A stretch of DNA of 64,000 nucleotides from Nannobrachium achirus (lineage: Eukaryota; Chordata; Actinopteri; Myctophiformes; Myctophidae): contig OY997658.1 in the NCBI GenBank assembly GCA_963921795.1, positions 52,300,312-52,364,311 on the forward strand, given 5' to 3'. This document shows, piece after piece, positions 1 through 64,000 of this stretch (position 1 is the stretch's first letter; every line of letters starts with the position of its first letter). Below the pieces are notes generated by a model. The model had not been told where the DNA came from. It saw only the letters and a list, made by a program, of their open reading frames with translations, and did no database searches. The translations under genes and the position numbers were made by a program.

Positions 1-79
1 AGTAGTTATTGAACACATAATTTCAACTTACATTTTTTATCTCACAATTTTGTAACCTATTTTTCACCCAGTGTCAATT

Positions 80-195
80 GTCTAATGTAATACTGGGCGC
101 TACACTCCCTCTGCCAACCTGGGAATCGAAACCAGGACCTTCTAGCTGTGAGGCGACACATTATCTTAATGCCACGTCTGTTGCGCTCTGATAGG
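80..195 (-). repeat. tRNA-derived SINE fragment
   Basis: Read on the minus strand this contains GTCGCCTCACAGCTAGAAGG followed closely by GGTTTCGATTCCCAGG, which resembles the anticodon arm, T loop and B box of a tRNA-derived SINE head of a kind common in fish. The A box is decayed. Probably an old, inactive insertion; the tail is not delimited. Confidence 0.6.
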
Positions 196-236
196 CTTGC
201 CATTTCCCCCAGAATGCAGCTACTGGTTGGTATCGC

Positions 237-410
237 TTTTTGAGCGGTGGTCACAACGCTCCTATACGTGGCCGTGTGTGTGGGTATGTATGTATGTATG
301 TATGTATGTCTGTATGTCTGTATGCGTGTCTGTAGCCTGCAGTAACCTTTTCTGACCACACAAGTTAAGGGAGGGGCGCTGTTGTTCAGACTCACATTCA
401 CACGCACGCA

Positions 411-459
<49 letters not shown>

Positions 460-494
460 CCTCCACCGCTCAGTTCACACGAGTGTGATTTTTT
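237..494. repeat. Foldback repeat with GAGCGGT ends, copy 1, split by microsatellites
   Basis: The left end reads TTTTGAGCGGT and the right end reads CCACCGCTC followed by GTGTGATTTTTT. The same two ends recur at 62174-62360 and, in reverse, at 3864-5082, which defines a dispersed family of about 190 bp. The middle of this copy is replaced by TATG and AC/ACGC simple repeats. Non-coding, class uncertain. Confidence 0.5.
400..458. repeat. ACGC / AC microsatellite
   Basis: About 30 bp of ACGC units pass into about 28 bp of AC units. Open frames through it (Cys-Val or His-Thr repeats) are artefacts of the repeat. Confidence 0.95.
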
Positions 495-690
495 GTTGTT
501 CTCTAGCTATTTCTGCATGGCCTTTTAGAAAACAATTTGGAATATGTCAGCACTGTGGACAGACTTGGCTTGGCTAAGAAGATGTTAAAGGCTCCAAGCT
601 CTGTTGCACTCTGAGGCAACATGATACCTAATACCTGTAAATACTGTCCTATAACCTGACCCAGGTTTTCCCTCTTTGCAAATGGCTGTC

Positions 691-694
691 AGAG

Positions 695-761
<67 letters not shown>
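691..761. repeat. GA microsatellite
   Basis: About 70 bp of nearly pure GA dinucleotide repeat with a GAGC interruption at each end. Confidence 0.95.
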
Positions 762-764
<3 letters not shown>

Positions 765-1490
765 GCTGCTAAATGCGTATTTGTTGGGAAGCACTCATTT
801 AGTTTCAACAGAGCGCATGGATCACTGCATATTTAAACATTGAATTTTGCAACTCGGTGAGAAGTAAAATGTTTCTGTCATCACTATGAAACTTTCACTT
901 GGCAGTTACTCAACAATGATACAATGTGGCCAATGACTGTCATCAGATTGTTGACTGCCATTCCATGCCATGGGGAGAACCAGCATTAGTGATTAGCATA
1001 GCATTAGTTAAGAAGTCCCACACAAAGTTTAGACAGGGGTTAAGTTTAGTTCAGGCACATGCTAATTTAATAACTTTAGTTGAGGTTGGGCACTGTCAAT
1101 GTAATATAAAGGTTTAGGCGTGGATTATGGTTTATGGTACGGATCTTGGGAGGATGTTCTCAGCTTCAACAGCTTCACCACAACCGGTTTAAGCAATCAT
1201 ATCAAAAACAAACAAACAAACACACAAAAAACAATTAATCCAATACAATATAAATAACCAGTAAGACGCCTATGGGCGACAAGGGCGAGGTCGCGCAGTG
1301 TGGTTGCCCTAACAAGCTCTGTCGAAAACATCTAATCTACTAGCTCTCATTATAGACGTGCCGCCTCTCTTTCTGCATGCATCACAGTCACACAACTCGA
1401 TCGTTGCGGACTGTCTGTTTTGAAAAGTCCAATCAGGGCATGTTTCGCTGTTTGTTCCCTGACGATCAAGCTAGTGAGACACGCTGCAAA
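762..1490. other. No gene seen; repeat scrap at 1257-1320
   Basis: No supported coding sequence. Around 1257-1310 the words GTAAGACGCCTATGGGCGAC and GTGTGGTTGCCCTAAC belong to a short repeat family seen again near 21.6, 22.9, 25.0, 25.4, 32.6 and 54.5 kb. Confidence 0.5.
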
Positions 1491-1492
1491 AC

Positions 1493-1494
<2 letters not shown>

Positions 1495-1562
<68 letters not shown>

Positions 1563-1572
1563 TGTGTGTGTG
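1495..1572. repeat. TG microsatellite
   Basis: Roughly 78 bp of TG repeat with one T interruption near 1560. Confidence 0.95.
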
Positions 1573-1959
1573 CCGTGTGTGCCGTCCGTGCATGCCTTCC
1601 AGTCAGCCATCACTCTCCAGCCAGAGCGAGAGTCAGCTGACAATGTATCCACTATGCAACGCTCAATACACGGCCACAAGCATTTGGAAGTCGCTTGTCT
1701 CCCTTCCAAACGACTGCTGTTTCCTTGGCTTAACAGACGAAAATATGAACTTGAAGCTGGGCTGAATGAATGAGAAGACACCGCTGAGCTCGGGAGGTCG
1801 CAACATTTCGGCAGCACCAAACCGCCTAACTTACACCCCCCCCCCCGAACCGATGAATGACGTCATATCGTAGTCTGGACAGAGCCGAACTGAAATAAAC
1901 TCAGCTCCTTATTAGAGTATGAATCGACCCTTATGGATGGAGAAAGGAAGGTCAAAGTA

Positions 1960-2195
1960 GGTCAGGAGTAGCTTATTGTTGGTATCAGCCGGTAACACAT
2001 GGGAGTCTGTCCCTGTTACAATGCACTAGACCCCTGGGGGATGGATTGCTGAGTGCCACACCTATCATCAGCTCCCAGTACTTGCCGCACCCAAGCCGTG
2101 CTACTCATAGGCATGTTAGCAGTGCCCGGGATCGTACCCATGACCTTTTGGTACAAAGGTGAGAGCTCTACTGACTGACTGAGCTACCCGAACAC
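1960..2195 (-). repeat. tRNA-derived SINE
   Basis: On the minus strand the head (about 2195 to 2115) reads GGGTAGCTCAGTCAGTCAGT, an A-box-like start, then AGAGCTCTCACC, then CATGGGTACGATCCCGGG, a B-box-like T loop. The downstream body (about 2110 to 1960) is unrelated to tRNA, as expected of a SINE. A functional tRNA gene is unlikely: the anticodon stem is irregular and there is no matching acceptor stem. Confidence 0.6.
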
Positions 2196-2199
2196 AAGA

Positions 2200-3860
2200 T
2201 CAGCTGAACTTCTTCTATGCATAAAAACTAACTCAGTGCAGGGAGCAAATAGCATCATCTTATTATAATTGAAAAGCAGTGTGAGGGACACGGGAAAAGT
2301 GGAATGCCATTGATCGCTGCATCTGTATGTTGATATGCTTTTAAAAAATCGGTAGATAATGTCCTATAATTGAGTATTAATTTTCCTGCTTAGTTGAAAG
2401 ATAATTAATTCTCTCCTGAAGATGGTTCAGTATACTCCTGAATATTTGTTAATCCCAATAACACCATAATGAGAGTTTTAAAGTACATCAATTCAGCTCA
2501 AGCATGCTTAATTACGATATTTAATGAAAGTCATAATTGATGAATTGGGAGCTAGCACGGTAATGAATCACTTTCCATGCACATTTGATGCCAATTTCTT
2601 TTTTGGAGAGTGAACAAACCCTAATTACAGTACATGTTAGAGAACGATGCATTAATGTTGAATAAATCCAGGATAATCCCATAGCAATCAATTTAGATTT
2701 GTATGTATTTTCTCTAAAGGTAGCAATGTGCAACAAACACATCCACTGTATGCCCCATAAAGATGTCTATTTATATGCACAGGGCTTTGTCAAACTGTGG
2801 GAGGGGTAATTACTTTATTTACATCTAATCATTTAGACAAACCATTGAACAAGGAGTTAGACTGGCATGGCACACGTAATCTTTTCGCTGTGTCACATCT
2901 TCCTTGCAGACAGTAGTGCTTAGTTTAGCTTAACTGTTTGGTGTCAACAAAATAACCTATTTCGAATTTACAGACTTGCACATTTTCTTATTTTAGTTCC
3001 TACAGTATATTCATCAGTTTTCTGACAATACTGGAAGTGTAATAGAAATCTTTGATTGCTACTTAGGCAAAAGCAATAATATTTTGTCTTCAATTATTTT
3101 AGGTTCAACTGATGCTGTCCTGTAACTGTTATGGACTATTATATCATTTTAAATAAATCATTATATTATTCATTTTATTATTTGGGGCAGTTCACTCAAA
3201 AAACGTAACATATTAGTACGTAAATACAATCAAGCAAAGAAACAAACTTTCAAACTTCACCGACCAGCTGAAAGACCAGCTGTGTGGCACTCCCCTGCTC
3301 TCTGAAGGAATAGGTCAGGGGTGCCAACACTTTTTTGACTTGAGAGTTACTTTTAAAATGACCAGCTCAACATGATCTAAACAAAAACAATGTACTGTAC
3401 CTGAAGGGGCTTTGCAATTGCAGCACTGGCTTTACAAAGACAAAGAAATGGGGAAATAGTGGGGCAAAAGTCTTAGTTTTATGTTTTCGGGTTCTTTGCT
3501 GACTCTTGAAAGCAAAGCATAGGGCGGTTTTCCTTTAGAAGCCATGAAGGTAACTTACAGGTCCTTTTTGATGTCAATCAATCAAGTCACCTTAATTCAA
3601 GTGATGGATGCCAAAAAATAGGGGTTTTGTGATTATATCATTATATTTATATTTATTTATATTTCAGGGGCATGTCATTGTTTACCTGCACAGCCTGTCT
3701 AACCATGTTGCTCACTGATGTTTTATGCAGTCTGTTGATGTTGGTGAAAACGTTGAAAGGACAGTGCAGCATTCTCAGGTAAGCTGGATTCAAACCGTCA
3801 AACAGAATGTGGTCTAATGTGTGTGAAACTGGGCTTGTCCTATACTGTAATGGTTGAATG
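2200..3860. other. AT-rich stretch, no gene seen
   Basis: I see no convincing coding frame, RNA gene, terminal inverted repeat or tandem repeat. Open frames are short and lack recognisable motifs. Confidence 0.4.
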
Positions 3861-3863
3861 CCA

Positions 3864-5082
3864 AAAAAAACACACCCAGTGTGAAGTAGGGCTGACCTTC
3901 GATTACTTTTTTCACAATCGAAGCTTAATCGAAGCTTTCTTTCGAACTTCGAAGCTTCGATGACGGCGACCGGGGGGGGGGGGGGGTAGGGAGCAAAAGT
4001 GGGGGGGGGGGGGGGGGGGTGGTAGGGAGCAAAAGTTTATCGGTTACATAAGTGATAACCGTTAAGGAAATGTGTTTAAAAATGCGCGATTTACACAATT
4101 TTAAAAGGGAAAACACACCAGTTTTTTCCTCATAATAATGCTCCTTATTTTCATTAAATAGTACAACAATACAACGAGGAAGAAGAAGATACGAATGTTT
4201 TCTACATTAAAGAAAGGTGTTTTTGCAGGACAAGTAGGATTGACATAATCACATCACGTCAGTAATGTAACAAAGCGCGGCTGCAACAGCAAACACTGCA
4301 GCGCGACTCGAGCCCTATATAACAAACAGATTAACTCCCAAGTCCCAAGGTGTTGTACACGCTAATGTAATAGTAGATTTTATAGTAAATAATTGCACTG
4401 CACTGTGTCTGAATTAAAGTTCCACACTCATCAACCGAAAGCTGATGGTCAGGCTCAGACAACGTAGCCTACTCTATGCGGGCGCGACTATTGAGCTTGC
4501 AGCAGATCCGATATAAACTTCATCAACACCACGACAACGTAACCCTAGCAAGTTGGGTTTTAAGCTATTTTTTCCTCTTTAAAACAGGATCGACGCTGAC
4601 GGGGTCCGTTTTGTAAAATCCAATTTTCGCTGTTTGTTTCCTTGCGTTGAGTTGTGTGTCTGTCAGCGAGTGGAAGACAGCAAACGCATGCATGGATCAT
4701 GTTACACCGACAATGGTTTGATAACGAAATGTGTGACTGCATCGCATAGTTGCATTGGGTGATGTTACTCAGACATTGGTTTCACACATTTCGGTGCCAA
4801 ACGAGAGGAGGAGGGGGTGACGCTATCACGCTAGAGTGGAGCGAGGCGCATGCAAGCGAAGGCACGCGGCCCCCCCAAAGGACAAACGGCCGCGGCCAAT
4901 TATTCGAATTTATTTTTCAAATTCGAATACCGTGCCTTCGAACGAAGCTTCGAATATTCGATTTTTTTGGGTCAGCCCTAGTGTGAAGTGAGTGGTGCAG
5001 GCTGCTCAACAGCACCGCTGTATGCTCAAGCTCATACAGAGAGACTGTACTCGGTCAAATGTTGGAGCGGTAGGAACCGCTC
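3864..5082 (-). repeat. Foldback repeat with GAGCGGT ends, copy 2, split by a hAT-like element
   Basis: The piece 3864-3886 (A run then CACACCCAGTGTGAAG) and the piece 4981-5082 (GTGTGAAGTGAGTGGTGC to GGAGCGGTAGGAACCGCTC) together match the reverse of the copy at 62174-62360. The element at 3887-4980 sits between them and has duplicated GTGTGAAG. The tip pairs GAGCGGT with ACCGCTC. Confidence 0.6.
3887..4980. mobile_element. hAT-like non-autonomous DNA transposon with 8-bp TSD
   Basis: The ends are perfect inverted copies, TAGGGCTGACC on the left and GGTCAGCCCTA on the right. Both sides are flanked by GTGTGAAG (3879-3886 and 4981-4988). An 8-bp target duplication with short TIRs is the hAT pattern. 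Subterminal sequence is rich in TTCGAA/GAAGCTTCGA words at both ends. Two G runs (3972-3986, 4002-4019) lie near the left end. No transposase frame is visible, so it would need a helper. Confidence 0.85.
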
Positions 5083-5236
5083 AAAAATACTTGCGGCTTA
5101 CGGTAAAGAAAAAAAAATGAATCATGGAAAATGTCATCCTGTGACAGTCAATTTAATCTGAATGGTGAAAAATAAGATAAGCATTACATCATTTTAAAAT
5201 GACTTCATTGCACATGTACAATGAAATTTAAATGTG

Positions 5237-5606
5237 TCACAGTTCCAACTGAGATTTCCAGAGTTCCTTATCCTGAGCAACCTTATCCACCTCCTCTGGG
5301 GGGATCCCCAGGCGTTCCCAGGCCAGTGTGGAGATGTAATCCTTCCATCTGGTCTTTGGTCTGCCACAGGGTCTCCCCCCAGTGGAACGTGCATCAAGGA
5401 CCTCCCTAGGGAGACGCTCGGGAGGCATCCATACTAGATGCCCAAACCACCTAAGCTGGCTCCTTTCCAAGCGAAGGAGCAGCGGTTCTACTCAAAGTCT
5501 CTCTCGGATGTCTGAACTTCTCACCCTATCTCTAAGGGAGATGCCAGCCACCCATCTGAGAAAACTCATTTTGGCCGCTTGTATCCGCAAACCTATTCTT
5601 TCGGTC
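5237..5606 (-). pseudogene. Non-LTR retrotransposon, C-terminal end of reverse transcriptase ORF, decayed
   Basis: Minus-strand translation gives a block with RIQAAKMSFLRWVAGISL, then RSQLRWFGHLVWMP, GRPKTRWKDYIS and AWERLGIPPEE. The RWFGHL...RPKTRW arrangement is typical of the region after the reverse transcriptase domain of fish LINEs. An in-frame TGA lies between ERL and VEPLLL. Endonuclease and RT motifs are absent, so this is a short relic. The clade is not assigned. Confidence 0.85.
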
Positions 5607-5816
5607 ATGACCCACACGTTTATTTTATTGCATTTTTTTAAGAATTACATGTTGTTTTAAAGGAGTTTTTATGTTACATGTTACACCACATATCCCTAAT
5701 AGTGTTTTGATGTTGCACATAGTCTGAGGCAAATTATTAAATCACATCAAAGATGAATGCAGGACATTTTGATCACATTGATACTGTACATGAAATACAT
5801 TTTAGCGCCTTTCTTG

Positions 5817-6007
5817 TCTTTCCGACCCTTCAAAGCACTTTATAATGTATTTCACATTGAGTCATTCACACACAGATAACGGAGGCAACCACTGGGCAAC
5901 TGCTAGGCAACTGCTCATCGGGAGCAGTTAGGGGACACGTCAAACACGCAGGCATGAGGAGCCGGGGATCGAACCTGGAACATTCCGCTGCTGCATGCCC
6001 GCTACAA
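5817..6007 (-). repeat. SINE-like repeat with B-box GGTTCGATCC
   Basis: On the minus strand GGTTCGATCCCCGGCTCC lies upstream of a conserved body that includes the reverse of CTGCTCATCGGGAGCAGTTA. The opposite-strand piece at 28945-29005 (AAGACACTGAACCCCTAACT) looks like the same dispersed fish family. The head is cut at about 6007 by the next element. Confidence 0.5.
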
Positions 6008-6268
6008 CAGTGGTTTCCCCCACAGTTTGACATGCATTAGGCTACAGACCCCCATTTAATGGAATCTCTATCTCTGAGAAGCCGATTTTTATTGTAAAAT
6101 CAATTTTAACTGGTCCATTTGGTAACATTTGTACACTCTCTTAGTTACATTCCCATAAGGGTCCATTTGGTTCCTAACCATCATTTAGCTGGGGACCCCC
6201 TGGAACTCACTCGAGGATCCCTTTGGGTCCCCTGACCCCACTTCGCGAACCAATGTCCTAAGACACTG
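6008..6268. mobile_element. Possible hAT-like MITE
   Basis: It starts CAGTGGTTTCCCCC and ends AGACACTG, and the interior has the CCCCTGG/GGGTCCCC words common in hAT-derived MITEs. The flanking octamers do not match, so the boundaries and class are uncertain. Confidence 0.4.
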
Positions 6269-6778
6269 CATACATTCCCACGAGGTTTAAAGGGAAACTG
6301 AGTTTTAAAAGATGTCAGTGTCAACTGCATGCTTTTCAAATCACAGTGTGGTGTCCTGTGCACAGCTGGAATACTATGAGAGGTAATCACTCATATACAC
6401 ACTTATAGTTATTTACTGACAGTGTTGCTAAATTAGCCACAGATTATTTAATTAATATTGTAATAACACAGTTCAAGCAAGAAAAAAAAATACTATTACA
6501 TAAGGAATCCATGCAAACTATTATGGTCTTTTCATGACGAACTAGAACTGTTTTAATGGATCTGTAATGGTTGATGTGCAGGCAAAACGCAGACTGATTA
6601 ACCCAAATTAAACAATTTACTAATTGCCATATGCCACAATATAAAAACAAAAGCGACATTCGGAGCACAATCAAATTGACATCCTCCACCTGGCAAGAAA
6701 GCCACCTCTCCATCTGTCTGAAGCGGGTGGCCTATTTGACCCACATAAAAGACTGGGGAATAGGGCAAGAGCTTGGTG
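6269..6778. other. No gene seen
   Basis: AT-rich with no supported coding region or recognised repeat. Confidence 0.4.
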
Positions 6779-6779
6779 T

Positions 6780-6829
<50 letters not shown>

Positions 6830-6841
6830 GTGCGTCCGTGC

Positions 6842-6890
<49 letters not shown>

Positions 6891-6932
6891 GTGCGTCCGT
6901 GCGTGTGTGAGTGTGTGTGTGGGTGTGTGTGT

Positions 6933-6963
<31 letters not shown>

Positions 6964-6970
6964 GGGGGGG
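6780..6970. repeat. Compound TG microsatellite with long G run
   Basis: Two long TG blocks are separated by nearly identical CCGTGCGTCCGTGCG interruptions, then a third TG block runs directly into a G run of about 22 bases (6948-6970). The repeated interruption suggests internal duplication of the microsatellite. Confidence 0.9.
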
Positions 6971-7142
6971 CTGGGGGTGGTTGGTTGCTGAGGTCGAAAC
7001 ACTGCTAAAGAAGTGCCAGTGCCAGACAGCTGAGGCCCAGTTTGGCACCAATCGGAGCCTCGCTGAGAAGTTCACAGATGGCCGACCTCAGGGTGCAAGG
7101 TAAACAAAGTGCTGCTGCTCTTTTCTCTGACATACCCCGTGT

Positions 7143-7162
7143 CCCCCCCCCCCCCCCCCCCC
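7143..7162. repeat. C homopolymer
   Basis: About 20 consecutive C bases about 170 bp after the G run of the preceding microsatellite, so the two could pair. Confidence 0.9.
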
Positions 7163-7164
7163 AA

Positions 7165-7439
7165 CCTGCCAGGAACCCCAGATTGGTCAATAAAATGCCA
7201 CTGTGAAGGAATAATGGCGTGCACCACCACCCAAATGACCTGACCACATCACGCTACATGCTCCACACATGCTTTGGCACCACAGCCAGTTTCAAGGGGT
7301 TGTAGGCTAAGGCTACACAGTAAAAATCCACACAGTTCATTTAACAGACAGTTTAACCCTGATATACGGGTCAATGTTTACACTCTCGAATTTAAACGAC
7401 TTCCTGGGTATGTTACTACACGTGCGTGCATGTGACCGT
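7165..7439. other. No gene seen
   Basis: Unique-looking sequence between the C run and the LINE relic, with nothing recognised in it. Confidence 0.3.
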
Positions 7440-7524
7440 GCTTGCAAGTGTGTGTTAGAGAGAGATTTTGAGGCCAACTCGGGTACCAACAGAAGTTCTC
7501 AGATGACTCGTCCATAGCTGCATC

Positions 7525-7839
7525 CAGAGGTGGAAAAAGTACCCACATTTTGTACTTAAGTAGCGTTGCGATGCGACACGTTGTGAGCTTGTAGATCGGC
7601 TATTTTCAAAAAGCCTAGGTATGAAATAGGGCTAAAGTGGTTCATGTATGTTCTATAATATTATAATTTATGTCTACAAAGTAACTAGTAACTAAAGTTT
7701 TAAAATAATTGTAGTGGAGTAAAAGTAAAATATTTGGGTCCAAGATGTCGTGGAGTAGAAGTAAAAGTATTGGAAATTGGAAATACTCAAGTAAAGTACA
7801 ATTTACTCAAAAGTGTACTTAGTTTACTTTACACCACTG
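7525..7839 (-). mobile_element. hAT-like MITE, ACTTTTACTT family (family A)
   Basis: It starts CAGAGGTGGAAAAAGTA and ends TTTACACCACTG, flanked on both sides by GCTGCATC (7517-7524 and 7840-7847), a perfect 8-bp duplication. The interior is rich in AAGTAAAAGTA words, and a half copy of the palindrome lies at 7563-7610. It has the same layout as the copies at 28342-28674 and 49323-50182. Confidence 0.9.
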
Positions 7840-8078
7840 GCTGCATCACAGATGACAATGAAGAGGCGTAGTAAAGAGCCCTGGTGGAGTTCTTGGGTGG
7901 TGTGACAACAACCACCTCCAGCTCAATATCAAAGAGCTGGTTGTGGATTACCAGTGGACCAACAATTTGACACCAATTCCCATCAACAAGGAGATAAGGT
8001 GGAGATGGTGGACACCGGGGAGTTCCTGGGAATACATATGAATAATAAACTGGACTGGAACGCTGAGGCCCTCTACAG

Positions 8079-9960
8079 CAGTGGTTCCTCAAACTTTTAG
8101 CTTGTGACCCAAAAGAGAAATTAGACGTTTGCCCGGTACCCAAACTAGTGAAAATACGTGTCGCGTCGCTTCGCGCCGCGTTGTGAGGGTCGATGTTTCG
8201 ATGTGCTGTTGTTTTGAGCGGCCAGTAGTCTGAGGCTAACCTGCCGTGATGGGTGAAAGCTAACCTGCCGATGCTGGTGAACGCTAACCTGTAAACCTTA
8301 ACTCTAACCTTTACCCTAACCCTAACCGAAGTACTGGGGATTTGAAACAGTGGGACATCGAAATATCGAGAATTTAGCTGTTGTGAGTGACCCATAAAAA
8401 TGGGTCCGTGGGGACCGTGACCCATACATGGGTGCCGACCCAGTGCAGTGATGTTAATAGGTTTTCAAAGTAATGGGTCCCGGGACCCACAGGTGGTCAT
8501 TCGAATGAGTCCCAGAAAAAAATTATGGGTCCCCAATTTGGGTCCCCATTTTATTTATTTTTTTGCATTGTGAGCTTTTAGATCGGCTATTTATATTTGC
8601 CTCTATCTTATATTATTTTACAATTAGGCTAATGTTTGGACATTTTTGATAGTATAGTTTTAGCTTGTTGATTACTTTGGTGCAATAATGGTCTTTTTTT
8701 TTCTTTTCTTGGGGTAATAAAAAGGTAACTTATAAGTACAATTTAAGGTACTTTTACTTTACTGGAGTATTTCCAATTTTCATTACTTTTACTTCTACTC
8801 CACTACATCTCAGAGGCAAATATTGTACTTATTCCACTACAATTATTTGAAAACTTTACTAGTTACTTTGAAAAGTATAGCCTACATAACCACTTCAGCC
8901 ATGGCTATTTTCAAAGGATATTATTTGGTAACATGTGATACAGAATAATTGTGCATAATGAGTACTTTTACTTTTAGTCCTAAAGTGTAGCCTATACTTT
9001 TACTCAAGTACATTTTGAATTCCGGACTTTAACTTGCAGTAGAAGATACTTTTACTTAAGTAAAACATTTGAGTATACTTCTGTGTATGGAGACCACTCG
9101 ACGTAATACTATGAGAAAGTGGAGCGCTCCGGAGAACGGCTGTTGTAAATCACAGATAATTAGTTTCTCCGCTTTGAAAATCAGACGTCTTTTTATGACT
9201 TAATGAGTTTATGACCCTCTGCCAGCCTCACTGACTGTGCCTCAGAAGAGCAGCCACGGCAGTAGCTTTAGCATGTAGCTAAACGTAGCAGCATCACATC
9301 AGAGTGACAGAGAGAGCACGTTCATGCTGCTGCAGTGCAGAGTGCGGTGGCTCCGCTGCATGCAGAAAGAGACAGACAGACGGCAGGCAGTTTCTGGCGA
9401 GGATATTAATGAAACGAAATGCTGTTTGCGACACGTTCATTCCGCGGGGACCCTGACCGCGTCGCTGTTGTTTTGCCAGTGTAGAGACGTCACGTTTCTG
9501 CGCCGTCAGTTGCACACGTTCTGTGGGGGAACCCTTTTTGATGTATCACCTAACATGCTGTGCCACTATGGTCAGAGAGCAGCCCGGTGCTACGCTAAAA
9601 CTCAGGCACCCATTGAATTCTGTGACCATCTACGGGCGCACAGAATGGCGTCGGTGGACGATAGAACGCACTGTTGTTAGTTCTATCGTCTGTTTTAAGA
9701 CTTTCTACGCGGATTTCATTTGTGTTAACGTAGGGTAAAGTAGCATGCCTTCACCCATGAATAATGGTGGCGTCTGTGGACTTTTTAAAATATTTTTTTT
9801 TTCGCGACGTGGTAAATTATTTTAACGTGGACTCCAATGGAGGCGATGCGTCCGTGGGACCCCAGGGCAATGACGTGAATGCGTCTCTAGGCAACGTGAA
9901 TGCGTCAGAGACGCGGGACGCGCACGTAATGATGTCACTGCCAGTGTTTGGGAAACACTG
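8079..9960. mobile_element. hAT-like non-autonomous element, 1.9 kb, with 8-bp TSD
   Basis: It starts CAGTGGTTCCTCAAAC and ends GTTTGGGAAACACTG, flanked by CTCTACAG on both sides (8071-8078 and 9961-9968). The ends resemble the CAGTGNTTCTCAA termini of hAT elements. The interior holds a GGGTCC-rich block (8400-8550), a partial family A element (8720-9085) and a GC-rich segment (9100-9940) with no recognisable transposase. Confidence 0.85.
8720..9085 (+). mobile_element. Partial family A hAT-like MITE nested in the larger element
   Basis: AAGGTAACTTATAAGTAC, TGGAGTATTTCCAATTTTC and TTTTACTCAAGTACATTTTG match the body of the copy at 49323-50182 in the same orientation. The terminal CAGTGGTG and CACCACTG are lost, and the central palindrome is reduced to TGGCTATTTTCAAAGG. 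Confidence 0.65.
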
Positions 9961-10439
9961 CTCTACAGGAAGGAACAGAGCAAGCTGTTCTTCCTGAGGA
10001 GGCTCAGGTCCGTATGTGTGCAAACAGCTGCTATGCAGATGTTCTACCGGTCTACAGGTGTATTAGCCAGTTTCCTCTTCTGTCCCATTTTGTTGGAGGG
10101 TAACATCAACTCAAGGGATGCCAACAATCGACTCTTATCTGTTCAGGGATTTCACTCTTATTGTTGTGTGTACGATTCTCCGTATTATTCATAGATCTCC
10201 ACCAGGCCAAAAGCTGGGGTGGAGATTACGTGTACTGTATCAATCTGCAGAGCGCCTCTTTCTAGTTCTTGTTGTGTTTGGATATAATATATCGTTGTTG
10301 TCGGGTGGAAACCTAGCTTGTATGTCCAAAAAAGTTCTTTTGTATTTATCATTTTAAACATGATTTAAACTATTGTGAAAATAGCATAGCACAACGCCTC
10401 TGCTTGTAGATCTCATTAATGAAGCAACAATTTCGCCAA

Positions 10440-10886
10440 AGACAGATCTTGCTTCCACCACTTCTCAAGCTATCTTCATATAGTTGGTCCTCACTAATAT
10501 TCAAGATAGAATAACAAAAAAAAAAAAATCTACTCGGTCTGTGTCTCTTAGGAGAGCTGTGGGCAGTTCAAAAACCCATCTGCCAGTGACATCATCGCTC
10601 GGCTTTTTTTAAACAAGATAAAAAAAAAGAAGAATATTTAGCTTCTTATTATCATGAGAACAATGGCTTCCATTATAACATTGCAACTTTTCAGGAATAG
10701 AAAGCCTGCCGTTTCCATTAGCTTGGATTCCCCGTCGATGATGTCCCTGGCAGACGGGTTTCTGAACTGCGCACAGCCCTCCTATGAGACACAGACCGAG
10801 TAGGAAAAAAAGTGCTATTTTATCATGACATTAGTGAGGACCAATTATATGAAGATAGGTTGAAAAGGGGTGAAGTTGTCCTTTAA
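10440..10886. mobile_element. Inverted-repeat element (MITE-like)
   Basis: ATCTTCATATAGTTGGTCC and TCTACTCGGTCTGTGTCTC on the left recur inverted on the right as GAGACACAGACCGAGTAG and GGACCAATTATATGAAGAT. The arms are about 110 bp and the right end is TCCTTTAA. The outermost left end is degenerate. No coding capacity. Confidence 0.6.
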
Positions 10887-10969
10887 TTTTTAATGCAGTT
10901 AATAGCTATAGCCAGATTCTGACTGTATTATTCTCATTGTCAAACATTACAAAATGATTGTAAGCTATA

Positions 10970-11285
10970 TTTGTGTCCCAGCACCCCCAGCAGCTAGTCA
11001 TCTCGGGGACTGTCATTATTCCCTGTAGCCAAAATGATTTTTTTTTTTTTTTTTGCTCTTTTTTTTTTTATGCCACAACAGCATCTCATAATATCTAGGC
11101 TACATTTCACTTAAACGCCAGAGCTTAACTCTGCATGTAAATAAGACTTTTTTTAATTAATGTGAGAGATCGGTACATAATTCTGTTAGTCCTCCCAGTT
11201 TATATTAGCTAAAATGCTAACTAGCCAGCCTTTGTTAGCCGTTTGTAGCCAAATGCGGTAATATCGGGACTCCATTACTTAGCGA
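10970..11285 (+). repeat. Copy of the central part of the TTAA element at 13750-14474
   Basis: The block GGCTACATTTCACTTAAACG through GAGAGATCGGTACATAATTC to AGCCAAATGCGGTAATAT is nearly identical to 13975-14148. Its flanks differ, so this is a dispersed copy rather than a local tandem duplication. Confidence 0.7.
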
Positions 11286-11289
11286 AGCA

Positions 11290-11929
11290 ACCCACAGTAT
11301 TTATCCCATTAATTTAATGCCACGTGTGTTCCAAATGAACAATTATTAACCACGTAATGTATGATTTTGTGTATTATTATTTATTATTCTTCCGCCGTTC
11401 TTGACTTCTGCTGTTTCTTCTTCTACGCTGGTGAAATGATCCTGGAGACGTCTGTGACGTATGCTCCGGTGCGGAAGCTTCCTTTGTCACTGAGTTAGCT
11501 TAGCATTGAATAGATCAGTGTCGTCCTAAACTATCTAATTCTAACGTTCAGGGTGTTTGTTTTTTTGGACAATAAATTGACAGCCAAGAAAACATGGATG
11601 GAATGCAATCGTTCACTCGCCGTCGGAAAGTTGACTTTAGAGTAGACTATTCTGGTTGACTGGCTATGAGTGGCTAACGGCTAACGCTAGCTAGCGTTAG
11701 CTAGCGCTAGCTGCAGCGCTAGCTGCAGGCTATAAACAAATAAAACGTGACCCAACTCTATTGTTGCTCTCTTCTACAAGCTCACAACGCGAGGCGGTTA
11801 AGCCTGTAGATTGTGTTTTATTATCAGGTCAAATAATCCTTCTGGCTGAAGTTACACAAACACTGATTATGCTACATTTAGCACAGTTAGCCCTGTTGCA
11901 CACGTAATAGGTTCACTTCAACCTCGTGT
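11290..11929. other. No gene seen; short GCTAGC palindromes
   Basis: No coding evidence. At 11675-11728 a cluster of overlapping GCTAGC/CTAGCG palindromes occurs. At 11775-11795 there is a quarter copy of the dispersed palindrome (CTACAAGCTCACAACGCG). Confidence 0.4.
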
Positions 11930-12345
11930 TGAGCAGTTAATCCTATTTGCTACGTACGTCTACAAAAACCTTCATATTTCAAAGATAACGTGCTTACTGA
12001 AGTCTCACAGATGTCACAGTATGGTACGCTCAAGCAGAATTACCCGTATCTTTCGTATTGTTTAATAAACTGCATTTTAATCCGATCAGATGCCATTTTC
12101 TGTTGTTTTTCAGCCATGCGACCCCATCGGTTGCGAGGTGTACTGCACTTAGATACATTAATACCTTTTTAAGGAAACGACGACCGATCGGATTAAAATG
12201 CTCCTCATTAAATAATACGATCATTACGGGACATTCTGCTGGAGCGTACCCTATGGTGACATCTGTGAGCCTTCACTAAGCAATTTATCTTTGTAATCTG
12301 ACCGTTTGTGTAGACGTATGTAGCAAATTGGTTAAACTGCTTCAC
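11930..12345. mobile_element. Long foldback element, arms about 160-180 bp
   Basis: The left arm contains TTTGCTACGTACGTCTAC, CTCACAGATGTCACAGTATG and GCATTTTAATCCGATC. The right arm has the reverse complements in reverse order (GGATTAAAATGC, TATGGTGACATCTGTGAG, GTAGACGTATGTAGCAAA). The arms cover nearly the whole length with a loop of about 70 bp. A transcript would form a long hairpin. No TSD was identified. Confidence 0.8.
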
Positions 12346-12427
12346 GGTTGGCGCACTGTAGCGTCTTTACATTTAGCCCAATAATGCTTGAGATGCTGTT
12401 GTGGCATTATCTTTTTAGAGAGCAATA

Positions 12428-12730
12428 ACTAAAGTTTAAAACATACATAAACCACTTTAGCCCTATGTTATACCAAGGCTATTTGAAAATAGACGATCTA
12501 CAAGCTCACAACGCATTGCGGTGCGACGCGTTGTGAGCTTGTAGATCTGCTATTTTCAAACATTTTGTACTTTTACTTTTGGTACTTTAAGTACATTTGG
12601 ATACCAATACTTTTGTACTTTTACTCAAGTACATTTTTTATTCTGGACTTTTACTTGTAACAGAGTGATTCTACATTGCAGAATTGATACTTTACTTTAT
12701 TATAAAATATTGGTACTTTTTCCACCACTG
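12428..12730 (+). mobile_element. Partial family A hAT-like MITE with full palindrome
   Basis: It matches the 3' half of the 49323-50182 copy (CATAAACCACTTTAGCCC, TACTTTTACTTTTGGTAC, TACTTTTTCCACCACTG) and ends with the expected CACCACTG. The left half is missing. The palindrome at 12482-12560 is complete. Confidence 0.75.
12482..12560. repeat. Dispersed palindrome, full copy 1
   Basis: 33-bp arms, differing by two bases (TTTGAAAATAG..GATC then TACAAGCTCACAACGC, and the inverse), are separated by a 13-base spacer. The core is shared with copies near 23.9, 40.1, 41.1, 50.0, 50.5 and 50.8 kb. Confidence 0.9.
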
Positions 12731-12734
12731 TGTA

Positions 12735-13364
12735 AACGTTTGTGTTCTCATGCCAATAAAGCTTCTTTGAATTGAAGATTGAATTGAAGATTGCTCCCCA
12801 TGTGGCGGAGTCAGGTCATTGCAGGTTAGAAATTTATTTAAAACTTGAATATCTCAAAAGTACTATTTCAGCATGGCATCATTCTATAAGCCATATCTTC
12901 AAAACTGTTGGGTCAATCTCCACAACCAATATATCATTTTGTAGCTATGATCCCCAGCTTTCAAATGAAATGAAAAAATGAAAATGAAAAAAATTGCAAT
13001 GACTGGCTCCTGGGGAGATTGGGACACATTTGTTTATACAATGCATAACTAGATTATTAGAATTAATTTACCGACTGAATGATTTCAATAGTAAAAGATT
13101 AAAGCTGCACCAAGCTTACAATGATATTATTCATTGTATCAGGACAGCCTCTGAGATAAAAGCTTGATATATCAGGATTTATTCATTTAAATCGATTGTT
13201 ATGTGTGGCAAATGCAATGCTATCCATTTTCATTGGCTATAGAGCATCCTTGTGTGGATGCCGTCATGGCATTCTGGAAATATTTATCTCAAATTAGATG
13301 GTGATGAGAGTTTTCAAAAATAAACACAAATAACATGAATGAATAACCACATAATTCATTCATT
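12735..13364. other. No gene seen
   Basis: AT-rich and unique-looking. Only a tandem duplication of about 12 bp (TTGAATTGAAGA) near 12768 is visible. Confidence 0.35.
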
Positions 13365-13365
13365 C

Positions 13366-13400
13366 CCTCGTTCGTTCGTTCGTTCGTTCGTTCGTTCATT
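13366..13400. repeat. TTCG tetranucleotide microsatellite
   Basis: About eight TTCG units flanked by ATTCATTC variants. Confidence 0.95.
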
Positions 13401-13749
13401 CAGAGACCTTCAGTTTAATTATAATGGATATTTAAAAATATTAATATTCATGTCAGGCAGTCTTAAAAGTGTTCCATTTCATTTGCTCTGAACTTTTCCT
13501 GACTATTTAATGAACTAAATGTAAACTTTATGCCTCATAAACACATCAAAGACATAGGCAGGCAGATGCTCCTTAATGTACTGTATGTGCCACATGGGAG
13601 TGAGGTTTATACAATAAACAAGGTCAAGACGAGAAACACAAACCATAGTCCAAGGTTTCAAAAACAATGCTGAAGTTTGCAGCTGAGTGAGTTCATTTAA
13701 AAAAAGAAAAAAGGTATTGGGGATGTGTGCGTAACTTGTCCTATACCTG

Positions 13750-14474
13750 TTAAAGGTATAGGTAAAAAAGACGTTTGGTCATTTTATCGTCTAATCAGGC
13801 TTTTATGAACACCCTGAACAGTTTTTGATTTGCTTGATTCAATATTTAGATATTTGTGTCCCACCGCGGCTGGCGGCTAGTCATCTCGCACTGATCAATT
13901 GTTCACTGGAGCTATTATGACGTTTTCTTTAGTTTTTTCTCTAAAATATAATAAAGCCACAAAAGCATCTCAAAATATCTTGGCTACATTTCACTTAAAC
14001 GCCAGAGCTTAACTCTGCATGTAAATAAGACTTTTTTTAATTAATGTGAGAGATCGGGACATAATTTTGTTGTTCCTCCCGGAATATGGCTAAAATGCTA
14101 GTCCTAGCCAGCCTTTGTTAGCCCTTTGTAGCCAAATGCGGTAATATGTTCGGTCACATTTGATGTAAATGCTATCAGGCCCTCCAGGCCAAGGGCCTCT
14201 CCCCATACACACCCATTGTAACTTCAAACTCCATTTTAACCATGATAGATTCATTAAAAACACCCATTATTTTTTCTGGTGACTCATACTACCCTCCTAA
14301 TACGTGAGCAGGACGTGTTTTTTCAATAACTTTTTTTCATTTATTTTTAATAATTCTTTGGGAAAATCAAATATCTAAATATTGAATCAAGCAAAACCGT
14401 CCAGGGTGTTCATAAAAGCCTGATTAGATGATAAAATGACCAAAGGTTTTTTTTAAAGTGAAATATCCCTTTAA
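13750..14474. mobile_element. Non-autonomous DNA transposon with TTAA ends (piggyBac-like)
   Basis: The left end is TTAAAGGTATA and the right end is TATCCCTTTAA, with subterminal inverted arms of about 95 bp (TCATTTTATCGTCTAATCAG paired with CTGATTAGATGATAAAATGA; AACACCCTGAACAG paired with CCAGGGTGTT). The TTAA target and CCCT ends fit piggyBac-type MITEs. A second copy lies at 61960-62660 and the core recurs at 10970-11285. Confidence 0.75.
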
Positions 14475-14764
14475 TAACTACTGCGTTACACTGCGCTACT
14501 TTAATTATACATATGGCAAATCGCAGTTTGCAGGTTATACTCAATTGACTATTTTCATTACACAAATCCTGTTACAAAGTGAGATAATTACATGCTGTAG
14601 ATCCGTGTTTCTCAAATGGGGGTACGTGTACCCTTAGGGGTACATAGAGGTACAACGGGGTACTTGAGATAAAATGGAAAATGTAAACATTTATTTTATG
14701 TTTATTATAAAACAATGACACATGTATGTGAAAAAAATTTGGAACGCCTTACCGAAGGCATTAA

Positions 14765-15416
14765 CTCATACCTCGCGATCCCCGTAGAAACCGTAGATTT
14801 CCCGCTGTACCGCGCTGCCATGCCCGTAGAGCCCGTAAAGTTTAATTAGCTTTAATCATTATGAAAGGATTAAAAGTATTAGCGCAGATTTTCGCTGATT
14901 CTGGCTCTTTAGGCCCGCCCCCCTAACTGTATCCGGTCATTTCCGGTCTGGACCGGATCCAGCTTTCCGTATCCAGTCTGAGCCTGGGCCATAGTCCCGC
15001 CTCCATTGGTTTACTGTGTAACAGAAGTGGAAGCTACTCGGCGATGGAACGCTCGTTTTTCAATCGGATTTTTGCGTTTGGAAACTTTGATCCAGTCTCT
15101 ACACGCCTGGATTATGATCCCCGCACATATCGTGCGTTTTGTGCGCGAACGTGTCCACGTGTTACCATAGCGCATGCCTGGCTTTTTTTCAATGTTTTTC
15201 ATGTAAACACTGGCGGATAAGCAGGAATACAGCGTGGCAACGGATATGTCTTTTTCAATGGGGTTTTTTGTATTCGAAAGCTTGTCACCGAGTCTACACG
15301 TCTACTAGATGAGTCGCGCACAGATTGTGCACGATGCGTGCGCGTGCCCACGCTAAAAGGTAAGGACAATTTGGCAGCTGCTTACTACAGCTATGTTTAA
15401 AATGGCAGAGAAATTG
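14765..15416. mobile_element. Insertion of unknown class between TTAA duplicates
   Basis: The LINE sequence on either side joins perfectly if this segment and one TTAA (14761-14764 or 15417-15420) are removed. The interior is GC-richer and starts CTCATACCTCGCG. Its ends are not inverted copies of each other, so only the TTAA target is reminiscent of piggyBac-type elements. No coding sequence was recognised. Confidence 0.6.
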
Positions 15417-15796
15417 TTAAAGGAGTGTGGATCACTAGCATCCTTTAAAATCGCCCTGAAAAACCACTCACAGGCAGCAGCCGTTCGCAACTGGTAAAAA
15501 ACAAACATAGCCCAGCCCTACCCTCCCCTGACCCCTCTTTGTATTTACCTACTGTATGATGTTTTTTTTTTTTTTTTTTTATTGTTTCCCCCTTTTTTCC
15601 TGACTATATCTACTGCATAGTACTGTGTTCTATCCGTCTGTCATTCAATGTTATGAGATACTTAAATGGTTTCCTATGGAAATAAGCGTATATAGTCTTT
15701 TCTAATCTAGGATCTCCTTTTAGTAGACCTTGTACCAGTGAACTGTACCGTCATGAAACTGTACTTTTTCCTATGCAAACTTCTTCTAATAAAGTC

Positions 15797-15797
<1 letters not shown>

Positions 15798-15852
<55 letters not shown>
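15798..15852 (+). repeat. ATCA microsatellite, LINE 3' tail
   Basis: About 13 tandem ATCA units directly after the LINE polyadenylation-like AATAAA. CR1/L2-type LINEs end in short tandem repeats instead of poly(A), so this is read as the LINE tail. Confidence 0.9.
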
Positions 15853-15855
<3 letters not shown>

Positions 15856-16257
15856 GGCTGCTCTGTAAAGCTTTAAAAGTTTATTGATTGATTGATTTGA
15901 TTGAAGGCTTTATTAGAAGTTTGCATAGGAAAATGTACAGATTCATGACGGTACAGTTCACTGGTACAAGGTCTACTAAAAGGAGATCCATGAAAAGACT
16001 AAGCTTATTTCAACAGGAAACCATTTAAGTATCTCATATAACATTGAATGACAGACAAATAGAACACAGTACTATGCAGTAGATATGTAAAGAAAAGGGG
16101 GAAAAAAAGAAAAGAAAACAGTAAATCTAAACAAACAGTAAGTATATACAAGGAATATACAGTAAGTCTAAACAAACAGTAAGTATATACAAGGAATATA
16201 CAAGTATACAAGTATATACAAGGAAGGGGCAGGGAGGGTAGGGTTGGGCTAGGTTTT

Positions 16258-17967
16258 TTACCAGTTGCGAACGGCTGCTGCCTGTAAGTGGTTTTTCAGG
16301 GCAATTTTAAAGGATGCTAGTGATCCACACTCCTTTATGGCCTTCGGTAAGGCATTCCACATTTTTGTGGTATAGCAGAAGAACGAGTTCGACCCTTTCT
16401 TTGAGTTGACTCTGGGTTGAACGTGATCTGTGGCACTGCCTCTGGTGTTGTAATTATGGACATCCTTAACGTTTATAAAGTATTTTGACAGGTACTTGGG
16501 TATCATAGTGGTGTAGTGTATCTTGTACACCAGGCCCATTGCAAGTTGCTGTACTCTGTCATCTACTCTGAGCCACCCCACTCTTAACTGGTGAGTAGCG
16601 GTGAGGTGAGTCTGATAGGGAAGGTTAAGCAGGACCCTAATTAGTTTATTTTGGGCTGTTTGGAGTTTAGTTTTAAGGGCTTGTGGGGCGTCACGATACC
16701 ATACGTGGACTCCGTAGTCAAAGAGGGGCTGGATTATTGCACCAGCTATGGTCTTCAGTGTGTTGAAGTTGACCATTGGGGCGATCCTCTGTAGGAAACG
16801 AGTTCGTTGGTTGATTTTTTTTATTACTTTTGAAGTCATCTTTTCGCTGGAAAGATTAGCTTCAAGGATACATCCTAAGTAAGAGATTTCGTTTTTTCGT
16901 GTTATGACCTTGTCACCCACTTTAATTGTGAAGTCATCTACCTTTTTGAGGTTATGATTTGATCCAAAGAGGATGGACTCGGTTTTTCCCAGGTGAATTG
17001 ATAATTTGTTGTCGTTAAGCCATGTGCAGATCTTACTCAGTTCAGAGTTCAGTGTCTTTTCAACCTGCAAGTGGTCCTTGCCCGAGACTAGGAGAGCCGA
17101 GTCATCCGCGAACAGGAACAGGTTGCAGTCGCAAGCAGATGCCATGTCGTTCACGTATATTAGGAACAACAGAGGTCCCAGTATGCTACCTTGAGGAACA
17201 CCACAGCTTACTGGGAGGGGGGGGGACAGGGTTCCGTTAATCTCCACCACCTGTTCCCTCCCCACCAGGTAAGATTGCATCCAGCTCACTGCTGCGCTGT
17301 CAAGACCGATGGCTTTTAGTTTCTCAATCAGAATAGCATGATCCACGGTGTCAAATGCCTTCTGGAGGTCCATCATGACCATGCCACTATATTTGCCCTG
17401 ATCCGCTTCGCGTTTGATTTGGTCAGTCAAATAGAGAAGGCATGTGTCAGTGGAATGGGATTTTCTGAATCCAGATTGGAACTCGTAAATCAGATTATTC
17501 TCATCGAGATATCTTGCAATCTGTTCGTAGACTATTTTCTCCATGACTTTGGATATGGAGCTAAGAATGGAAACGGGGCGGTAGTTTCCAGGGTCTAGTT
17601 TGCTACCTTTTTTGTGCAGGGGGGTTACTTTTGCTAGTTTGAAGTCCTGGGGGACATGACCCTGTTCGATGGAAAGGTTAATTATGTGGGTAATGATTGG
17701 AGCAATGGTGGTGGCTGAATCTCTGAGAAATCTAGCTGGGATTTTATCAAGGCCAGTGGCCTTGTGTTGAGGTAGGGCGCTCAATTTTTTAAACACTTCA
17801 TCAGTTGTCACTGTGGAAAGTTTAAAGCTGTCTTTTCTGACGCCCAGTTTTTTGTAGAATTTTTTTAACAAATTCTTCACCATACCGCCCAGATGGGGCG
17901 ACCAGTCTTTCGACCAGTGAACGGGCTGTGGTGGTAAAGGTTTTGTTAAGATGGGTAGCCACTTCAC
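16258..17967 (-). CDS. LINE reverse transcriptase frame (C-terminal part of the polyprotein)
   Basis: This frame of 569 residues encodes the reverse transcriptase that copies the LINE RNA at a nicked target. Visible blocks are KVTPLHKKG and NYRPVSILSSISK (about 112-140), QSGFRKSHST (about 164-173), MMDLQKAFDTVDH with catalytic Asp200 (198-210), GVPQGSILGPLLF (256-268) and the active-site FADD (286-289). A C-terminal thumb-like region follows, ending AVRNW. All catalytic aspartates are present and there are no internal stops. The apparent first methionine is not the true start: the frame continues the upstream endonuclease frame after a one-base shift near 17860-17866, and the two frames overlap by 146 bp. 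Confidence 0.9.
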   Translation of the reverse strand: MKWLPILTKPLPPQPVHWSKDWSPHLGGMVKNLLKKFYKKLGVRKDSFKLSTVTTDEVFKKLSALPQHKATGLDKIPARFLRDSATTIAPIITHIINLSIEQGHVPQDFKLAKVTPLHKKGSKLDPGNYRPVSILSSISKVMEKIVYEQIARYLDENNLIYEFQSGFRKSHSTDTCLLYLTDQIKREADQGKYSGMVMMDLQKAFDTVDHAILIEKLKAIGLDSAAVSWMQSYLVGREQVVEINGTLSPPLPVSCGVPQGSILGPLLFLIYVNDMASACDCNLFLFADDSALLVSGKDHLQVEKTLNSELSKICTWLNDNKLSIHLGKTESILFGSNHNLKKVDDFTIKVGDKVITRKNEISYLGCILEANLSSEKMTSKVIKKINQRTRFLQRIAPMVNFNTLKTIAGAIIQPLFDYGVHVWYRDAPQALKTKLQTAQNKLIRVLLNLPYQTHLTATHQLRVGWLRVDDRVQQLAMGLVYKIHYTTMIPKYLSKYFINVKDVHNYNTRGSATDHVQPRVNSKKGSNSFFCYTTKMWNALPKAIKECGSLASFKIALKNHLQAAAVRNW

Positions 17968-20086
17968 CTTTGTCAGAAATGAGAGCGGCGTCCGTTTTGA
18001 TGTTTATGTTGTGGCATATGGTTTTTGGTTTTAAGCCTAATTGGTTGTTAAGCAACTTCCATAGGTCTCGTGGTTTGTTTTTGTATTCATCGATTTTGTC
18101 GTCGATGTAGTTTTTTTTGGCGGATCTAACTAGGGCGGTTGTCTGGTTTCTAAGTTTCTTGCATTGAGCAGTAAGATGCTCAACGTGGATTTTGAGGCCA
18201 GGGTTGAATTTTTTACTGAGCTTTTTGCAGCACTTTCGTTTTTCATCGTATTTTTTGTCTCTGAGTTTAGCTGATTCTGCAATATCTGAGTTATACCATG
18301 GCTCTTGGCGGGCTTTAACCCTGGTGGTATTCAAGGGGGCCACGTCGTCTAGAGCATTGGTCAATTTGGTTTTAAAACCACACCATGCTTCTTCGACATC
18401 TGTACACTGCAGCTCTGGGGAAAAGTCTACACCCGCTAGTTTGAGATTAAAAGCCTCACTGGAGTAGTTCTTCAGGCTTCTAGCAACGACAGTTCTGTGG
18501 CCACTAGCCTTGGGTTTGTGTATTTTTCGGGTAGAGTAGATCATATAATGATCACTAAGACCGCATACAATAGCCCCGCTAGCGGTGACTTTGGACTTGT
18601 CAGTGGTTACGACGAGATCTATGAGGGTTTGAGAGTGCTCTGTCACCCTGGTGGGTACTGTGACAAGCTGAGTGAGGCTGTATTGATTGCATAACCCATC
18701 AAAGGACTTGAACATGGGTGCTTCTTTACGCAAAACATCCACATTCCAGTCGCCCAAAATGTGATACTCAGTACCGTCCACCTTTGCTAAGCTCTCATCA
18801 AACAGCTCAAAGAAATCATTCTGATCAGGTGGTCTATAGACAGCGCATATTAGTATGTTTTTTGCATGTTCAAAGATTACCTCAATCCATACAGTTTCAA
18901 GTGAACTGTGGTGTAAGTCTGGACGGGGGATAAAATTGACATCATTATGTACATACATGCAAACTCCGCCTCCATACCTGTTTCTATCATTCCTGATTAC
19001 AGTATAGTTGGCAATTTCAATGCTAGCATCCGTAAACGAGTCATCAAGTTTAGTTTCAGAGAAGGATAAAATCTTTGCCTTACCGTCATGAAACATTCCC
19101 TTAATTAGCTCCAGTTTTTTGGGATTCAAGCTATTGATGTTTAAGTGGACTAGATGAAGTCCTGGTTTTGCAAAAACAACAGAGTGCATGTTCTCTGTAG
19201 TGATCGAGCCAACGTCGGAGCTGGGGGGCTCTTTGTCTATGACCGAGACAGGAAAGTTTGTCGTGGGGGGGAGGTGGTCATCATAGTCTGGTTGTAGTTG
19301 AGACTGAAGTGGGGGAGCGGTGGGGGTGGGGGTGGTGGGGAGGTCAGGTTCCTTTGTTGACTGAGAGCTCAAACAGGAGGAGATCCATGACTTTTCGACG
19401 GCACGGGGGGTCGGTGTCGCGGCGCAGACAGCTTCAAAGCCAAGATATGCCGCCAGCCACGACTGATCACGATCCCTGGGGGGTGGCGGGACCAGCGGGG
19501 GGGCATCCGGCTCGACGGTCATCTCCGGCGATCCAGCGGCCGCTAACTGGGCACCAGCATCCTCGGTGACGGGGGGGGGGGGGGGCGGGACATCCAGGTC
19601 AACGTCGGCGCTGTTGTTATCGGGCGGCGGCTCGGAAACCACGGCCGCGAGCTGGTCGTTATCGGGCGGCGGCTCGACAACCACGGCCGCGAGCTGGTCA
19701 CGAGTAGCCTCGGTGTTGGAGCTTTGCTGTAGAGAGCCGGGTGGGCAGCCACAGCACTCGTCACCAGTAGAACCCGTGTCGATGTTTCCTCCGCTGGGGT
19801 TCTTTGTCTCCGAAAGCAGCTGTAGTTCCCTCGTGAGACGGGCGGCAGCTTGCCGAGTGACCACGGGACCTGGATTAACCTCTATATCACCAGAAAGAAG
19901 CAGGATAAAGTAAATGATGGACCGTCTGTCCATTCTGCCAATCTGGGGCTTGTTCTTAGTCAGCAGCAGCGTCCCAAGGACAGTCAGTTTTCCGAAGCCG
20001 AGATGTTTTGGCTCCGACCCGACGTGGAGGAAAAAAAACACTGCGTGATTCCTCTCCATCCCGCACATAATTCTCCGTATATACAA
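17822..20086 (-). CDS. LINE ORF with 2A-like peptide and APE endonuclease
   Basis: This frame of 754 residues reads from the first methionine at 20086. A second methionine at residue 52 (19933) gives a better N-terminus: MDRRS, a hydrophobic stretch IIYFILLL, then GDIEVNPGP (residues 66-74, bases 19865-19891). The last is the D-x-E-x-N-P-G-P motif of 2A peptides, at which ribosomes skip a peptide bond between Gly73 and Pro74. A proline-rich linker follows with a 14-residue tandem repeat (130-143, 144-157; DQLAAVV..EPPPDN). The APE-type endonuclease is about 310-520: HLNINSL, SETKLD (Glu344), YRPP, GDWNVD (Asp446, Asn448), LIDL (Asp490), SDHY (Asp512-His513). The frame ends shortly after the 7-A run that separates it from the RT frame. 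It would nick target DNA for insertion. Confidence 0.9.
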   Translation of the reverse strand: MYIRRIMCGMERNHAVFFFLHVGSEPKHLGFGKLTVLGTLLLTKNKPQIGRMDRRSIIYFILLLSGDIEVNPGPVVTRQAAARLTRELQLLSETKNPSGGNIDTGSTGDECCGCPPGSLQQSSNTEATRDQLAAVVVEPPPDNDQLAAVVSEPPPDNNSADVDLDVPPPPPPVTEDAGAQLAAAGSPEMTVEPDAPPLVPPPPRDRDQSWLAAYLGFEAVCAATPTPRAVEKSWISSCLSSQSTKEPDLPTTPTPTAPPLQSQLQPDYDDHLPPTTNFPVSVIDKEPPSSDVGSITTENMHSVVFAKPGLHLVHLNINSLNPKKLELIKGMFHDGKAKILSFSETKLDDSFTDASIEIANYTVIRNDRNRYGGGVCMYVHNDVNFIPRPDLHHSSLETVWIEVIFEHAKNILICAVYRPPDQNDFFELFDESLAKVDGTEYHILGDWNVDVLRKEAPMFKSFDGLCNQYSLTQLVTVPTRVTEHSQTLIDLVVTTDKSKVTASGAIVCGLSDHYMIYSTRKIHKPKASGHRTVVARSLKNYSSEAFNLKLAGVDFSPELQCTDVEEAWCGFKTKLTNALDDVAPLNTTRVKARQEPWYNSDIAESAKLRDKKYDEKRKCCKKLSKKFNPGLKIHVEHLTAQCKKLRNQTTALVRSAKKNYIDDKIDEYKNKPRDLWKLLNNQLGLKPKTICHNINIKTDAALISDKGEVATHLNKTFTTTARSLVERLVAPSGRYGEEFVKKILQKTGRQKRQL

Positions 20087-20339
20087 TTATGAGCGTTCCG
20101 TGGTGAACTGAGACACGAGTCGGCAAACCATACAAGAAACAATAGGAAAAAAAGAAGAAAAAGTATCCCTCCTTTCCATTGTCCCTGGGTTCTAGCTTGG
20201 TGGGACGGAGCGAACGAAAAAAATGCGACCGCTCACGTTGACTGCTGCTCGAATCAAAATGTTGTTGTCGATTAAAGGGGGTACAGGGTACTTGGATTCA
20301 GCAAAAAGCCCAAAAAGTTTTAGATCCACCGCTGTAGAT

Positions 20340-21240
20340 GATGCTATGCCAGACAACATTATTTATCGTTTTATTTATCATCCTTGATCGTTTGAAATTC
20401 TAAAGTTGAGTGTTTTCAGGGAAAGTCTAAAAAGTGTTGGGCACAGCTATTGACACAAAATGTCCATAGCACTAGCTAATTATTCTGTTCTTGACGAACA
20501 GCGAGAGAAGTCCAACCAACTGTTTAACTCTTTTACCGCTTCGGACGTTCCCGTTCGCCCCAATTTTCAACCCAGCTCGTTGCCAATACGGCTCGTTCTT
20601 TTTACCTTGTCTGATGACTGTAAGCTGCCGTGTACAGTAAAAACATATCCCGTAACACTGCTCTCAAAAATCCACCGCACGTTAGCAAAAATGGAGTCCC
20701 AAATCACATCCTGGCTGTTTTCTGTGGATCTGTTCTAGAAAATGCATTTATATGCTCTGAATGGATGGCAAGCGAAGCGGCCCAATTCACAGTCATTCTT
20801 TGCATAAGGCTGCCCTCTGCCGCCAGCTCGGCTAAAGTACACATATGAGCGCTGTATTGTAGAACAAATTAGTTTGAAAATTATCAATAGATAATTTTCT
20901 ATAACATTGCAAAGGTAAGCTGCTTTTTGCTGGCACCAGCCCCAATAAATAAATAATAACATCTGGCAGTAGATCTGTTAATATAGGCAATGATGAGCCA
21001 TCGGCAGTGATAAAACACAAATCTGTGGTAGACTGCTTTGAGAGGTAATATATTATTATTATATTTAAAATACCATGGGCCCTAATGAAGTGCTCAGTGA
21101 TGGGTGATTGAATGCACATTCCTTTTGCCTGGCTAAATTCATTTCCATAACATAATGTTATGTTTATGAGCTACCATGTTGTAATTTGAATTAGAATGAA
21201 TCTTGATATAGGGCTGACATTGTGGAAGTGTCCCGTAGGG
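20340..21240. other. No gene seen
   Basis: I find no recognised domain, splice-site pattern or repeat. Short open frames at 20460-20850 lack motifs. Confidence 0.35.
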
Positions 21241-21258
21241 AAATACATCTGCATGTTG

Positions 21259-21259
<1 letters not shown>

Positions 21260-21330
<71 letters not shown>
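21260..21330. repeat. CT microsatellite
   Basis: About 68 bp of CT repeat with a TTT interruption near 21321. Confidence 0.95.
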
Positions 21331-21419
21331 AAATAGGAGACACAGAGATTGTCAGATTGATCCCCAACACTTGTCTAACTTCAGTTTGTCTTCATGGCAT
21401 AGTACTGGTGGCATAAGCC

Positions 21420-21880
21420 AAGGGATCTCCATATCTGGGCATAAAAGGGACATGGACTGACAGATACAGAGATCTCCATATAGGCATAAAAGTTACAAGG
21501 ACTGACAGATACAGAGCTGTATGGACATCAGTCGGATTGACTGTGTGACGTAGGTGCCTGAACCTCTAGTCTGGAATATTCACTGTTCACAATGTAAACC
21601 TAAGATGCCTAAGAGCGAAAAGAGATCTCGCCCTTTAGTGTGGTTGCCCTAACAGGGCATAATCTGGGAATTAGATGTAGAGGTCAGCTCCATATATGGA
21701 GATCTAGGTGATGATCCAGTCATCTCCATCTGGGAATGAGATGGGATCTCCATATATGGGCAAAAAAGGAACAAGGACGTAATTCATTTGCAAGTGTGAC
21801 TCGTGTCGCGGGAAACACACTGGTTAAACTGTCACAATATGTCCATATATGGGCATTCCCAGATATGCGCTACCCGTTTA
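21420..21880. repeat. CCATATATGG-bearing repeat cluster 1
   Basis: The phrase GATCTCCATATATGGGCA, often followed by a TAAAAGGGACAAGGACTG-like string, recurs at about 21.43, 21.47, 21.71, 21.75 and 21.84 kb. Several copies contain CCATATATGG, a palindrome that also fits the CArG-box consensus. Related clusters lie near 23.0, 24.85, 35.0 and 52.9-53.5 kb. Confidence 0.6.
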
Positions 21881-21883
21881 ATC

Positions 21884-22275
21884 CCACCGGTCACAATAGT
21901 GACCGTAATTATTTTCTTCATTTATGAGGCTATAAAATGTTATTGAATGATTCATTCATGCATTTCCAGCAATTATTGAAAAGGTTAAAGGGTCCCAATC
22001 AAATATGTGCGGTGTCACATGTTAACTATAAATTGTCACATGACCAGAGCTGTTTACTTCCTGTCTGCACCAAGAGGAGACGATGGAAGCATCAAAGCCC
22101 CAAAAGAAAATGTTAGTAAAGTATCTTAACATAAAGATAGGACCATGATTTTTGGTACACGTCTTCTTTAAGATGTCTAGTATTGGTGTATGCCTTTGCA
22201 ATTACTCAAATGTGTTCAGTGTGGTCATAAAACGAACAAACATATCGACGGCAACAATAGTGACCGGTGGGATAA
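21884..22275. mobile_element. MITE-like element with ATCCCACCGGTCAC ends
   Basis: The left end is ATCCCACCGGTCACAATAG and the right end is CAATAGTGACCGGTGGGAT, exact inverted copies. The terminal block itself is palindromic (GGTCACAATAGTGACC). The left terminus recurs at 25188-25214. No coding capacity. A target duplication is not evident. Confidence 0.65.
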
Positions 22276-22419
22276 TACATTAGCAACTACTGTAGCTATA
22301 CACATACTAATACACATAGCAAATTATTCTCTTTCTGCTGTTTTCTTTTACTTTAACTGGGGAATTCCCGGGGACCACCGACTCCTGGTGCTCCAGAACA
22401 GATGCAAAAGTCGTCGCGC

Positions 22420-22625
22420 CCCCTAGTGGAGGACCCCCGCCACTGCAGCGCACATAAAATGCCGGCAGCGCACATAAAATGCTGTAACTCAGGCTAGGAG
22501 CGAACGGGAGAGCTGGGGCTGGTACCCACACGTCCGCCTCGGCGGTGCTGAGACAGCCGTGTGTAGAGTGCCACCTTGTGGCAGACCCCCGCCACTGCAG
22601 CCCGCTAAAAAGGCCGTAACTCGCC
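22420..22625 (+). repeat. Imperfect local duplication
   Basis: ACCCCCGCCACTGCAGC occurs twice (near 22432 and 22586) about 155 bp apart, and CAGCGCACATAAAATGC occurs twice in tandem at 22446-22484. No gene recognised. Confidence 0.55.
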
Positions 22626-22629
22626 CCCC

Positions 22630-23160
22630 CCGAGCCACTTGACGGTCGCTTATCTCCCAATTATTGAATCTTACTGGTATGTTGGATGAGAAATAGCTCC
22701 CAGACAAGGCATGCAACATTGCAGTGTCTCAAAGTGAGAAAGATGCTGTCCTCAGTGATTGTGATAGTGATGTGTCAGACAGGGGCAAACAGGTTATTAG
22801 GGGCAAGCCAGGCTGTTGAATGCACGTGCTGAATTTATGCAAGTAGATGAGTGGAACGATGACTTACTAGTAAAACGCCTAAGGGCGACAAGCGACCTTG
22901 CCGTGAAGGGTGAGGTCACGCCATGTCTTGGCCATCTGACCAGGTATTTACATATATTGGACCAGTTACCCATAATGTAGACCCCTGGTACCCATATATG
23001 GAGATCCATGTATATGCTGTGAGACCCCTCCATGCTTATACTCAGTTATATGTTATGTGAAAGTCCTATGACGTCTATGACATCTGACATCATACATGCA
23101 ATCCCTTTTGTGCCCATATATGGAGATCCCTGTCTGTAGAACCAGCCACACAGATGGTGG
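22630..23160. repeat. Mixed dispersed repeat words, no gene
   Basis: It contains GACGGTCGCTTATCTCCC (22641, compare 46650 and 36708), AAAACGCCTAAGGGCGACAA (22872) and two CCCATATATGGAGATCC boxes (near 22993 and 23114). Nothing suggests coding sequence. Confidence 0.5.
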
Positions 23161-23560
23161 TAGGTAAGTAATAAGATGAGGGATGCAGTATGGTGGATGG
23201 TAAGTACTGTAGGTAGTTAGATGATGGATGCGGTATGGTGGTTGGTAGTTAGTAGATGAAGGACACGGTATGGTGGTAGGTAGGTAGTAGATGAGGGATG
23301 CAATATGTTGGTGGGAAGGTACTGTAGATAGTTAGATGAGAGATGATGGTAGTAGGTAGGTAGGTAGACAGACAATACTGCTGTGTTGGTTGGTAGATAG
23401 TTAGATTAGGGATGCAGTGTGGAGGTACATAGTTAGATGATGGATGCAGTAAGGTGGTAGGTAGGTAGGTAGGTAGTTAGATGATGGATGCAGTATGGTA
23501 GGTAGGTAGGTAGGTAGGTAGGTAGGTAGGTAGGTAGGTAGGTAGGTAGGTAGGTAGGTA

Positions 23561-24007
23561 CAGGGGCGTCACACCAAATTCTGGGCCCTGGGTTAAAGGA
23601 TTCACTGCGGGCCCCCCATGAATGTTAACCGAGTGCCGCGCTGCGAGCTTGTATAACTGCTATTTTTGAAAAATCTTGAAAATGTGTGCAAGAAACCTAT
23701 GTCAAGGACCCCCAAGATGATATGTATTTGGCCACGGACCCCGATCTCAAAATATTTCGTTCCAGGGACCCCCAGAAGCAAAATTTTAGTTAGAAATGTT
23801 CGCTTAAAAAAATACATGTATTCAAAGATTTTCACACATTTTCACAACTTTTCAAAAATAGCAGATCTACAAGCTCGCAGCGCGGCACTCGGTGCCGCGC
23901 TGTGAGCTTGTAGATCTGCTATTTTTCAATAGATAAAGTTACTAGGGCCCCTCCACCTTGGGCCCCAGTAACTCAGTCCCACTTTCCTACCCCTTGTGAC
24001 GCCCCTG
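23561..24007 (+). mobile_element. hAT-like MITE, CAGGGGCGTCACA family (family B)
   Basis: It starts CAGGGGCGTCACA and ends TTGTGACGCCCCTG. The flanks are GGTAGGTA on both sides, although the TAGG repeat makes that duplication less informative. It carries a half palindrome (23631-23670) and a full one (23851-23929). The same family lies inverted at 50350-50884. Confidence 0.8.
23851..23929. repeat. Dispersed palindrome, full copy 2
   Basis: 38-bp arms with two mismatches and a 3-base loop. The core reads CAGATCTACAAGCTCGCAGC and GCTGTGAGCTTGTAGATCTG, and the tip pairs GCGGCAC with GTGCCGC. Confidence 0.95.
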
Positions 24008-24044
24008 GGTAGGTAGGTAGGTGATAGATGCTGTAAGGTGGTAT

Positions 24045-24559
24045 GTATGTAGTTAGATGATGGATGCAGTTTTGTGGTAGGTAGGTATGTATGTACAGTA
24101 GGTAGATGAGGGATTCATTATGGTGGTAGGTAGGTATGTAGTTAGATGATGGATGCAATATGGTGGTAAGAGGGTAGTTAGATGAGCGATGCGGTATGGT
24201 GTGATATAGTTAGATGAGGGATGCAATATGGTGAATGGTGTGTACAGTATGTAGGTGGTTAGATGAAGGGATGCTGTATGGTGGTAGGTAGGTAGTTGTA
24301 TGGGTATGTATGTACTTAGATGATGGATGCAGTTTTGTGGTAGGTAGGTATGTATGTACAGTAGGTAGATGAGGGATTCATTATGGTGGTAGGTAGGTAT
24401 GTAGTTAGATGATGGATGCAATATGGTGGTAAGAGGGTAGTTAGATGAGCGATGCGGTATGGTGTGGTATAGTTAGATGAGGGATGCAATATGGTGAATG
24501 GTGTGTACAGTATGTAGGTGGTTAGATGAAGGGATGCTGTATGGTGGTAGGTAGGTAGG
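24045..24559 (+). repeat. Tandem duplication, period 263 bp
   Basis: The segment starting TGGATGCAGTTTTGTGG at 24061 recurs at 24324, and the following 230 or so bases are almost identical, for example GAGCGATGCGGTATGGTGTG at 24184 and 24447. A recent local duplication inside the minisatellite. Confidence 0.9.
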
Positions 24560-24794
24560 TAGTTGTATGAGGGCTGCAGTATGGTGGTAGGTAGGTAGTT
24601 AGATAAGGGACCCAGTATGGTGGTAGATACTGTAGGTCTTTAAATGAAGGATGCACTATCATGGTATGTAGATAGTTAGATGGTGGATGGTTGAAACCGC
24701 AGTTTATTATGAGAAACGGCACATCATGTCCATGTCTGTCCGTCCTTCACGCTTTTTTATGGTCTATGGGTTTGCCGCTCTGACATCATGCTCA

Positions 24795-24925
24795 CTCTCA
24801 CGCTCTGACATCACTGTGATGCCAGGGGAACCAAATCCCTTTTATGCCCATATATGGATATATGGAGATCCCTGTGATGCCAGGGGAACCAAATCCCTTT
24901 TATACCCATTATGTGGAGATCCCTG
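24795..24925 (+). repeat. Tandem 60-bp repeat, two copies
   Basis: GATGCCAGGGGAACCAAATC followed by CCTTTTAT, CCCAT and GGAGATCCCTG occurs twice in a row. The first copy carries CCATATATGG. Confidence 0.8.
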
Positions 24926-25114
24926 ATGTCATGAATATTAAGCCCATATCTGTGAATATCTATGGGTACCAGGGGTCTCTATATATGGGTAACTGGTCCG
25001 ATATATATCACTGGCCAGATGCCCAAGATATGGTGCGCTTTTCACCCTTAGGCGTCTTACTGGTAGGTAGTTTAATGAGGGATGCAGCATGGTGGTAGGT
25101 AGGTAGTTATGGCC

Positions 25115-26070
25115 TTTGGTGTAAGATTTTAACATTCTAGGATAACTATATTTACTATATACACTTTAAAAGGTTGATACAACACATTATCCCACCGGTC
25201 ACAATTGTGACCGAACATAAAACACACCTGTTCACCTACTTTTTCATGAAAATTTCAAAAAAATATGATTGATTATTGCAAAGGGTTACTAATGACACAA
25301 TATTTGAATATTCTTATGTCTGGGAAAAATTCGGGATTAAACGGGTTGTTAATATTGATGGGCATAAATGGGATTCTGTTAGTGTGGTTGCCCTAAGAGG
25401 GCATCATCTGGGAATCAGGTGTAGAGGTCAGCTCCATATATGTTTTAATTAATTGTTCCTAGTTTCAGTTCCTTGAAATTACTTCAGTTTCAAATATTCT
25501 GTCTTCTGATTGTATTTGCCAGACCCATGAAATGGGTAGGCCTACATAAGCAAATGTCTGTCCGGGTTTTCTATATAAAGGGTATATATGATGATGACAT
25601 GATGATGACATGCCTACAAAAGGCATGATGTCATAAATGATGATGACAGACAGGGGGTCTGGCACAACCAGGTTGACCTGGTCTAGTTTAATATTGATGT
25701 ATGTAAATGTATATATTATTGTTGACATTGTTGTACCTCGGCTACATTGTGAGTTTAAATAAAGGTAACAAACAAATATGGAGATCTAGGTGATGAGTCG
25801 TCTCCATGTACCGGTAGGGCTATGGATATCCAGGGTTTCATCTTTGATGAGGTGATGTCACAACAATGTGATGTCACAATGTCAACAATGTGATGTCACA
25901 ACAGCTATAGACTATAGACATTGACTATAGACGTTACTTACTCACTCAGTCACAGACGTACGGACAAGATGTGACGGTTTTCATAGCTGTGTCCTACGGT
26001 CACAATTATTCTATTGTCCTTTGGCTTCCTTTGATGAAAGGACCCACTGAGCCACTCCTCCCACTTACTA
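25115..26070. other. No gene seen; repeat scraps
   Basis: It contains the ATCCCACCGGTCACAATTG terminus (25188), an AGTGTGGTTGCCCTAAGAGG word (25381) and a GATGATGACA tandem (25587-25650). TTTAAATAAAGGTAACAAAC at 25753 could be an old LINE 3' end, but I cannot confirm it. Confidence 0.4.
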
Positions 26071-26080
26071 TGCTTTAGAC

Positions 26081-26229
26081 CAGTGGTTCTCAACCTGTGG
26101 GTCGGGACCCCCAGAGGGGGTCCCCAAATTATTTTGGGGTGTCCGATGATTAATGTAATAATATTAGAGGCAGAAAATTTTGATAGAACCGTGTTATACA
26201 AATGTAATGTCGCGGCCTGAGAATCACTG
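26081..26229. mobile_element. hAT-like MITE, 149 bp, with 8-bp TSD
   Basis: It starts CAGTGGTTCTCAACCTG and ends CCTGAGAATCACTG, flanked by CTTTAGAC on both sides (26073-26080 and 26230-26237). The termini fit the classical hAT CAGNGNTTCTCAA form. Confidence 0.9.
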
Positions 26230-26239
26230 CTTTAGACAG

Positions 26240-28330
26240 CGCTATGTACTGTAGCTGTCTCCAGGGCCACAGTGAAAAGGGAACCAAGGAACCCTCAGAG
26301 ACCTGAGGAACATGCAGAGGATATGAGATAACACAGAGGAACAATGTGTACCAAACCCCAGCAGGAATATACACTCTCAGCCAAACACCTGCAGACAGGA
26401 GGTTACAACGCAGCGCAGTGCATCATTGACACAGGTTCTCCAAAATTACAGTTTACCCCTGAGGCCTCTCTAAAGGTATATGTTCTGCTACTGCATTCAT
26501 AATGTCTCCCTTTGACCTCCACATGTACTGCAGTACAATAAATCATAGGAGGCATATTACATTTTTTGGTCCATGTCAGTGGACAGCTGAGCTGCATTAC
26601 ATAGTGGTCACATCTAAACTCACGACTGAACCTGAAGATTAATTGTTTATGAACACATTATCAATTATTCCAACCTCAAAGGTTGTGCCAGAATAATATA
26701 ACATACTGTATGTAGATAATTTCACTACTAGTGATGAATAAATGCTGCAAATGCTTAAGATATATACTATTAAGCAGTGACCAATCAATATGCACCCCTT
26801 TGAATGTCTCCAAATGTCTATGATTAATTGGCTCTGTTACATCTTGTTTCATTGTTTCATTGATTCCCATCTCATATCAATCTGTTCAGATTTCCAGTCA
26901 GTTTAGATTGTTTAGTTACAGTTGGTGATTTGTTCTCTCTCTTTTGAAGCTCAAGTTACCAGTTGTATTGGGCGAGTTGGGTAAATGATGTTTGTCAAGT
27001 GTGTGTGCATTAGTGGGTTCTTTTAGTTCCTGAGCACATATCCGAGTTGGTTATTAATTAGTGGGATGCACAACACAATAGGATAATAGGTACAAAATAA
27101 AATAAATAAACGCAGTGTTCCATGACACAACATGTGGAACATTTTTACATTTGAAACATTTCCCTGTGAGTTTGGTCGTTTGGTGGTGAAATTGCACTGT
27201 GCGCAACGGGCGCATCTGTCATTTCCGTTGGGGATTTTAGTCAAAAATGTGTGTTTTAGGGAGATCTGATTTGACCACTATTTGTCCTACTGTATATTAG
27301 GAGGACGTTTGTAAAGTTGCCCTTCTGAAATTAAATGACATGGATAAACAACAACAACAAAAACTAGATTAATCAACAGAAAACAGTTTGGTGCAACAAT
27401 CAAGGCACAGATGTCAGATAAACTCTGAGGCTTGTTTTTGATGGGCAGTACAGAGATCAAGTGAGAAAGTGAGAAGTGTTTGAGCTGCAGGTGCTGCTGG
27501 AGAGGCATTCAGCAGCAGGTGGTCTGATCATGTTGTTGTCATGTGGAAAAGTGGAGAGGAGCACTTAGGGTTGTCGTCTGTGCTTGATTACGTAATAAGG
27601 ACACAGAGAGGCAAATGTGTGCACACAGTCACATGGGTAATGAGCCGCAAATGTGATATAGGTCTTTACACTGCAGCTGCCTCCAATTGAGCGCTCAAGC
27701 TTAGCAGCAACCTGTGCAAAAATAGACGATACACTACATCACCCATCAGTCACAATTACCAACAAATCTTCAAAGCATGCGTGGGTGTTGTGCTATGTGT
27801 GTACTGTATACTGTACATGTACAAGGTTTTGATGTGTTAACAACATGTATTTATGTACTGTACAAATAGCCTTGCAGACTCATAGCTCATTCCAACCTGC
27901 CCTTCGTAGGAGTGTGACATGCTGAATGAAAAGTTTATCCAAATGGTTATGCATTCTCTTATATAAGAACATATATGTTGATCTCAAGTTGTGTTTCAAT
28001 GCTACTGCTATCATTATACAAATACATTAAATAGCATCAAGACAACCCAGTTTACCAGGAAGAGAAAGGGGAGAAGAGAGAATGAAGCTTTGAAAGAATC
28101 TATCAAGCCACTGTCTTTCACCAGGAAGACATGGCCATATAAAGCCAATAAACCTGTCTTATTGAGTTAGGAAGGTGCTCAATTTAACCTCAATGGTTGT
28201 AATCTTGTGACCTTGGACTTGCCAAGAAAGCGATTAAGAGGGGAAATTTTAGATTTTCACCCAGGAATGATTGGTTTAAACTTCCCAGTGTGGTCAATGT
28301 GCTATTGGTGGCAGGTATAATGAGCACAGG
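26240..28330. other. No gene seen
   Basis: About 2 kb without recognised repeats, RNA genes or coding motifs. Any conserved regulatory elements would need cross-species alignment. Confidence 0.35.
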
Positions 28331-28341
28331 TGACTGTGCTG

Positions 28342-28674
28342 CAGTGGTGGAAAACATATGAAATGGTTTTTACTTAAGTAAAAGTATACTGCAATGTAAA
28401 AGTCTGGAATTCAAGATGTAGATGTTACTTGAGTAAAGGTACGAAATGTTTGAAAAGCAGATCTACAAGTTCACAACGCGTCACATAGTGTACCGGTAGG
28501 TATAAAATAGGGCTAAAGTGGTTAATGTATGTTGTATAATATAAGAGTAAAAGTACAATATTTGGAGTCGAGTGGAGTAGAAGTAAAAATGATTGGAAAT
28601 ACTCAAGTAAAGTACAAACAACTCGAAAGTGTACGTAAATGTAACTAAATGTACTTAGTTACTTTACACCACTG
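28342..28674 (-). mobile_element. hAT-like MITE, family A, with near-perfect TSD
   Basis: It starts CAGTGGTGGAAAAC and ends CTTTACACCACTG. The flanks are CTGTGCTG (28334-28341) and CTGCGCTG (28675-28682), 7 of 8 matching. A half palindrome (GCAGATCTACAAGTTCACAA) lies near 28460. Confidence 0.85.
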
Positions 28675-28679
28675 CTGCG

Positions 28680-31600
28680 CTGGCAATCAAAATGATCCAT
28701 CACTTACAAATCTGTCTTGTTTTATGAGCTCCATAGTCTTCCAGTTCCAGTACATTACATTAGCAGTTCACCACTGGCCCTACTCACAACTTATCATAAA
28801 CATTTTATAGACGTTCTGACTTCTGCCTAAATGAAGGATGTCCTCTGCTCAATCTTATAGCTGCTGCAGTGTATTCTGGATAACAGAAGGTGAACCCAAA
28901 TGCTTAATGCGTTATTTTAAATTGCTTCCCCTCTGGCTTTATGTTGAAGTGTCTCTGAGCAAGACACTGAACCCCTAACTGCTCCCTGTTGGCGCTGCAC
29001 GCTTCTCTCATATTATATGGATGGGTTAAATGCAGAAAAGCAATTTCCCCATTGATAGGCTATATAGCCTGCTCTAGCAGCAGGCTATAAGCATAAGAAT
29101 GTCTCTCCCCTCCTTGTGCATTTTAGAGAGCTCTGTAAGGAAAGAGAGCGGAGAGGCCTAATTCTTCATGCAGCTGATAAATATTCTCAAATAGCCTACC
29201 TCTCTTAACGTAAGAATGTCATGACTCGTGAATACATAGCCTCCTTGTGCCATTCTTTATCTCTCTCTTTATCCGCAGTGATATCCATTTGGGGTTGCAA
29301 GGGTGCACGAAATACATTGGAATAGGATAGGCATGCTTTAATATATAATAACCTAAATGAAAATGAGAAATATATCAAAATATATCAAGATATTATGTAT
29401 CATATACTCTACCTGTTGGACATGAGGCATTGGGCTACAGTGATTCTGACCACAGTAACGGACACCTCGTTTCAATGTGATGTTATTACGGCGTAGAGAG
29501 CCTTTTGTTTTGACAGTGTCCCCGGACATCATTAGGCAATATTAATGTTGTTCCCATAGATTTTAAGCTCACATGCCTTCACTTCTAGTTCTTTAACATG
29601 GACATTGGTTTTGTCACTAGAAAAGCTTCAAATCTCTGACACTTAAATAGGAATGTCCCTCAAGCCGGTCCCAACCCTGTAGATAGTAAAATGCTGAACT
29701 CACAGCAGGAAGGACAGACATTGGACTCCACCGGCCCCAGTGTGTGCCATTTATGCTAGCAAGCACTATAGAGTTTCCTCTCTGGGAGTTTCTAACCTTA
29801 GTGAATCCCCTCTTCCCAAAGGAATTTCCGCAACGGAAGACAACAGAAGGAAAATGGAACAAAGGACAGAGAAGTTCAGTTACACACAGATTGGATGCAG
29901 GAAGACACTGCATTTGTAAAATGTTATGTATTGAATTAGGTACTGCCCCTTGTGTTACTGCACAGGGGGACAATATCAGCTATAGATGTGTTACACATCT
30001 CTATTCAGAAACACTGCTATTCAGAAGATTGACTTCCATTATTCTCAATGGAGGTGTCACCTAAACCTAACCTAAACCCTAACCTCAGTGGGGGTATTTC
30101 TGAATAGGGATGTTTCTAAGTAGGGGTGTTTCTGAATAGAGGTCTGCCCCCGCCATAGTTATAGTGTTGGAATTGGTGCAGTAGCAAAAACTAGGAAATA
30201 ACCACAACTTTGTCTGGGAATAAAACTAAATAAACATAAAACACCACATGCATCAAATATTACATTGTCTGTAGATACATTTAAAAACATGATCTTAACT
30301 CAAAGCAATAGAACAAAATCTCACCTCATTGGAGAGAGTGCAGCTCTGTCGCAGACAATATGATAACAGGCTAACCCTAGCCACAAAACAGATCAAATCA
30401 ACAAAGTTAGCCTTCAGTGTGCACCCCAGTTTAGTTGCTCGATTCAACATTTAGATATTTCATATTAATTCTAATTAGTTTCTGTTGGAGATTCGGTTGC
30501 TGTGCACACCCTTCATTCTGGAGTCTACAGGATTCAGATTTAGTTCAATTCAAAGTCAAGGTGACACCATGACTTTGGTGTTAAGGAGGGATAAGCACCT
30601 CACACAACAGTTATACTTGAGAAGATTTGGTTCAGAAAGGTTTCAAAATGGAAGTAGGCCTACACTGGTGAATGTTGGGAGTTGGTTGTTTATGTCTCAG
30701 AGAGAGCCACACAGTAAATAATGTAATTTAGACAGATGCTTTTGTCAAGTATTTCTGTTGGTGCACACAGTATTCAGTGTTTTGCTCAAGTAACACTTCA
30801 AGTCATGATACAAGTCTGAAAGCGACAGAGTTCTCAATCACTTCTTAATCTCTCCCTCCATGCTAAAATAGTCTGTCTGATCTGAGGCCCCATAAGCAAT
30901 ATAGACTGTGGAGGCCACAGTCTAATGCTGTTAATGCTGTTTACCCTTTCACTGTAACCTGTAGCCAATGCCCTCCTCCTAATGGTTAGTGTGGTTTCTC
31001 AGGGGGCTGGGCTTAATCCTGAGTTATCACAGCTTTGGATCTGGGCTAAAGGCAACAATTGATTCATTATCAGCGGACATCAGTGTCCTCAGGCCGAGAC
31101 GGATACTTGTCAGAGTTGTCAGTAGTTTAATTGGCTAACACTCAAGGTCACAAACGATGGAGAAGACGAGGGGGGTGAGATGAAATGGTGGACCGTTTAA
31201 TTTGCTGCCGATCAAATGGGGAGACATGGCAGCAGAAATACTTTGTTTCGGAAGCAATAAATAACACCAGAGCCAATGTCTGTTAATTCTCCGAAAGCAA
31301 TTAGACTTTTCTTGTTGAGTCATCCACCCAGAGCTATTCCGAAGCTCCCACTGCCTTTATGTTGGCCCATCTCTGCTCTCTTATAGGAATACCATTTGAA
31401 AAAATGACACTTCTTGGGTCCCATTTCACTTTCTCAATAGACATTAAAATAAGGGGAAGGAAACGAAAGGCTTATCTGATGAGATGTTGGGGCCTTTGAA
31501 CAAAAATTCTGACATGATCATTACATTGCAGAGCACGATGACAGTAATATAGTACAGTATTAATACTGTTGTGCACCTATCTCCGGCGTAATGGATTATA

Positions 31601-31700
31601 GGGTCCTTTGACTCAACATGCTCAGCTAGTGTGTGTCCCTACGGTATGTGTGGTGCAGCACGAACAGCTGCAATACAGCTGGCTGACCAAATTGCACTGT
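28680..31700. other. No gene seen; SINE scrap at 28945-29005
   Basis: One short piece (AAGACACTGAACCCCTAACT) resembles the SINE-like repeat at 5817-6007 in opposite orientation. At 30001-30145 the word CTATTCAGAAACAC and its inverse recur a few times. Otherwise featureless to me. Confidence 0.4.
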
Positions 31701-31708
31701 TGAGCAGT

Positions 31709-31834
<126 letters not shown>

Positions 31835-31839
31835 CATAG

Positions 31840-32600
31840 GTATAGCTGCTCAAATGCACCGGATGGTTTGATTTTTGTTATTTAAAAGCTAATGATCACA
31901 ATGTTCTACAATGTATAGCATATTCATGGTGTGAATACTGAATATTCGTACCCTCTTACCACTTTTAAATCCATCCAATGTAGAATTACTTTCACCATTC
32001 TCAGAGGTATATTATTATCAAGGTGACCCTCCACCAAACAGATTATAAGAGACTTGTTCCAACTCCAACAGATGTGCAACAGATTAACATTTAGTTCAGC
32101 ACAAACTAGTCGGCTGACACTTTTAAAATGCTGGTCAACTGGCTGCCAGTGTTGCCAGGCCTGCATATTATTATTTGGGCTTGTTTTCCTGTAATGTCGC
32201 TTGTAAATATTCATAGTTGTGGGTTGTTCGTTTTTTGCTTGTTTCTGAAGTGTAACATTGCTTATTTGGGCTTGCTTCCAAGATTATTTTTTGAAATATA
32301 GCTGATGAACTGCTCAAGTGGTGAATAGTCACTTCTTTTGGAAAATGGTAGAATTACTGGTATAGGAATTGAGAGTTGAGAATATGGTATTTAGTTCATC
32401 ATGTCAGTCAACTCCATATTTGGGAAAAGTGTATTTTTAGTATTTTCCCATTCAAGTCAATGGAGAAAATGTATTCACTAATAAATGAATATAAATTAAA
32501 CTATATAACATATCTCTAAGCAAAATGCAAGCACACAAATCCCGATGAAGCCGATCAATTTGACATTATGCTCCAAGTGCCGGAAAGAAAAAGTGTGACA
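31840..32600. other. No gene seen
   Basis: AT-rich, no recognised feature. Confidence 0.35.
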
Positions 32601-32607
32601 AGTTTAT

Positions 32608-32685
32608 AGTCTGGTTGCCCTGTTAGGGCTACCACACTAAACATAATGAAATGGTAATTTAGTGTGGTTGCCCTAACCAAACTAT
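32608..32685. repeat. Hairpin of the TGTGGTTGCCCTAA repeat family
   Basis: TTAGGGCTACCACACTAA pairs with TTTAGTGTGGTTGCCCTAA across about 25 bases. Related words occur near 1.3, 21.6 and 25.4 kb. Confidence 0.6.
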
Positions 32686-32742
32686 AATACTTGTCCATCT
32701 TTCCAGATACATTTTTGCATGCATGCACTTGGGCCATATGTC

Positions 32743-32744
<2 letters not shown>

Positions 32745-32821
<77 letters not shown>
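32745..32821. repeat. TA microsatellite
   Basis: About 76 bp of pure TA, immediately upstream of the transcription-unit-like segment that follows. Confidence 0.95.
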
Positions 32822-32829
<8 letters not shown>

Positions 32830-32934
32830 AACGGGTTGAAGAAAGACCTTATTTATTATGGTGAAATTCCTGCTAAAATATGTATAATAGTTTTGTCATG
32901 CAACGAGTGGTCACACAGCGCCCTCTACTGGTGT

Positions 32935-32942
32935 CTATAAAT
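32935..32942 (+). promoter_or_regulatory. Candidate TATA box
   Basis: TATAAATA lies about 37 bases upstream of the CAGTTTCC where the spliced copy at 34430 begins, close to the usual distance between a TATA box and a start site. The CA+1GTTT there resembles an initiator. The inference is supported by the 5' end of the spliced copy. Confidence 0.55.
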
Positions 32943-33154
32943 AGCCCCGGAACCAACGGAACCAACGTCAGCAGTTTCCTAGTCCTCTGCTGTATGGTGA
33001 GTCATGTTTTGCTGCTGCTCTGCAGAAATAATTATAAAGTACATTAAAACTAACGTGAGATTTATTCTAAGATGCACAGTCATGTAACAACAGTGAACAT
33101 GTAATCTCAGTGCATTTCGTTTTGTATCTGTTGTAATTTAGGACGTTAGTTGTA

Positions 33155-33623
33155 TTAACTCTCCTACTGCCAGATTATTTATTTATTTATTGGGTCTGGT
33201 GCCATCAAAAAGCGGCTTACCTTTGCGACGTTATAGTAGACAGACATTTATTTATTTATTTTTATTTATTTTTTTGATTGTGCAATAGTGCACTTTGGTC
33301 TGCCAGGCAGCAGAGGGCGGCGTCATGCGAGAATGAATGTGAATTTGCCTGTTATGTGTTGCCGTACATTCAGACCAGTCACTGGCCACAGAGCCTTACA
33401 GCCAGAGGAAATCAACAAGGAAGTGAATTGGTCTCCATTGATGTTAACGCATAATGGATATTTTACACCATCACCGCGGAAAATGTGTTTACAGTACACG
33501 GCGGCGCGACCCCTCATCAGCTTCAACAAGGTAAACGAACGAACGCGAACGAGCGCCGTATTGGCGCGGAGGTCTCTTGAGAATTGGGGCGAACAGGAAC
33601 GTCCAAAGCAGTAGGAGAGTTAA
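33155..33623. mobile_element. TTAA MITE inside intron 1
   Basis: Perfect 16-bp terminal inverted repeats, TTAACTCTCCTACTGC and GCAGTAGGAGAGTTAA, whose outer four bases would be the TTAA target. This suits a piggyBac-type non-autonomous element. It lies wholly within the intron and so need not disturb splicing. Confidence 0.85.
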
Positions 33624-33723
33624 TTAATTATTTCGTTACTGAAGCCAATATTGTTTTCCCCTATAGACATCAATAACCAGTGGAGAGGCTAACCACATAT
33701 TGTGTGTGTTCTGTGATCACTCA

Positions 33724-34000
33724 GGCGCTGTACAGACATTTGCGTGAAACATCTTCTCCGTATCGCCTGAGAATGGCCACTGGGGGCGCCGTACTAATGC
33801 ATTGTCAATGGAAGGTTTTTTGGTGTTTTGTCGTTGCCGTGTCTCTTGGCCAAAAGACAGGCTGCGGTTGAGCTAGAGACACGGCAACGACAAAAAACCA
33901 AACAACCTTCCATTGACAATGCATTAGTATGGCGCCCCCAGTGGCCATTCTCAGGCGATACGGAGAAGATGTTTCACGCAGCTGTGTGAGTCCAGCCTTA
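33724..34000. mobile_element. Foldback MITE inserted in exon 2
   Basis: Arms of about 106 bp (33740-33845 and 33873-33979) are almost perfect inverted copies (GCGTGAAACATCTTCTCCG, CATTGTCAATGGAAGG, GTTGCCGTGTCTCT and inverses) with a 27-base loop. The spliced copy at 34430 lacks it exactly, between CACTCA and CTGCAG. The flanking TCA/TTA may be a 3-bp duplication as in PIF/Harbinger elements. Confidence 0.85.
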
Positions 34001-34049
34001 CTGCAGGTAATTTGTTGTTGCACTACGTTTTGAAAGTGTTTTGAATGTG

Positions 34050-34425
34050 TCAGAAAAGTGTACAAGTGTATACAATGTTTGTTGTTTGGTCGCCATTTAT
34101 CAGAATAGCATGGCAGCCTGTAGTAATTCAAGGTTCCTGCTAGAGGGCGTTGCAGGACACCTTTTTGATTTGGTCACCAGCCTGTATTTTTGTAGTTCCT
34201 TAATTCATTTTGTATTTTCCTATTTCATTATTATATAAAAACTATAAAAAGGATGATGTTGGTTAAAAATAAGTTAAAAGCATATTTGTAATAGATTTCA
34301 TGTAAAAAAAAAACACTATACGATCACCTGTTAAAAAGCTACTGTAAAACCATATGAAGAACACTGTAAAATTCATCTTGGAAATGTATTTCATGTTAAT
34401 GTAAAAAAGAACAAGATGTTATATT
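34050..34425. other. No gene seen
   Basis: AT-rich sequence between the disrupted unit and its spliced copy. The expected exon 3 is not present here. Confidence 0.4.
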
Positions 34426-34429
34426 TGAT

Positions 34430-34585
34430 CAGTTTCCTAGTCCTCTGCTGTATGACGTCAATAACCAGTGGAGAGGCTAACCACATATTGTGTGTGTTCT
34501 GTGATCACTCACTGCAGCTATATAAAGAACCCATCATCCAGCAGTGCCTCTTGTGTGATTCTTGGCGGGACGGTTACACAACTGT

Positions 34586-34588
<3 letters not shown>
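34430..34588 (+). pseudogene. Spliced retrocopy encoding a CxxC...CxxC peptide
   Basis: It begins CAGTTTCCTAGTCCTCTGC, the presumed start site of the upstream unit, and crosses both exon junctions without introns. The frame from ATG at 34452 reads 46 residues, with Cys14-x2-Cys17 and Cys32-x2-Cys35 (LCVFCDHS and QCLLCDSW), a possible zinc-binding pair, then DGYTTVT before an AT repeat. An open frame continues through the repeat but is meaningless there. Intron loss plus a preserved 5' end points to reverse transcription of a spliced RNA. I do not recognise the protein family. Confidence 0.75.

Positions 34589-34655
<67 letters not shown>
34588..34655. repeat. AT microsatellite
   Basis: About 65 bp of AT between the spliced retrocopy and the LINE tail. 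Confidence 0.95.
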
Positions 34656-34657
<2 letters not shown>

Positions 34658-34661
34658 GACA

Positions 34662-34948
34662 AAGCCCATCCTTACCTCCCCCTTTCTACTGTAAATACCT
34701 TTTATCTTGTTTTATTTTTTCCTTAGCTTTTGTTTTACATAGTATGTTCTATATGTCTGTCATTCAATGTTATATGAGTTTTAAATGTTTAAATTTAAAT
34801 GTAATGTTTCCCATGTAAACAAGCCTAAGGCTTTCTTGGATCTCCTTTTAGTTAACCTGGTACCAGTGAACTGTACCGTCATGAAACTGTACCTTTTCCT
34901 ATGCAAACTTCTAGTTAAGTCTTCAATCTTCAATCAATCTTCAATCAT
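34662..34948 (+). mobile_element. 5'-truncated LINE 3' UTR, third copy of the family
   Basis: ACAAAGCCCATCCTTACC, GTCTGTCATTCAATGTTAT, GGATCTCCTTTTAGTTAACC and CTGTACCGTCATGAAACTGT match the 3' UTR of the LINEs at 14735-15852 and 15880-16257. It ends in CTTCAATCAATC-type tail units. No ORF remains. Confidence 0.85.
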
Positions 34949-35029
34949 TTATTTATATTAATTTATTAGTGAATACATTTTCTCCATTGACTTGAATAGG
35001 AAAACGCAGAAACTCATAATGTGGGCATA

Positions 35030-35235
35030 TCAGCATGACCATATATGGGCATATGACATCAGGGATCTCCACATACCTGTATGGGCGAAAATGGACGAAG
35101 GACTGACATACACAGACATCTCCATACATGGGCATAAAAGGGACAAGGACTGATGGATACAGAGATCTCCATATGGACAGCATGCATATACTGATGACAT
35201 CAGGCATATCCATATAATGGGCAAAAAAATCACAT
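35030..35235. repeat. CCATATATGG-bearing repeat cluster 2
   Basis: Contains ACCATATATGGGCATATGAC and two units of the GATCTCCATA...GGCATAAAAGGGACAAGG type. Same family as 21.4-21.9 kb. Confidence 0.6.
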
Positions 35236-35493
35236 AAATGTGAAGTGAGCGGTGCAATGGTCAAGATGGCCCGGTACTGTTTTAGTCAGGGGATATCTTA
35301 AAAGGTCCTTGAATAAATTCCTTACCAAAATATTTCTTCATCAATGTGTGTATAAAGGTGTCTAGAAACACATCTCACAAAGACTGAAATTCAGTTTTCC
35401 TAGGGGAATCCGTGACAGCTGCTGAAAGTTGGGGTCCCATTAACTTAACTATACAGGAAAAAACACACCAAATAAGTATGCTTTAATGTGAGG

Positions 35494-35600
35494 GGTCAAA
35501 CTAGGGTTTTTGCATGATTCTGAATCCATTGCAAGCTTTTGTTTTGTTTTGTGGAAGCCGTTTTTAGCCCCCAAGGAATGTTTTTCATGCAATACAAATG
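35494..35600 (+). repeat. Foldback-family copy without loop
   Basis: GGGGTCAAACTAGGGTTTTT, TGAATCCATTGCAAGC and CAAGGAATGTTTTTC match both arms of the foldback at 57855-58032, with the loop missing. Confidence 0.6.
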
Positions 35601-35659
35601 CTTTTTGTGATGAATGATTTTTCAGTTTTTCATCATAAAAGCCATTTACACTGAACAAA

Positions 35660-36640
35660 AAAATACTTAGCCTGCTACAACAGCATCTGAAAGGTGATAA
35701 ACAACCTTTACAAAGTACTCAGACAAGCATAGTATTAGCCCGGTAAACCATCCCAGTCGCGGAATTCACATTCCCATGTCCTATTCCTATTGGTTTACCA
35801 GGCTAAGCATTGCCTATGAAAATCATAGTGACACCATATGGCTTGGTGGCCACAGACTGTTTCTCTAGCAGGACCGTCTGTCTCACTGAGGCACATCTTA
35901 AATACTGTATGTGGGCGAGCGCGTCTGTGCGTGTGCACGTGAATGCGTGTTTGAGATGATGATCGAGTCATACTGCCGTTACCTCAGTCCAGAAAATTAC
36001 CTCTTCTCTGCTTGGCCTACTTTAATCTCTGGCCCTTTATTGAGGGAGTGAACCTTCTCCTCTCCCATTGACAACCCTAAAATAGGTTTGCCAGCTTGAT
36101 AGACAATCGTGTCCACCTGGCAAAATGTAATTCACCTGAGAACAAAACAATTCAAGGATTGGACCCAAGGAATTCCATGGACCCAATCTTGTGCTGACGA
36201 TTACATTTCATCACCAGTCCTTTTACTTTATTGTATCACACGATTATTTTTGTGGTAGGTGTGTTTGTGTGTGCACAGTCCGCCTGGGTGTGTGTGTGGA
36301 CATGAATGTCTCCATGCGTGTCCTTGTGATGGATGCAGCGGTGCATGTTGGAGAGGGGGAAAAGTAATCTGTGATTCTGGGCTTAGCATAAAATAACCAC
36401 CACATCCCTGCAATTATTCCTCAAAGTGAATTGCTGTAAACTGGTCAAACCTTTGCATAGTAAAAATATCTAGCATATAGTCTCTCTCTTATACAGGCAG
36501 GCATTGTCAGACACAAGCAATGTAAAGAACTTGGAGTATGTAGCTTTGTCGAAAACCTTTAATGAAATAAGAATAAAACAGAGATGTGAGCTGCATGCTC
36601 CAGCATAATGTGCAAACATACAGTATGTAATAATGTTATA
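35660..36640. other. No gene seen
   Basis: No recognised coding sequence, RNA gene or repeat apart from short GT-rich bits near 35920 and 36260. Confidence 0.35.
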
Positions 36641-36642
36641 GT

Positions 36643-37018
36643 AGTACAGAATCTTGCTAAACTGGTAAATCAAGTTTCCAAGCTGTTGAGAGTTGAACCA
36701 TTTACACCAGTAAGACTCCCTAATCGGGAGCGACCATCAGGTCACATGTATACACACAGCCTCATGGTGGCACTAGAACAGGGGCATGTGAGAAATCAGG
36801 GGCGGAGGTTGTGGTTTGAAAGCCAAGGAGTGTGTGTGCAAAGTTTGGCATGGATAGGGGCAACGGTGCCAGAGATAAGAGTAGGGCCAAAAGTGTTACA
36901 TGACGTGATGGACAGACGGAGGGACTGACAGACAGCCGGTGGAGGTTTTCAGTTGTACAGATTCTTGCTAAACTGGTAAATCAGGTTTCCAAGCTGTCGA
37001 GAGTTGAACCATTTACAT
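36643..37018 (+). repeat. 62-bp direct repeats around a dispersed repeat
   Basis: TCTTGCTAAACTGGTAAATC plus about 40 further bases occurs at 36652 and again at 36962, over 90% identical. Between them lies GTAAGACTCCCTAATCGGG and a monomer of the 438-bp tandem-repeat family (CACTAGAACAGGGGCATGTG, GCAACGGTGCCAGAGAT). Confidence 0.7.
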
Positions 37019-37019
37019 C

Positions 37020-38230
37020 ATAAATCAACATGTTACCTTCTGAGGTGCTGTGCAGGTGTATTTAATCTGTAGATTTGTTTTATAATCAATGGAACTAATA
37101 ATTTCAAGGTCTCAGTTTTAATTAATGTATTTCACAACAGCAGTGCAAAGTAAAGACATCAAAGTAAAGGCACCAAATGTTGTTGAAGACAATGTGGAAA
37201 ATATGAACTGTAATTGTCAAACACCTAATTATGAATGACCTTTCCTGGTCCAGCCCGTGGATGTAATTCTGGCTTCCAAACGATTGCTATCATAACAGTC
37301 TCCTTCATAAGTCATTATGAAAGTGTCATGCTAATGTGTCAACACAATTGAATTAGTGGTGGATAATGATGGCTAGTCTTGGACGGGGCCACAGATTACG
37401 GGAAATTGATATGCTCACCCACACAACGCTGATGTACCCCAGCTGGCAAAATTGACCTTGTAAGATGCATTGTGTCTGTGAGGACAGAGGTACTTTTTTC
37501 TAGAATGGGGAAAATATCTATATGGGCATACGTTTTTAAAAGTTCATTTCAGTCTGAATTTGTCTGAGTTTGTTCTTCATTATTGTTTTAACACATTTAG
37601 ACCTGAGGCCGATTCTAAAAACGCCTTCTAAATCCTGACCTAGGTTTTCTGAAAAAAATAAAATAAATAAAAAATAAAGAAAAGTATGTGGTCTATGTAG
37701 TATATAGTAACATCAACAAATAAACATCAGAGCCTCGCTGGAGAACACAGCCAAGCTGACGGCCACCGCTAAATCAGGAAGCAGGTGTACATGGCTGTTA
37801 TAGCTACAACATTCACAGTTCACACTACGTCTATAATATATTAGGATATACAAAAGTGTCTGAATGATTTCAACAATCTCCTCCGCTCCGCTCTGCTCAT
37901 GCAGTGCATGCATGCACATGCCACGGCAGCCACACACAGTCACATGGGAGCACACTCACACGCTCAACTGTCTGAAAGTTGCGCTGCAGCGCACATACAG
38001 TCACACACACTCAACTGTGTTAATTTGCGCAACAGCGGTGCAGCGCAGCGATAGTTATGAGCGTGCAGCTTACACAGTCACAGAGACATCATGATACCGC
38101 GCTGTGCTTGTCTACCGGATTATAAAAGCCCGACCCAGCCCAAAGCCCGACATATACGTGACAAATTGAGCCCGGCCAATAGAAACTAGACCAGGTCACC
38201 TGGTTCTGCCAGACCCGCAATGAAAATCAG
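37020..38230. other. No gene seen
   Basis: No recognised feature. 37860-38090 is GC-richer with repeated CACACTCA words. Confidence 0.35.
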
Positions 38231-38275
38231 AATGCAAGGAAGGGGGGGGGGGGGGGGGGTGGATCAATCTTAGTC

Positions 38276-38402
38276 TGGCCTCTCTCCTTTGACCTGTCCG
38301 GCAAGCGTGACGCTGGCAGGAGTGCAAGACTCCAGCTGGTATAGCTCGTGGGATCCTTAAGGCACGCAAACCTCCCCACCACGATAAGGTGTTGATCCAT
38401 GG
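38276..38402 (-). repeat. Possible 5' region of a non-LTR retrotransposon
   Basis: Minus-strand CACCTTATCGTGGTGGGGAG, followed by GGATCCCACGAGCTATACC, resembles the leader of a common fish LINE as I remember it. It is flanked by G runs at 38242-38260 and 38406-38417. Weak; no open frame. Confidence 0.35.
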
Positions 38403-38423
38403 GGAAGGGGGGGGGGGTGATAG

Positions 38424-38695
38424 ACAGACAGAGGACAGAGACAGGACAGTGACAGTCAGACAGGCAGAGGACTAAGACACGACAGTGACAGTAAGACAGG
38501 CAGAGGACTAAGACAGGACAGTGACAGGCAGACAGACGGCTAAGACAGGACAGTGACAGTCAGACAGACAGAGGACTAAAACAGGAAAGTGGTAGTCAGA
38601 CAGGCAGAGGGCTATGACAGGAACGTGGTAGTCAGACAGGCAGAGGGCTATGACAGGAACGTGGTTGTCAGACAGGCAGAGGGCTATGATTGTAT
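38424..38695 (+). repeat. Minisatellite of about 30-40 bp units
   Basis: GTCAGACAGGCAGAGG followed by ACTAAGACAGGACAGTGACA, or by CTATGACAGGAACGTGGTA, recurs about seven times with variation. Confidence 0.8.
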
Positions 38696-38887
38696 AGGCT
38701 GAGCAGCTGGAAATGTTTCTGAGCTTGTAGATGGGCTGAGGAATTTATAGTGTCAGCAGCTCGTCAGCCAACTCAACTCAGCTGGTCCTGTACAGGTGAT
38801 GGCACTCAAGGCAATCAGCCGAGCAAGGGAAGGGAGGGGCAGATGAGCAGTCAGAGGCAAACACAGGCACACTGAGGAAAAGAGGGA

Positions 38888-38932
38888 CTGACCGACCGAC
38901 CGACAGACCGACAGACCGACAGACCGACAAAG
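38888..38932. repeat. GACC/GACA tetranucleotide repeat
   Basis: About 45 bp of ACCG and ACAG units. Confidence 0.85.
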
Positions 38933-39178
38933 CCTTTTGTAGGCCGACCCCCTGGGTCTGGCAAAAACATAGAAAAATTGCATTCATGGTCTGGAGAGGA
39001 AACTTTTTACAGACAGATAAAAAGGCAGGGGCTCAAGCCCCCTTTGATATCTATGTGTGCACGTGCCTGCCCTTGCCCAAATATGGAGGGGTGTCAGCCT
39101 GCACACATCAGTGTTGTCAAGCACACACAGCAAGGTTGTGTTGTGAGTGAGGTCAGACTAGAGCTCTGCTTAGCATAA

Positions 39179-39862
<684 letters not shown>

Positions 39863-39944
39863 ACAAGGATGCTCAGCGCATTTCAGGTCACCATAGAATT
39901 GGAGATGATGAATGGCGCACAAAGCTGTACATCATGCTTTAACA

Positions 39945-40400
39945 CAGGGGTCTTCAACAGGGGGTCCCCAGAGTTACTGCAGGGGGTCCTCCAAATCTTT
40001 GTGTGATAGAAACTTCTTTTTTCTTCTTTTTTTTATATTAACCTCTTGAACCCTAGTGTCCATTTTCTTGAGAACTTTAAAATATCCAATCTACAAGCTC
40101 ACAACGCCTCGCGCTGCGAGGCGTTGTGAGCTTGTAGATCGGCTATTTTTGGCAAAGAGGTTTGGTGTAGAGGGGAAAAAGAGCAGACCAAGTACAGAGT
40201 GAAAGGTAAAGTTTATTAAGTATCGACGGTTCAAGTGGTTAAATATCTGAAAACACAAATTGACATGAATCCAAAATACACTGATGATTGTGCTGTCAAA
40301 CAATGAAACTATAAGGAATCTATGAACAGGTTGTGGGGGTCCCTGCTTCATCTCTCTCTCAACTAAGGGGTCCTTGGCCTGAAAACGTTGAAGAGCCCTG
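39945..40400. mobile_element. hAT-like MITE, CAGGGGTCTTCAAC family (family C), perfect TSD
   Basis: It starts CAGGGGTCTTCAACAGGGGG and ends GTTGAAGAGCCCTG, flanked by CTTTAACA on both sides (39937-39944 and 40401-40408). The full palindrome at 40077-40150 is inside. Otherwise unlike families A and B. Confidence 0.9.
40077..40150. repeat. Dispersed palindrome, full copy 3
   Basis: Arms of about 34 bp (CTACAAGCTCACAACGCC and GGCGTTGTGAGCTTGTAG at the core), 3-base loop, tip CTCGC/GCGAG. Confidence 0.95.
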
Positions 40401-40410
40401 CTTTAACAAC

Positions 40411-41611
40411 TTAAAGCTGTGATGTCACGATACAAAGTTTAACATTATAGCAGCAGGTCATGTGGTTTTTGTTGAAACAGTTTGAGAATTAAGGATCACA
40501 AATTGATTGACTTGTTCACTTCTGGCAGTGGCAGCGCAACAACAGCCCAAAACGAGGAAGTCACATCAACATAAAATGTCTTTTATTACTAAATATGTGT
40601 ACCTCTCAGATATCTTAGTTTTAGTAACATTGTCCATGTCAAGTAGTTAATTTTGCCTATTTGTTGAAATTATGAAAATCGCTATCGCCCCCCGGAGGTC
40701 TGCCAACCGCCGGCTCAAAGCTTGGATTCAACCCGGGGAGGAGAGGCTAAAATGCCGCCGCCGCATTTAGCCTCCCGCCGCCGAAAAGAGCGGATATACA
40801 AGCTCAAGCTGTGCACCTTCACCCCCTAGTTCTCCCCTGGTGGTCACCGGTCTAGAATGCGTTATTTGCAATCGATTGGACCCCCAGGGGGAAACCATTT
40901 TGGCCCTAAGCGAGAAACATGTGTGTTCCCCTCTCCTCCCGGGTTGAATTCAAGCTACAAGCCGGGCGGTCAGCCTCTGCACAGCCACAGTGACTGGCTG
41001 ACTCCGTCGTACGGGGCTGTGCATATCGAAAATAGCCGATTTACAAGCTCACAACGTGTTGCGAACACAACGCGTTGTGAGCTTGTAGATCTGCTATTTT
41101 TTGTTAAAATACATACACACACATGATATGAGTGCCCGCGGGGGCTGAACAGTGAACCACAGATCGCTCCGGTGCTTAGTGGAAGAGACGGCCGCTAAAA
41201 GTGTTCCATAGCAGGGGAGGAGAAACGTTGGACCCTCAAAACCAATCTCCGACATCTTGTTTGTAGAAGATTTTGATTTTTTTAGCCGTAAATATGCCAT
41301 GAAGTTGCGAAATCTTTCAAATCTTTTACACCTACAACTGCTAGTTTTAAAATGTGTTTTCTAAATCGCATGGTCACCTCGGACAGCTTGTCTTGGGGGT
41401 AGTTTCAGAATAATGATATGCACGCTCAACTCTGCCCACTCCCCCGATATTACCCAATCAAATTAATTGATTGCAGTTACTGTACAGAAAGAACTACTTT
41501 CAGTACATCAACTGCAATACATTAATTTGATTAGGTAATCAAAGGTAGGTTTACCTAAAAAAATATTAGCTAATTTAGCTGTTGTGGGCATGTCCTCCCA
41601 TGCATCTTTAA
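40411..41611. mobile_element. TTAA element related to the one at 53561-54501
   Basis: The left end TTAAAGCTGTGATGTCACGA and the following AACATTATAGCAGCAGGTCA parallel 53561 onward, and 41330-41540 is roughly 80% identical to 54196-54415. The right end is CATCTTTAA. The middle (40680-41300) is GC-rich and holds a full palindrome at 41029-41100, which the other copy lacks. Confidence 0.6.
41029..41100. repeat. Dispersed palindrome, full copy 4
   Basis: AAAATAGCCGATTTACAAGC and the inverse GCTTGTAGATCTGCTATTTT, with an ACAACG(T/C)GTT tip. Arms about 32 bp with a few mismatches. Confidence 0.9.
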
Positions 41612-41985
41612 ACACCAGCATCTTTAAACGCATAGCAGATTAACAAATTCACGTGGCACGTGGTGAATTTCCAGCTAAAATGTTCTCCACAGTAACAGAA
41701 AACAGAAAAGACTGGTATAGATTATATACTTATTTCTGAACATGGCACTTTGACTTACTGTAACACTCATGTTCTACAATTGAGTTGAGGTGGCATTTCA
41801 AGCAGTGTTATGCCTTTTTCCTGTTTTAGCGCCTGCCTGTTCAAAAGTAAAATCATAGGAATTCTATATTCTCACAGTTGCTTGGTTACAGTAAGTGCAG
41901 CAATGGCTGAGGGGACAAAACTTTTCTTTAATTGTGTGTGTTAACAATCGTGAAAAAACTGTAACGAATGTGTTTTTGATAGAAC
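41612..41985. other. No gene seen
   Basis: No recognised feature. Confidence 0.3.
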
Positions 41986-42048
41986 AGACGGACGGACGGA
42001 CGGACGGACGGACGGACGGACGGACGGACGGACGGACGGACGGACGTC

Positions 42049-42087
<39 letters not shown>
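41986..42087. repeat. GGAC and AGAC tetranucleotide microsatellites
   Basis: About 14 GGAC units followed directly by about 10 AGAC units. Confidence 0.95.
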
Positions 42088-42089
42088 TC

Positions 42090-44500
42090 ACAAGTAAAGC
42101 CCTCAAGCTATTATTAATCATTTAGTAGGTTTCACACAGTGTGGGTCAGTGGTCATGCACAGCACCTTTCAAGCCAAACTGTGGCAGAGTGACTTCTATT
42201 TGATTGAGTATCTTTAGCCCTCATTTCCTCTTATCAAAGGTCACTATGTGTCCTGTGTGAAGGCTGTCGGAGAGGGTGTGATCAGAATAATGGTGATGAT
42301 GGCGTCGCATGCAGGTTATACGGTACGACGACTGAGTCACTGCTCAGCCTAAATATTTCATACAGTATATCCAGTCATGGTAGATTTTCTGCAAAATTGT
42401 GATTTTATATTTTGCCCATTGTATGTCATTGCCGTTAATGTAACTATGACAGAAAATTAAATTAAATCTAAAAATAAAGCTTTTAAAATTGTCTTTCACA
42501 TAAAATATGAGGACAATGAAAGTTTAATGAGCCATCTGCAATTTTGTACTACACAAGGACAGGGATACATAATTAGTTCCGTGCAGTTACCTACACTTTA
42601 CACTTCATAGCTTGGCTTGCATTGCAATGGATAAAGAAAGAGAGAGATATGTGAGAACATAAATTTGGTCGAAGGGTACACAAATAACAAATCTGTCTTA
42701 ATGGAGCGATGGTGTAATGTTAGGGAAAGAGAGATTACATCCGAAAATAGGGGGGTGGAAGTGCATTTCCTCCCTCTGTTAAGTGTCCCCGCTCCCTTAA
42801 TTTGATTTGACCCCAATGTGTACTCAGCACTTCAAACAAACATAGGTGCTTTGGGTTGCTACTCAATGTTAATGGTCTATTTAGTGCTGTATCTTTCCCT
42901 CTGCGTGACAGTTTATTTAGCCCCATTAAGCCTCTGAAGCTATATGCCCCACTGACTCAGTTGCTCTGCGTAACAAACAGTATTATTAAAATGGTTGTTA
43001 GCTCAGATGTTTTCCATAATGGCCTAAAGTGAACTCCCATTGAAGTTCCCTACAAAGGACGGCAATAAATCCATGCATTTTCAGTGAAGACCAGCAGTGC
43101 CGCTGGGTTTTTATTGTAGATAAATCGTCATTGTCGGGTGAAAACCCTGTATGTCCAAAACCGTTCGTTTTGCATTTATCATTTTAAAAATGATTTAAAC
43201 TAGTGAAAACAGCCGATCTGGTGTTTTCACTACTTTTGTGCGACCACCTTGTATGATCAAGCAGGGCTTTACTTTACGAAAGAACGTACACATTTGAAAC
43301 TTGGAGATACGAGGTTTCCGCTCGACAACGGCGAAATGTAAATTGTGAATAGGTTTATACCGTCATATTTTGTTCACTGGCCATGTGGTGAGATGAGGGA
43401 TGAAAATGACTGAACTGGAAATAATGGAAACATTGTGTATTAGTGTGGCCCCTAAAAGTTGGTCAAAGAAAGTTTCTGACCATAAGAAAGAAGAAGAAAG
43501 TGACCAAAAGCCAGATAACTAAGTTCAGAGGTTCTTAAGCTCTGTCTAGACCTTTGGATTTGCCCTGGGATCCAAGCTCATTAAAACCTGGCAGAGGGTC
43601 GACCATCAGAACAGGCCTGTGATCCCCACTGTGAAGCACTTACAGCATGTAGCAAAAGGCAGTGCTCAGGTCAGTCATATGTACAGATGGGTTAACTGCC
43701 CCCGTACAGATGTATGGTACATACATGCAATTATCAGACATTATGTCTACAAGTTTAGTTATTCCTACAGCTGAGCCCTAATACAAGTGTAGTTATTGTA
43801 CTTAAATAGATGCTGTATGGAACCTCAATACAGGTGATTATTATACTTTAGAATGTTTTCAGCTCTGCAGAGTGAGCCGGAGCAGATGTTTTCCAGGGCT
43901 GGGGACAGCAAGGGCACTGTCGATGACACTCTGATGAGCTCTCCTGCCACCTTGGGTCTCTATAATCATCAATGTCAAAGCCCTGAGGATGTGGTGGCAA
44001 ATGTCCCATTGGTTTCACTTTACATTGTAGATTTCAGCATTATTAAGTTTGCCTTGCCCAAGGACCTACCTTACATCTGTGACCCTGCTCAAATTTTTTG
44101 AATAATGTGGATTCACAAATTATACACAGACAGAATATGAGCAAAGGCAAAATGGTAGACAAAGGGTTTGGACTCAGTGTCCATGTTTGTATGGTCTTAT
44201 CCTCAGTAGAACACGTTGGCTTATGTATGTCATCAGCCAGTATAAAGACTTAGAGAAGTTTTCTGGCTGCTGTGAGGCTCGGCTGTATGCATCCTAGGCT
44301 AGCTCAGTGTTAATATACAGTATATACAGAGCACTGCAAGACTAATTGTCAATTGTCAAGTGCAAGTCAACCTCCCATACACCTTCCCCTCGAGCAGTTA
44401 ATGTGTCATTTCTGTTAGGTTGTTGTTCATTAAGACCCAATTATGTTATACAACAAATATCCTGTAAATGTGGCACCATCGTTCATATAATAGCATCATA
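42090..44500. other. No gene seen; one shared repeat word
   Basis: At 43100-43215 the sequence (TGTATGTCCAAAA, TTTATCATTTTAAA) matches 10300-10380, an unnamed dispersed repeat. The remainder has no recognised feature. Confidence 0.4.
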
Positions 44501-44503
44501 TAC

Positions 44504-44508
<5 letters not shown>

Positions 44509-44586
<78 letters not shown>
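44509..44586. repeat. TA microsatellite
   Basis: About 75 bp of TA adjoining the 3' LTR of the miniature retrotransposon. Confidence 0.95.
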
Positions 44587-44587
<1 letters not shown>

Positions 44588-44787
44588 TTAACGGTGGTGA
44601 TCCGAACCTCCCCACCCGGCTTCAAACTCGGGTCTCCCGCGTGAAAGTCCAATATCTTAACCATCACTCCAAAAGGATATCCCTATGGAACGAGAGCAGA
44701 TACTAGACTTTTGAGGCTTCAGGCTGGGGCTGCGACTCTCTCCGCCACACTCACCCCCCTTTGACCTCCTCCTACGGGGAAGCCCGG

Positions 44788-44805
44788 ATCCGGGTCACGG
44801 CACCA
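44788..44805 (-). other. Primer-binding site matching tRNA-His 3' end
   Basis: TGGTGCCGTGACCCGGAT is complementary to ATCCGGGTCACGGCACCA. From general knowledge, vertebrate tRNA-His ends ATCCGAGTCACGGCA plus CCA, so 17 of 18 positions agree. It starts one base inside the LTR boundary, as in many Gypsy-type elements. Confidence 0.65.
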
Positions 44806-44809
44806 ATGT

Positions 44810-44890
44810 AACGGAGGTGATCCGATCCTCCCCATCCGGCTTCGAACCCGGGTCTCCCACGTGAAAGTCCAATATCTTAACCATCACTCC
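44810..44890 (-). ncRNA. tRNA-like fold with B box inside the LTR
   Basis: On the minus strand GGAGTGATGGTTAAGATATTGG is followed by CCCGGGTTCGAAGCCGG, in which CCGG pairs with CCGG around a GTTCGAAG loop (B-box-like GGTTCGANNCC). GGAGTGAT near the start pairs with ATCACCTCC near the end like an acceptor stem. The second LTR (44590-44665) carries the same fold with C-to-T type changes. Pol III transcription is a prediction only. Confidence 0.5.
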
Positions 44891-44989
44891 AAAGGGACAG
44901 TATCCCTATGGAACGAGAGCAGATACTAGACTTTTGAGGCTTCAGGCTGGGGCTGCGACTCTCTCCGCCACAAGAAAATGGTCAAGACA

Positions 44990-47195
44990 AGCTGATATGT
45001 TCCCTTGCATTTTCAGTTTTCATGTTTCTCTGCCACAACAATAATAGTTTGATGGTGAGAATGACAACATTGCGGAAAGCACTGTCCCAAGTGATGGTGA
45101 TGGTGAAGAGGAACAGCCAGTACTAACTGTTTCCTGGTGATCCTCTGTGCTTCAATCTAATGTGAGGTGACAAAGCAGCGGTCGGTCCAGGTCATTGCCA
45201 AGACCCCCTCCCTCAACGGAGAGATTGCGGGTTGGAGTAAAGTGTCAATGAGCAAGGCGTCGAACGGCCCATGCTGCTCAACTCTGGTGAGGAGTGTCAA
45301 CTAAAATTGTAAATGCCATATGATCTTTCCCTCAAAGAAATTGTGACAACCTTTGACAGCTGCACTCCACTGCTATCGAATTGTTGTGCTCTGCCGCCTG
45401 GTGTGAACTACATACAGCGATGATAGGATAGCGAGGTGCAGAGGAGTGATAATTCATGGATTCATATTCAATAGAAAGATTCCAGATATCCGTCTGTGTG
45501 CCCAGTGTATGTCTCTTATTATGATTTGCTAGGAAGCTGCGGTAGATCGGCTGTGCATTGAACTGCTTTCAGGCAAAGAGGGGTAAACTAACAGGAATAA
45601 TGTGAGCTCACACTGAAAGCAAATCCAACGCTGTCGTTTAATTGGAAGATGTGCAACAGATTTATCTGATATTAGATTAGAAAGTACTGCCCTCAGGTGG
45701 AAGAATCAATTACTACAAAAAAAGATTGAATTGTCTCGGAAGTGTTGCTCCGCACATAATTAGATGTGGTGAGAGGAGCACGGGCGCAGGGAAAACATAC
45801 ATAGCAGGCCCAGGGGTGGCATGCCATGTGACATGCCATGAATGAACACACATTGGTTTGGCAGATGCACTAACATCTACTGGGAGCTTGTATTTGTCTT
45901 GATGCAATTCCAATTCATACCTCTGATGCTATCTGACGGATAGCTGGAATGGCTGGGCGACCTGAATGATGCAGGCAGGCAGTTTCTCAAAGTGTTGCCA
46001 TGGTGACAGACGGTGGAGCAGTGCTGGGAGTCATGACCACACCAGGCAGGACCTGAACCTCCACCCTGCTCCCCCCGCCCCTTCCTCCCCTCCAACAGCC
46101 ACCCCCTCTCCCCTCCAGAGACCTCGGACCCCGCACACAGCATGCCCTTGCAGCAAAACACAAGTAGCCTAATGTAAGAAACATCGTTATGCCCCCTGGC
46201 GCTGGGATAGATGACCCAGCGCGGTCAGTGGTAGGCGAGACATCTACTGTCCATCGCACAGTAGATGAACGGGGGAGAGAAGTGTGGCAGTGCAGCCTTC
46301 TGTTCAAACAGATACTCTATGATGTTGAATACACATTAGTCTCTCTGTTCTTCGGTGGCTGTGACCCGTTCAAGCTCTATTGTACATCTCTCAGTAAATG
46401 GACGTATAATTAGAGGGCAGCAGTCACCAACAAAGAATAGTCTCGCGTAGCCAGACAACTATTCCATAATCTCCGAATGCCATATAGAGTCTTGAACCAC
46501 AGCTCCTGAAATCCGAGTAATGGAAGCTGTCATTTCCGTTCACGAAATTATATTTTAAAATAAGCTAAAGCTAAATATGCTTAGATTACTTTTTTTTTAA
46601 TATATATTACGATACATGTGTGCAATGGTAAAAACTAAACAGACCCGACGGTCGCTTACCTCCCGATTAGGGAGTCTTACTGGTTTAGTCATCATCCCTT
46701 GAAACTAATATTGTCACGAGGCCTGTCATCATTTTAGGCTTATCATTATTTTGGATTCGAGTTTTTCTGCTAATCTCATGGAACTATATAGATTCATAAA
46801 TTTGGTTCGCTACTCTCTGTATGGTAGGCTCACCATACTTACCCAGATATGTCCTCTTTTGGGGTCCTGTTCCGGCCTATCCTTCAAATTCCTTCCATTG
46901 ATAGACATTAATGGATTGAATTTGTTGCGTTGTCATACAGCTAAGAAAGCACAGTCTGAAATGTGTGACCCAGTCTGGATACTGAAGTTAAAACTAGAAA
47001 TGCCACATATTGTATGCCTTCGCCAACCATTTGACTCTTAAAGTAGTACTGATTGAAGACTTTGAAGGAATCTAATGAACATTTTAGACTCATAGGGCAA
47101 AAAAAGAAAGAAAATTAGAAGACTACACAAAAGTTAAGCAATGAAAACTAGAAAAAGTGCTCTTCCGAGCACATGTCTCCACCAGGCCATGCGTC
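44990..47195. other. No gene seen; one shared repeat word
   Basis: GACGGTCGCTTACCTCCCGA followed by TTAGGGAGTCTTACTG at 46649-46684 is the inverse of the word at 36706. 46070-46110 is C-rich. No coding motif recognised. Confidence 0.4.
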
Positions 47196-47199
47196 CTGG

Positions 47200-48505
47200 T
47201 GGTGCTATAATAGGCAAAAAATAGGTAAAAAGGGTGGCATGTGTTCTTCACCAATCTTACACCTTTCATGGCGCCACCATGAGGCTGATTTGAACATTTT
47301 GTAGTGTAATTTCTTCCTTGGCCTTTTGCGAATGTGCGTGCACAATTTCATTACAATTGCACGCTGTGTTTGATTTGAGGCATTTTGTTCGAAACGGATC
47401 AATCCTGCAAAGTTTGGAGGCCAATCTTAGCCAACAGGATGGAATATTTAATATGGGACAGATCCGTCTTGATCATATGACTATAGAGATACTGTGTACT
47501 GATTTGTGTTAAGTGTGGGTAAAATCTTAAGGAGTAATATCCAAAAATGTGTCTTACATAAGTCGGCCTCCTGGTGGCGCTATAAAAGGCTGATGTGAAA
47601 AATGCAAGGAAATGGTTTTTCCTTGGCCTATAGGGAGTGCGCTTACGAAGTTTGAAACTGATCGGTGGAGTTATAGGTAAAACCACAAATTGGCCTGTTA
47701 TAGCACCACCATGAGGCTGATTTAGAAAATTTGAAGTGGCATTTCTTCCTCGGCCTAGTGGGAACGTGTGTGCGCGATTTCATGTTAATTGCACTCTGCG
47801 TTTGTGATTTGAGGCATTTTGTCCAAAACGGACCAATCTTACAAACTATGAAAGCCAATCTCAGCCAATCAGGATGGAATATGGACAATCAGACAGATCC
47901 ATGTCGATCACAGGACTGTAGAGATACTGTCTACCGATTTGCGTGATTTTTGGACAAAATCTGTAGGAGTACCAGTTGGCCAAAAGGTAGTTTTGCACAG
48001 ATTGGCCTCCTGGTGGCGCTAGAACAGGCCCATGTGAAAAATGTGGGGCAGAGGTTCTGAATTGGCATCCAGGGAGTGCGCTTACAAAGTTTGAAACTGA
48101 TCGGTGGAGTTATAGGTAAAACCACAAATCGGCCTGTTATAGCGCCACCATGAGGCTGATTTAAAAAATTGAAGTGGCATTTCTTCCTCGGCCTAGTGGG
48201 AACGTGTGTGCGCGATTTCGTGATAATTGCACTCTGCGTTTGTGCTTTGAGGCATTTTGTCCAAAATGGACCAATCTTACAAACTTTCAAAGCCAATATC
48301 AGCCAAACAGGATGGAATATGGACAATCAGACAGATCCGTGTCGATCACATGACTGTAGAGATACTGTCTACCGATTTGCGACAGAGGTTCTGAATTGGC
48401 ATCCAGGGAGTGTGTGTGCTCATTTTGGCAGCGACCTGGCCAACGGTGCCGGAGATTAGCTGTTAACAAACTTGGAGGACGCACGGACAGGGGCGAAAAC
48501 ATACT
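47200..48505 (+). repeat. Tandem repeat of about 438-bp units, three copies
   Basis: GCCACCATGAGGCTGATTT occurs near 47273, 47706 and 48144, and GTTTGAAACTGATCGGTGG near 47648 and 48088. The two later units are about 90% identical, including GGACAATCAGACAGATCC; the first is more diverged. The end (AACGGTGCCGGAGATTAGC, then GGACGCACGGACAGGGGCG) matches the monomer at 36740-36940. This resembles a common fish tandem repeat. Open frames across it are not conserved between units. Confidence 0.85.
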
Positions 48506-48575
48506 CTCCCCCTGCCTTCGGCTGGTGGAGACAATAATAAATTGTACACATTCTGTACACTCTACTCTATACTGT

Positions 48576-48580
<5 letters not shown>

Positions 48581-48659
<79 letters not shown>
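48581..48659. repeat. GA microsatellite
   Basis: About 78 bp of pure GA. Confidence 0.95.
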
Positions 48660-48661
<2 letters not shown>

Positions 48662-48699
48662 TCATTTTGTCAGTGTTTGCTTTCTGTATTGTACAGCGG

Positions 48700-49314
48700 G
48701 AGTGCTGGTCATTGTAGCCAAGGATGTGCTTCACACATTCAAACTCACACAATAGACAGCATATTCACAGAGTATTGTCACGAGCGCTGCTTTTCAAAGT
48801 TTTACAATGAAACATTCCATGAGTTGTGATGCTATGCTGATTTAATTCCATCCCTTCACCTCTACTTGCTTGTTGTAAAATGTAGATAGATGTCACAGCT
48901 GATAGCGTGTGATCTGCATTCACTGAGTGTCCATTAATAAGCCTTGTGTGGTTACAACAGTCATTCTATGACTTCATACAACATAGAGTGTAACATCAAC
49001 GTTTCTGGACCCCAAAACTGTTACATTATGTATGCTGCACCTTCAACATAGTATGATGCAGTTAAGCATTAGGCCTACCACATTTTTACAGCAAAACATT
49101 ATTCTAAAGAATTATACTACTCCCCTTAAAATATACAATTACTATCTGCAGTGAATATTCTATGCAATCAGACATATTATTATAGATTGTCAGTTTGAAT
49201 GTGAGCTAACAAAACATTTACCGTATTGTCAGAACCAGACTATTATTATGTCTGTTTAGTTGATTGATTGATTCTAAGGAATAAAAAAATAAAAAACGTA
49301 GGGTCTTTTCATTC
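48700..49314. other. No gene seen
   Basis: AT-rich with no recognised feature. Confidence 0.3.
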
Positions 49315-49526
49315 TAAAAAGGCAGTTGTGTAAAGTAACTTTTACATTAACACAACAGTAACATTTACTTAACTGTACTTAAGAAATGTAGGTATTTGTA
49401 CTTGAGTATTTCCAATTTCCAATACTTCTACTCCACTACATCTTGGATCCAAATATTGCACTTTTACTCCACTCCATTTATTTGAGAACGTTGTTTACTA
49501 GTTACTTTGCAGATATAAATTATAAT

Positions 49527-49921
49527 TAGGGCTGGGACTTTAACTGATTAATTGCGATTAATTAATTACAGAAACTTAACGCGATTAAAAAAATTAACGC
49601 ATTTTAATCGCACTTAGTTTTTTTAACCACAGAACCTTCAGTTTCGGGCATACCGATCATAGCGATGCACCAACCAAGAAGAGACAACAAACGCAAAGGG
49701 AGAAGTAGCCGATCAGAGCGCTTTGCTTGGCCCAGTGAATGTGAAATTTAGATTTAAAAAACTCACTCGTTGATTCACTCATACAACAAAATGTGTTTTA
49801 CTTGGGAAAAAAATGCTTCTCGGGTCAAATATTAATATGCGATTAAAATGTGATTAATTGCGATTAATTAATTACAAAGACTGTAATTAATTCGATATTT
49901 TTTTATCGCATCCCAGCCCTA
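49527..49921. mobile_element. hAT-like MITE nested in family A, perfect TSD
   Basis: It starts TAGGGCTGGGACTTTAAC and ends TCGCATCCCAGCCCTA, with ATTATAAT on both sides (49519-49526 and 49922-49929). The interior has TTAATTGCGATTAATTAATT words and their inverses, typical of a widespread vertebrate hAT MITE. Confidence 0.92.
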
Positions 49922-49977
49922 ATTATAATATTATAAAACATACATTAACCACTTTAGCCCTGTTTTATACCTTGTCT

Positions 49978-50030
49978 ATTTGAAAATGGCAGGTCTACAA
50001 GCTCAAGCTTATAGATCTGCTATTATCAAA
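49978..50030. repeat. Dispersed palindrome, shortened copy 5
   Basis: TTTGAAAATGGCAGGTCTAC to AAGCT, then the inverse, with the CACAACGC tip deleted from both arms symmetrically, leaving only a 2-base loop. Confidence 0.85.
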
Positions 50031-50421
50031 CATTTTGTACTTTTACTTTTGGTAGCTTGACACTTTCATACTTTTACTCAAGTACATTTTGAATTCCGGA
50101 CTACTCGTAAAGAGAGTATTCATATATTACAGTATTGATACTTTTACTTAAGTAAGAAATGTGAGTACTTTTTCCACCACTGTAAAAAGGGAACATTCAC
50201 TACAACAATCCCTCTCTGAGTGTCGTCTGTATTCATGCAGTACATTGCTGTGTGTTCATCCGGATTCCAGTGCACATCTAAACACGTACTTTGCACTGCG
50301 AGGTTGCACTGCACTATTCACCCTTATAATTGATGTAGGCCGGCCTACCCAGGGGCGTCACAAGGGGGGGAAAAGTGGGACTGAGTTACTAGGGCCCAAG
50401 GTAGATTTTATACTTTAGCTA

Positions 50422-50499
50422 TTGAAAAATATCCGATATACAAGCTCACAGCACGGCACCGAGTGCCACTCTGCGAGCTTGTAGATCTGCTATTTTTGA
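50422..50499. repeat. Dispersed palindrome, full copy 6
   Basis: ATACAAGCTCACAGCACGGC and the diverged inverse CACTCTGCGAGCTTGTAGAT. The most mismatched of the full copies. Confidence 0.85.
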
Positions 50500-50741
50500 A
50501 AAGTTGTGAAAATGTGTGCAAATCTTTGAATATATGTATTTTTAAGTGAACATTTGGTAACTCAACATTTTCTTCTGGGGGGTCCCTGGAACTAAATATT
50601 TAGAGATGGGGGTCCGTGGCCAAATACATATCATTAGGGGGTCCTTCACATGAAAAAGTTTGAGCACCACTGATATAGAAATATAAGTTTTTCAAAAAAC
50701 CATGGAAGGATTTGAAATATTGAAAAATATTCACGATTAAA

Positions 50742-50815
50742 AAAAAATAGCAGATCTACAAGCTCACAGCGCGGCACCGAGTGCCGCGCTGCGAGCTTGT
50801 ATAGCTGCTATTTTT
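50742..50815. repeat. Dispersed palindrome, full copy 7
   Basis: AAATAGCAGATCTACAAGCT to GCGCGGCAC, a 3-base loop, and the near-perfect inverse. Arms about 36 bp. Confidence 0.95.
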
Positions 50816-50889
50816 CAATAGTTAAAGCACAACATGTGAAGGAATCCTTGTACCCAGGGCCCAAAATTTAGTGCGACACCCCTGCAGAC

Positions 50890-51410
50890 TCATATCACTG
50901 CGAAAAAATTAGTCTGGAATCTCTGTGTGGAACTGCCTCTGGTGATAAACCCGACCTACATTTGCATACTGGAACCTGATTGGTCCCTCACTACTTCAGA
51001 AGGAGTGAAATCCAATCACAACTAGAGTCTGGCATTGCCAGACCAAATCTGAATTTTGCAATGGCAGATTATTCTGGTTTCCAGGGTAGGCCTGTCATAG
51101 AAACTGGCCCCTGCCTTCCCGAGGGTTGGTGATACTGTTGTTCCAACCAAGCTAATTATTCTGTGTAAACCACAGCAGGCTGGAAGATAGCCACTGCCAC
51201 AGCTGCAAAAAGGGGAGAGGGGAGCACAACCCATTATGATGCAATTCGTGATAACAGCGTTTTTCTTTGGGGAGCAACGCTCATCATACTCATGTCATAA
51301 ATTGAGTGTGGTGACCAGTAGATAGAAGGGATTCACAGGGACTCTTCTGTTCTGCCGCCAGGAAAATGGGAAAAACTGTGCAATCGCTGCCAGCACTCCC
51401 ACTTCAGATG
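50890..51410. other. No gene seen
   Basis: No recognised feature. Confidence 0.3.
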
Positions 51411-51414
51411 CACA

Positions 51415-51419
51415 CGCAT

Positions 51420-51474
<55 letters not shown>

Positions 51475-51476
51475 CA
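51415..51476. repeat. ACGC tetranucleotide microsatellite
   Basis: About 15 units of GCAC/ACGC. Confidence 0.95.
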
Positions 51477-51479
51477 CTA

Positions 51480-52815
51480 CATGCACATATTGCATCCATC
51501 ATTTGCATGCACGCGCAAACATATGGAAAATAGCACTGTATGTGCGCACAACCAACCACACAAGGCTGTGTGCATGAATAGCCATCCGTGAAAACACACA
51601 TTCATAAATGGTGTTTTTTCACTCAAATGAAGCAGCTCCTTGAATTTTCTTCTATCTAGCCTGGCTTGAAGATCCATAATTCAGCCACACTGCTTCCCCT
51701 AGACATGGCAGAGGATGCTGCGGTTTTGGACTACAGTGATAGAGGAACGGGGTGGGCTTTACACACATTGCATACCTTCCCGACCTGTGCCATTATTAGT
51801 TGTTTTTTTTTACTTTAAAAAAGAAAGAGGAAGAAAAGATTAAGGCCCAAACTTCTGGATCATTAATATGGCATCCTCCCGTTCCCCCCTCCCCCTCAAA
51901 CCAATTATGCAGCTGGATTGGTGAATGTCTCATCTCCCAGTGGGCCCCCCACAGCTCGGCTCCTGCTGGACCCTCTTCATGCTGTATTTCTGGGGTGGCA
52001 AAAAAGCAATTAAAGGCACCACCTGTTTTTAGTTTTTTTTTGCTCCTTCTGGCTCCACTGTAATTGGAAACCTGTCTACTGGCGCTGGTTTCCCACTACA
52101 TCTGCCTACTGGTGCTGGTCTACACATCTGTCTACTGGAGCAGGTCTTCACTACATCTGCCCAATGGCGCTGGTCTACACTGCATCTGCAGAGGCTTTGA
52201 TGCCGCATGTAGCAGCTATATTCATTACACATGGGGGGAATTGGTCTAGAAAATGAAAACAGCATAGCTCAGGGGACGCTATAAAATCTCAGAGGCACTT
52301 GCCCGTCGAGCAAGTAGAGCTCATGTTCTACTTTCCCAAAGGTAATTGCCCTAAAAGTAAATTTTCATGAAATGATATATACAATTTGTACTTGAAAGAA
52401 ATAATGTTAAATCTAACTGCAGAGTGGCGATAGTCACTTTGAAAACCCAGAATGAGTGCAACAGTTAGTACTAAAAGGTAGCATTGTTCTTCATGAATAG
52501 CCAATAATATTAAATGAAGAGGGAATGCACTTGCCGATCGGGCAGCCTGAAAGCAAACTCTGCTTGCTTGAATGTTTTATTTACTTACTTGCCACAGGCA
52601 ACAGTCGGGCAACAGTTAGTGTCAACCCCTGCAGCCCAAAATCAAATATGTTTGATGAAATATCTCAATAGCGATGTTGTGATGATATTGTGGTGATGTC
52701 GATTGGAGCTTGTATAAAAGGTTTTTCTTTGGACTGGATTGGATATGCTTTATTGTTTATTGTTCATTGCGACCGAAGGTTGCAGTATACCATGAGAAAT
52801 GTCGCAGCTTGTCTG
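51480..52815. other. No gene seen; short imperfect repeat at 52075-52190
   Basis: CTACTGG(C/T)GCTGGT followed by an ACATCTG-like word recurs about four times in 52075-52190, a small decayed minisatellite. Otherwise nothing recognised. Confidence 0.4.
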
Positions 52816-52817
52816 TC

Positions 52818-52852
52818 CGTCAGTCAGTCAGTCAGTCAGTCAGTCAGTCAGT
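52818..52852. repeat. GTCA tetranucleotide microsatellite
   Basis: About eight units. Confidence 0.95.
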
Positions 52853-52899
52853 ACAAATTTGTACAGTCTATTGGTTCCCTCGTCACTGTGACATCAGAC

Positions 52900-53480
52900 A
52901 GGTTCCTTTATGCCCATATATGAATATCCCTGATGTCATCGATATATATCACTGGCCAGATGGCAAAGGCATGGCCATATCTGTGTGCCTTCAGATAGGG
53001 ATCTTCATGTATGGGCATTGTATATGCCGGCACTGTGTCTGCAACACAGTTGGAGGCACAGACAGATACTCCATATATGGGCATAAAATGGACGCAGATA
53101 GACAGATATCTCCATATATGGGCATAAAATGGACCCAGAACTATAACTGCGGTGATCTCCATATATGGACATAAAATGGACGCCGACAGACAGATACAGA
53201 TATCTCCATATATGGGCATAAATGGACACAGGCAGACAGATGGTCAAAACGGGTCCTATGAAAACAGGTATAATGGGGTTTGCATTAAAGGGCGGGGCAT
53301 TCATTCCCTATTTACATTGTTCCGAGTTGGCCAGGTCGCCGACTAGACAGCGAAGGGCGGCCACCGAAGGGCGGCCCAGCTTCTAGTTATTATTAATAAA
53401 GGATAAAATAAAATAAAAAGTCCATATATGGTCATTCCCAGAAACAAAATCCCTTTTATGCCCATATGGAGATTTCTGAT
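52900..53480. repeat. CCATATATGG-bearing repeat cluster 3
   Basis: TCTCCATATATGGGCATAAA or a close variant occurs at about 53070, 53110, 53157 and 53206 in a partly regular array of about 45 bp. Further boxes lie near 52913 and 53422. Confidence 0.65.
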
Positions 53481-53833
53481 GTCATCAATCTCAGGCCATA
53501 ACTGGCCCAAGAGCCTGCTTTACTTTGATTTACACCTTACCTTCCCCGAAAACGTTAATATTAAAGGAGTGGTGACACCGGCCGAAAATTAACATTATGA
53601 TACAGTAGGTCACGTGGTGTTTCTTCAAACAGTCTGAAAAGGAGGCGGGGCCGTATCAGTTAGTAGTGAATGTATACTTCGTCCGTCGTGCGGTGCCGCG
53701 CAATGTATACTTCGTCCGTCGTGCGGTGCCGCGCACAACGTGATGGCTTTGTTGTTAGCGTGTAGCCCGGCTAACGCTGCACCGCACGGCTATTTGCGAG
53801 CATAGATGTTTGCGAGAGCTATTGTGTGTGTGT

Positions 53834-53834
<1 letters not shown>

Positions 53835-53870
<36 letters not shown>
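53835..53870. repeat. CA microsatellite
   Basis: About 36 bp of CA with a short GT block just before it, so it can form a small hairpin. Confidence 0.85.
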
Positions 53871-54327
53871 CACACACGCGCTAAAGCACACACACACAGG
53901 CTACACACACACACAGAGTGTATGAGCCACGGAGCACGGACCTCAGTCCGGCCGCCCGCTGTGCTCCGGTGAGACAGCAGGACATGGCTTGCTCCGGTCG
54001 GTCTACTCTGGTGCTCCAGTCAGGTTAGGGAAAGAGACAGCAGGGTATGACTATGGCCGACAAAACCGTCTCATAGACGGGGAGAAGCGTGTTGACCCTC
54101 GTACACCTTTTTTGACACCTTTTTTGAAGAAGACATGTACTTTTTTATCGGTCTAACCATTGATTTTATAGCGAATGCTATATAATTTTTACCCCTAGAA
54201 CTGATAGTTTTAAAGTTGGTTTAGAAAGTCGGAAACACACCTCGGTCAGCTTTTTTTGGGGCAGTTTCAAAAGATAATGATATGGATACTCGACTCCGCG
54301 AGTCTCCGCCCCTCCCCCCATATTAGC

Positions 54328-54412
54328 CCAATCAAATTAATGTATTGCCGTTACTGTACAGAAAGTACTACTTTCAGTACAGTAACTACAATAAATTAAT
54401 TTGATTGGGTAA
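54328..54412. repeat. Long imperfect palindrome
   Basis: CCCAATCAAATTAAT and TTACTGTACAGAAAG on the left pair with CTTTCAGTACAGTAA and ATTAATTTGATTGGG on the right around a 5-base centre. A diverged copy lies at 41453-41538. Confidence 0.85.
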
Positions 54413-54509
54413 TTTAACATGGGGGTACATGACATCATTAAAAAAATTGACTAATTTGATAGCCATAATTAGCTGTTTTGGCCGTGTCACGCCCCCTTTA
54501 AGTCCATAT

Positions 54510-55340
54510 TATGTATATGGATATATTAATATGTCGCCGAGGCGTCTTACTAGTGACTTCTTGGGACAAATGTGACCAAACGGCTAACGTTTTATGGGGG
54601 GTCACTGTGGCAATTCTCTTTGCCACTGACTGTATTTAACTCTTTCTGTGCCACTTGGGGGCGCCAAAGTCAAAGTCTGTAGAGTGGCCAGGCTTTACTC
54701 CATAGGCGAGCGCTGCAACAGACAGGGACCCACGTGGCAGTGACGCGTGTGTACATGTTTGTGCTTGTGATGAGAAGGACCCGGATGAAATGGCTACAGA
54801 TAGCTATAGGCTGATAGCTCATTTAGAAGATAGATGTTCGGCGATTTAAGCCGTAAATAAACCGTTCAAGCTAAGATTAGAACACAGTTCAGAGAAAATG
54901 CTCTCTAAAGATGTGACTTTGTATTGGATTCGGCGGCGCGATGCGGCGGCGTTACCCGATTACGGGCCGGTGGAAAGGGCTTTTGGTCGGCGGCCTAGAT
55001 TTTAAATTTAGAGCCAGGCTTGGTGCGGCCTCGGATTATTTTATTCATTTTATTAAAAAAGCCGGACTAGTTCGGGATAGGCACACAGGAATACGTCGCG
55101 CCGCCAGTGAACATTCAGTGAACATTGGGGGGGGGGGTCTAAACTTTATTTTAAACCATTTTCAATGGAATAAATCGTCGGACCATCTAAAATGGCTCGT
55201 TGGAAAGCGCTGGACGAGCCAGGACCACCCACGTTGGTCCAAGCAGCTCAGGGCGAGTAAAAAATAATAAAAAATGTTTTTTGCCGAAGAAAACCCGAAC
55301 TTGTTCGGGATAGGCACTAAATGAGTTAACAGCCTTTCTT
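54510..55340. other. No gene seen; repeat with GTTCGGGATAGGCAC
   Basis: GGACTAGTTCGGGATAGGCAC-like words occur at about 55065 and 55290, and 54900-55260 is GC-rich and open on the plus strand for about 108 codons, without recognisable domains. Probably an unidentified repeat. Confidence 0.4.
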
Positions 55341-55399
55341 ATGTTTTCCCCCCAAAGTTTTAACTGACAGTAATTATTTCACACATCGCTGGGTTACAA

Positions 55400-55985
55400 T
55401 TTGAGTTGTATTGTATTTATGTTACAGGGAGATTGTTTTACTGATTTATTGATTGATTTCCTGACTCCATTGTAGGGAGTGTTCATGCACACCTGTGTTC
55501 ACTTGGACCTGACCTAATTACCTGAAAGTGGGTTTGGGGGAAGTGGGAAATAGGGTCCTTTAATGTGATGTAAATATTGATATGATGAATTTGAGATGTG
55601 ATGAGTATTTAAATGTGTATTGTCTTTGGACATGGAATGAGTCTGGTGTATAGTTGTGGAATCAACTCAGAATTGGTACGGTCCAGTGGGAGGCCGGCGG
55701 CTTAGGCTTTAAGAGGGAGACCTGCCACTGCTCAGTTCAGTTGATGTAGAACTGTGTGAGAGAGCCCAATGCCAATTGCTGGCCAGTGAGCTGTACATAG
55801 TTTTCTTTTCATTATTGTCTTGATCACAATTTGCTGGACTTCAACAAGGTGAATAAATCACATGTTTTTGGCATCAAAGACTCTGACTTGCTACTTTTGA
55901 ACATTTTCCTATCTGAGTACTTTTTGAGTATCTTTCTAGTATTTTGAGGGTAATTCGAGTGCCGCTTGGCCTTACACTACCCGCA
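55400..55985 (+). other. Possible solo LTR, weak
   Basis: A segment starting near TGTTACAGGGAG contains AATAAATCACATG near 55852 that could be a polyadenylation signal. A promoter-like TATA box is not evident and no end pair or duplication could be fixed. It may equally be a 3' UTR-like fragment of something else. Confidence 0.25.
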
Positions 55986-55989
55986 CTTA

Positions 55990-56408
55990 GACCAAAGTGT
56001 GACAGTCACCTTGACATCTACGTCATCTGACACCAACCCGGTCACTTCCGCACTTCTGGTTTGAGGAAGTGCCGTTCTCAACCCCAAGACATAATAGGGT
56101 GACAGAATAAAAAGAAAAAAGAAATGTTAAAATGACTATAAAGTCTAAAGTGGACTTGAGCTACCGGTAGGAGAGGCGTGACGAATGTTGCAAAGTTTGC
56201 TTAAGCCGACTCATCGCCATTCGAGTTATGTCCCGGTAGGGACAGAATCAGAACTCAAATCCCCCTAGTCAACATGTGCCATCGTTTGCCGTTTGGTTAT
56301 ATCCGTCCCAAGCCGCCACCCATTTGCCGTTGTGGGAGTGAGAATGCTTTGTGCACCAACGTGATCGGAATATAATATAAGAGTAAATATACAGGTACAC
56401 TATGTTCT
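55990..56408. other. No gene seen
   Basis: No recognised feature. Confidence 0.3.
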
Positions 56409-56409
56409 C

Positions 56410-56425
56410 CCCCCCCCCCCCCCCC

Positions 56426-56458
<33 letters not shown>

Positions 56459-56461
56459 TTG
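56410..56461. repeat. C run followed by CT microsatellite
   Basis: About 17 C bases, then about 33 bp of CT. Confidence 0.95.
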
Positions 56462-56794
56462 CTCTCATAACCTCCCACACTTTCAGTCTAGGGACCTCGT
56501 GTGGAGGAGTGCTGATCTTATCCAAAAAATGTGTGTGGGTAAGCAAAGCTTACATTGTGGATTGCATTGCTCCGTCACTGCAGTGGAGTTCGAGCACGCC
56601 TCATTGTTAGTGTGCTAGACATATCCACTCCCTGGCCAAGACCTGACTTCTGGCATGACAATATCATATTTTTTTATTCTAATTGTCCAATATCCTTCCA
56701 CTGGCACTCTGTCGAGATTCTTTGAATTGATACATTGCATATTACTGTATGTGGAGATGACTACAAAAGGTGTATTCATCACTTTTGCGTTTTT

Positions 56795-56797
<3 letters not shown>
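56462..56797. other. No gene seen
   Basis: No recognised feature. Confidence 0.3.

Positions 56798-56798
<1 letters not shown>

Positions 56799-56852
<54 letters not shown>
56799..56852. repeat. AC microsatellite
   Basis: About 54 bp of AC. Confidence 0.95.
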
Positions 56853-56853
<1 letters not shown>

Positions 56854-56854
56854 A

Positions 56855-57678
56855 GACCATTTACTTTTTTCATTTAATGTTTCATTCAGAATCAATTAAG
56901 AGCAAAAATATTGTTGTGTCATACAACAGGTCATATTGTGACTCACGTGGTATTAAAAGTCGTTTTTAATTGCTACTATTAGTGCTTTGGCCAAATGTTG
57001 CTATTAGCAAGGCAGTTATGCTCAAATGCATATTATTCTTCTGTCGAGCCTTTAACCTTTGTTCATCACAGTGTTATTGCTAATTACAGTAATTTGAATA
57101 ATATCATATTGCAATCGAATATTTGCAGTCTCTTTCACTGCCAAAATGAGCCCATAATCCTTCCTTATTATTGCACATTCATTTCAATTCATTTTCAAGA
57201 TCTTAAGAGCAACGTGTTAGACTTCTGGACAGACTGACCACAATCTTGGAGCCCTGCCACATTAAGACACATAATGGAATATACCACAAAGACAGTTCCA
57301 TCATATTGTGCTCAAATGGCCAGAGGCTGGGTGGGGTGGACCCCAGGTCTACAGTGCAGAGCTTGGTTGCGTTGTGGGATGTGGAGGCTTTGTGTTGGGA
57401 TTTGGTGAGGATTGAGCAGTAATGGGTGGGCAGTGTTGGGGAGAGCTCAGCTATCCCAGAGGATTCAACTGATGAGCCAGAATTGGATTCATCTGCTCCG
57501 TCTATCGATTTGTTTTTGCCACACAGAAACCCCACAATCCAGCTTTCAGCTTCTTCTTTTTTCTTTTTTATCTAGTTCTGAGGAACATGATTCTTCGTTC
57601 CATCTTCCCTGGCCTTGACTTTTGATTTTCTTTGTTGATCAGACCAGGGAGCTGGAGCAATCTAGGATCAGACCAGTA
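56855..57678. other. No gene seen
   Basis: No recognised feature. Confidence 0.3.
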
Positions 57679-57854
57679 TTAGTCTGAGCGTTTCGGGCAA
57701 AAATTGTGCACTTTACAATAAAAGCATGACATGTGGCACACAGTTATATCATATATCATATCATATGGAACATTTTTGGCTATAGGGACGTCGCAGATTT
57801 GTCTTGGGAAACTTGTGGGAGCCAATCAAAGGGGGTCAAACTAGGAGTTTTTCG

Positions 57855-58032
57855 GGATTCTGAATCCAACGCAAGCATTTGTTTTGTACGAAAAACATTC
57901 CTTTCCAAAAAACAGACCCCACAAAACTGTGAAAAGTGATTACTCATCACTAAACCATAGTTTATGGGGGCTGTTTTTAGCCCAAGGAATGTTTTTCGTG
58001 CAACACAAATGCTTGCATTGGATTCGGAATAA
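57855..58032. repeat. Foldback element, arms about 66 bp
   Basis: The left arm TCTGAATCCAACGCAAGCAT, TTTGTTTTGTACG, AAAAACATTCC has its inverse on the right (GGAATGTTTTTCGTGC, ACAAATGCTTGCATTGGATT) around a loop of about 45 bp. A loopless relative is at 35494-35600. Confidence 0.85.
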
Positions 58033-58051
58033 TAATTAAAAAAAAAAAAGA

Positions 58052-58053
<2 letters not shown>

Positions 58054-58121
<68 letters not shown>
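58054..58121. repeat. AC microsatellite
   Basis: About 68 bp of AC after an A run. Confidence 0.95.
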
Positions 58122-58123
<2 letters not shown>

Positions 58124-58129
58124 TCCCTG

Positions 58130-59785
58130 GCAGCATGTTGCGCCTCTCCCCATGACAGGTTCATCTGTTCCAGCTCTTGTGTCACAGTTCTGTGCCAGGT
58201 GGTTTTGGGAATTCCAGGTTTTCTTTTGCCTGGCGGGGTCCATCTTAACCACCTTTGTGATGTGGTCCTGCTCCATTCTAAGCACATGACCCAGCCATCT
58301 CAGGCGTCTGTGTGTTATTTCCTTGGTGATGCTCCGGCTCCCTGTTTTTTTGTACAGTTCATTGTTTGAAATTTGATTTGGCCAAAAGATCTGGCATATT
58401 CGTTTGAGGCATCTATTGTGGAACACTTCCATTTTCCTGGTGTCTGTTTTCACTACTCTCCAGCTCTCAGAACCATACAGTAGGACGGATTTGACATTGC
58501 TGTTATAGAGGAGCATCTTGGTTTTAATGCTGTATTGTTTTGATCTCCAGATGGAGCGGAGTTGGGAGAAGGCACCCTGAGCCTTTCCCAGCCTGGCCTT
58601 GATATCTTTTGATGCACCACTGTCCTTACTGATTAGACTAGATAGGTGAAATCTTCCACAAACTGAAGTGGTTCCTCTTCCACAAGGATGGGTTCTGTGG
58701 GGATGGAGTTGACACACAACACTTGTGTTTTGGAGGTGTTTATTCTGAGTCCGACCTGTCTAGCAAAGTTGTTAAGCCTGTCAGTTTTTGCCTGCATGTT
58801 GTTGTGGTTGGTTGATAGGAGAGCGAGATTGTCAGCTTAGTCAAGATCTTCCAACTGGGAGAATAGGGTCCATTGGATGCCTCTGGGTCTGTCAGCTGTG
58901 GTGTTGGTGGTGATCCAGTCTATGGTGGTAAGAAAGAGGATAGGAGAGATGATGCACCCCTGCCGTACTCCAGACTGCACGGGGAACCACTCAGAGATGT
59001 TATTTCCCATGATGACATTACACTCAAAATGTTAATAGAATGTTTTTATGAGAGAATTGATCTTTGATGGTATGCCATAGGAGTGTAGTATCTTCCAGAG
59101 GGTGTTTCGGTGGACACTATCGAAGGCCTTCCTGAAGTCCACAAAGTTGATGTATAGGGGTGTGTTCCATTCCAGGCACTGCTCTATTATGTTTCGCAGA
59201 GCAAAAATCTGGTCCATACATCCTCTTCCCTTCCTGAAGCCTGCTTGCTCCTGTCTAAGCCTGGTGTCAATGGCTGTCTCCATCCTGTTGAAAAGGACTC
59301 TGCAGAACACCTTGCTTGGAATAGATAGGAGTGTAATTCCTCGCCAGTTGTCGCAGTTCTTGGTATTGCCTTTTTTAGGAATTTTTGACGATAAGACCTT
59401 TGGACCAGTCTTCAGGGATGGTGTCACTGCTCCAGATGTTTTGGAAGAGGTCTGTCAGCACTCGTGTTGATGTTAGAATATCGGCCTTCAGCATCTCAGC
59501 ATGGATGGCATCGATGCCACATGCTTTGCCACTCTTCAGGGTTTGGATGGCGGCTTTAACCTCAGCAGAGTCAGGGGGTTGATGTTAATTTCCAGGATAT
59601 CATCTGTTGTTGTGTTGGCTGGTTGTTCTGGCTCAGGGAGGTTGAGTACTTCCTGGAAGTGTTGAACCCATCTGGCTGCTTGCTCGCACTCTGTTGTACA
59701 GATGTTCGCCATTCTTGTCCATAACATGGGTAGTTCGGTTTGTACATTTTCCACAGAGTCGCTTGGTAATCTTGTACACTGGCAT
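58130..59785 (-). pseudogene. RTE-like LINE reverse transcriptase relic
   Basis: In minus-strand order the readable pieces are as follows. About 59754-59590: HFQEVLNLPEPEQPANTTTD. About 59390-59032: IPKKGNTKNCDNWRGITLLS, RLRQEQAGFRKGRGCMDQIF, NFVDFRKAFDSVHR with the first catalytic Asp, and LWKILHSYGIPSKI. About 58650-58140: RLGKAQGAFSQLRSIWRSKQ, YNSNVKSVLLYGSESW, RRLRWLGHVLRMEQDHI and WNSQNHLAQNCDTRAG. Several frameshifts separate the pieces, and the active-site motif region (58880-59030) is broken. The QAGFRKGRGCxDQI and RWLGHVLRM words suggest the RTE-like group, with moderate confidence. The endonuclease is missing. Confidence 0.85.
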
Positions 59786-59869
59786 GTTCTAACTGTGTGC
59801 CAAATGTCATGCTTTTATCGTAAAGTGCACAATTCCATCAAAATACTGCCCAAAACGCCCGGACTATAT

Positions 59870-60225
59870 GAGGGTTCAGCCCCTAAACCATTGGATTTAA
59901 AGTAATACATTTGTCTTTTTCTATGATTTTGTGATTTCTTTAATTTTGTATTTGTCTTTTTATGACAATACAAACCATATTGTCTATACACATACAGCAG
60001 AGGGGGGGAGGGGGGTGGGAGAGAGAAAAACAAACAAACAAACAAACAAACAAACAAGCAAACAAACATCACACAGGGGAGAAAGATATTGAGAATGCTA
60101 AAGTGGTAAGGGAACCCCACATGTCAAGAACCACTGATGAAGAAAGAGAAACAACAAAGATCGTGAACATGAGAAGTAAATGTGTGTGCAGAGAATATAC
60201 ACAAGATAGAAAGGATGCAATTGTC
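59870..60225. other. No gene seen; ACAA microsatellite at 60028-60060
   Basis: A short run of about eight ACAA units and a purine-rich patch just before it. Otherwise nothing recognised. Confidence 0.5.
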
Positions 60226-60229
60226 ATGG

Positions 60230-60231
<2 letters not shown>

Positions 60232-60282
<51 letters not shown>
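60232..60282. repeat. GA microsatellite
   Basis: About 50 bp of GA. Confidence 0.95.
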
Positions 60283-60284
<2 letters not shown>

Positions 60285-60289
60285 CCCTA

Positions 60290-60793
60290 ATGAATGTGCT
60301 GCTGACTGAGTCACTTTGTGACTTGTGTCACTCTCTGATTACAGATGTGGATAAGAAGGTAAGGCAGTAATTAATCCCCACAAAAACCATTAGGCTATTA
60401 ATTATATTTAACTTCACTTCATACTTCGCTGTATAAAATAAATAAATGAAACCCTGAACATGCTAATCACTTAGACTCAGCACGCTCTCAAGATGAAATA
60501 GTCAAAGATTCAAAGAAAAAGTGAATACATACAATTATCATGCCTTAAACCGACTAAGGCACACTATTTGCATGTATATGTGATCCATTTGCATTCCTGT
60601 GATCCTCGGATCGCACCCTGGTGCAATTTAACATTCCTTTCTTATCGGCAATGCATCAAGTCAATACAACACAGCTTTGAATGTGGATTAAGGAGGCCTG
60701 CCTCAACTGCTAAGCATTTACGTGTCAAGGAATCATCTACTGTAGGTAAATGTAATTTTATTTGCTTATAGTTTGACGTGGATTTTACTATGA

Positions 60794-60795
<2 letters not shown>
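60290..60795. other. No gene seen
   Basis: No recognised feature. Confidence 0.3.
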
Positions 60796-60796
<1 letters not shown>

Positions 60797-60856
<60 letters not shown>

Positions 60857-60890
60857 TGCGTGCGTGCGTGCGTGCGTGCGTGCGCGTGCG
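60797..60890. repeat. TG then TGCG microsatellite
   Basis: About 58 bp of TG passing into about 30 bp of TGCG, the mirror of the arrangement at 400-458. Confidence 0.95.
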
Positions 60891-60894
60891 TGCA

Positions 60895-61955
60895 TGCTTG
60901 CGCACTACTACATTGTACAGTGGGTAGAGAGGGGCTTAATATCCTCCTCCTCTGCAATCTCAAAGCCGAACCGTGGGGCTTGATAAATGATCCAGGGATC
61001 AGAGAAATCCACCGGCAGATAGCTTCCTTCCCATTCTGTGGCCAGTCAAAGAGAGGAAGTGTCAGCTTTTTCACCCACTGAGTGATTTAGACTGCCATGG
61101 GAGAGGGAAATTGATGAGTGCCTTTGAGATTTATGACGCTTTCCTTTGCACATTAAATAAAAACTTTCTAACATGCTCTGAGAGCTGCTTTGAAAACGTA
61201 ATCCTACGGTGAAGTCACAAATAAATAGGAGGAGGAAAGGACAAGGACAGCTCATTGAATCTCTGCCCAGGACAACAAGTCCCATACACAGCTCCTGCTG
61301 AACGCACTATATGCACCGCAACATCACATATTACACCAAGAACATACCAGGGAGTAGTTTTATGTTCCTAAAAAAACAGAACACAAGTTGAGAACGCAGT
61401 ACCCGTTGTTAGAGCACCCAGGGCAGTACCTGCGTGTGCTGGCCTATACTCTGCAGGTCAGTTCTGAAAGCATTCCCCGCCCGTTTGTGTTGTACTTGTT
61501 GTACAGTACTTGTTATCAGAGTACCCGTTGTACCCGTTCTCATAGTACCCACAACCACACGACCGATCAGCTAAATATGGATATATGGGGACCCCTGGTA
61601 TCGTAAAGAACTCCTGATGTCATGTTGGCGACATATGTGAGCATACATAAACACAAATGGAGTTCTATTGTAGGCTACACGCTACCACTTATATCGCCAC
61701 AGCGACTCAAACATGACGCAAAGCCCTACCAATCCGATGGGGTCCGATGGGGTCCAACCTGACCCGATGGGGTCAGGTTGGCCAATCAGGAAAGCCGATG
61801 CCTACACCCACCCAACACACAGAGATTTGGTGCGTCTTCCACAGACCCGCGGACAGACATTTTTTTTTTTCACTTCTCTGACAAATATTACACAAATACC
61901 GGCTATTCAGCTTCAGGTCCCTTGGGATGGTTGACATACTGTGTGACTATAGTTA
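60895..61955. other. No gene seen; short tandem CCGATGGGGT at 61733-61785
   Basis: GATGGGGTC recurs four times within 50 bp. Otherwise nothing recognised. Confidence 0.4.
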
Positions 61956-61959
61956 CATA

Positions 61960-62660
61960 TTAAAGGGATATTTCACTTTCAAAAAGACTTTTGGTAATTT
62001 TATCATCTAATCAGGCTTTTATGAACACCCTGAACAGATTTGAATTTGCCTGATTCAATATTTAGAATAGATATTTGATGTAAATGTTGTCAGTCCTCCT
62101 CCTCCAAAAAACATTTTTTTTTTTCTTCTGGTAACTCATTACTACCCTCCTAATACGTTTTTTTTTTTTACTTTTTGAGCGGTGCAAACCGCTCCTATAA
62201 GTGTCCGTAGCCTTTTTCCTCAGCGTTTTGCCATAGTAAAATGTGTGTACGTAGCATCATGTTTGTCTAGTGATGTCATATGTCGTATGTCTGTAGCTTC
62301 TTTCCTCAACGTTTTGCCATAAAACGTGCCACCGCTCACTTCACATTGGGTGTGATTTTTTCATTTATTTTTAATAATTCTTTGGGAAAATGAAAAAAAT
62401 AAAAATAAAACAAAAGATTATTAAAATGAAAAAAGTTATATATATATATATATATATATATATAGCAAGCACATATTAGGAGGGTAGTATGAGTCACCAG
62501 AAAAAAATAATGGGTGTTTTTAATGAATCTATCATGGTTAAAATGGAGTTTGCAGTTACAATTGGTGATTAAAAACTAAAATTATTTAAAATTAAATTTT
62601 AAAAATTTAAAAACTGGTGTTCATAAAAGCCTGATTAGATAAAATGACCAACATTTTTTT
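61960..62660 (+). mobile_element. TTAA element, second copy, with nested foldback
   Basis: It starts TTAAAGGGATATTTCACTTT and matches 13750 onward (TAATCAGGCTTTTATGAACA, CCCTGAACAG, GATTCAATATTTAGA) and the right arm near 62625 (TCATAAAAGCCTGATTAGAT). The right terminus is lost into a T run. The GAGCGGT foldback at 62174-62360 and a TA repeat (62438-62464) are inside. Confidence 0.75.
62174..62360 (+). repeat. Foldback repeat with GAGCGGT ends, intact copy
   Basis: TTGAGCGGTGCAAACCGCTC at the left is itself a hairpin, CACCGCTCACTTCACATTGG and GTGTGATTTTTT form the right end, and internally CTCA(G/A)CGTTTTGCCATA occurs twice. It lies within the TTAA element and is missing from the 13750-14474 copy at the same point, so it inserted later. 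Confidence 0.7.
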
Positions 62661-62664
62661 TTTT

Positions 62665-63895
62665 TTTTTTTTTTTTTGCATAACCTTTGCTTCCCATTTT
62701 TGTCATCAACACAGCAGTCCAAGTAGACGTTCATTTGAATAAACAGTTCTGTGCAATTGGGTGCAATAGGGCAACTAAATGTCAGAGAGATCAGCACAGG
62801 CCTTCCTTGAATCGTTTCAGTGAGCTTATGCAACAGAGTGGAAACAGGGAGGGTGCATGGGTTTCCTAATGGAAGGATTTCACTCACTCCAAATAAATGA
62901 ATAAACTATACAAAAAAAAAAAAAGGCTGACTTGAGCTCACATCATCCCGTTGTTGAATATATTCATTTCATACATTAAACATGACATTCAATGTATCTA
63001 CAGTATTCACATAGACCTATTGCTTTACAGAGCCTACAGTAACAGTACAGTAAAATGAACCGAGGCTGCTAGGATTTGCTTTCCATTTACATTCAGCCAT
63101 TAGCCAATGCTCTTAAATGGAATAACTGAGTGAGAGAGTGAGTGAGTGAGTAAGGGAGCGAGCAAGGAAGTATGGGTGCTTGTTTAAGGTTTCTTGGACA
63201 CTTTGATGAGACGTGCCGAATGGCCAATCCCAATAAATAGACACACACGCATACAAGCACACATACAAACATGCCCACACACACACAGATCCAAAAATAA
63301 ACACTGTATTGTAAAAAATAAATAAAAAAAGAAGTAAAAAGTAAAGTAATTTTTTGGCTCACGTTATCACTGAATAGAAATGCTATTATGATATATCCCA
63401 CTGTAACCTACCTCTCTTCACCTCATAAACTAAGGACACCGGACTGTGATTCATTGACATTTTCCCCCTTATGGTCAGACCATATTGTCTGGGGCCCAGT
63501 TTTAATCTTCTCACCTTATTGCCTGCAGAAATAATGTCATCCCCATCTGAGACTCCTGGCCCTAAAATGTAAATCATTCTATTCACTACCATGTGCTGAA
63601 TACTAAACAACTCTGTAAGGCCTAGCGCATCAAATTGCCCACCATTCAAGTTGGCAAGCTATGGTGGACACAATTGTTTATTTTGAAACGATCGTTTTTA
63701 CGCAAGCGTGTGTTACAGTAGCTTACTGGATGTTACAATTCAGCAGGACAACAGAACTGATGTGCAATGTGGGGTAGAATGATTGGCATTTTAATATGGC
63801 CTATTAAATGATCAAACTAACATTTGTTGTGAAAATAAGCTACTGGCTACTAGTTTGATAAAACATTTGTAGTTTCTTGACGTATTCAAAAAGCA
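62665..63895. other. No gene seen; short simple repeats
   Basis: A GAGT tetranucleotide patch (63128-63155) and AC-rich bits (63240-63290). Otherwise no recognised feature to the window end except a short GTGC repeat at 63903-63930. Confidence 0.4.
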
Positions 63896-64000
63896 TTGAA
63901 CTGTGCGTGTGTGTGTGCGTGCGTGCGTGCGAGAGAGACTTTCAAAAAGAGGATCAGCACCATAGACAGTGGTCTCGCTTAGAATAGAGTACTGGGGTGG

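Follow-up and report, generated by a model that had tools for sequence, protein, structure and literature searches.

How did one hairpin come to lie inside several families of short DNA transposons? MITE families are usually distinguished by their ends, and each is regarded as having arisen by deletion from a single parent. The question was raised by a stretch of 64,000 nucleotides from the genome of Nannobrachium achirus (contig OY997658.1; here called the window), for which a first-pass annotation had described one palindrome recurring in at least four transposon families.

The hairpin and its copies in the window

The recurring sequence is a near-perfect DNA hairpin of about 75–90 bases with arms of up to about 43 bp, and it is internal to many short transposons that are otherwise unrelated. 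An arm 17-mer, AGATCTACAAGCTCACA, was found 19 times in the window with at most three mismatches, compared to 0.17 expected matches, and none of 100 shuffles reached 19. The seven palindromes listed for the window fold as single-stranded DNA with z values of −5.0 to −16.2 (DNA parameters). Across the 1.66 Gb genome an arm 26-mer has 31,475 exact matches, all genome-wide hairpin counts given here being exact pattern matches, and hairpin words are the dispersed 14-mers of highest frequency in the sampled part of the genome. Viral contigs gave no exact match to a hairpin 20-mer. Four 13-mers of the hairpin core were also searched in PMC text; three papers contain one of them, which was judged to be chance.

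All seven palindromes first listed as full exist, but only six are full (72–79 nt), while the copy at 49978–50030, in a family A host ending at 50182, has lost its tip. The full copy at 12482–12560 lies in a hAT-like family A host with the end CAGTGGTGG at 12730 and is mismatched at arm pair 0. Family B hosts occupy 23561–24007 (CAGGGGCGTC, with GGTAGGTA on both sides within a simple repeat), which contains a partial hairpin at 23628–23669 and a full one at 23852–23928, and 50350–50884, which contains two full hairpins (50423–50499 and 50743–50816) between mismatched 8-bp flanks. The family C host at 39945–40400 (CAGGGGTCTTCAAC) carries the duplication CTTTAACA on both sides and a full hairpin at 40077–40151. 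The remaining full copy, at 41027–41102, was located with the palindrome HMM, its putative host being the "TTAA element" of the first-pass annotation. The matched tips described earlier, CTCGC/GCGAG and GCGGCAC/GTGCCGC, were confirmed.

Among seven partial copies proposed, six match the palindrome HMM. In addition to the one in the family B host, these are a one-arm remnant at 7563–7609 in the family A host 7525–7839, which has the exact 8-bp duplication GCTGCATC; a remnant at 28452–28495 in the family A host 28342–28674, whose flanks CTGTGCTG/CTGCGCTG match at 7/8; one-arm remnants at 8565–8593 and 40783–40806; and a remnant at 11773–11812 with flank type K, which recurs in locus L022. The seventh, near 8165, has no HMM match and is a degraded remnant within a D2 element, the left part of which lies at 8079–8190 on the forward strand (end CAGTGGTTCCTCAAAC, arm AAACTAGTGAAAATA). 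Family D is present at 43125–43334, with ends TCGTC..TGTCGGG, a 2-bp flank AA/AA and a hairpin reduced to its base, and as a left part with a broken hairpin at 10287–10385.

Host families and their duplications

Loci L001–L030, chosen by an exact 26-mer match in one arm, are included in the samples used for flank clusters, empty sites, mismatch positions, family consensuses, shared flanks, host ends and within-family changes. L007, L016, L024 and L027 were dropped before counting owing to overlaps; L002 and L003 were both retained despite an overlap of about 1 kb. Comparison of the flanks gave about ten host families, and 34 flank clusters with at least two members were obtained from the window and the loci including L001–L030. 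A flank falls inside a named cluster in 98 of 133 hairpin matches, and 24 of 83 matches, D2 copies among them, have flanks outside the assigned clusters.

Ends of the CAG...CTG type mark hAT elements. Families A, B, C, D2 and E were found with CAG...CTG-type terminal inverted repeats and with 8-bp target-site duplications, as expected of hAT MITEs, and in A, B, C and D2 at least one copy each shows an exact duplication together with hAT-like CAG ends. Exact duplications were counted in one of two pairs of family A, in two of five of family B (one is GGTAGGTA in a simple repeat, that of L049 is clean) and in 3 of 11 of family C, where three further pairs match at 7/8; the count for C leaves aside a twelfth entry, L033 658, with other ends and a nested D copy inside. 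The one D2 copy scored, in L046, has CTCTAAAT on both sides and CAGTG in place of the expected CACTG at its right end. Neither of the two pairs of family E is exact, although L048 becomes so after a one-base slip. At least one window copy of each of families A, B and C has an exact 8-bp duplication, in agreement with their earlier description as hosts; the window further contains family D, with 2-bp flanks, and the hAT-like family D2.

None of five pairs of family D has an 8-bp duplication. Compared with the TA duplication of Tc1/mariner-like elements, the 2-bp flanks of these pairs are TA/TA (two), AA/AA (two) and TA/CA (one), with one further TA/TA read elsewhere. Genome-wide, TA stands just before 4,032 of 7,077 exact D ends, the other 43% being without it. 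Since family D combines 2-bp flanks with a lack of 8-bp duplications in all five pairs, the hosts do not all derive from one hAT element. The sharing across unrelated transposons claimed at the outset is thus upheld, as the hosts include families with 8-bp and with 2-bp duplications. D and D2 have the hairpin and the outermost letters AAACTAGTG...CACTACTT in common, and the likeness stops beyond; in D2 copies the left nine letters were present in three of four and the right eight were exact in one of four.

Families A, B and C also agree in GG(T/C)T(A/C)AAGTGGTTAA, which lies outside the hairpin near +15 to +29, and the A-left flank resembles B-outer3 where both adjoin the hairpin (z 7.2). The best cross-family flank similarity outside A/B/C has a z value of at most 4.6 against plain shuffles. 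Given the common bases beside the hairpin, the interiors of A, B and C are equally likely to have been inherited from a common ancestor or captured separately. One hAT ancestor of all hosts, named in the first-pass annotation as the counter-case to a shared module, does not hold for every family (8 bp versus 2 bp), but may hold for these three. The flanks of family H look like those of C by eye. A short stretch common to E and F, ATATTTGACAA, and an 11-mer common to C and D, ATGAAGCAGGG, were also seen as candidate similarities.

Pairing of the arms between and within families

For one arm pair, the genome contains 16,848 A/A', 7,000 T/T' and 232 mixed hairpins, compared to 10,026 mixed ones expected if the arms were independent. 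Arm identity is 0.907 within a hairpin, compared to 0.80–0.815 for the same arm across families, and none of 20,000 re-pairings reached 0.907. Across families, at least two matched pair types occur at 12 of 29 arm positions. The family-consensus comparison leaves aside family G (3 hairpins), the 7 unassigned hairpins among the total of 69, and D2, which was recognised late; several consensuses were built from 1–3 copies, J and M from one copy each. Arm positions 0, 4 and 14 are often mismatched; of 10 family consensuses, 7 carry the mismatch at position 0. The position 0 mismatch is a mark of common origin, and its being kept speaks against frequent whole-arm copying.

Changes among copies were counted within the families with at least five copies (B, C, D and E; 48 of 69 hairpins). 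The count yielded 66 one-arm changes, 2 matched doubles and 4 unmatched ones, with 2.6 doubles expected; G-U and A-C pairs arose 14 times each. These 48 hairpins give no sign of ongoing arm conversion, and the equal numbers of G-U and A-C give no sign in the copies of pairing selection at the RNA level. The earlier claim that the arms stay complementary despite change therefore stands across families, where matched pairs are found except at the three often-mismatched positions, but its extension to upkeep in dispersed copies finds no support in the number of matched doubles. A hyperconserved core in each copy was also considered and dropped: in flank-found copies of L031–L050 and the window, conservation is about the same in the core as in the outer arm (of 94 arms, 87 could be aligned and 7 were too weak).

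Origin and spread of the hairpin

The observations are that one hairpin is shared among hosts of two duplication types, that its arms diverge in matched pairs across families, and that nothing in the dispersed copies points to upkeep. We propose, with a probability of roughly 0.55, that one hairpin domain was captured by the founders of successive MITE families and copied as a passenger, its arms being kept paired on the source lineage while dispersed copies decay. The domain, of about 75–90 bp, probably had a single origin and would have entered the founding elements of several families, some of them hAT-like and one or more with 2-bp duplications. It would then have been multiplied as a passenger by the transposase of each host family. 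Capture probably took place at DNA breaks, either by a template switch or by gap repair that aborted, and would draw on the most abundant dispersed sequence. Between bursts, the arms of the source lineage would have remained largely complementary, most simply by template-switch repair copying arm onto arm, possibly together with selection. After dispersal, the copies would decay without upkeep. Points against this reading are that no capture intermediate was found, that TA is missing before 43% of the exact D ends, that few D2 copies have the complete outer letters common to D and D2, and that several consensuses were built from 1–3 copies.

A less probable alternative is that the hairpin is selected because its carriers gain copies through it, whether it acts in extruded form when DNA is replicated or transposed or protects against silencing, with paired-arm lineages founding the big families. 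The matched pair types across families, the hairpin words at the top of the sampled 14-mers and the two duplication types of the carriers are in line with it. The equal G-U and A-C counts at copy level, the frequent mismatch at position 0 and other dispersed repeats of the window, which thrive without the hairpin, argue against it. We regard as still less probable that every host arose by deletion from a single old autonomous hAT element with the hairpin, the ends having diverged or been swapped. Such inheritance would account for the bases common to A, B and C, the similarity of A-left and B-outer3 and the C-like flanks of H, but not for family D with its 2-bp flanks and unrelated ends, and flank similarity beyond A/B/C does not exceed z 4.6.

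It is very unlikely that the palindrome is itself the transposing unit and was inserted into each host, as the first-pass annotation had considered. The similarity of D and D2 stops abruptly near AAACTAGTG and CACTACTT, and unassigned flanks occur in 24 of 83 matches, as such mobility might predict. Against this, no clean empty site was found among 162 flank matches, 21 of which are without a hairpin match (hairpin-free sister families are possible). Solitary hairpins were sought among the 11 near-full matches with unassigned flanks, and none of these has direct repeats of at least 6 bp at its edges (0.9 expected by re-pairing flanks). Moreover, A, B and C have more than the hairpin in common. 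B-like ends were seen without the hairpin in 9 of 18 cases. A common transposase-binding hairpin, also suggested earlier, is hard to reconcile with hosts of two duplication types. Least probable is an RNA gene or small-RNA source, whose fold would be kept because the transcript is processed. The stem length resembles that of pre-miRNAs and the fold is strong with DNA parameters, but Rfam covariance models gave no match in the window at gathering scores, and G-U changes do not exceed A-C changes in the copies.

If capture by successive founders is true, MITE interiors are modular and able to pass between unrelated transposons, on the basis of a single internal hairpin with family-specific matched arms in hAT-like and 2-bp-duplication MITEs. 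More tentatively, and against the odds as we see them, the hairpin could be a cassette through which any DNA transposon carrying it reaches a higher copy number, across transposase superfamilies: a conserved MITE amplification domain, paired on source lineages and perhaps more frequent than any other dispersed sequence in the genome. The exact copies of one core alone (16,848 and 7,000) form a very large natural data set for studying hairpins as possible drivers of MITE amplification and template switching as a possible source of matched changes in nuclear DNA.

In the RNA genes studied, a single mutation event, a template switch, can create a stem or repair the pairing within one (PMC8794818); the hairpins here, in contrast, belong to transposons, and their dispersed copies have no excess of matched changes. 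The passage of a conserved domain into a DNA transposon has been described for the V domain in the MITE MER6, traced to a SINE (PMC6887750). Like highly conserved SINE domains, among them the V domain, the hairpin is a conserved core common to elements with unrelated ends; the V domain, however, is SINE-derived and, in the part of that account considered here, not described as a palindrome (PMC6887750), whereas the present core is a hairpin in DNA transposons. Compared to hAT MITEs, families A, B, C and D2 are alike in their 8-bp duplications and CAG ends, but the hairpin extends beyond the families with such duplications. Angel elements of fish reportedly keep their inverted repeats despite divergence, an observation ascribed to Izsvak and colleagues (1999). 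The hAT element Tol2 contains an internal Angel element (PMC8151067). Compared by description, Angel, including the internal inverted repeat of Tol2, is likewise palindromic DNA in fish transposons, whereas the present hairpin lies within the elements of many MITE families, whose duplications are of two kinds.

Abundance of the hairpin

In the window, a search with AGATCTACAAGCTCACA yielded 19 matches with at most three mismatches (0.17 expected), and the palindrome HMM found 13 copies. All seven full palindromes listed in the first-pass annotation are present, and as single-stranded DNA they fold with z-scores of −5.0 to −16.2 compared to shuffled sequences. Six of its seven partial copies were recovered as HMM matches, while the one near 8165 is a degraded remnant.

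The genome (1,658,514,493 bases in 564 contigs) contains 15,994 forward and 15,481 reverse matches to the exact 26-mer ATAGCAGATCTACAAGCTCACARCGC, counted as arms, so that each perfect hairpin scores twice; the reversed control gave 0. A density sample of 18 stretches of 10 kb, taken at 10.0 Mb of contigs C2–C19 (L033–L050, 180 kb), features 70 HMM copies, which corresponds to 389 per Mb and 2.2% of the bases. If this small sample is representative, the genome would harbour some 645,000 copies, whole or partial; arm matches per sampled stretch range from 0 to 15. In the window and L033–L050 (244 kb), every one of the 30 commonest non-simple 14-mers found in at least five of the 19 pieces is a hairpin word. 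About 343 kb of this single genome were read for the hairpin survey.

By eye, two long frames without stop codons (754 and 581 codons) at 16261–20086 (minus strand) have the look of a LINE-type retrotransposon. A 410-bp imperfect palindrome (11932–12341, 170-nt arms, 80% complementary) adjoins the family A hairpin at 12482, and nearly the same neighbourhood was seen by eye in stretch L022.

Host families and their ends

The flanks of 133 hairpin matches in the 343 kb form 34 clusters of at least two members and 87 single flanks, and for 98 of the 133 matches a flank belongs to a named cluster. We distinguish about ten host families, A to I and K, with D2 in addition. Some are related; by eye, the flanks of H look like those of C. 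The 83 matches in the window and L033–L050 comprise 21 of B, 10 of D, seven each of C and A, three each of E, I and G, two of one small group and one each of F, H and K, with 24 in no named family.

By their ends and 8-bp duplications, families A, B, C and E are hAT-like. Duplications are exact in one of two pairs for A, with GCTGCATC on both sides of 7525–7839, and in two of five for B, whose hosts at L049 3998–4499 and 23561–24007 show CATGTATC and, within a simple repeat, GGTAGGTA. Family C has three exact pairs in 11 (39945–40400 with CTTTAACA, L001 and L008) and three others matching at 7/8. A twelfth row differs in its ends and contains a nested D copy: L033 658–1105 is a full hAT-like element with CAGGGGTCAGCAACCC ends, flanked on both sides by GTCTATAC, and the D copy lies at 801–1005. 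Neither of two E pairs is exact, one becoming so after a one-base slip. The ends of family I (CAGGGACGTGC) occur at six places, four of them with a hairpin within 450 bp.

Family D (ends TCGTC..TGTCGGG) showed an 8-bp duplication in none of five pairs and by this test is not a hAT family. Its 2-bp flanks in these pairs are TA/TA (two), AA/AA (two) and TA/CA (one), and L049 8370 additionally reads TA/TA. TA directly precedes 4,032 of 7,077 exact D ends (57%), the others lacking it. On contig C1, D hairpin cores or ends repeat at steps of about 1.37 kb (G000:C1:2748579, 2749947, 2751309) and about 1.42 kb (15537578, 15538997, 15540416, 15541835), as if placed in larger tandem arrays.

Boundaries of the module

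The hAT-like family D2 was found at L046 1088–1446, with CTCTAAAT on both sides, as well as in L042, L017 and the window from 8079. Its hairpin carries the outermost arm letters of D, on the left AAACTAGTG in three of four copies (AGACTAGTG in L017) and on the right CACTACTT in L042 and CTCTACTT in L046, the right-hand letters being lost from the remaining two. Local alignment of four D2 with three D copies, read without a significance estimate, shows the similarity ending at, or a few bases from, these letters. Of all the observations, this points most clearly to a single module in different kinds of transposon.

Families A, B and C have a 15-mer, GG(T/C)T(A/C)AAGTGGTTAA, in common at about +15 to +29 outside the hairpin; in C it recurs on the opposite side, at about +66 to +76. 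In the 343 kb it has 37 matches with at most two mismatches, nearly all within 250 bp of a hairpin; the tally near hairpins is 36 flank matches, among which overlapping flanks may occur. Beside the hairpin, A-left and B-outer3 align with a z-score of 7.2 against plain shuffles. Based on the 15-mer and this alignment, an interior acquired by common descent is the simpler reading for these three families.

Among 162 flank-profile matches reaching the hairpin edge (141 with and 21 without a hairpin match), no clean empty site was found; one element may yield two such matches, and the profiles were built from hairpin-bearing copies, so that hairpin-free sister families would escape. By eye, 14 of the 21 have clear hairpin letters, three have doubtful ones and four have none. 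These four (L011 1185, L032 5217, L048 4871 and window 37595) were rejected as empty sites, as the profile matched only from position 18–25 outward. In a search by ends, no hairpin match lay within 450 bp of 6/14 A-like, 9/18 B-like, 10/38 C-like, 8/27 E-like, 13/44 CAGTGGTTCTCAAAC-like, 2/6 I-like and 4/11 D-like ends, where the hAT-like patterns overlap one another and the hairpin-less ends include some deleted forms or other elements (L025 49–351 is a complete element of a different kind). Direct repeats of at least 6 bp flank none of the 11 near-full hairpins among the 24 without a named family (0.9 expected by re-pairing).

Matched arms and origin of the hairpin

Between families, the data support arms that stay complementary as their letters change, except at three positions. 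Among 69 two-armed hairpins, the arms read A/A in 64 and T/T in four at position 9 (other, one), T/T in 62, A/A in five and C/C in one at position 12 (other, one), A/A in 65 and C/C in two at position 6 (other, two), and T/T in 50 and C/C in six at position −4 (other, 13). Positions 0, 4 and 14 match in just 51%, 61% and 68%. In an ungapped comparison of ten family consensuses, two of them single copies, identity between the two arms within a hairpin is 0.907, a value reached by none of 20,000 re-pairings, compared to 0.80 (left) and 0.815 (right) for the same arm across families; at least two matched types occur at 12 of 29 arm positions. Genome-wide, the exact core has A on both arms at position 12 in 16,848 cases and T on both in 7,000, while mixed cores number 232 (125 + 107) instead of the approximately 10,026 expected for independent arms. 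These counts mostly reflect between-family differences, that is, few events counted many times. At position 0, seven of ten consensuses carry a mismatch, C in one arm facing A in the second, which suggests that both arms were inherited jointly from one hairpin.

Upkeep of the fold, as the first-pass annotation had supposed, left no sign in dispersed copies. Across 48 hairpins of B, C, D and E (1,133 pair-sites with a paired family consensus), we observed 66 one-arm changes, two matched doubles and four unmatched ones, against an expectation of 2.6 doubles. The two matched cases are both E copies carrying the A/A state of other families. On the chosen reading strand, the changes gave 14 G-U pairs, 14 A-C pairs and 38 of other kinds. 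In copies located through their flanks, core and outer arm show about the same conservation. Since matched doubles are not in excess and core and outer arm hardly differ, copies appear to undergo neutral decay once dispersed, the matched changes having arisen on source lineages. Among known fish elements, Angel is reported to keep its fold despite divergence.

Most likely, the founders of several MITE families captured the hairpin during repair of transposition breaks, for which so abundant and dispersed a sequence would be a likely donor; the captured hairpin would then have multiplied as a passenger. The literature describes a MITE taking up a conserved domain, the V domain in MER6 (PMC6887750), and an internal Angel element in Tol2 (PMC8151067). 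Our limited search found neither the present hairpin nor a precedent for one palindrome that occurs both in hAT MITEs and in those of a different class. Arm complementarity on the source lineage would fit template switching, in which one event can alter both arms (PMC8794818). The main rival is that selection, not template switching, kept the arms complementary there.

Both hairpin bases are present in 29 copies from the window and L031–L050; 16 of these measure 71–72 nt, 12 are shorter, by eye mostly through loss at or near the tip, and one is longer. By eye, the dispersed hairpins at L048 2785, L044 4557 and L026 1498 carry additional fold-back-like copies of part of an arm, which are possible template-switch footprints.
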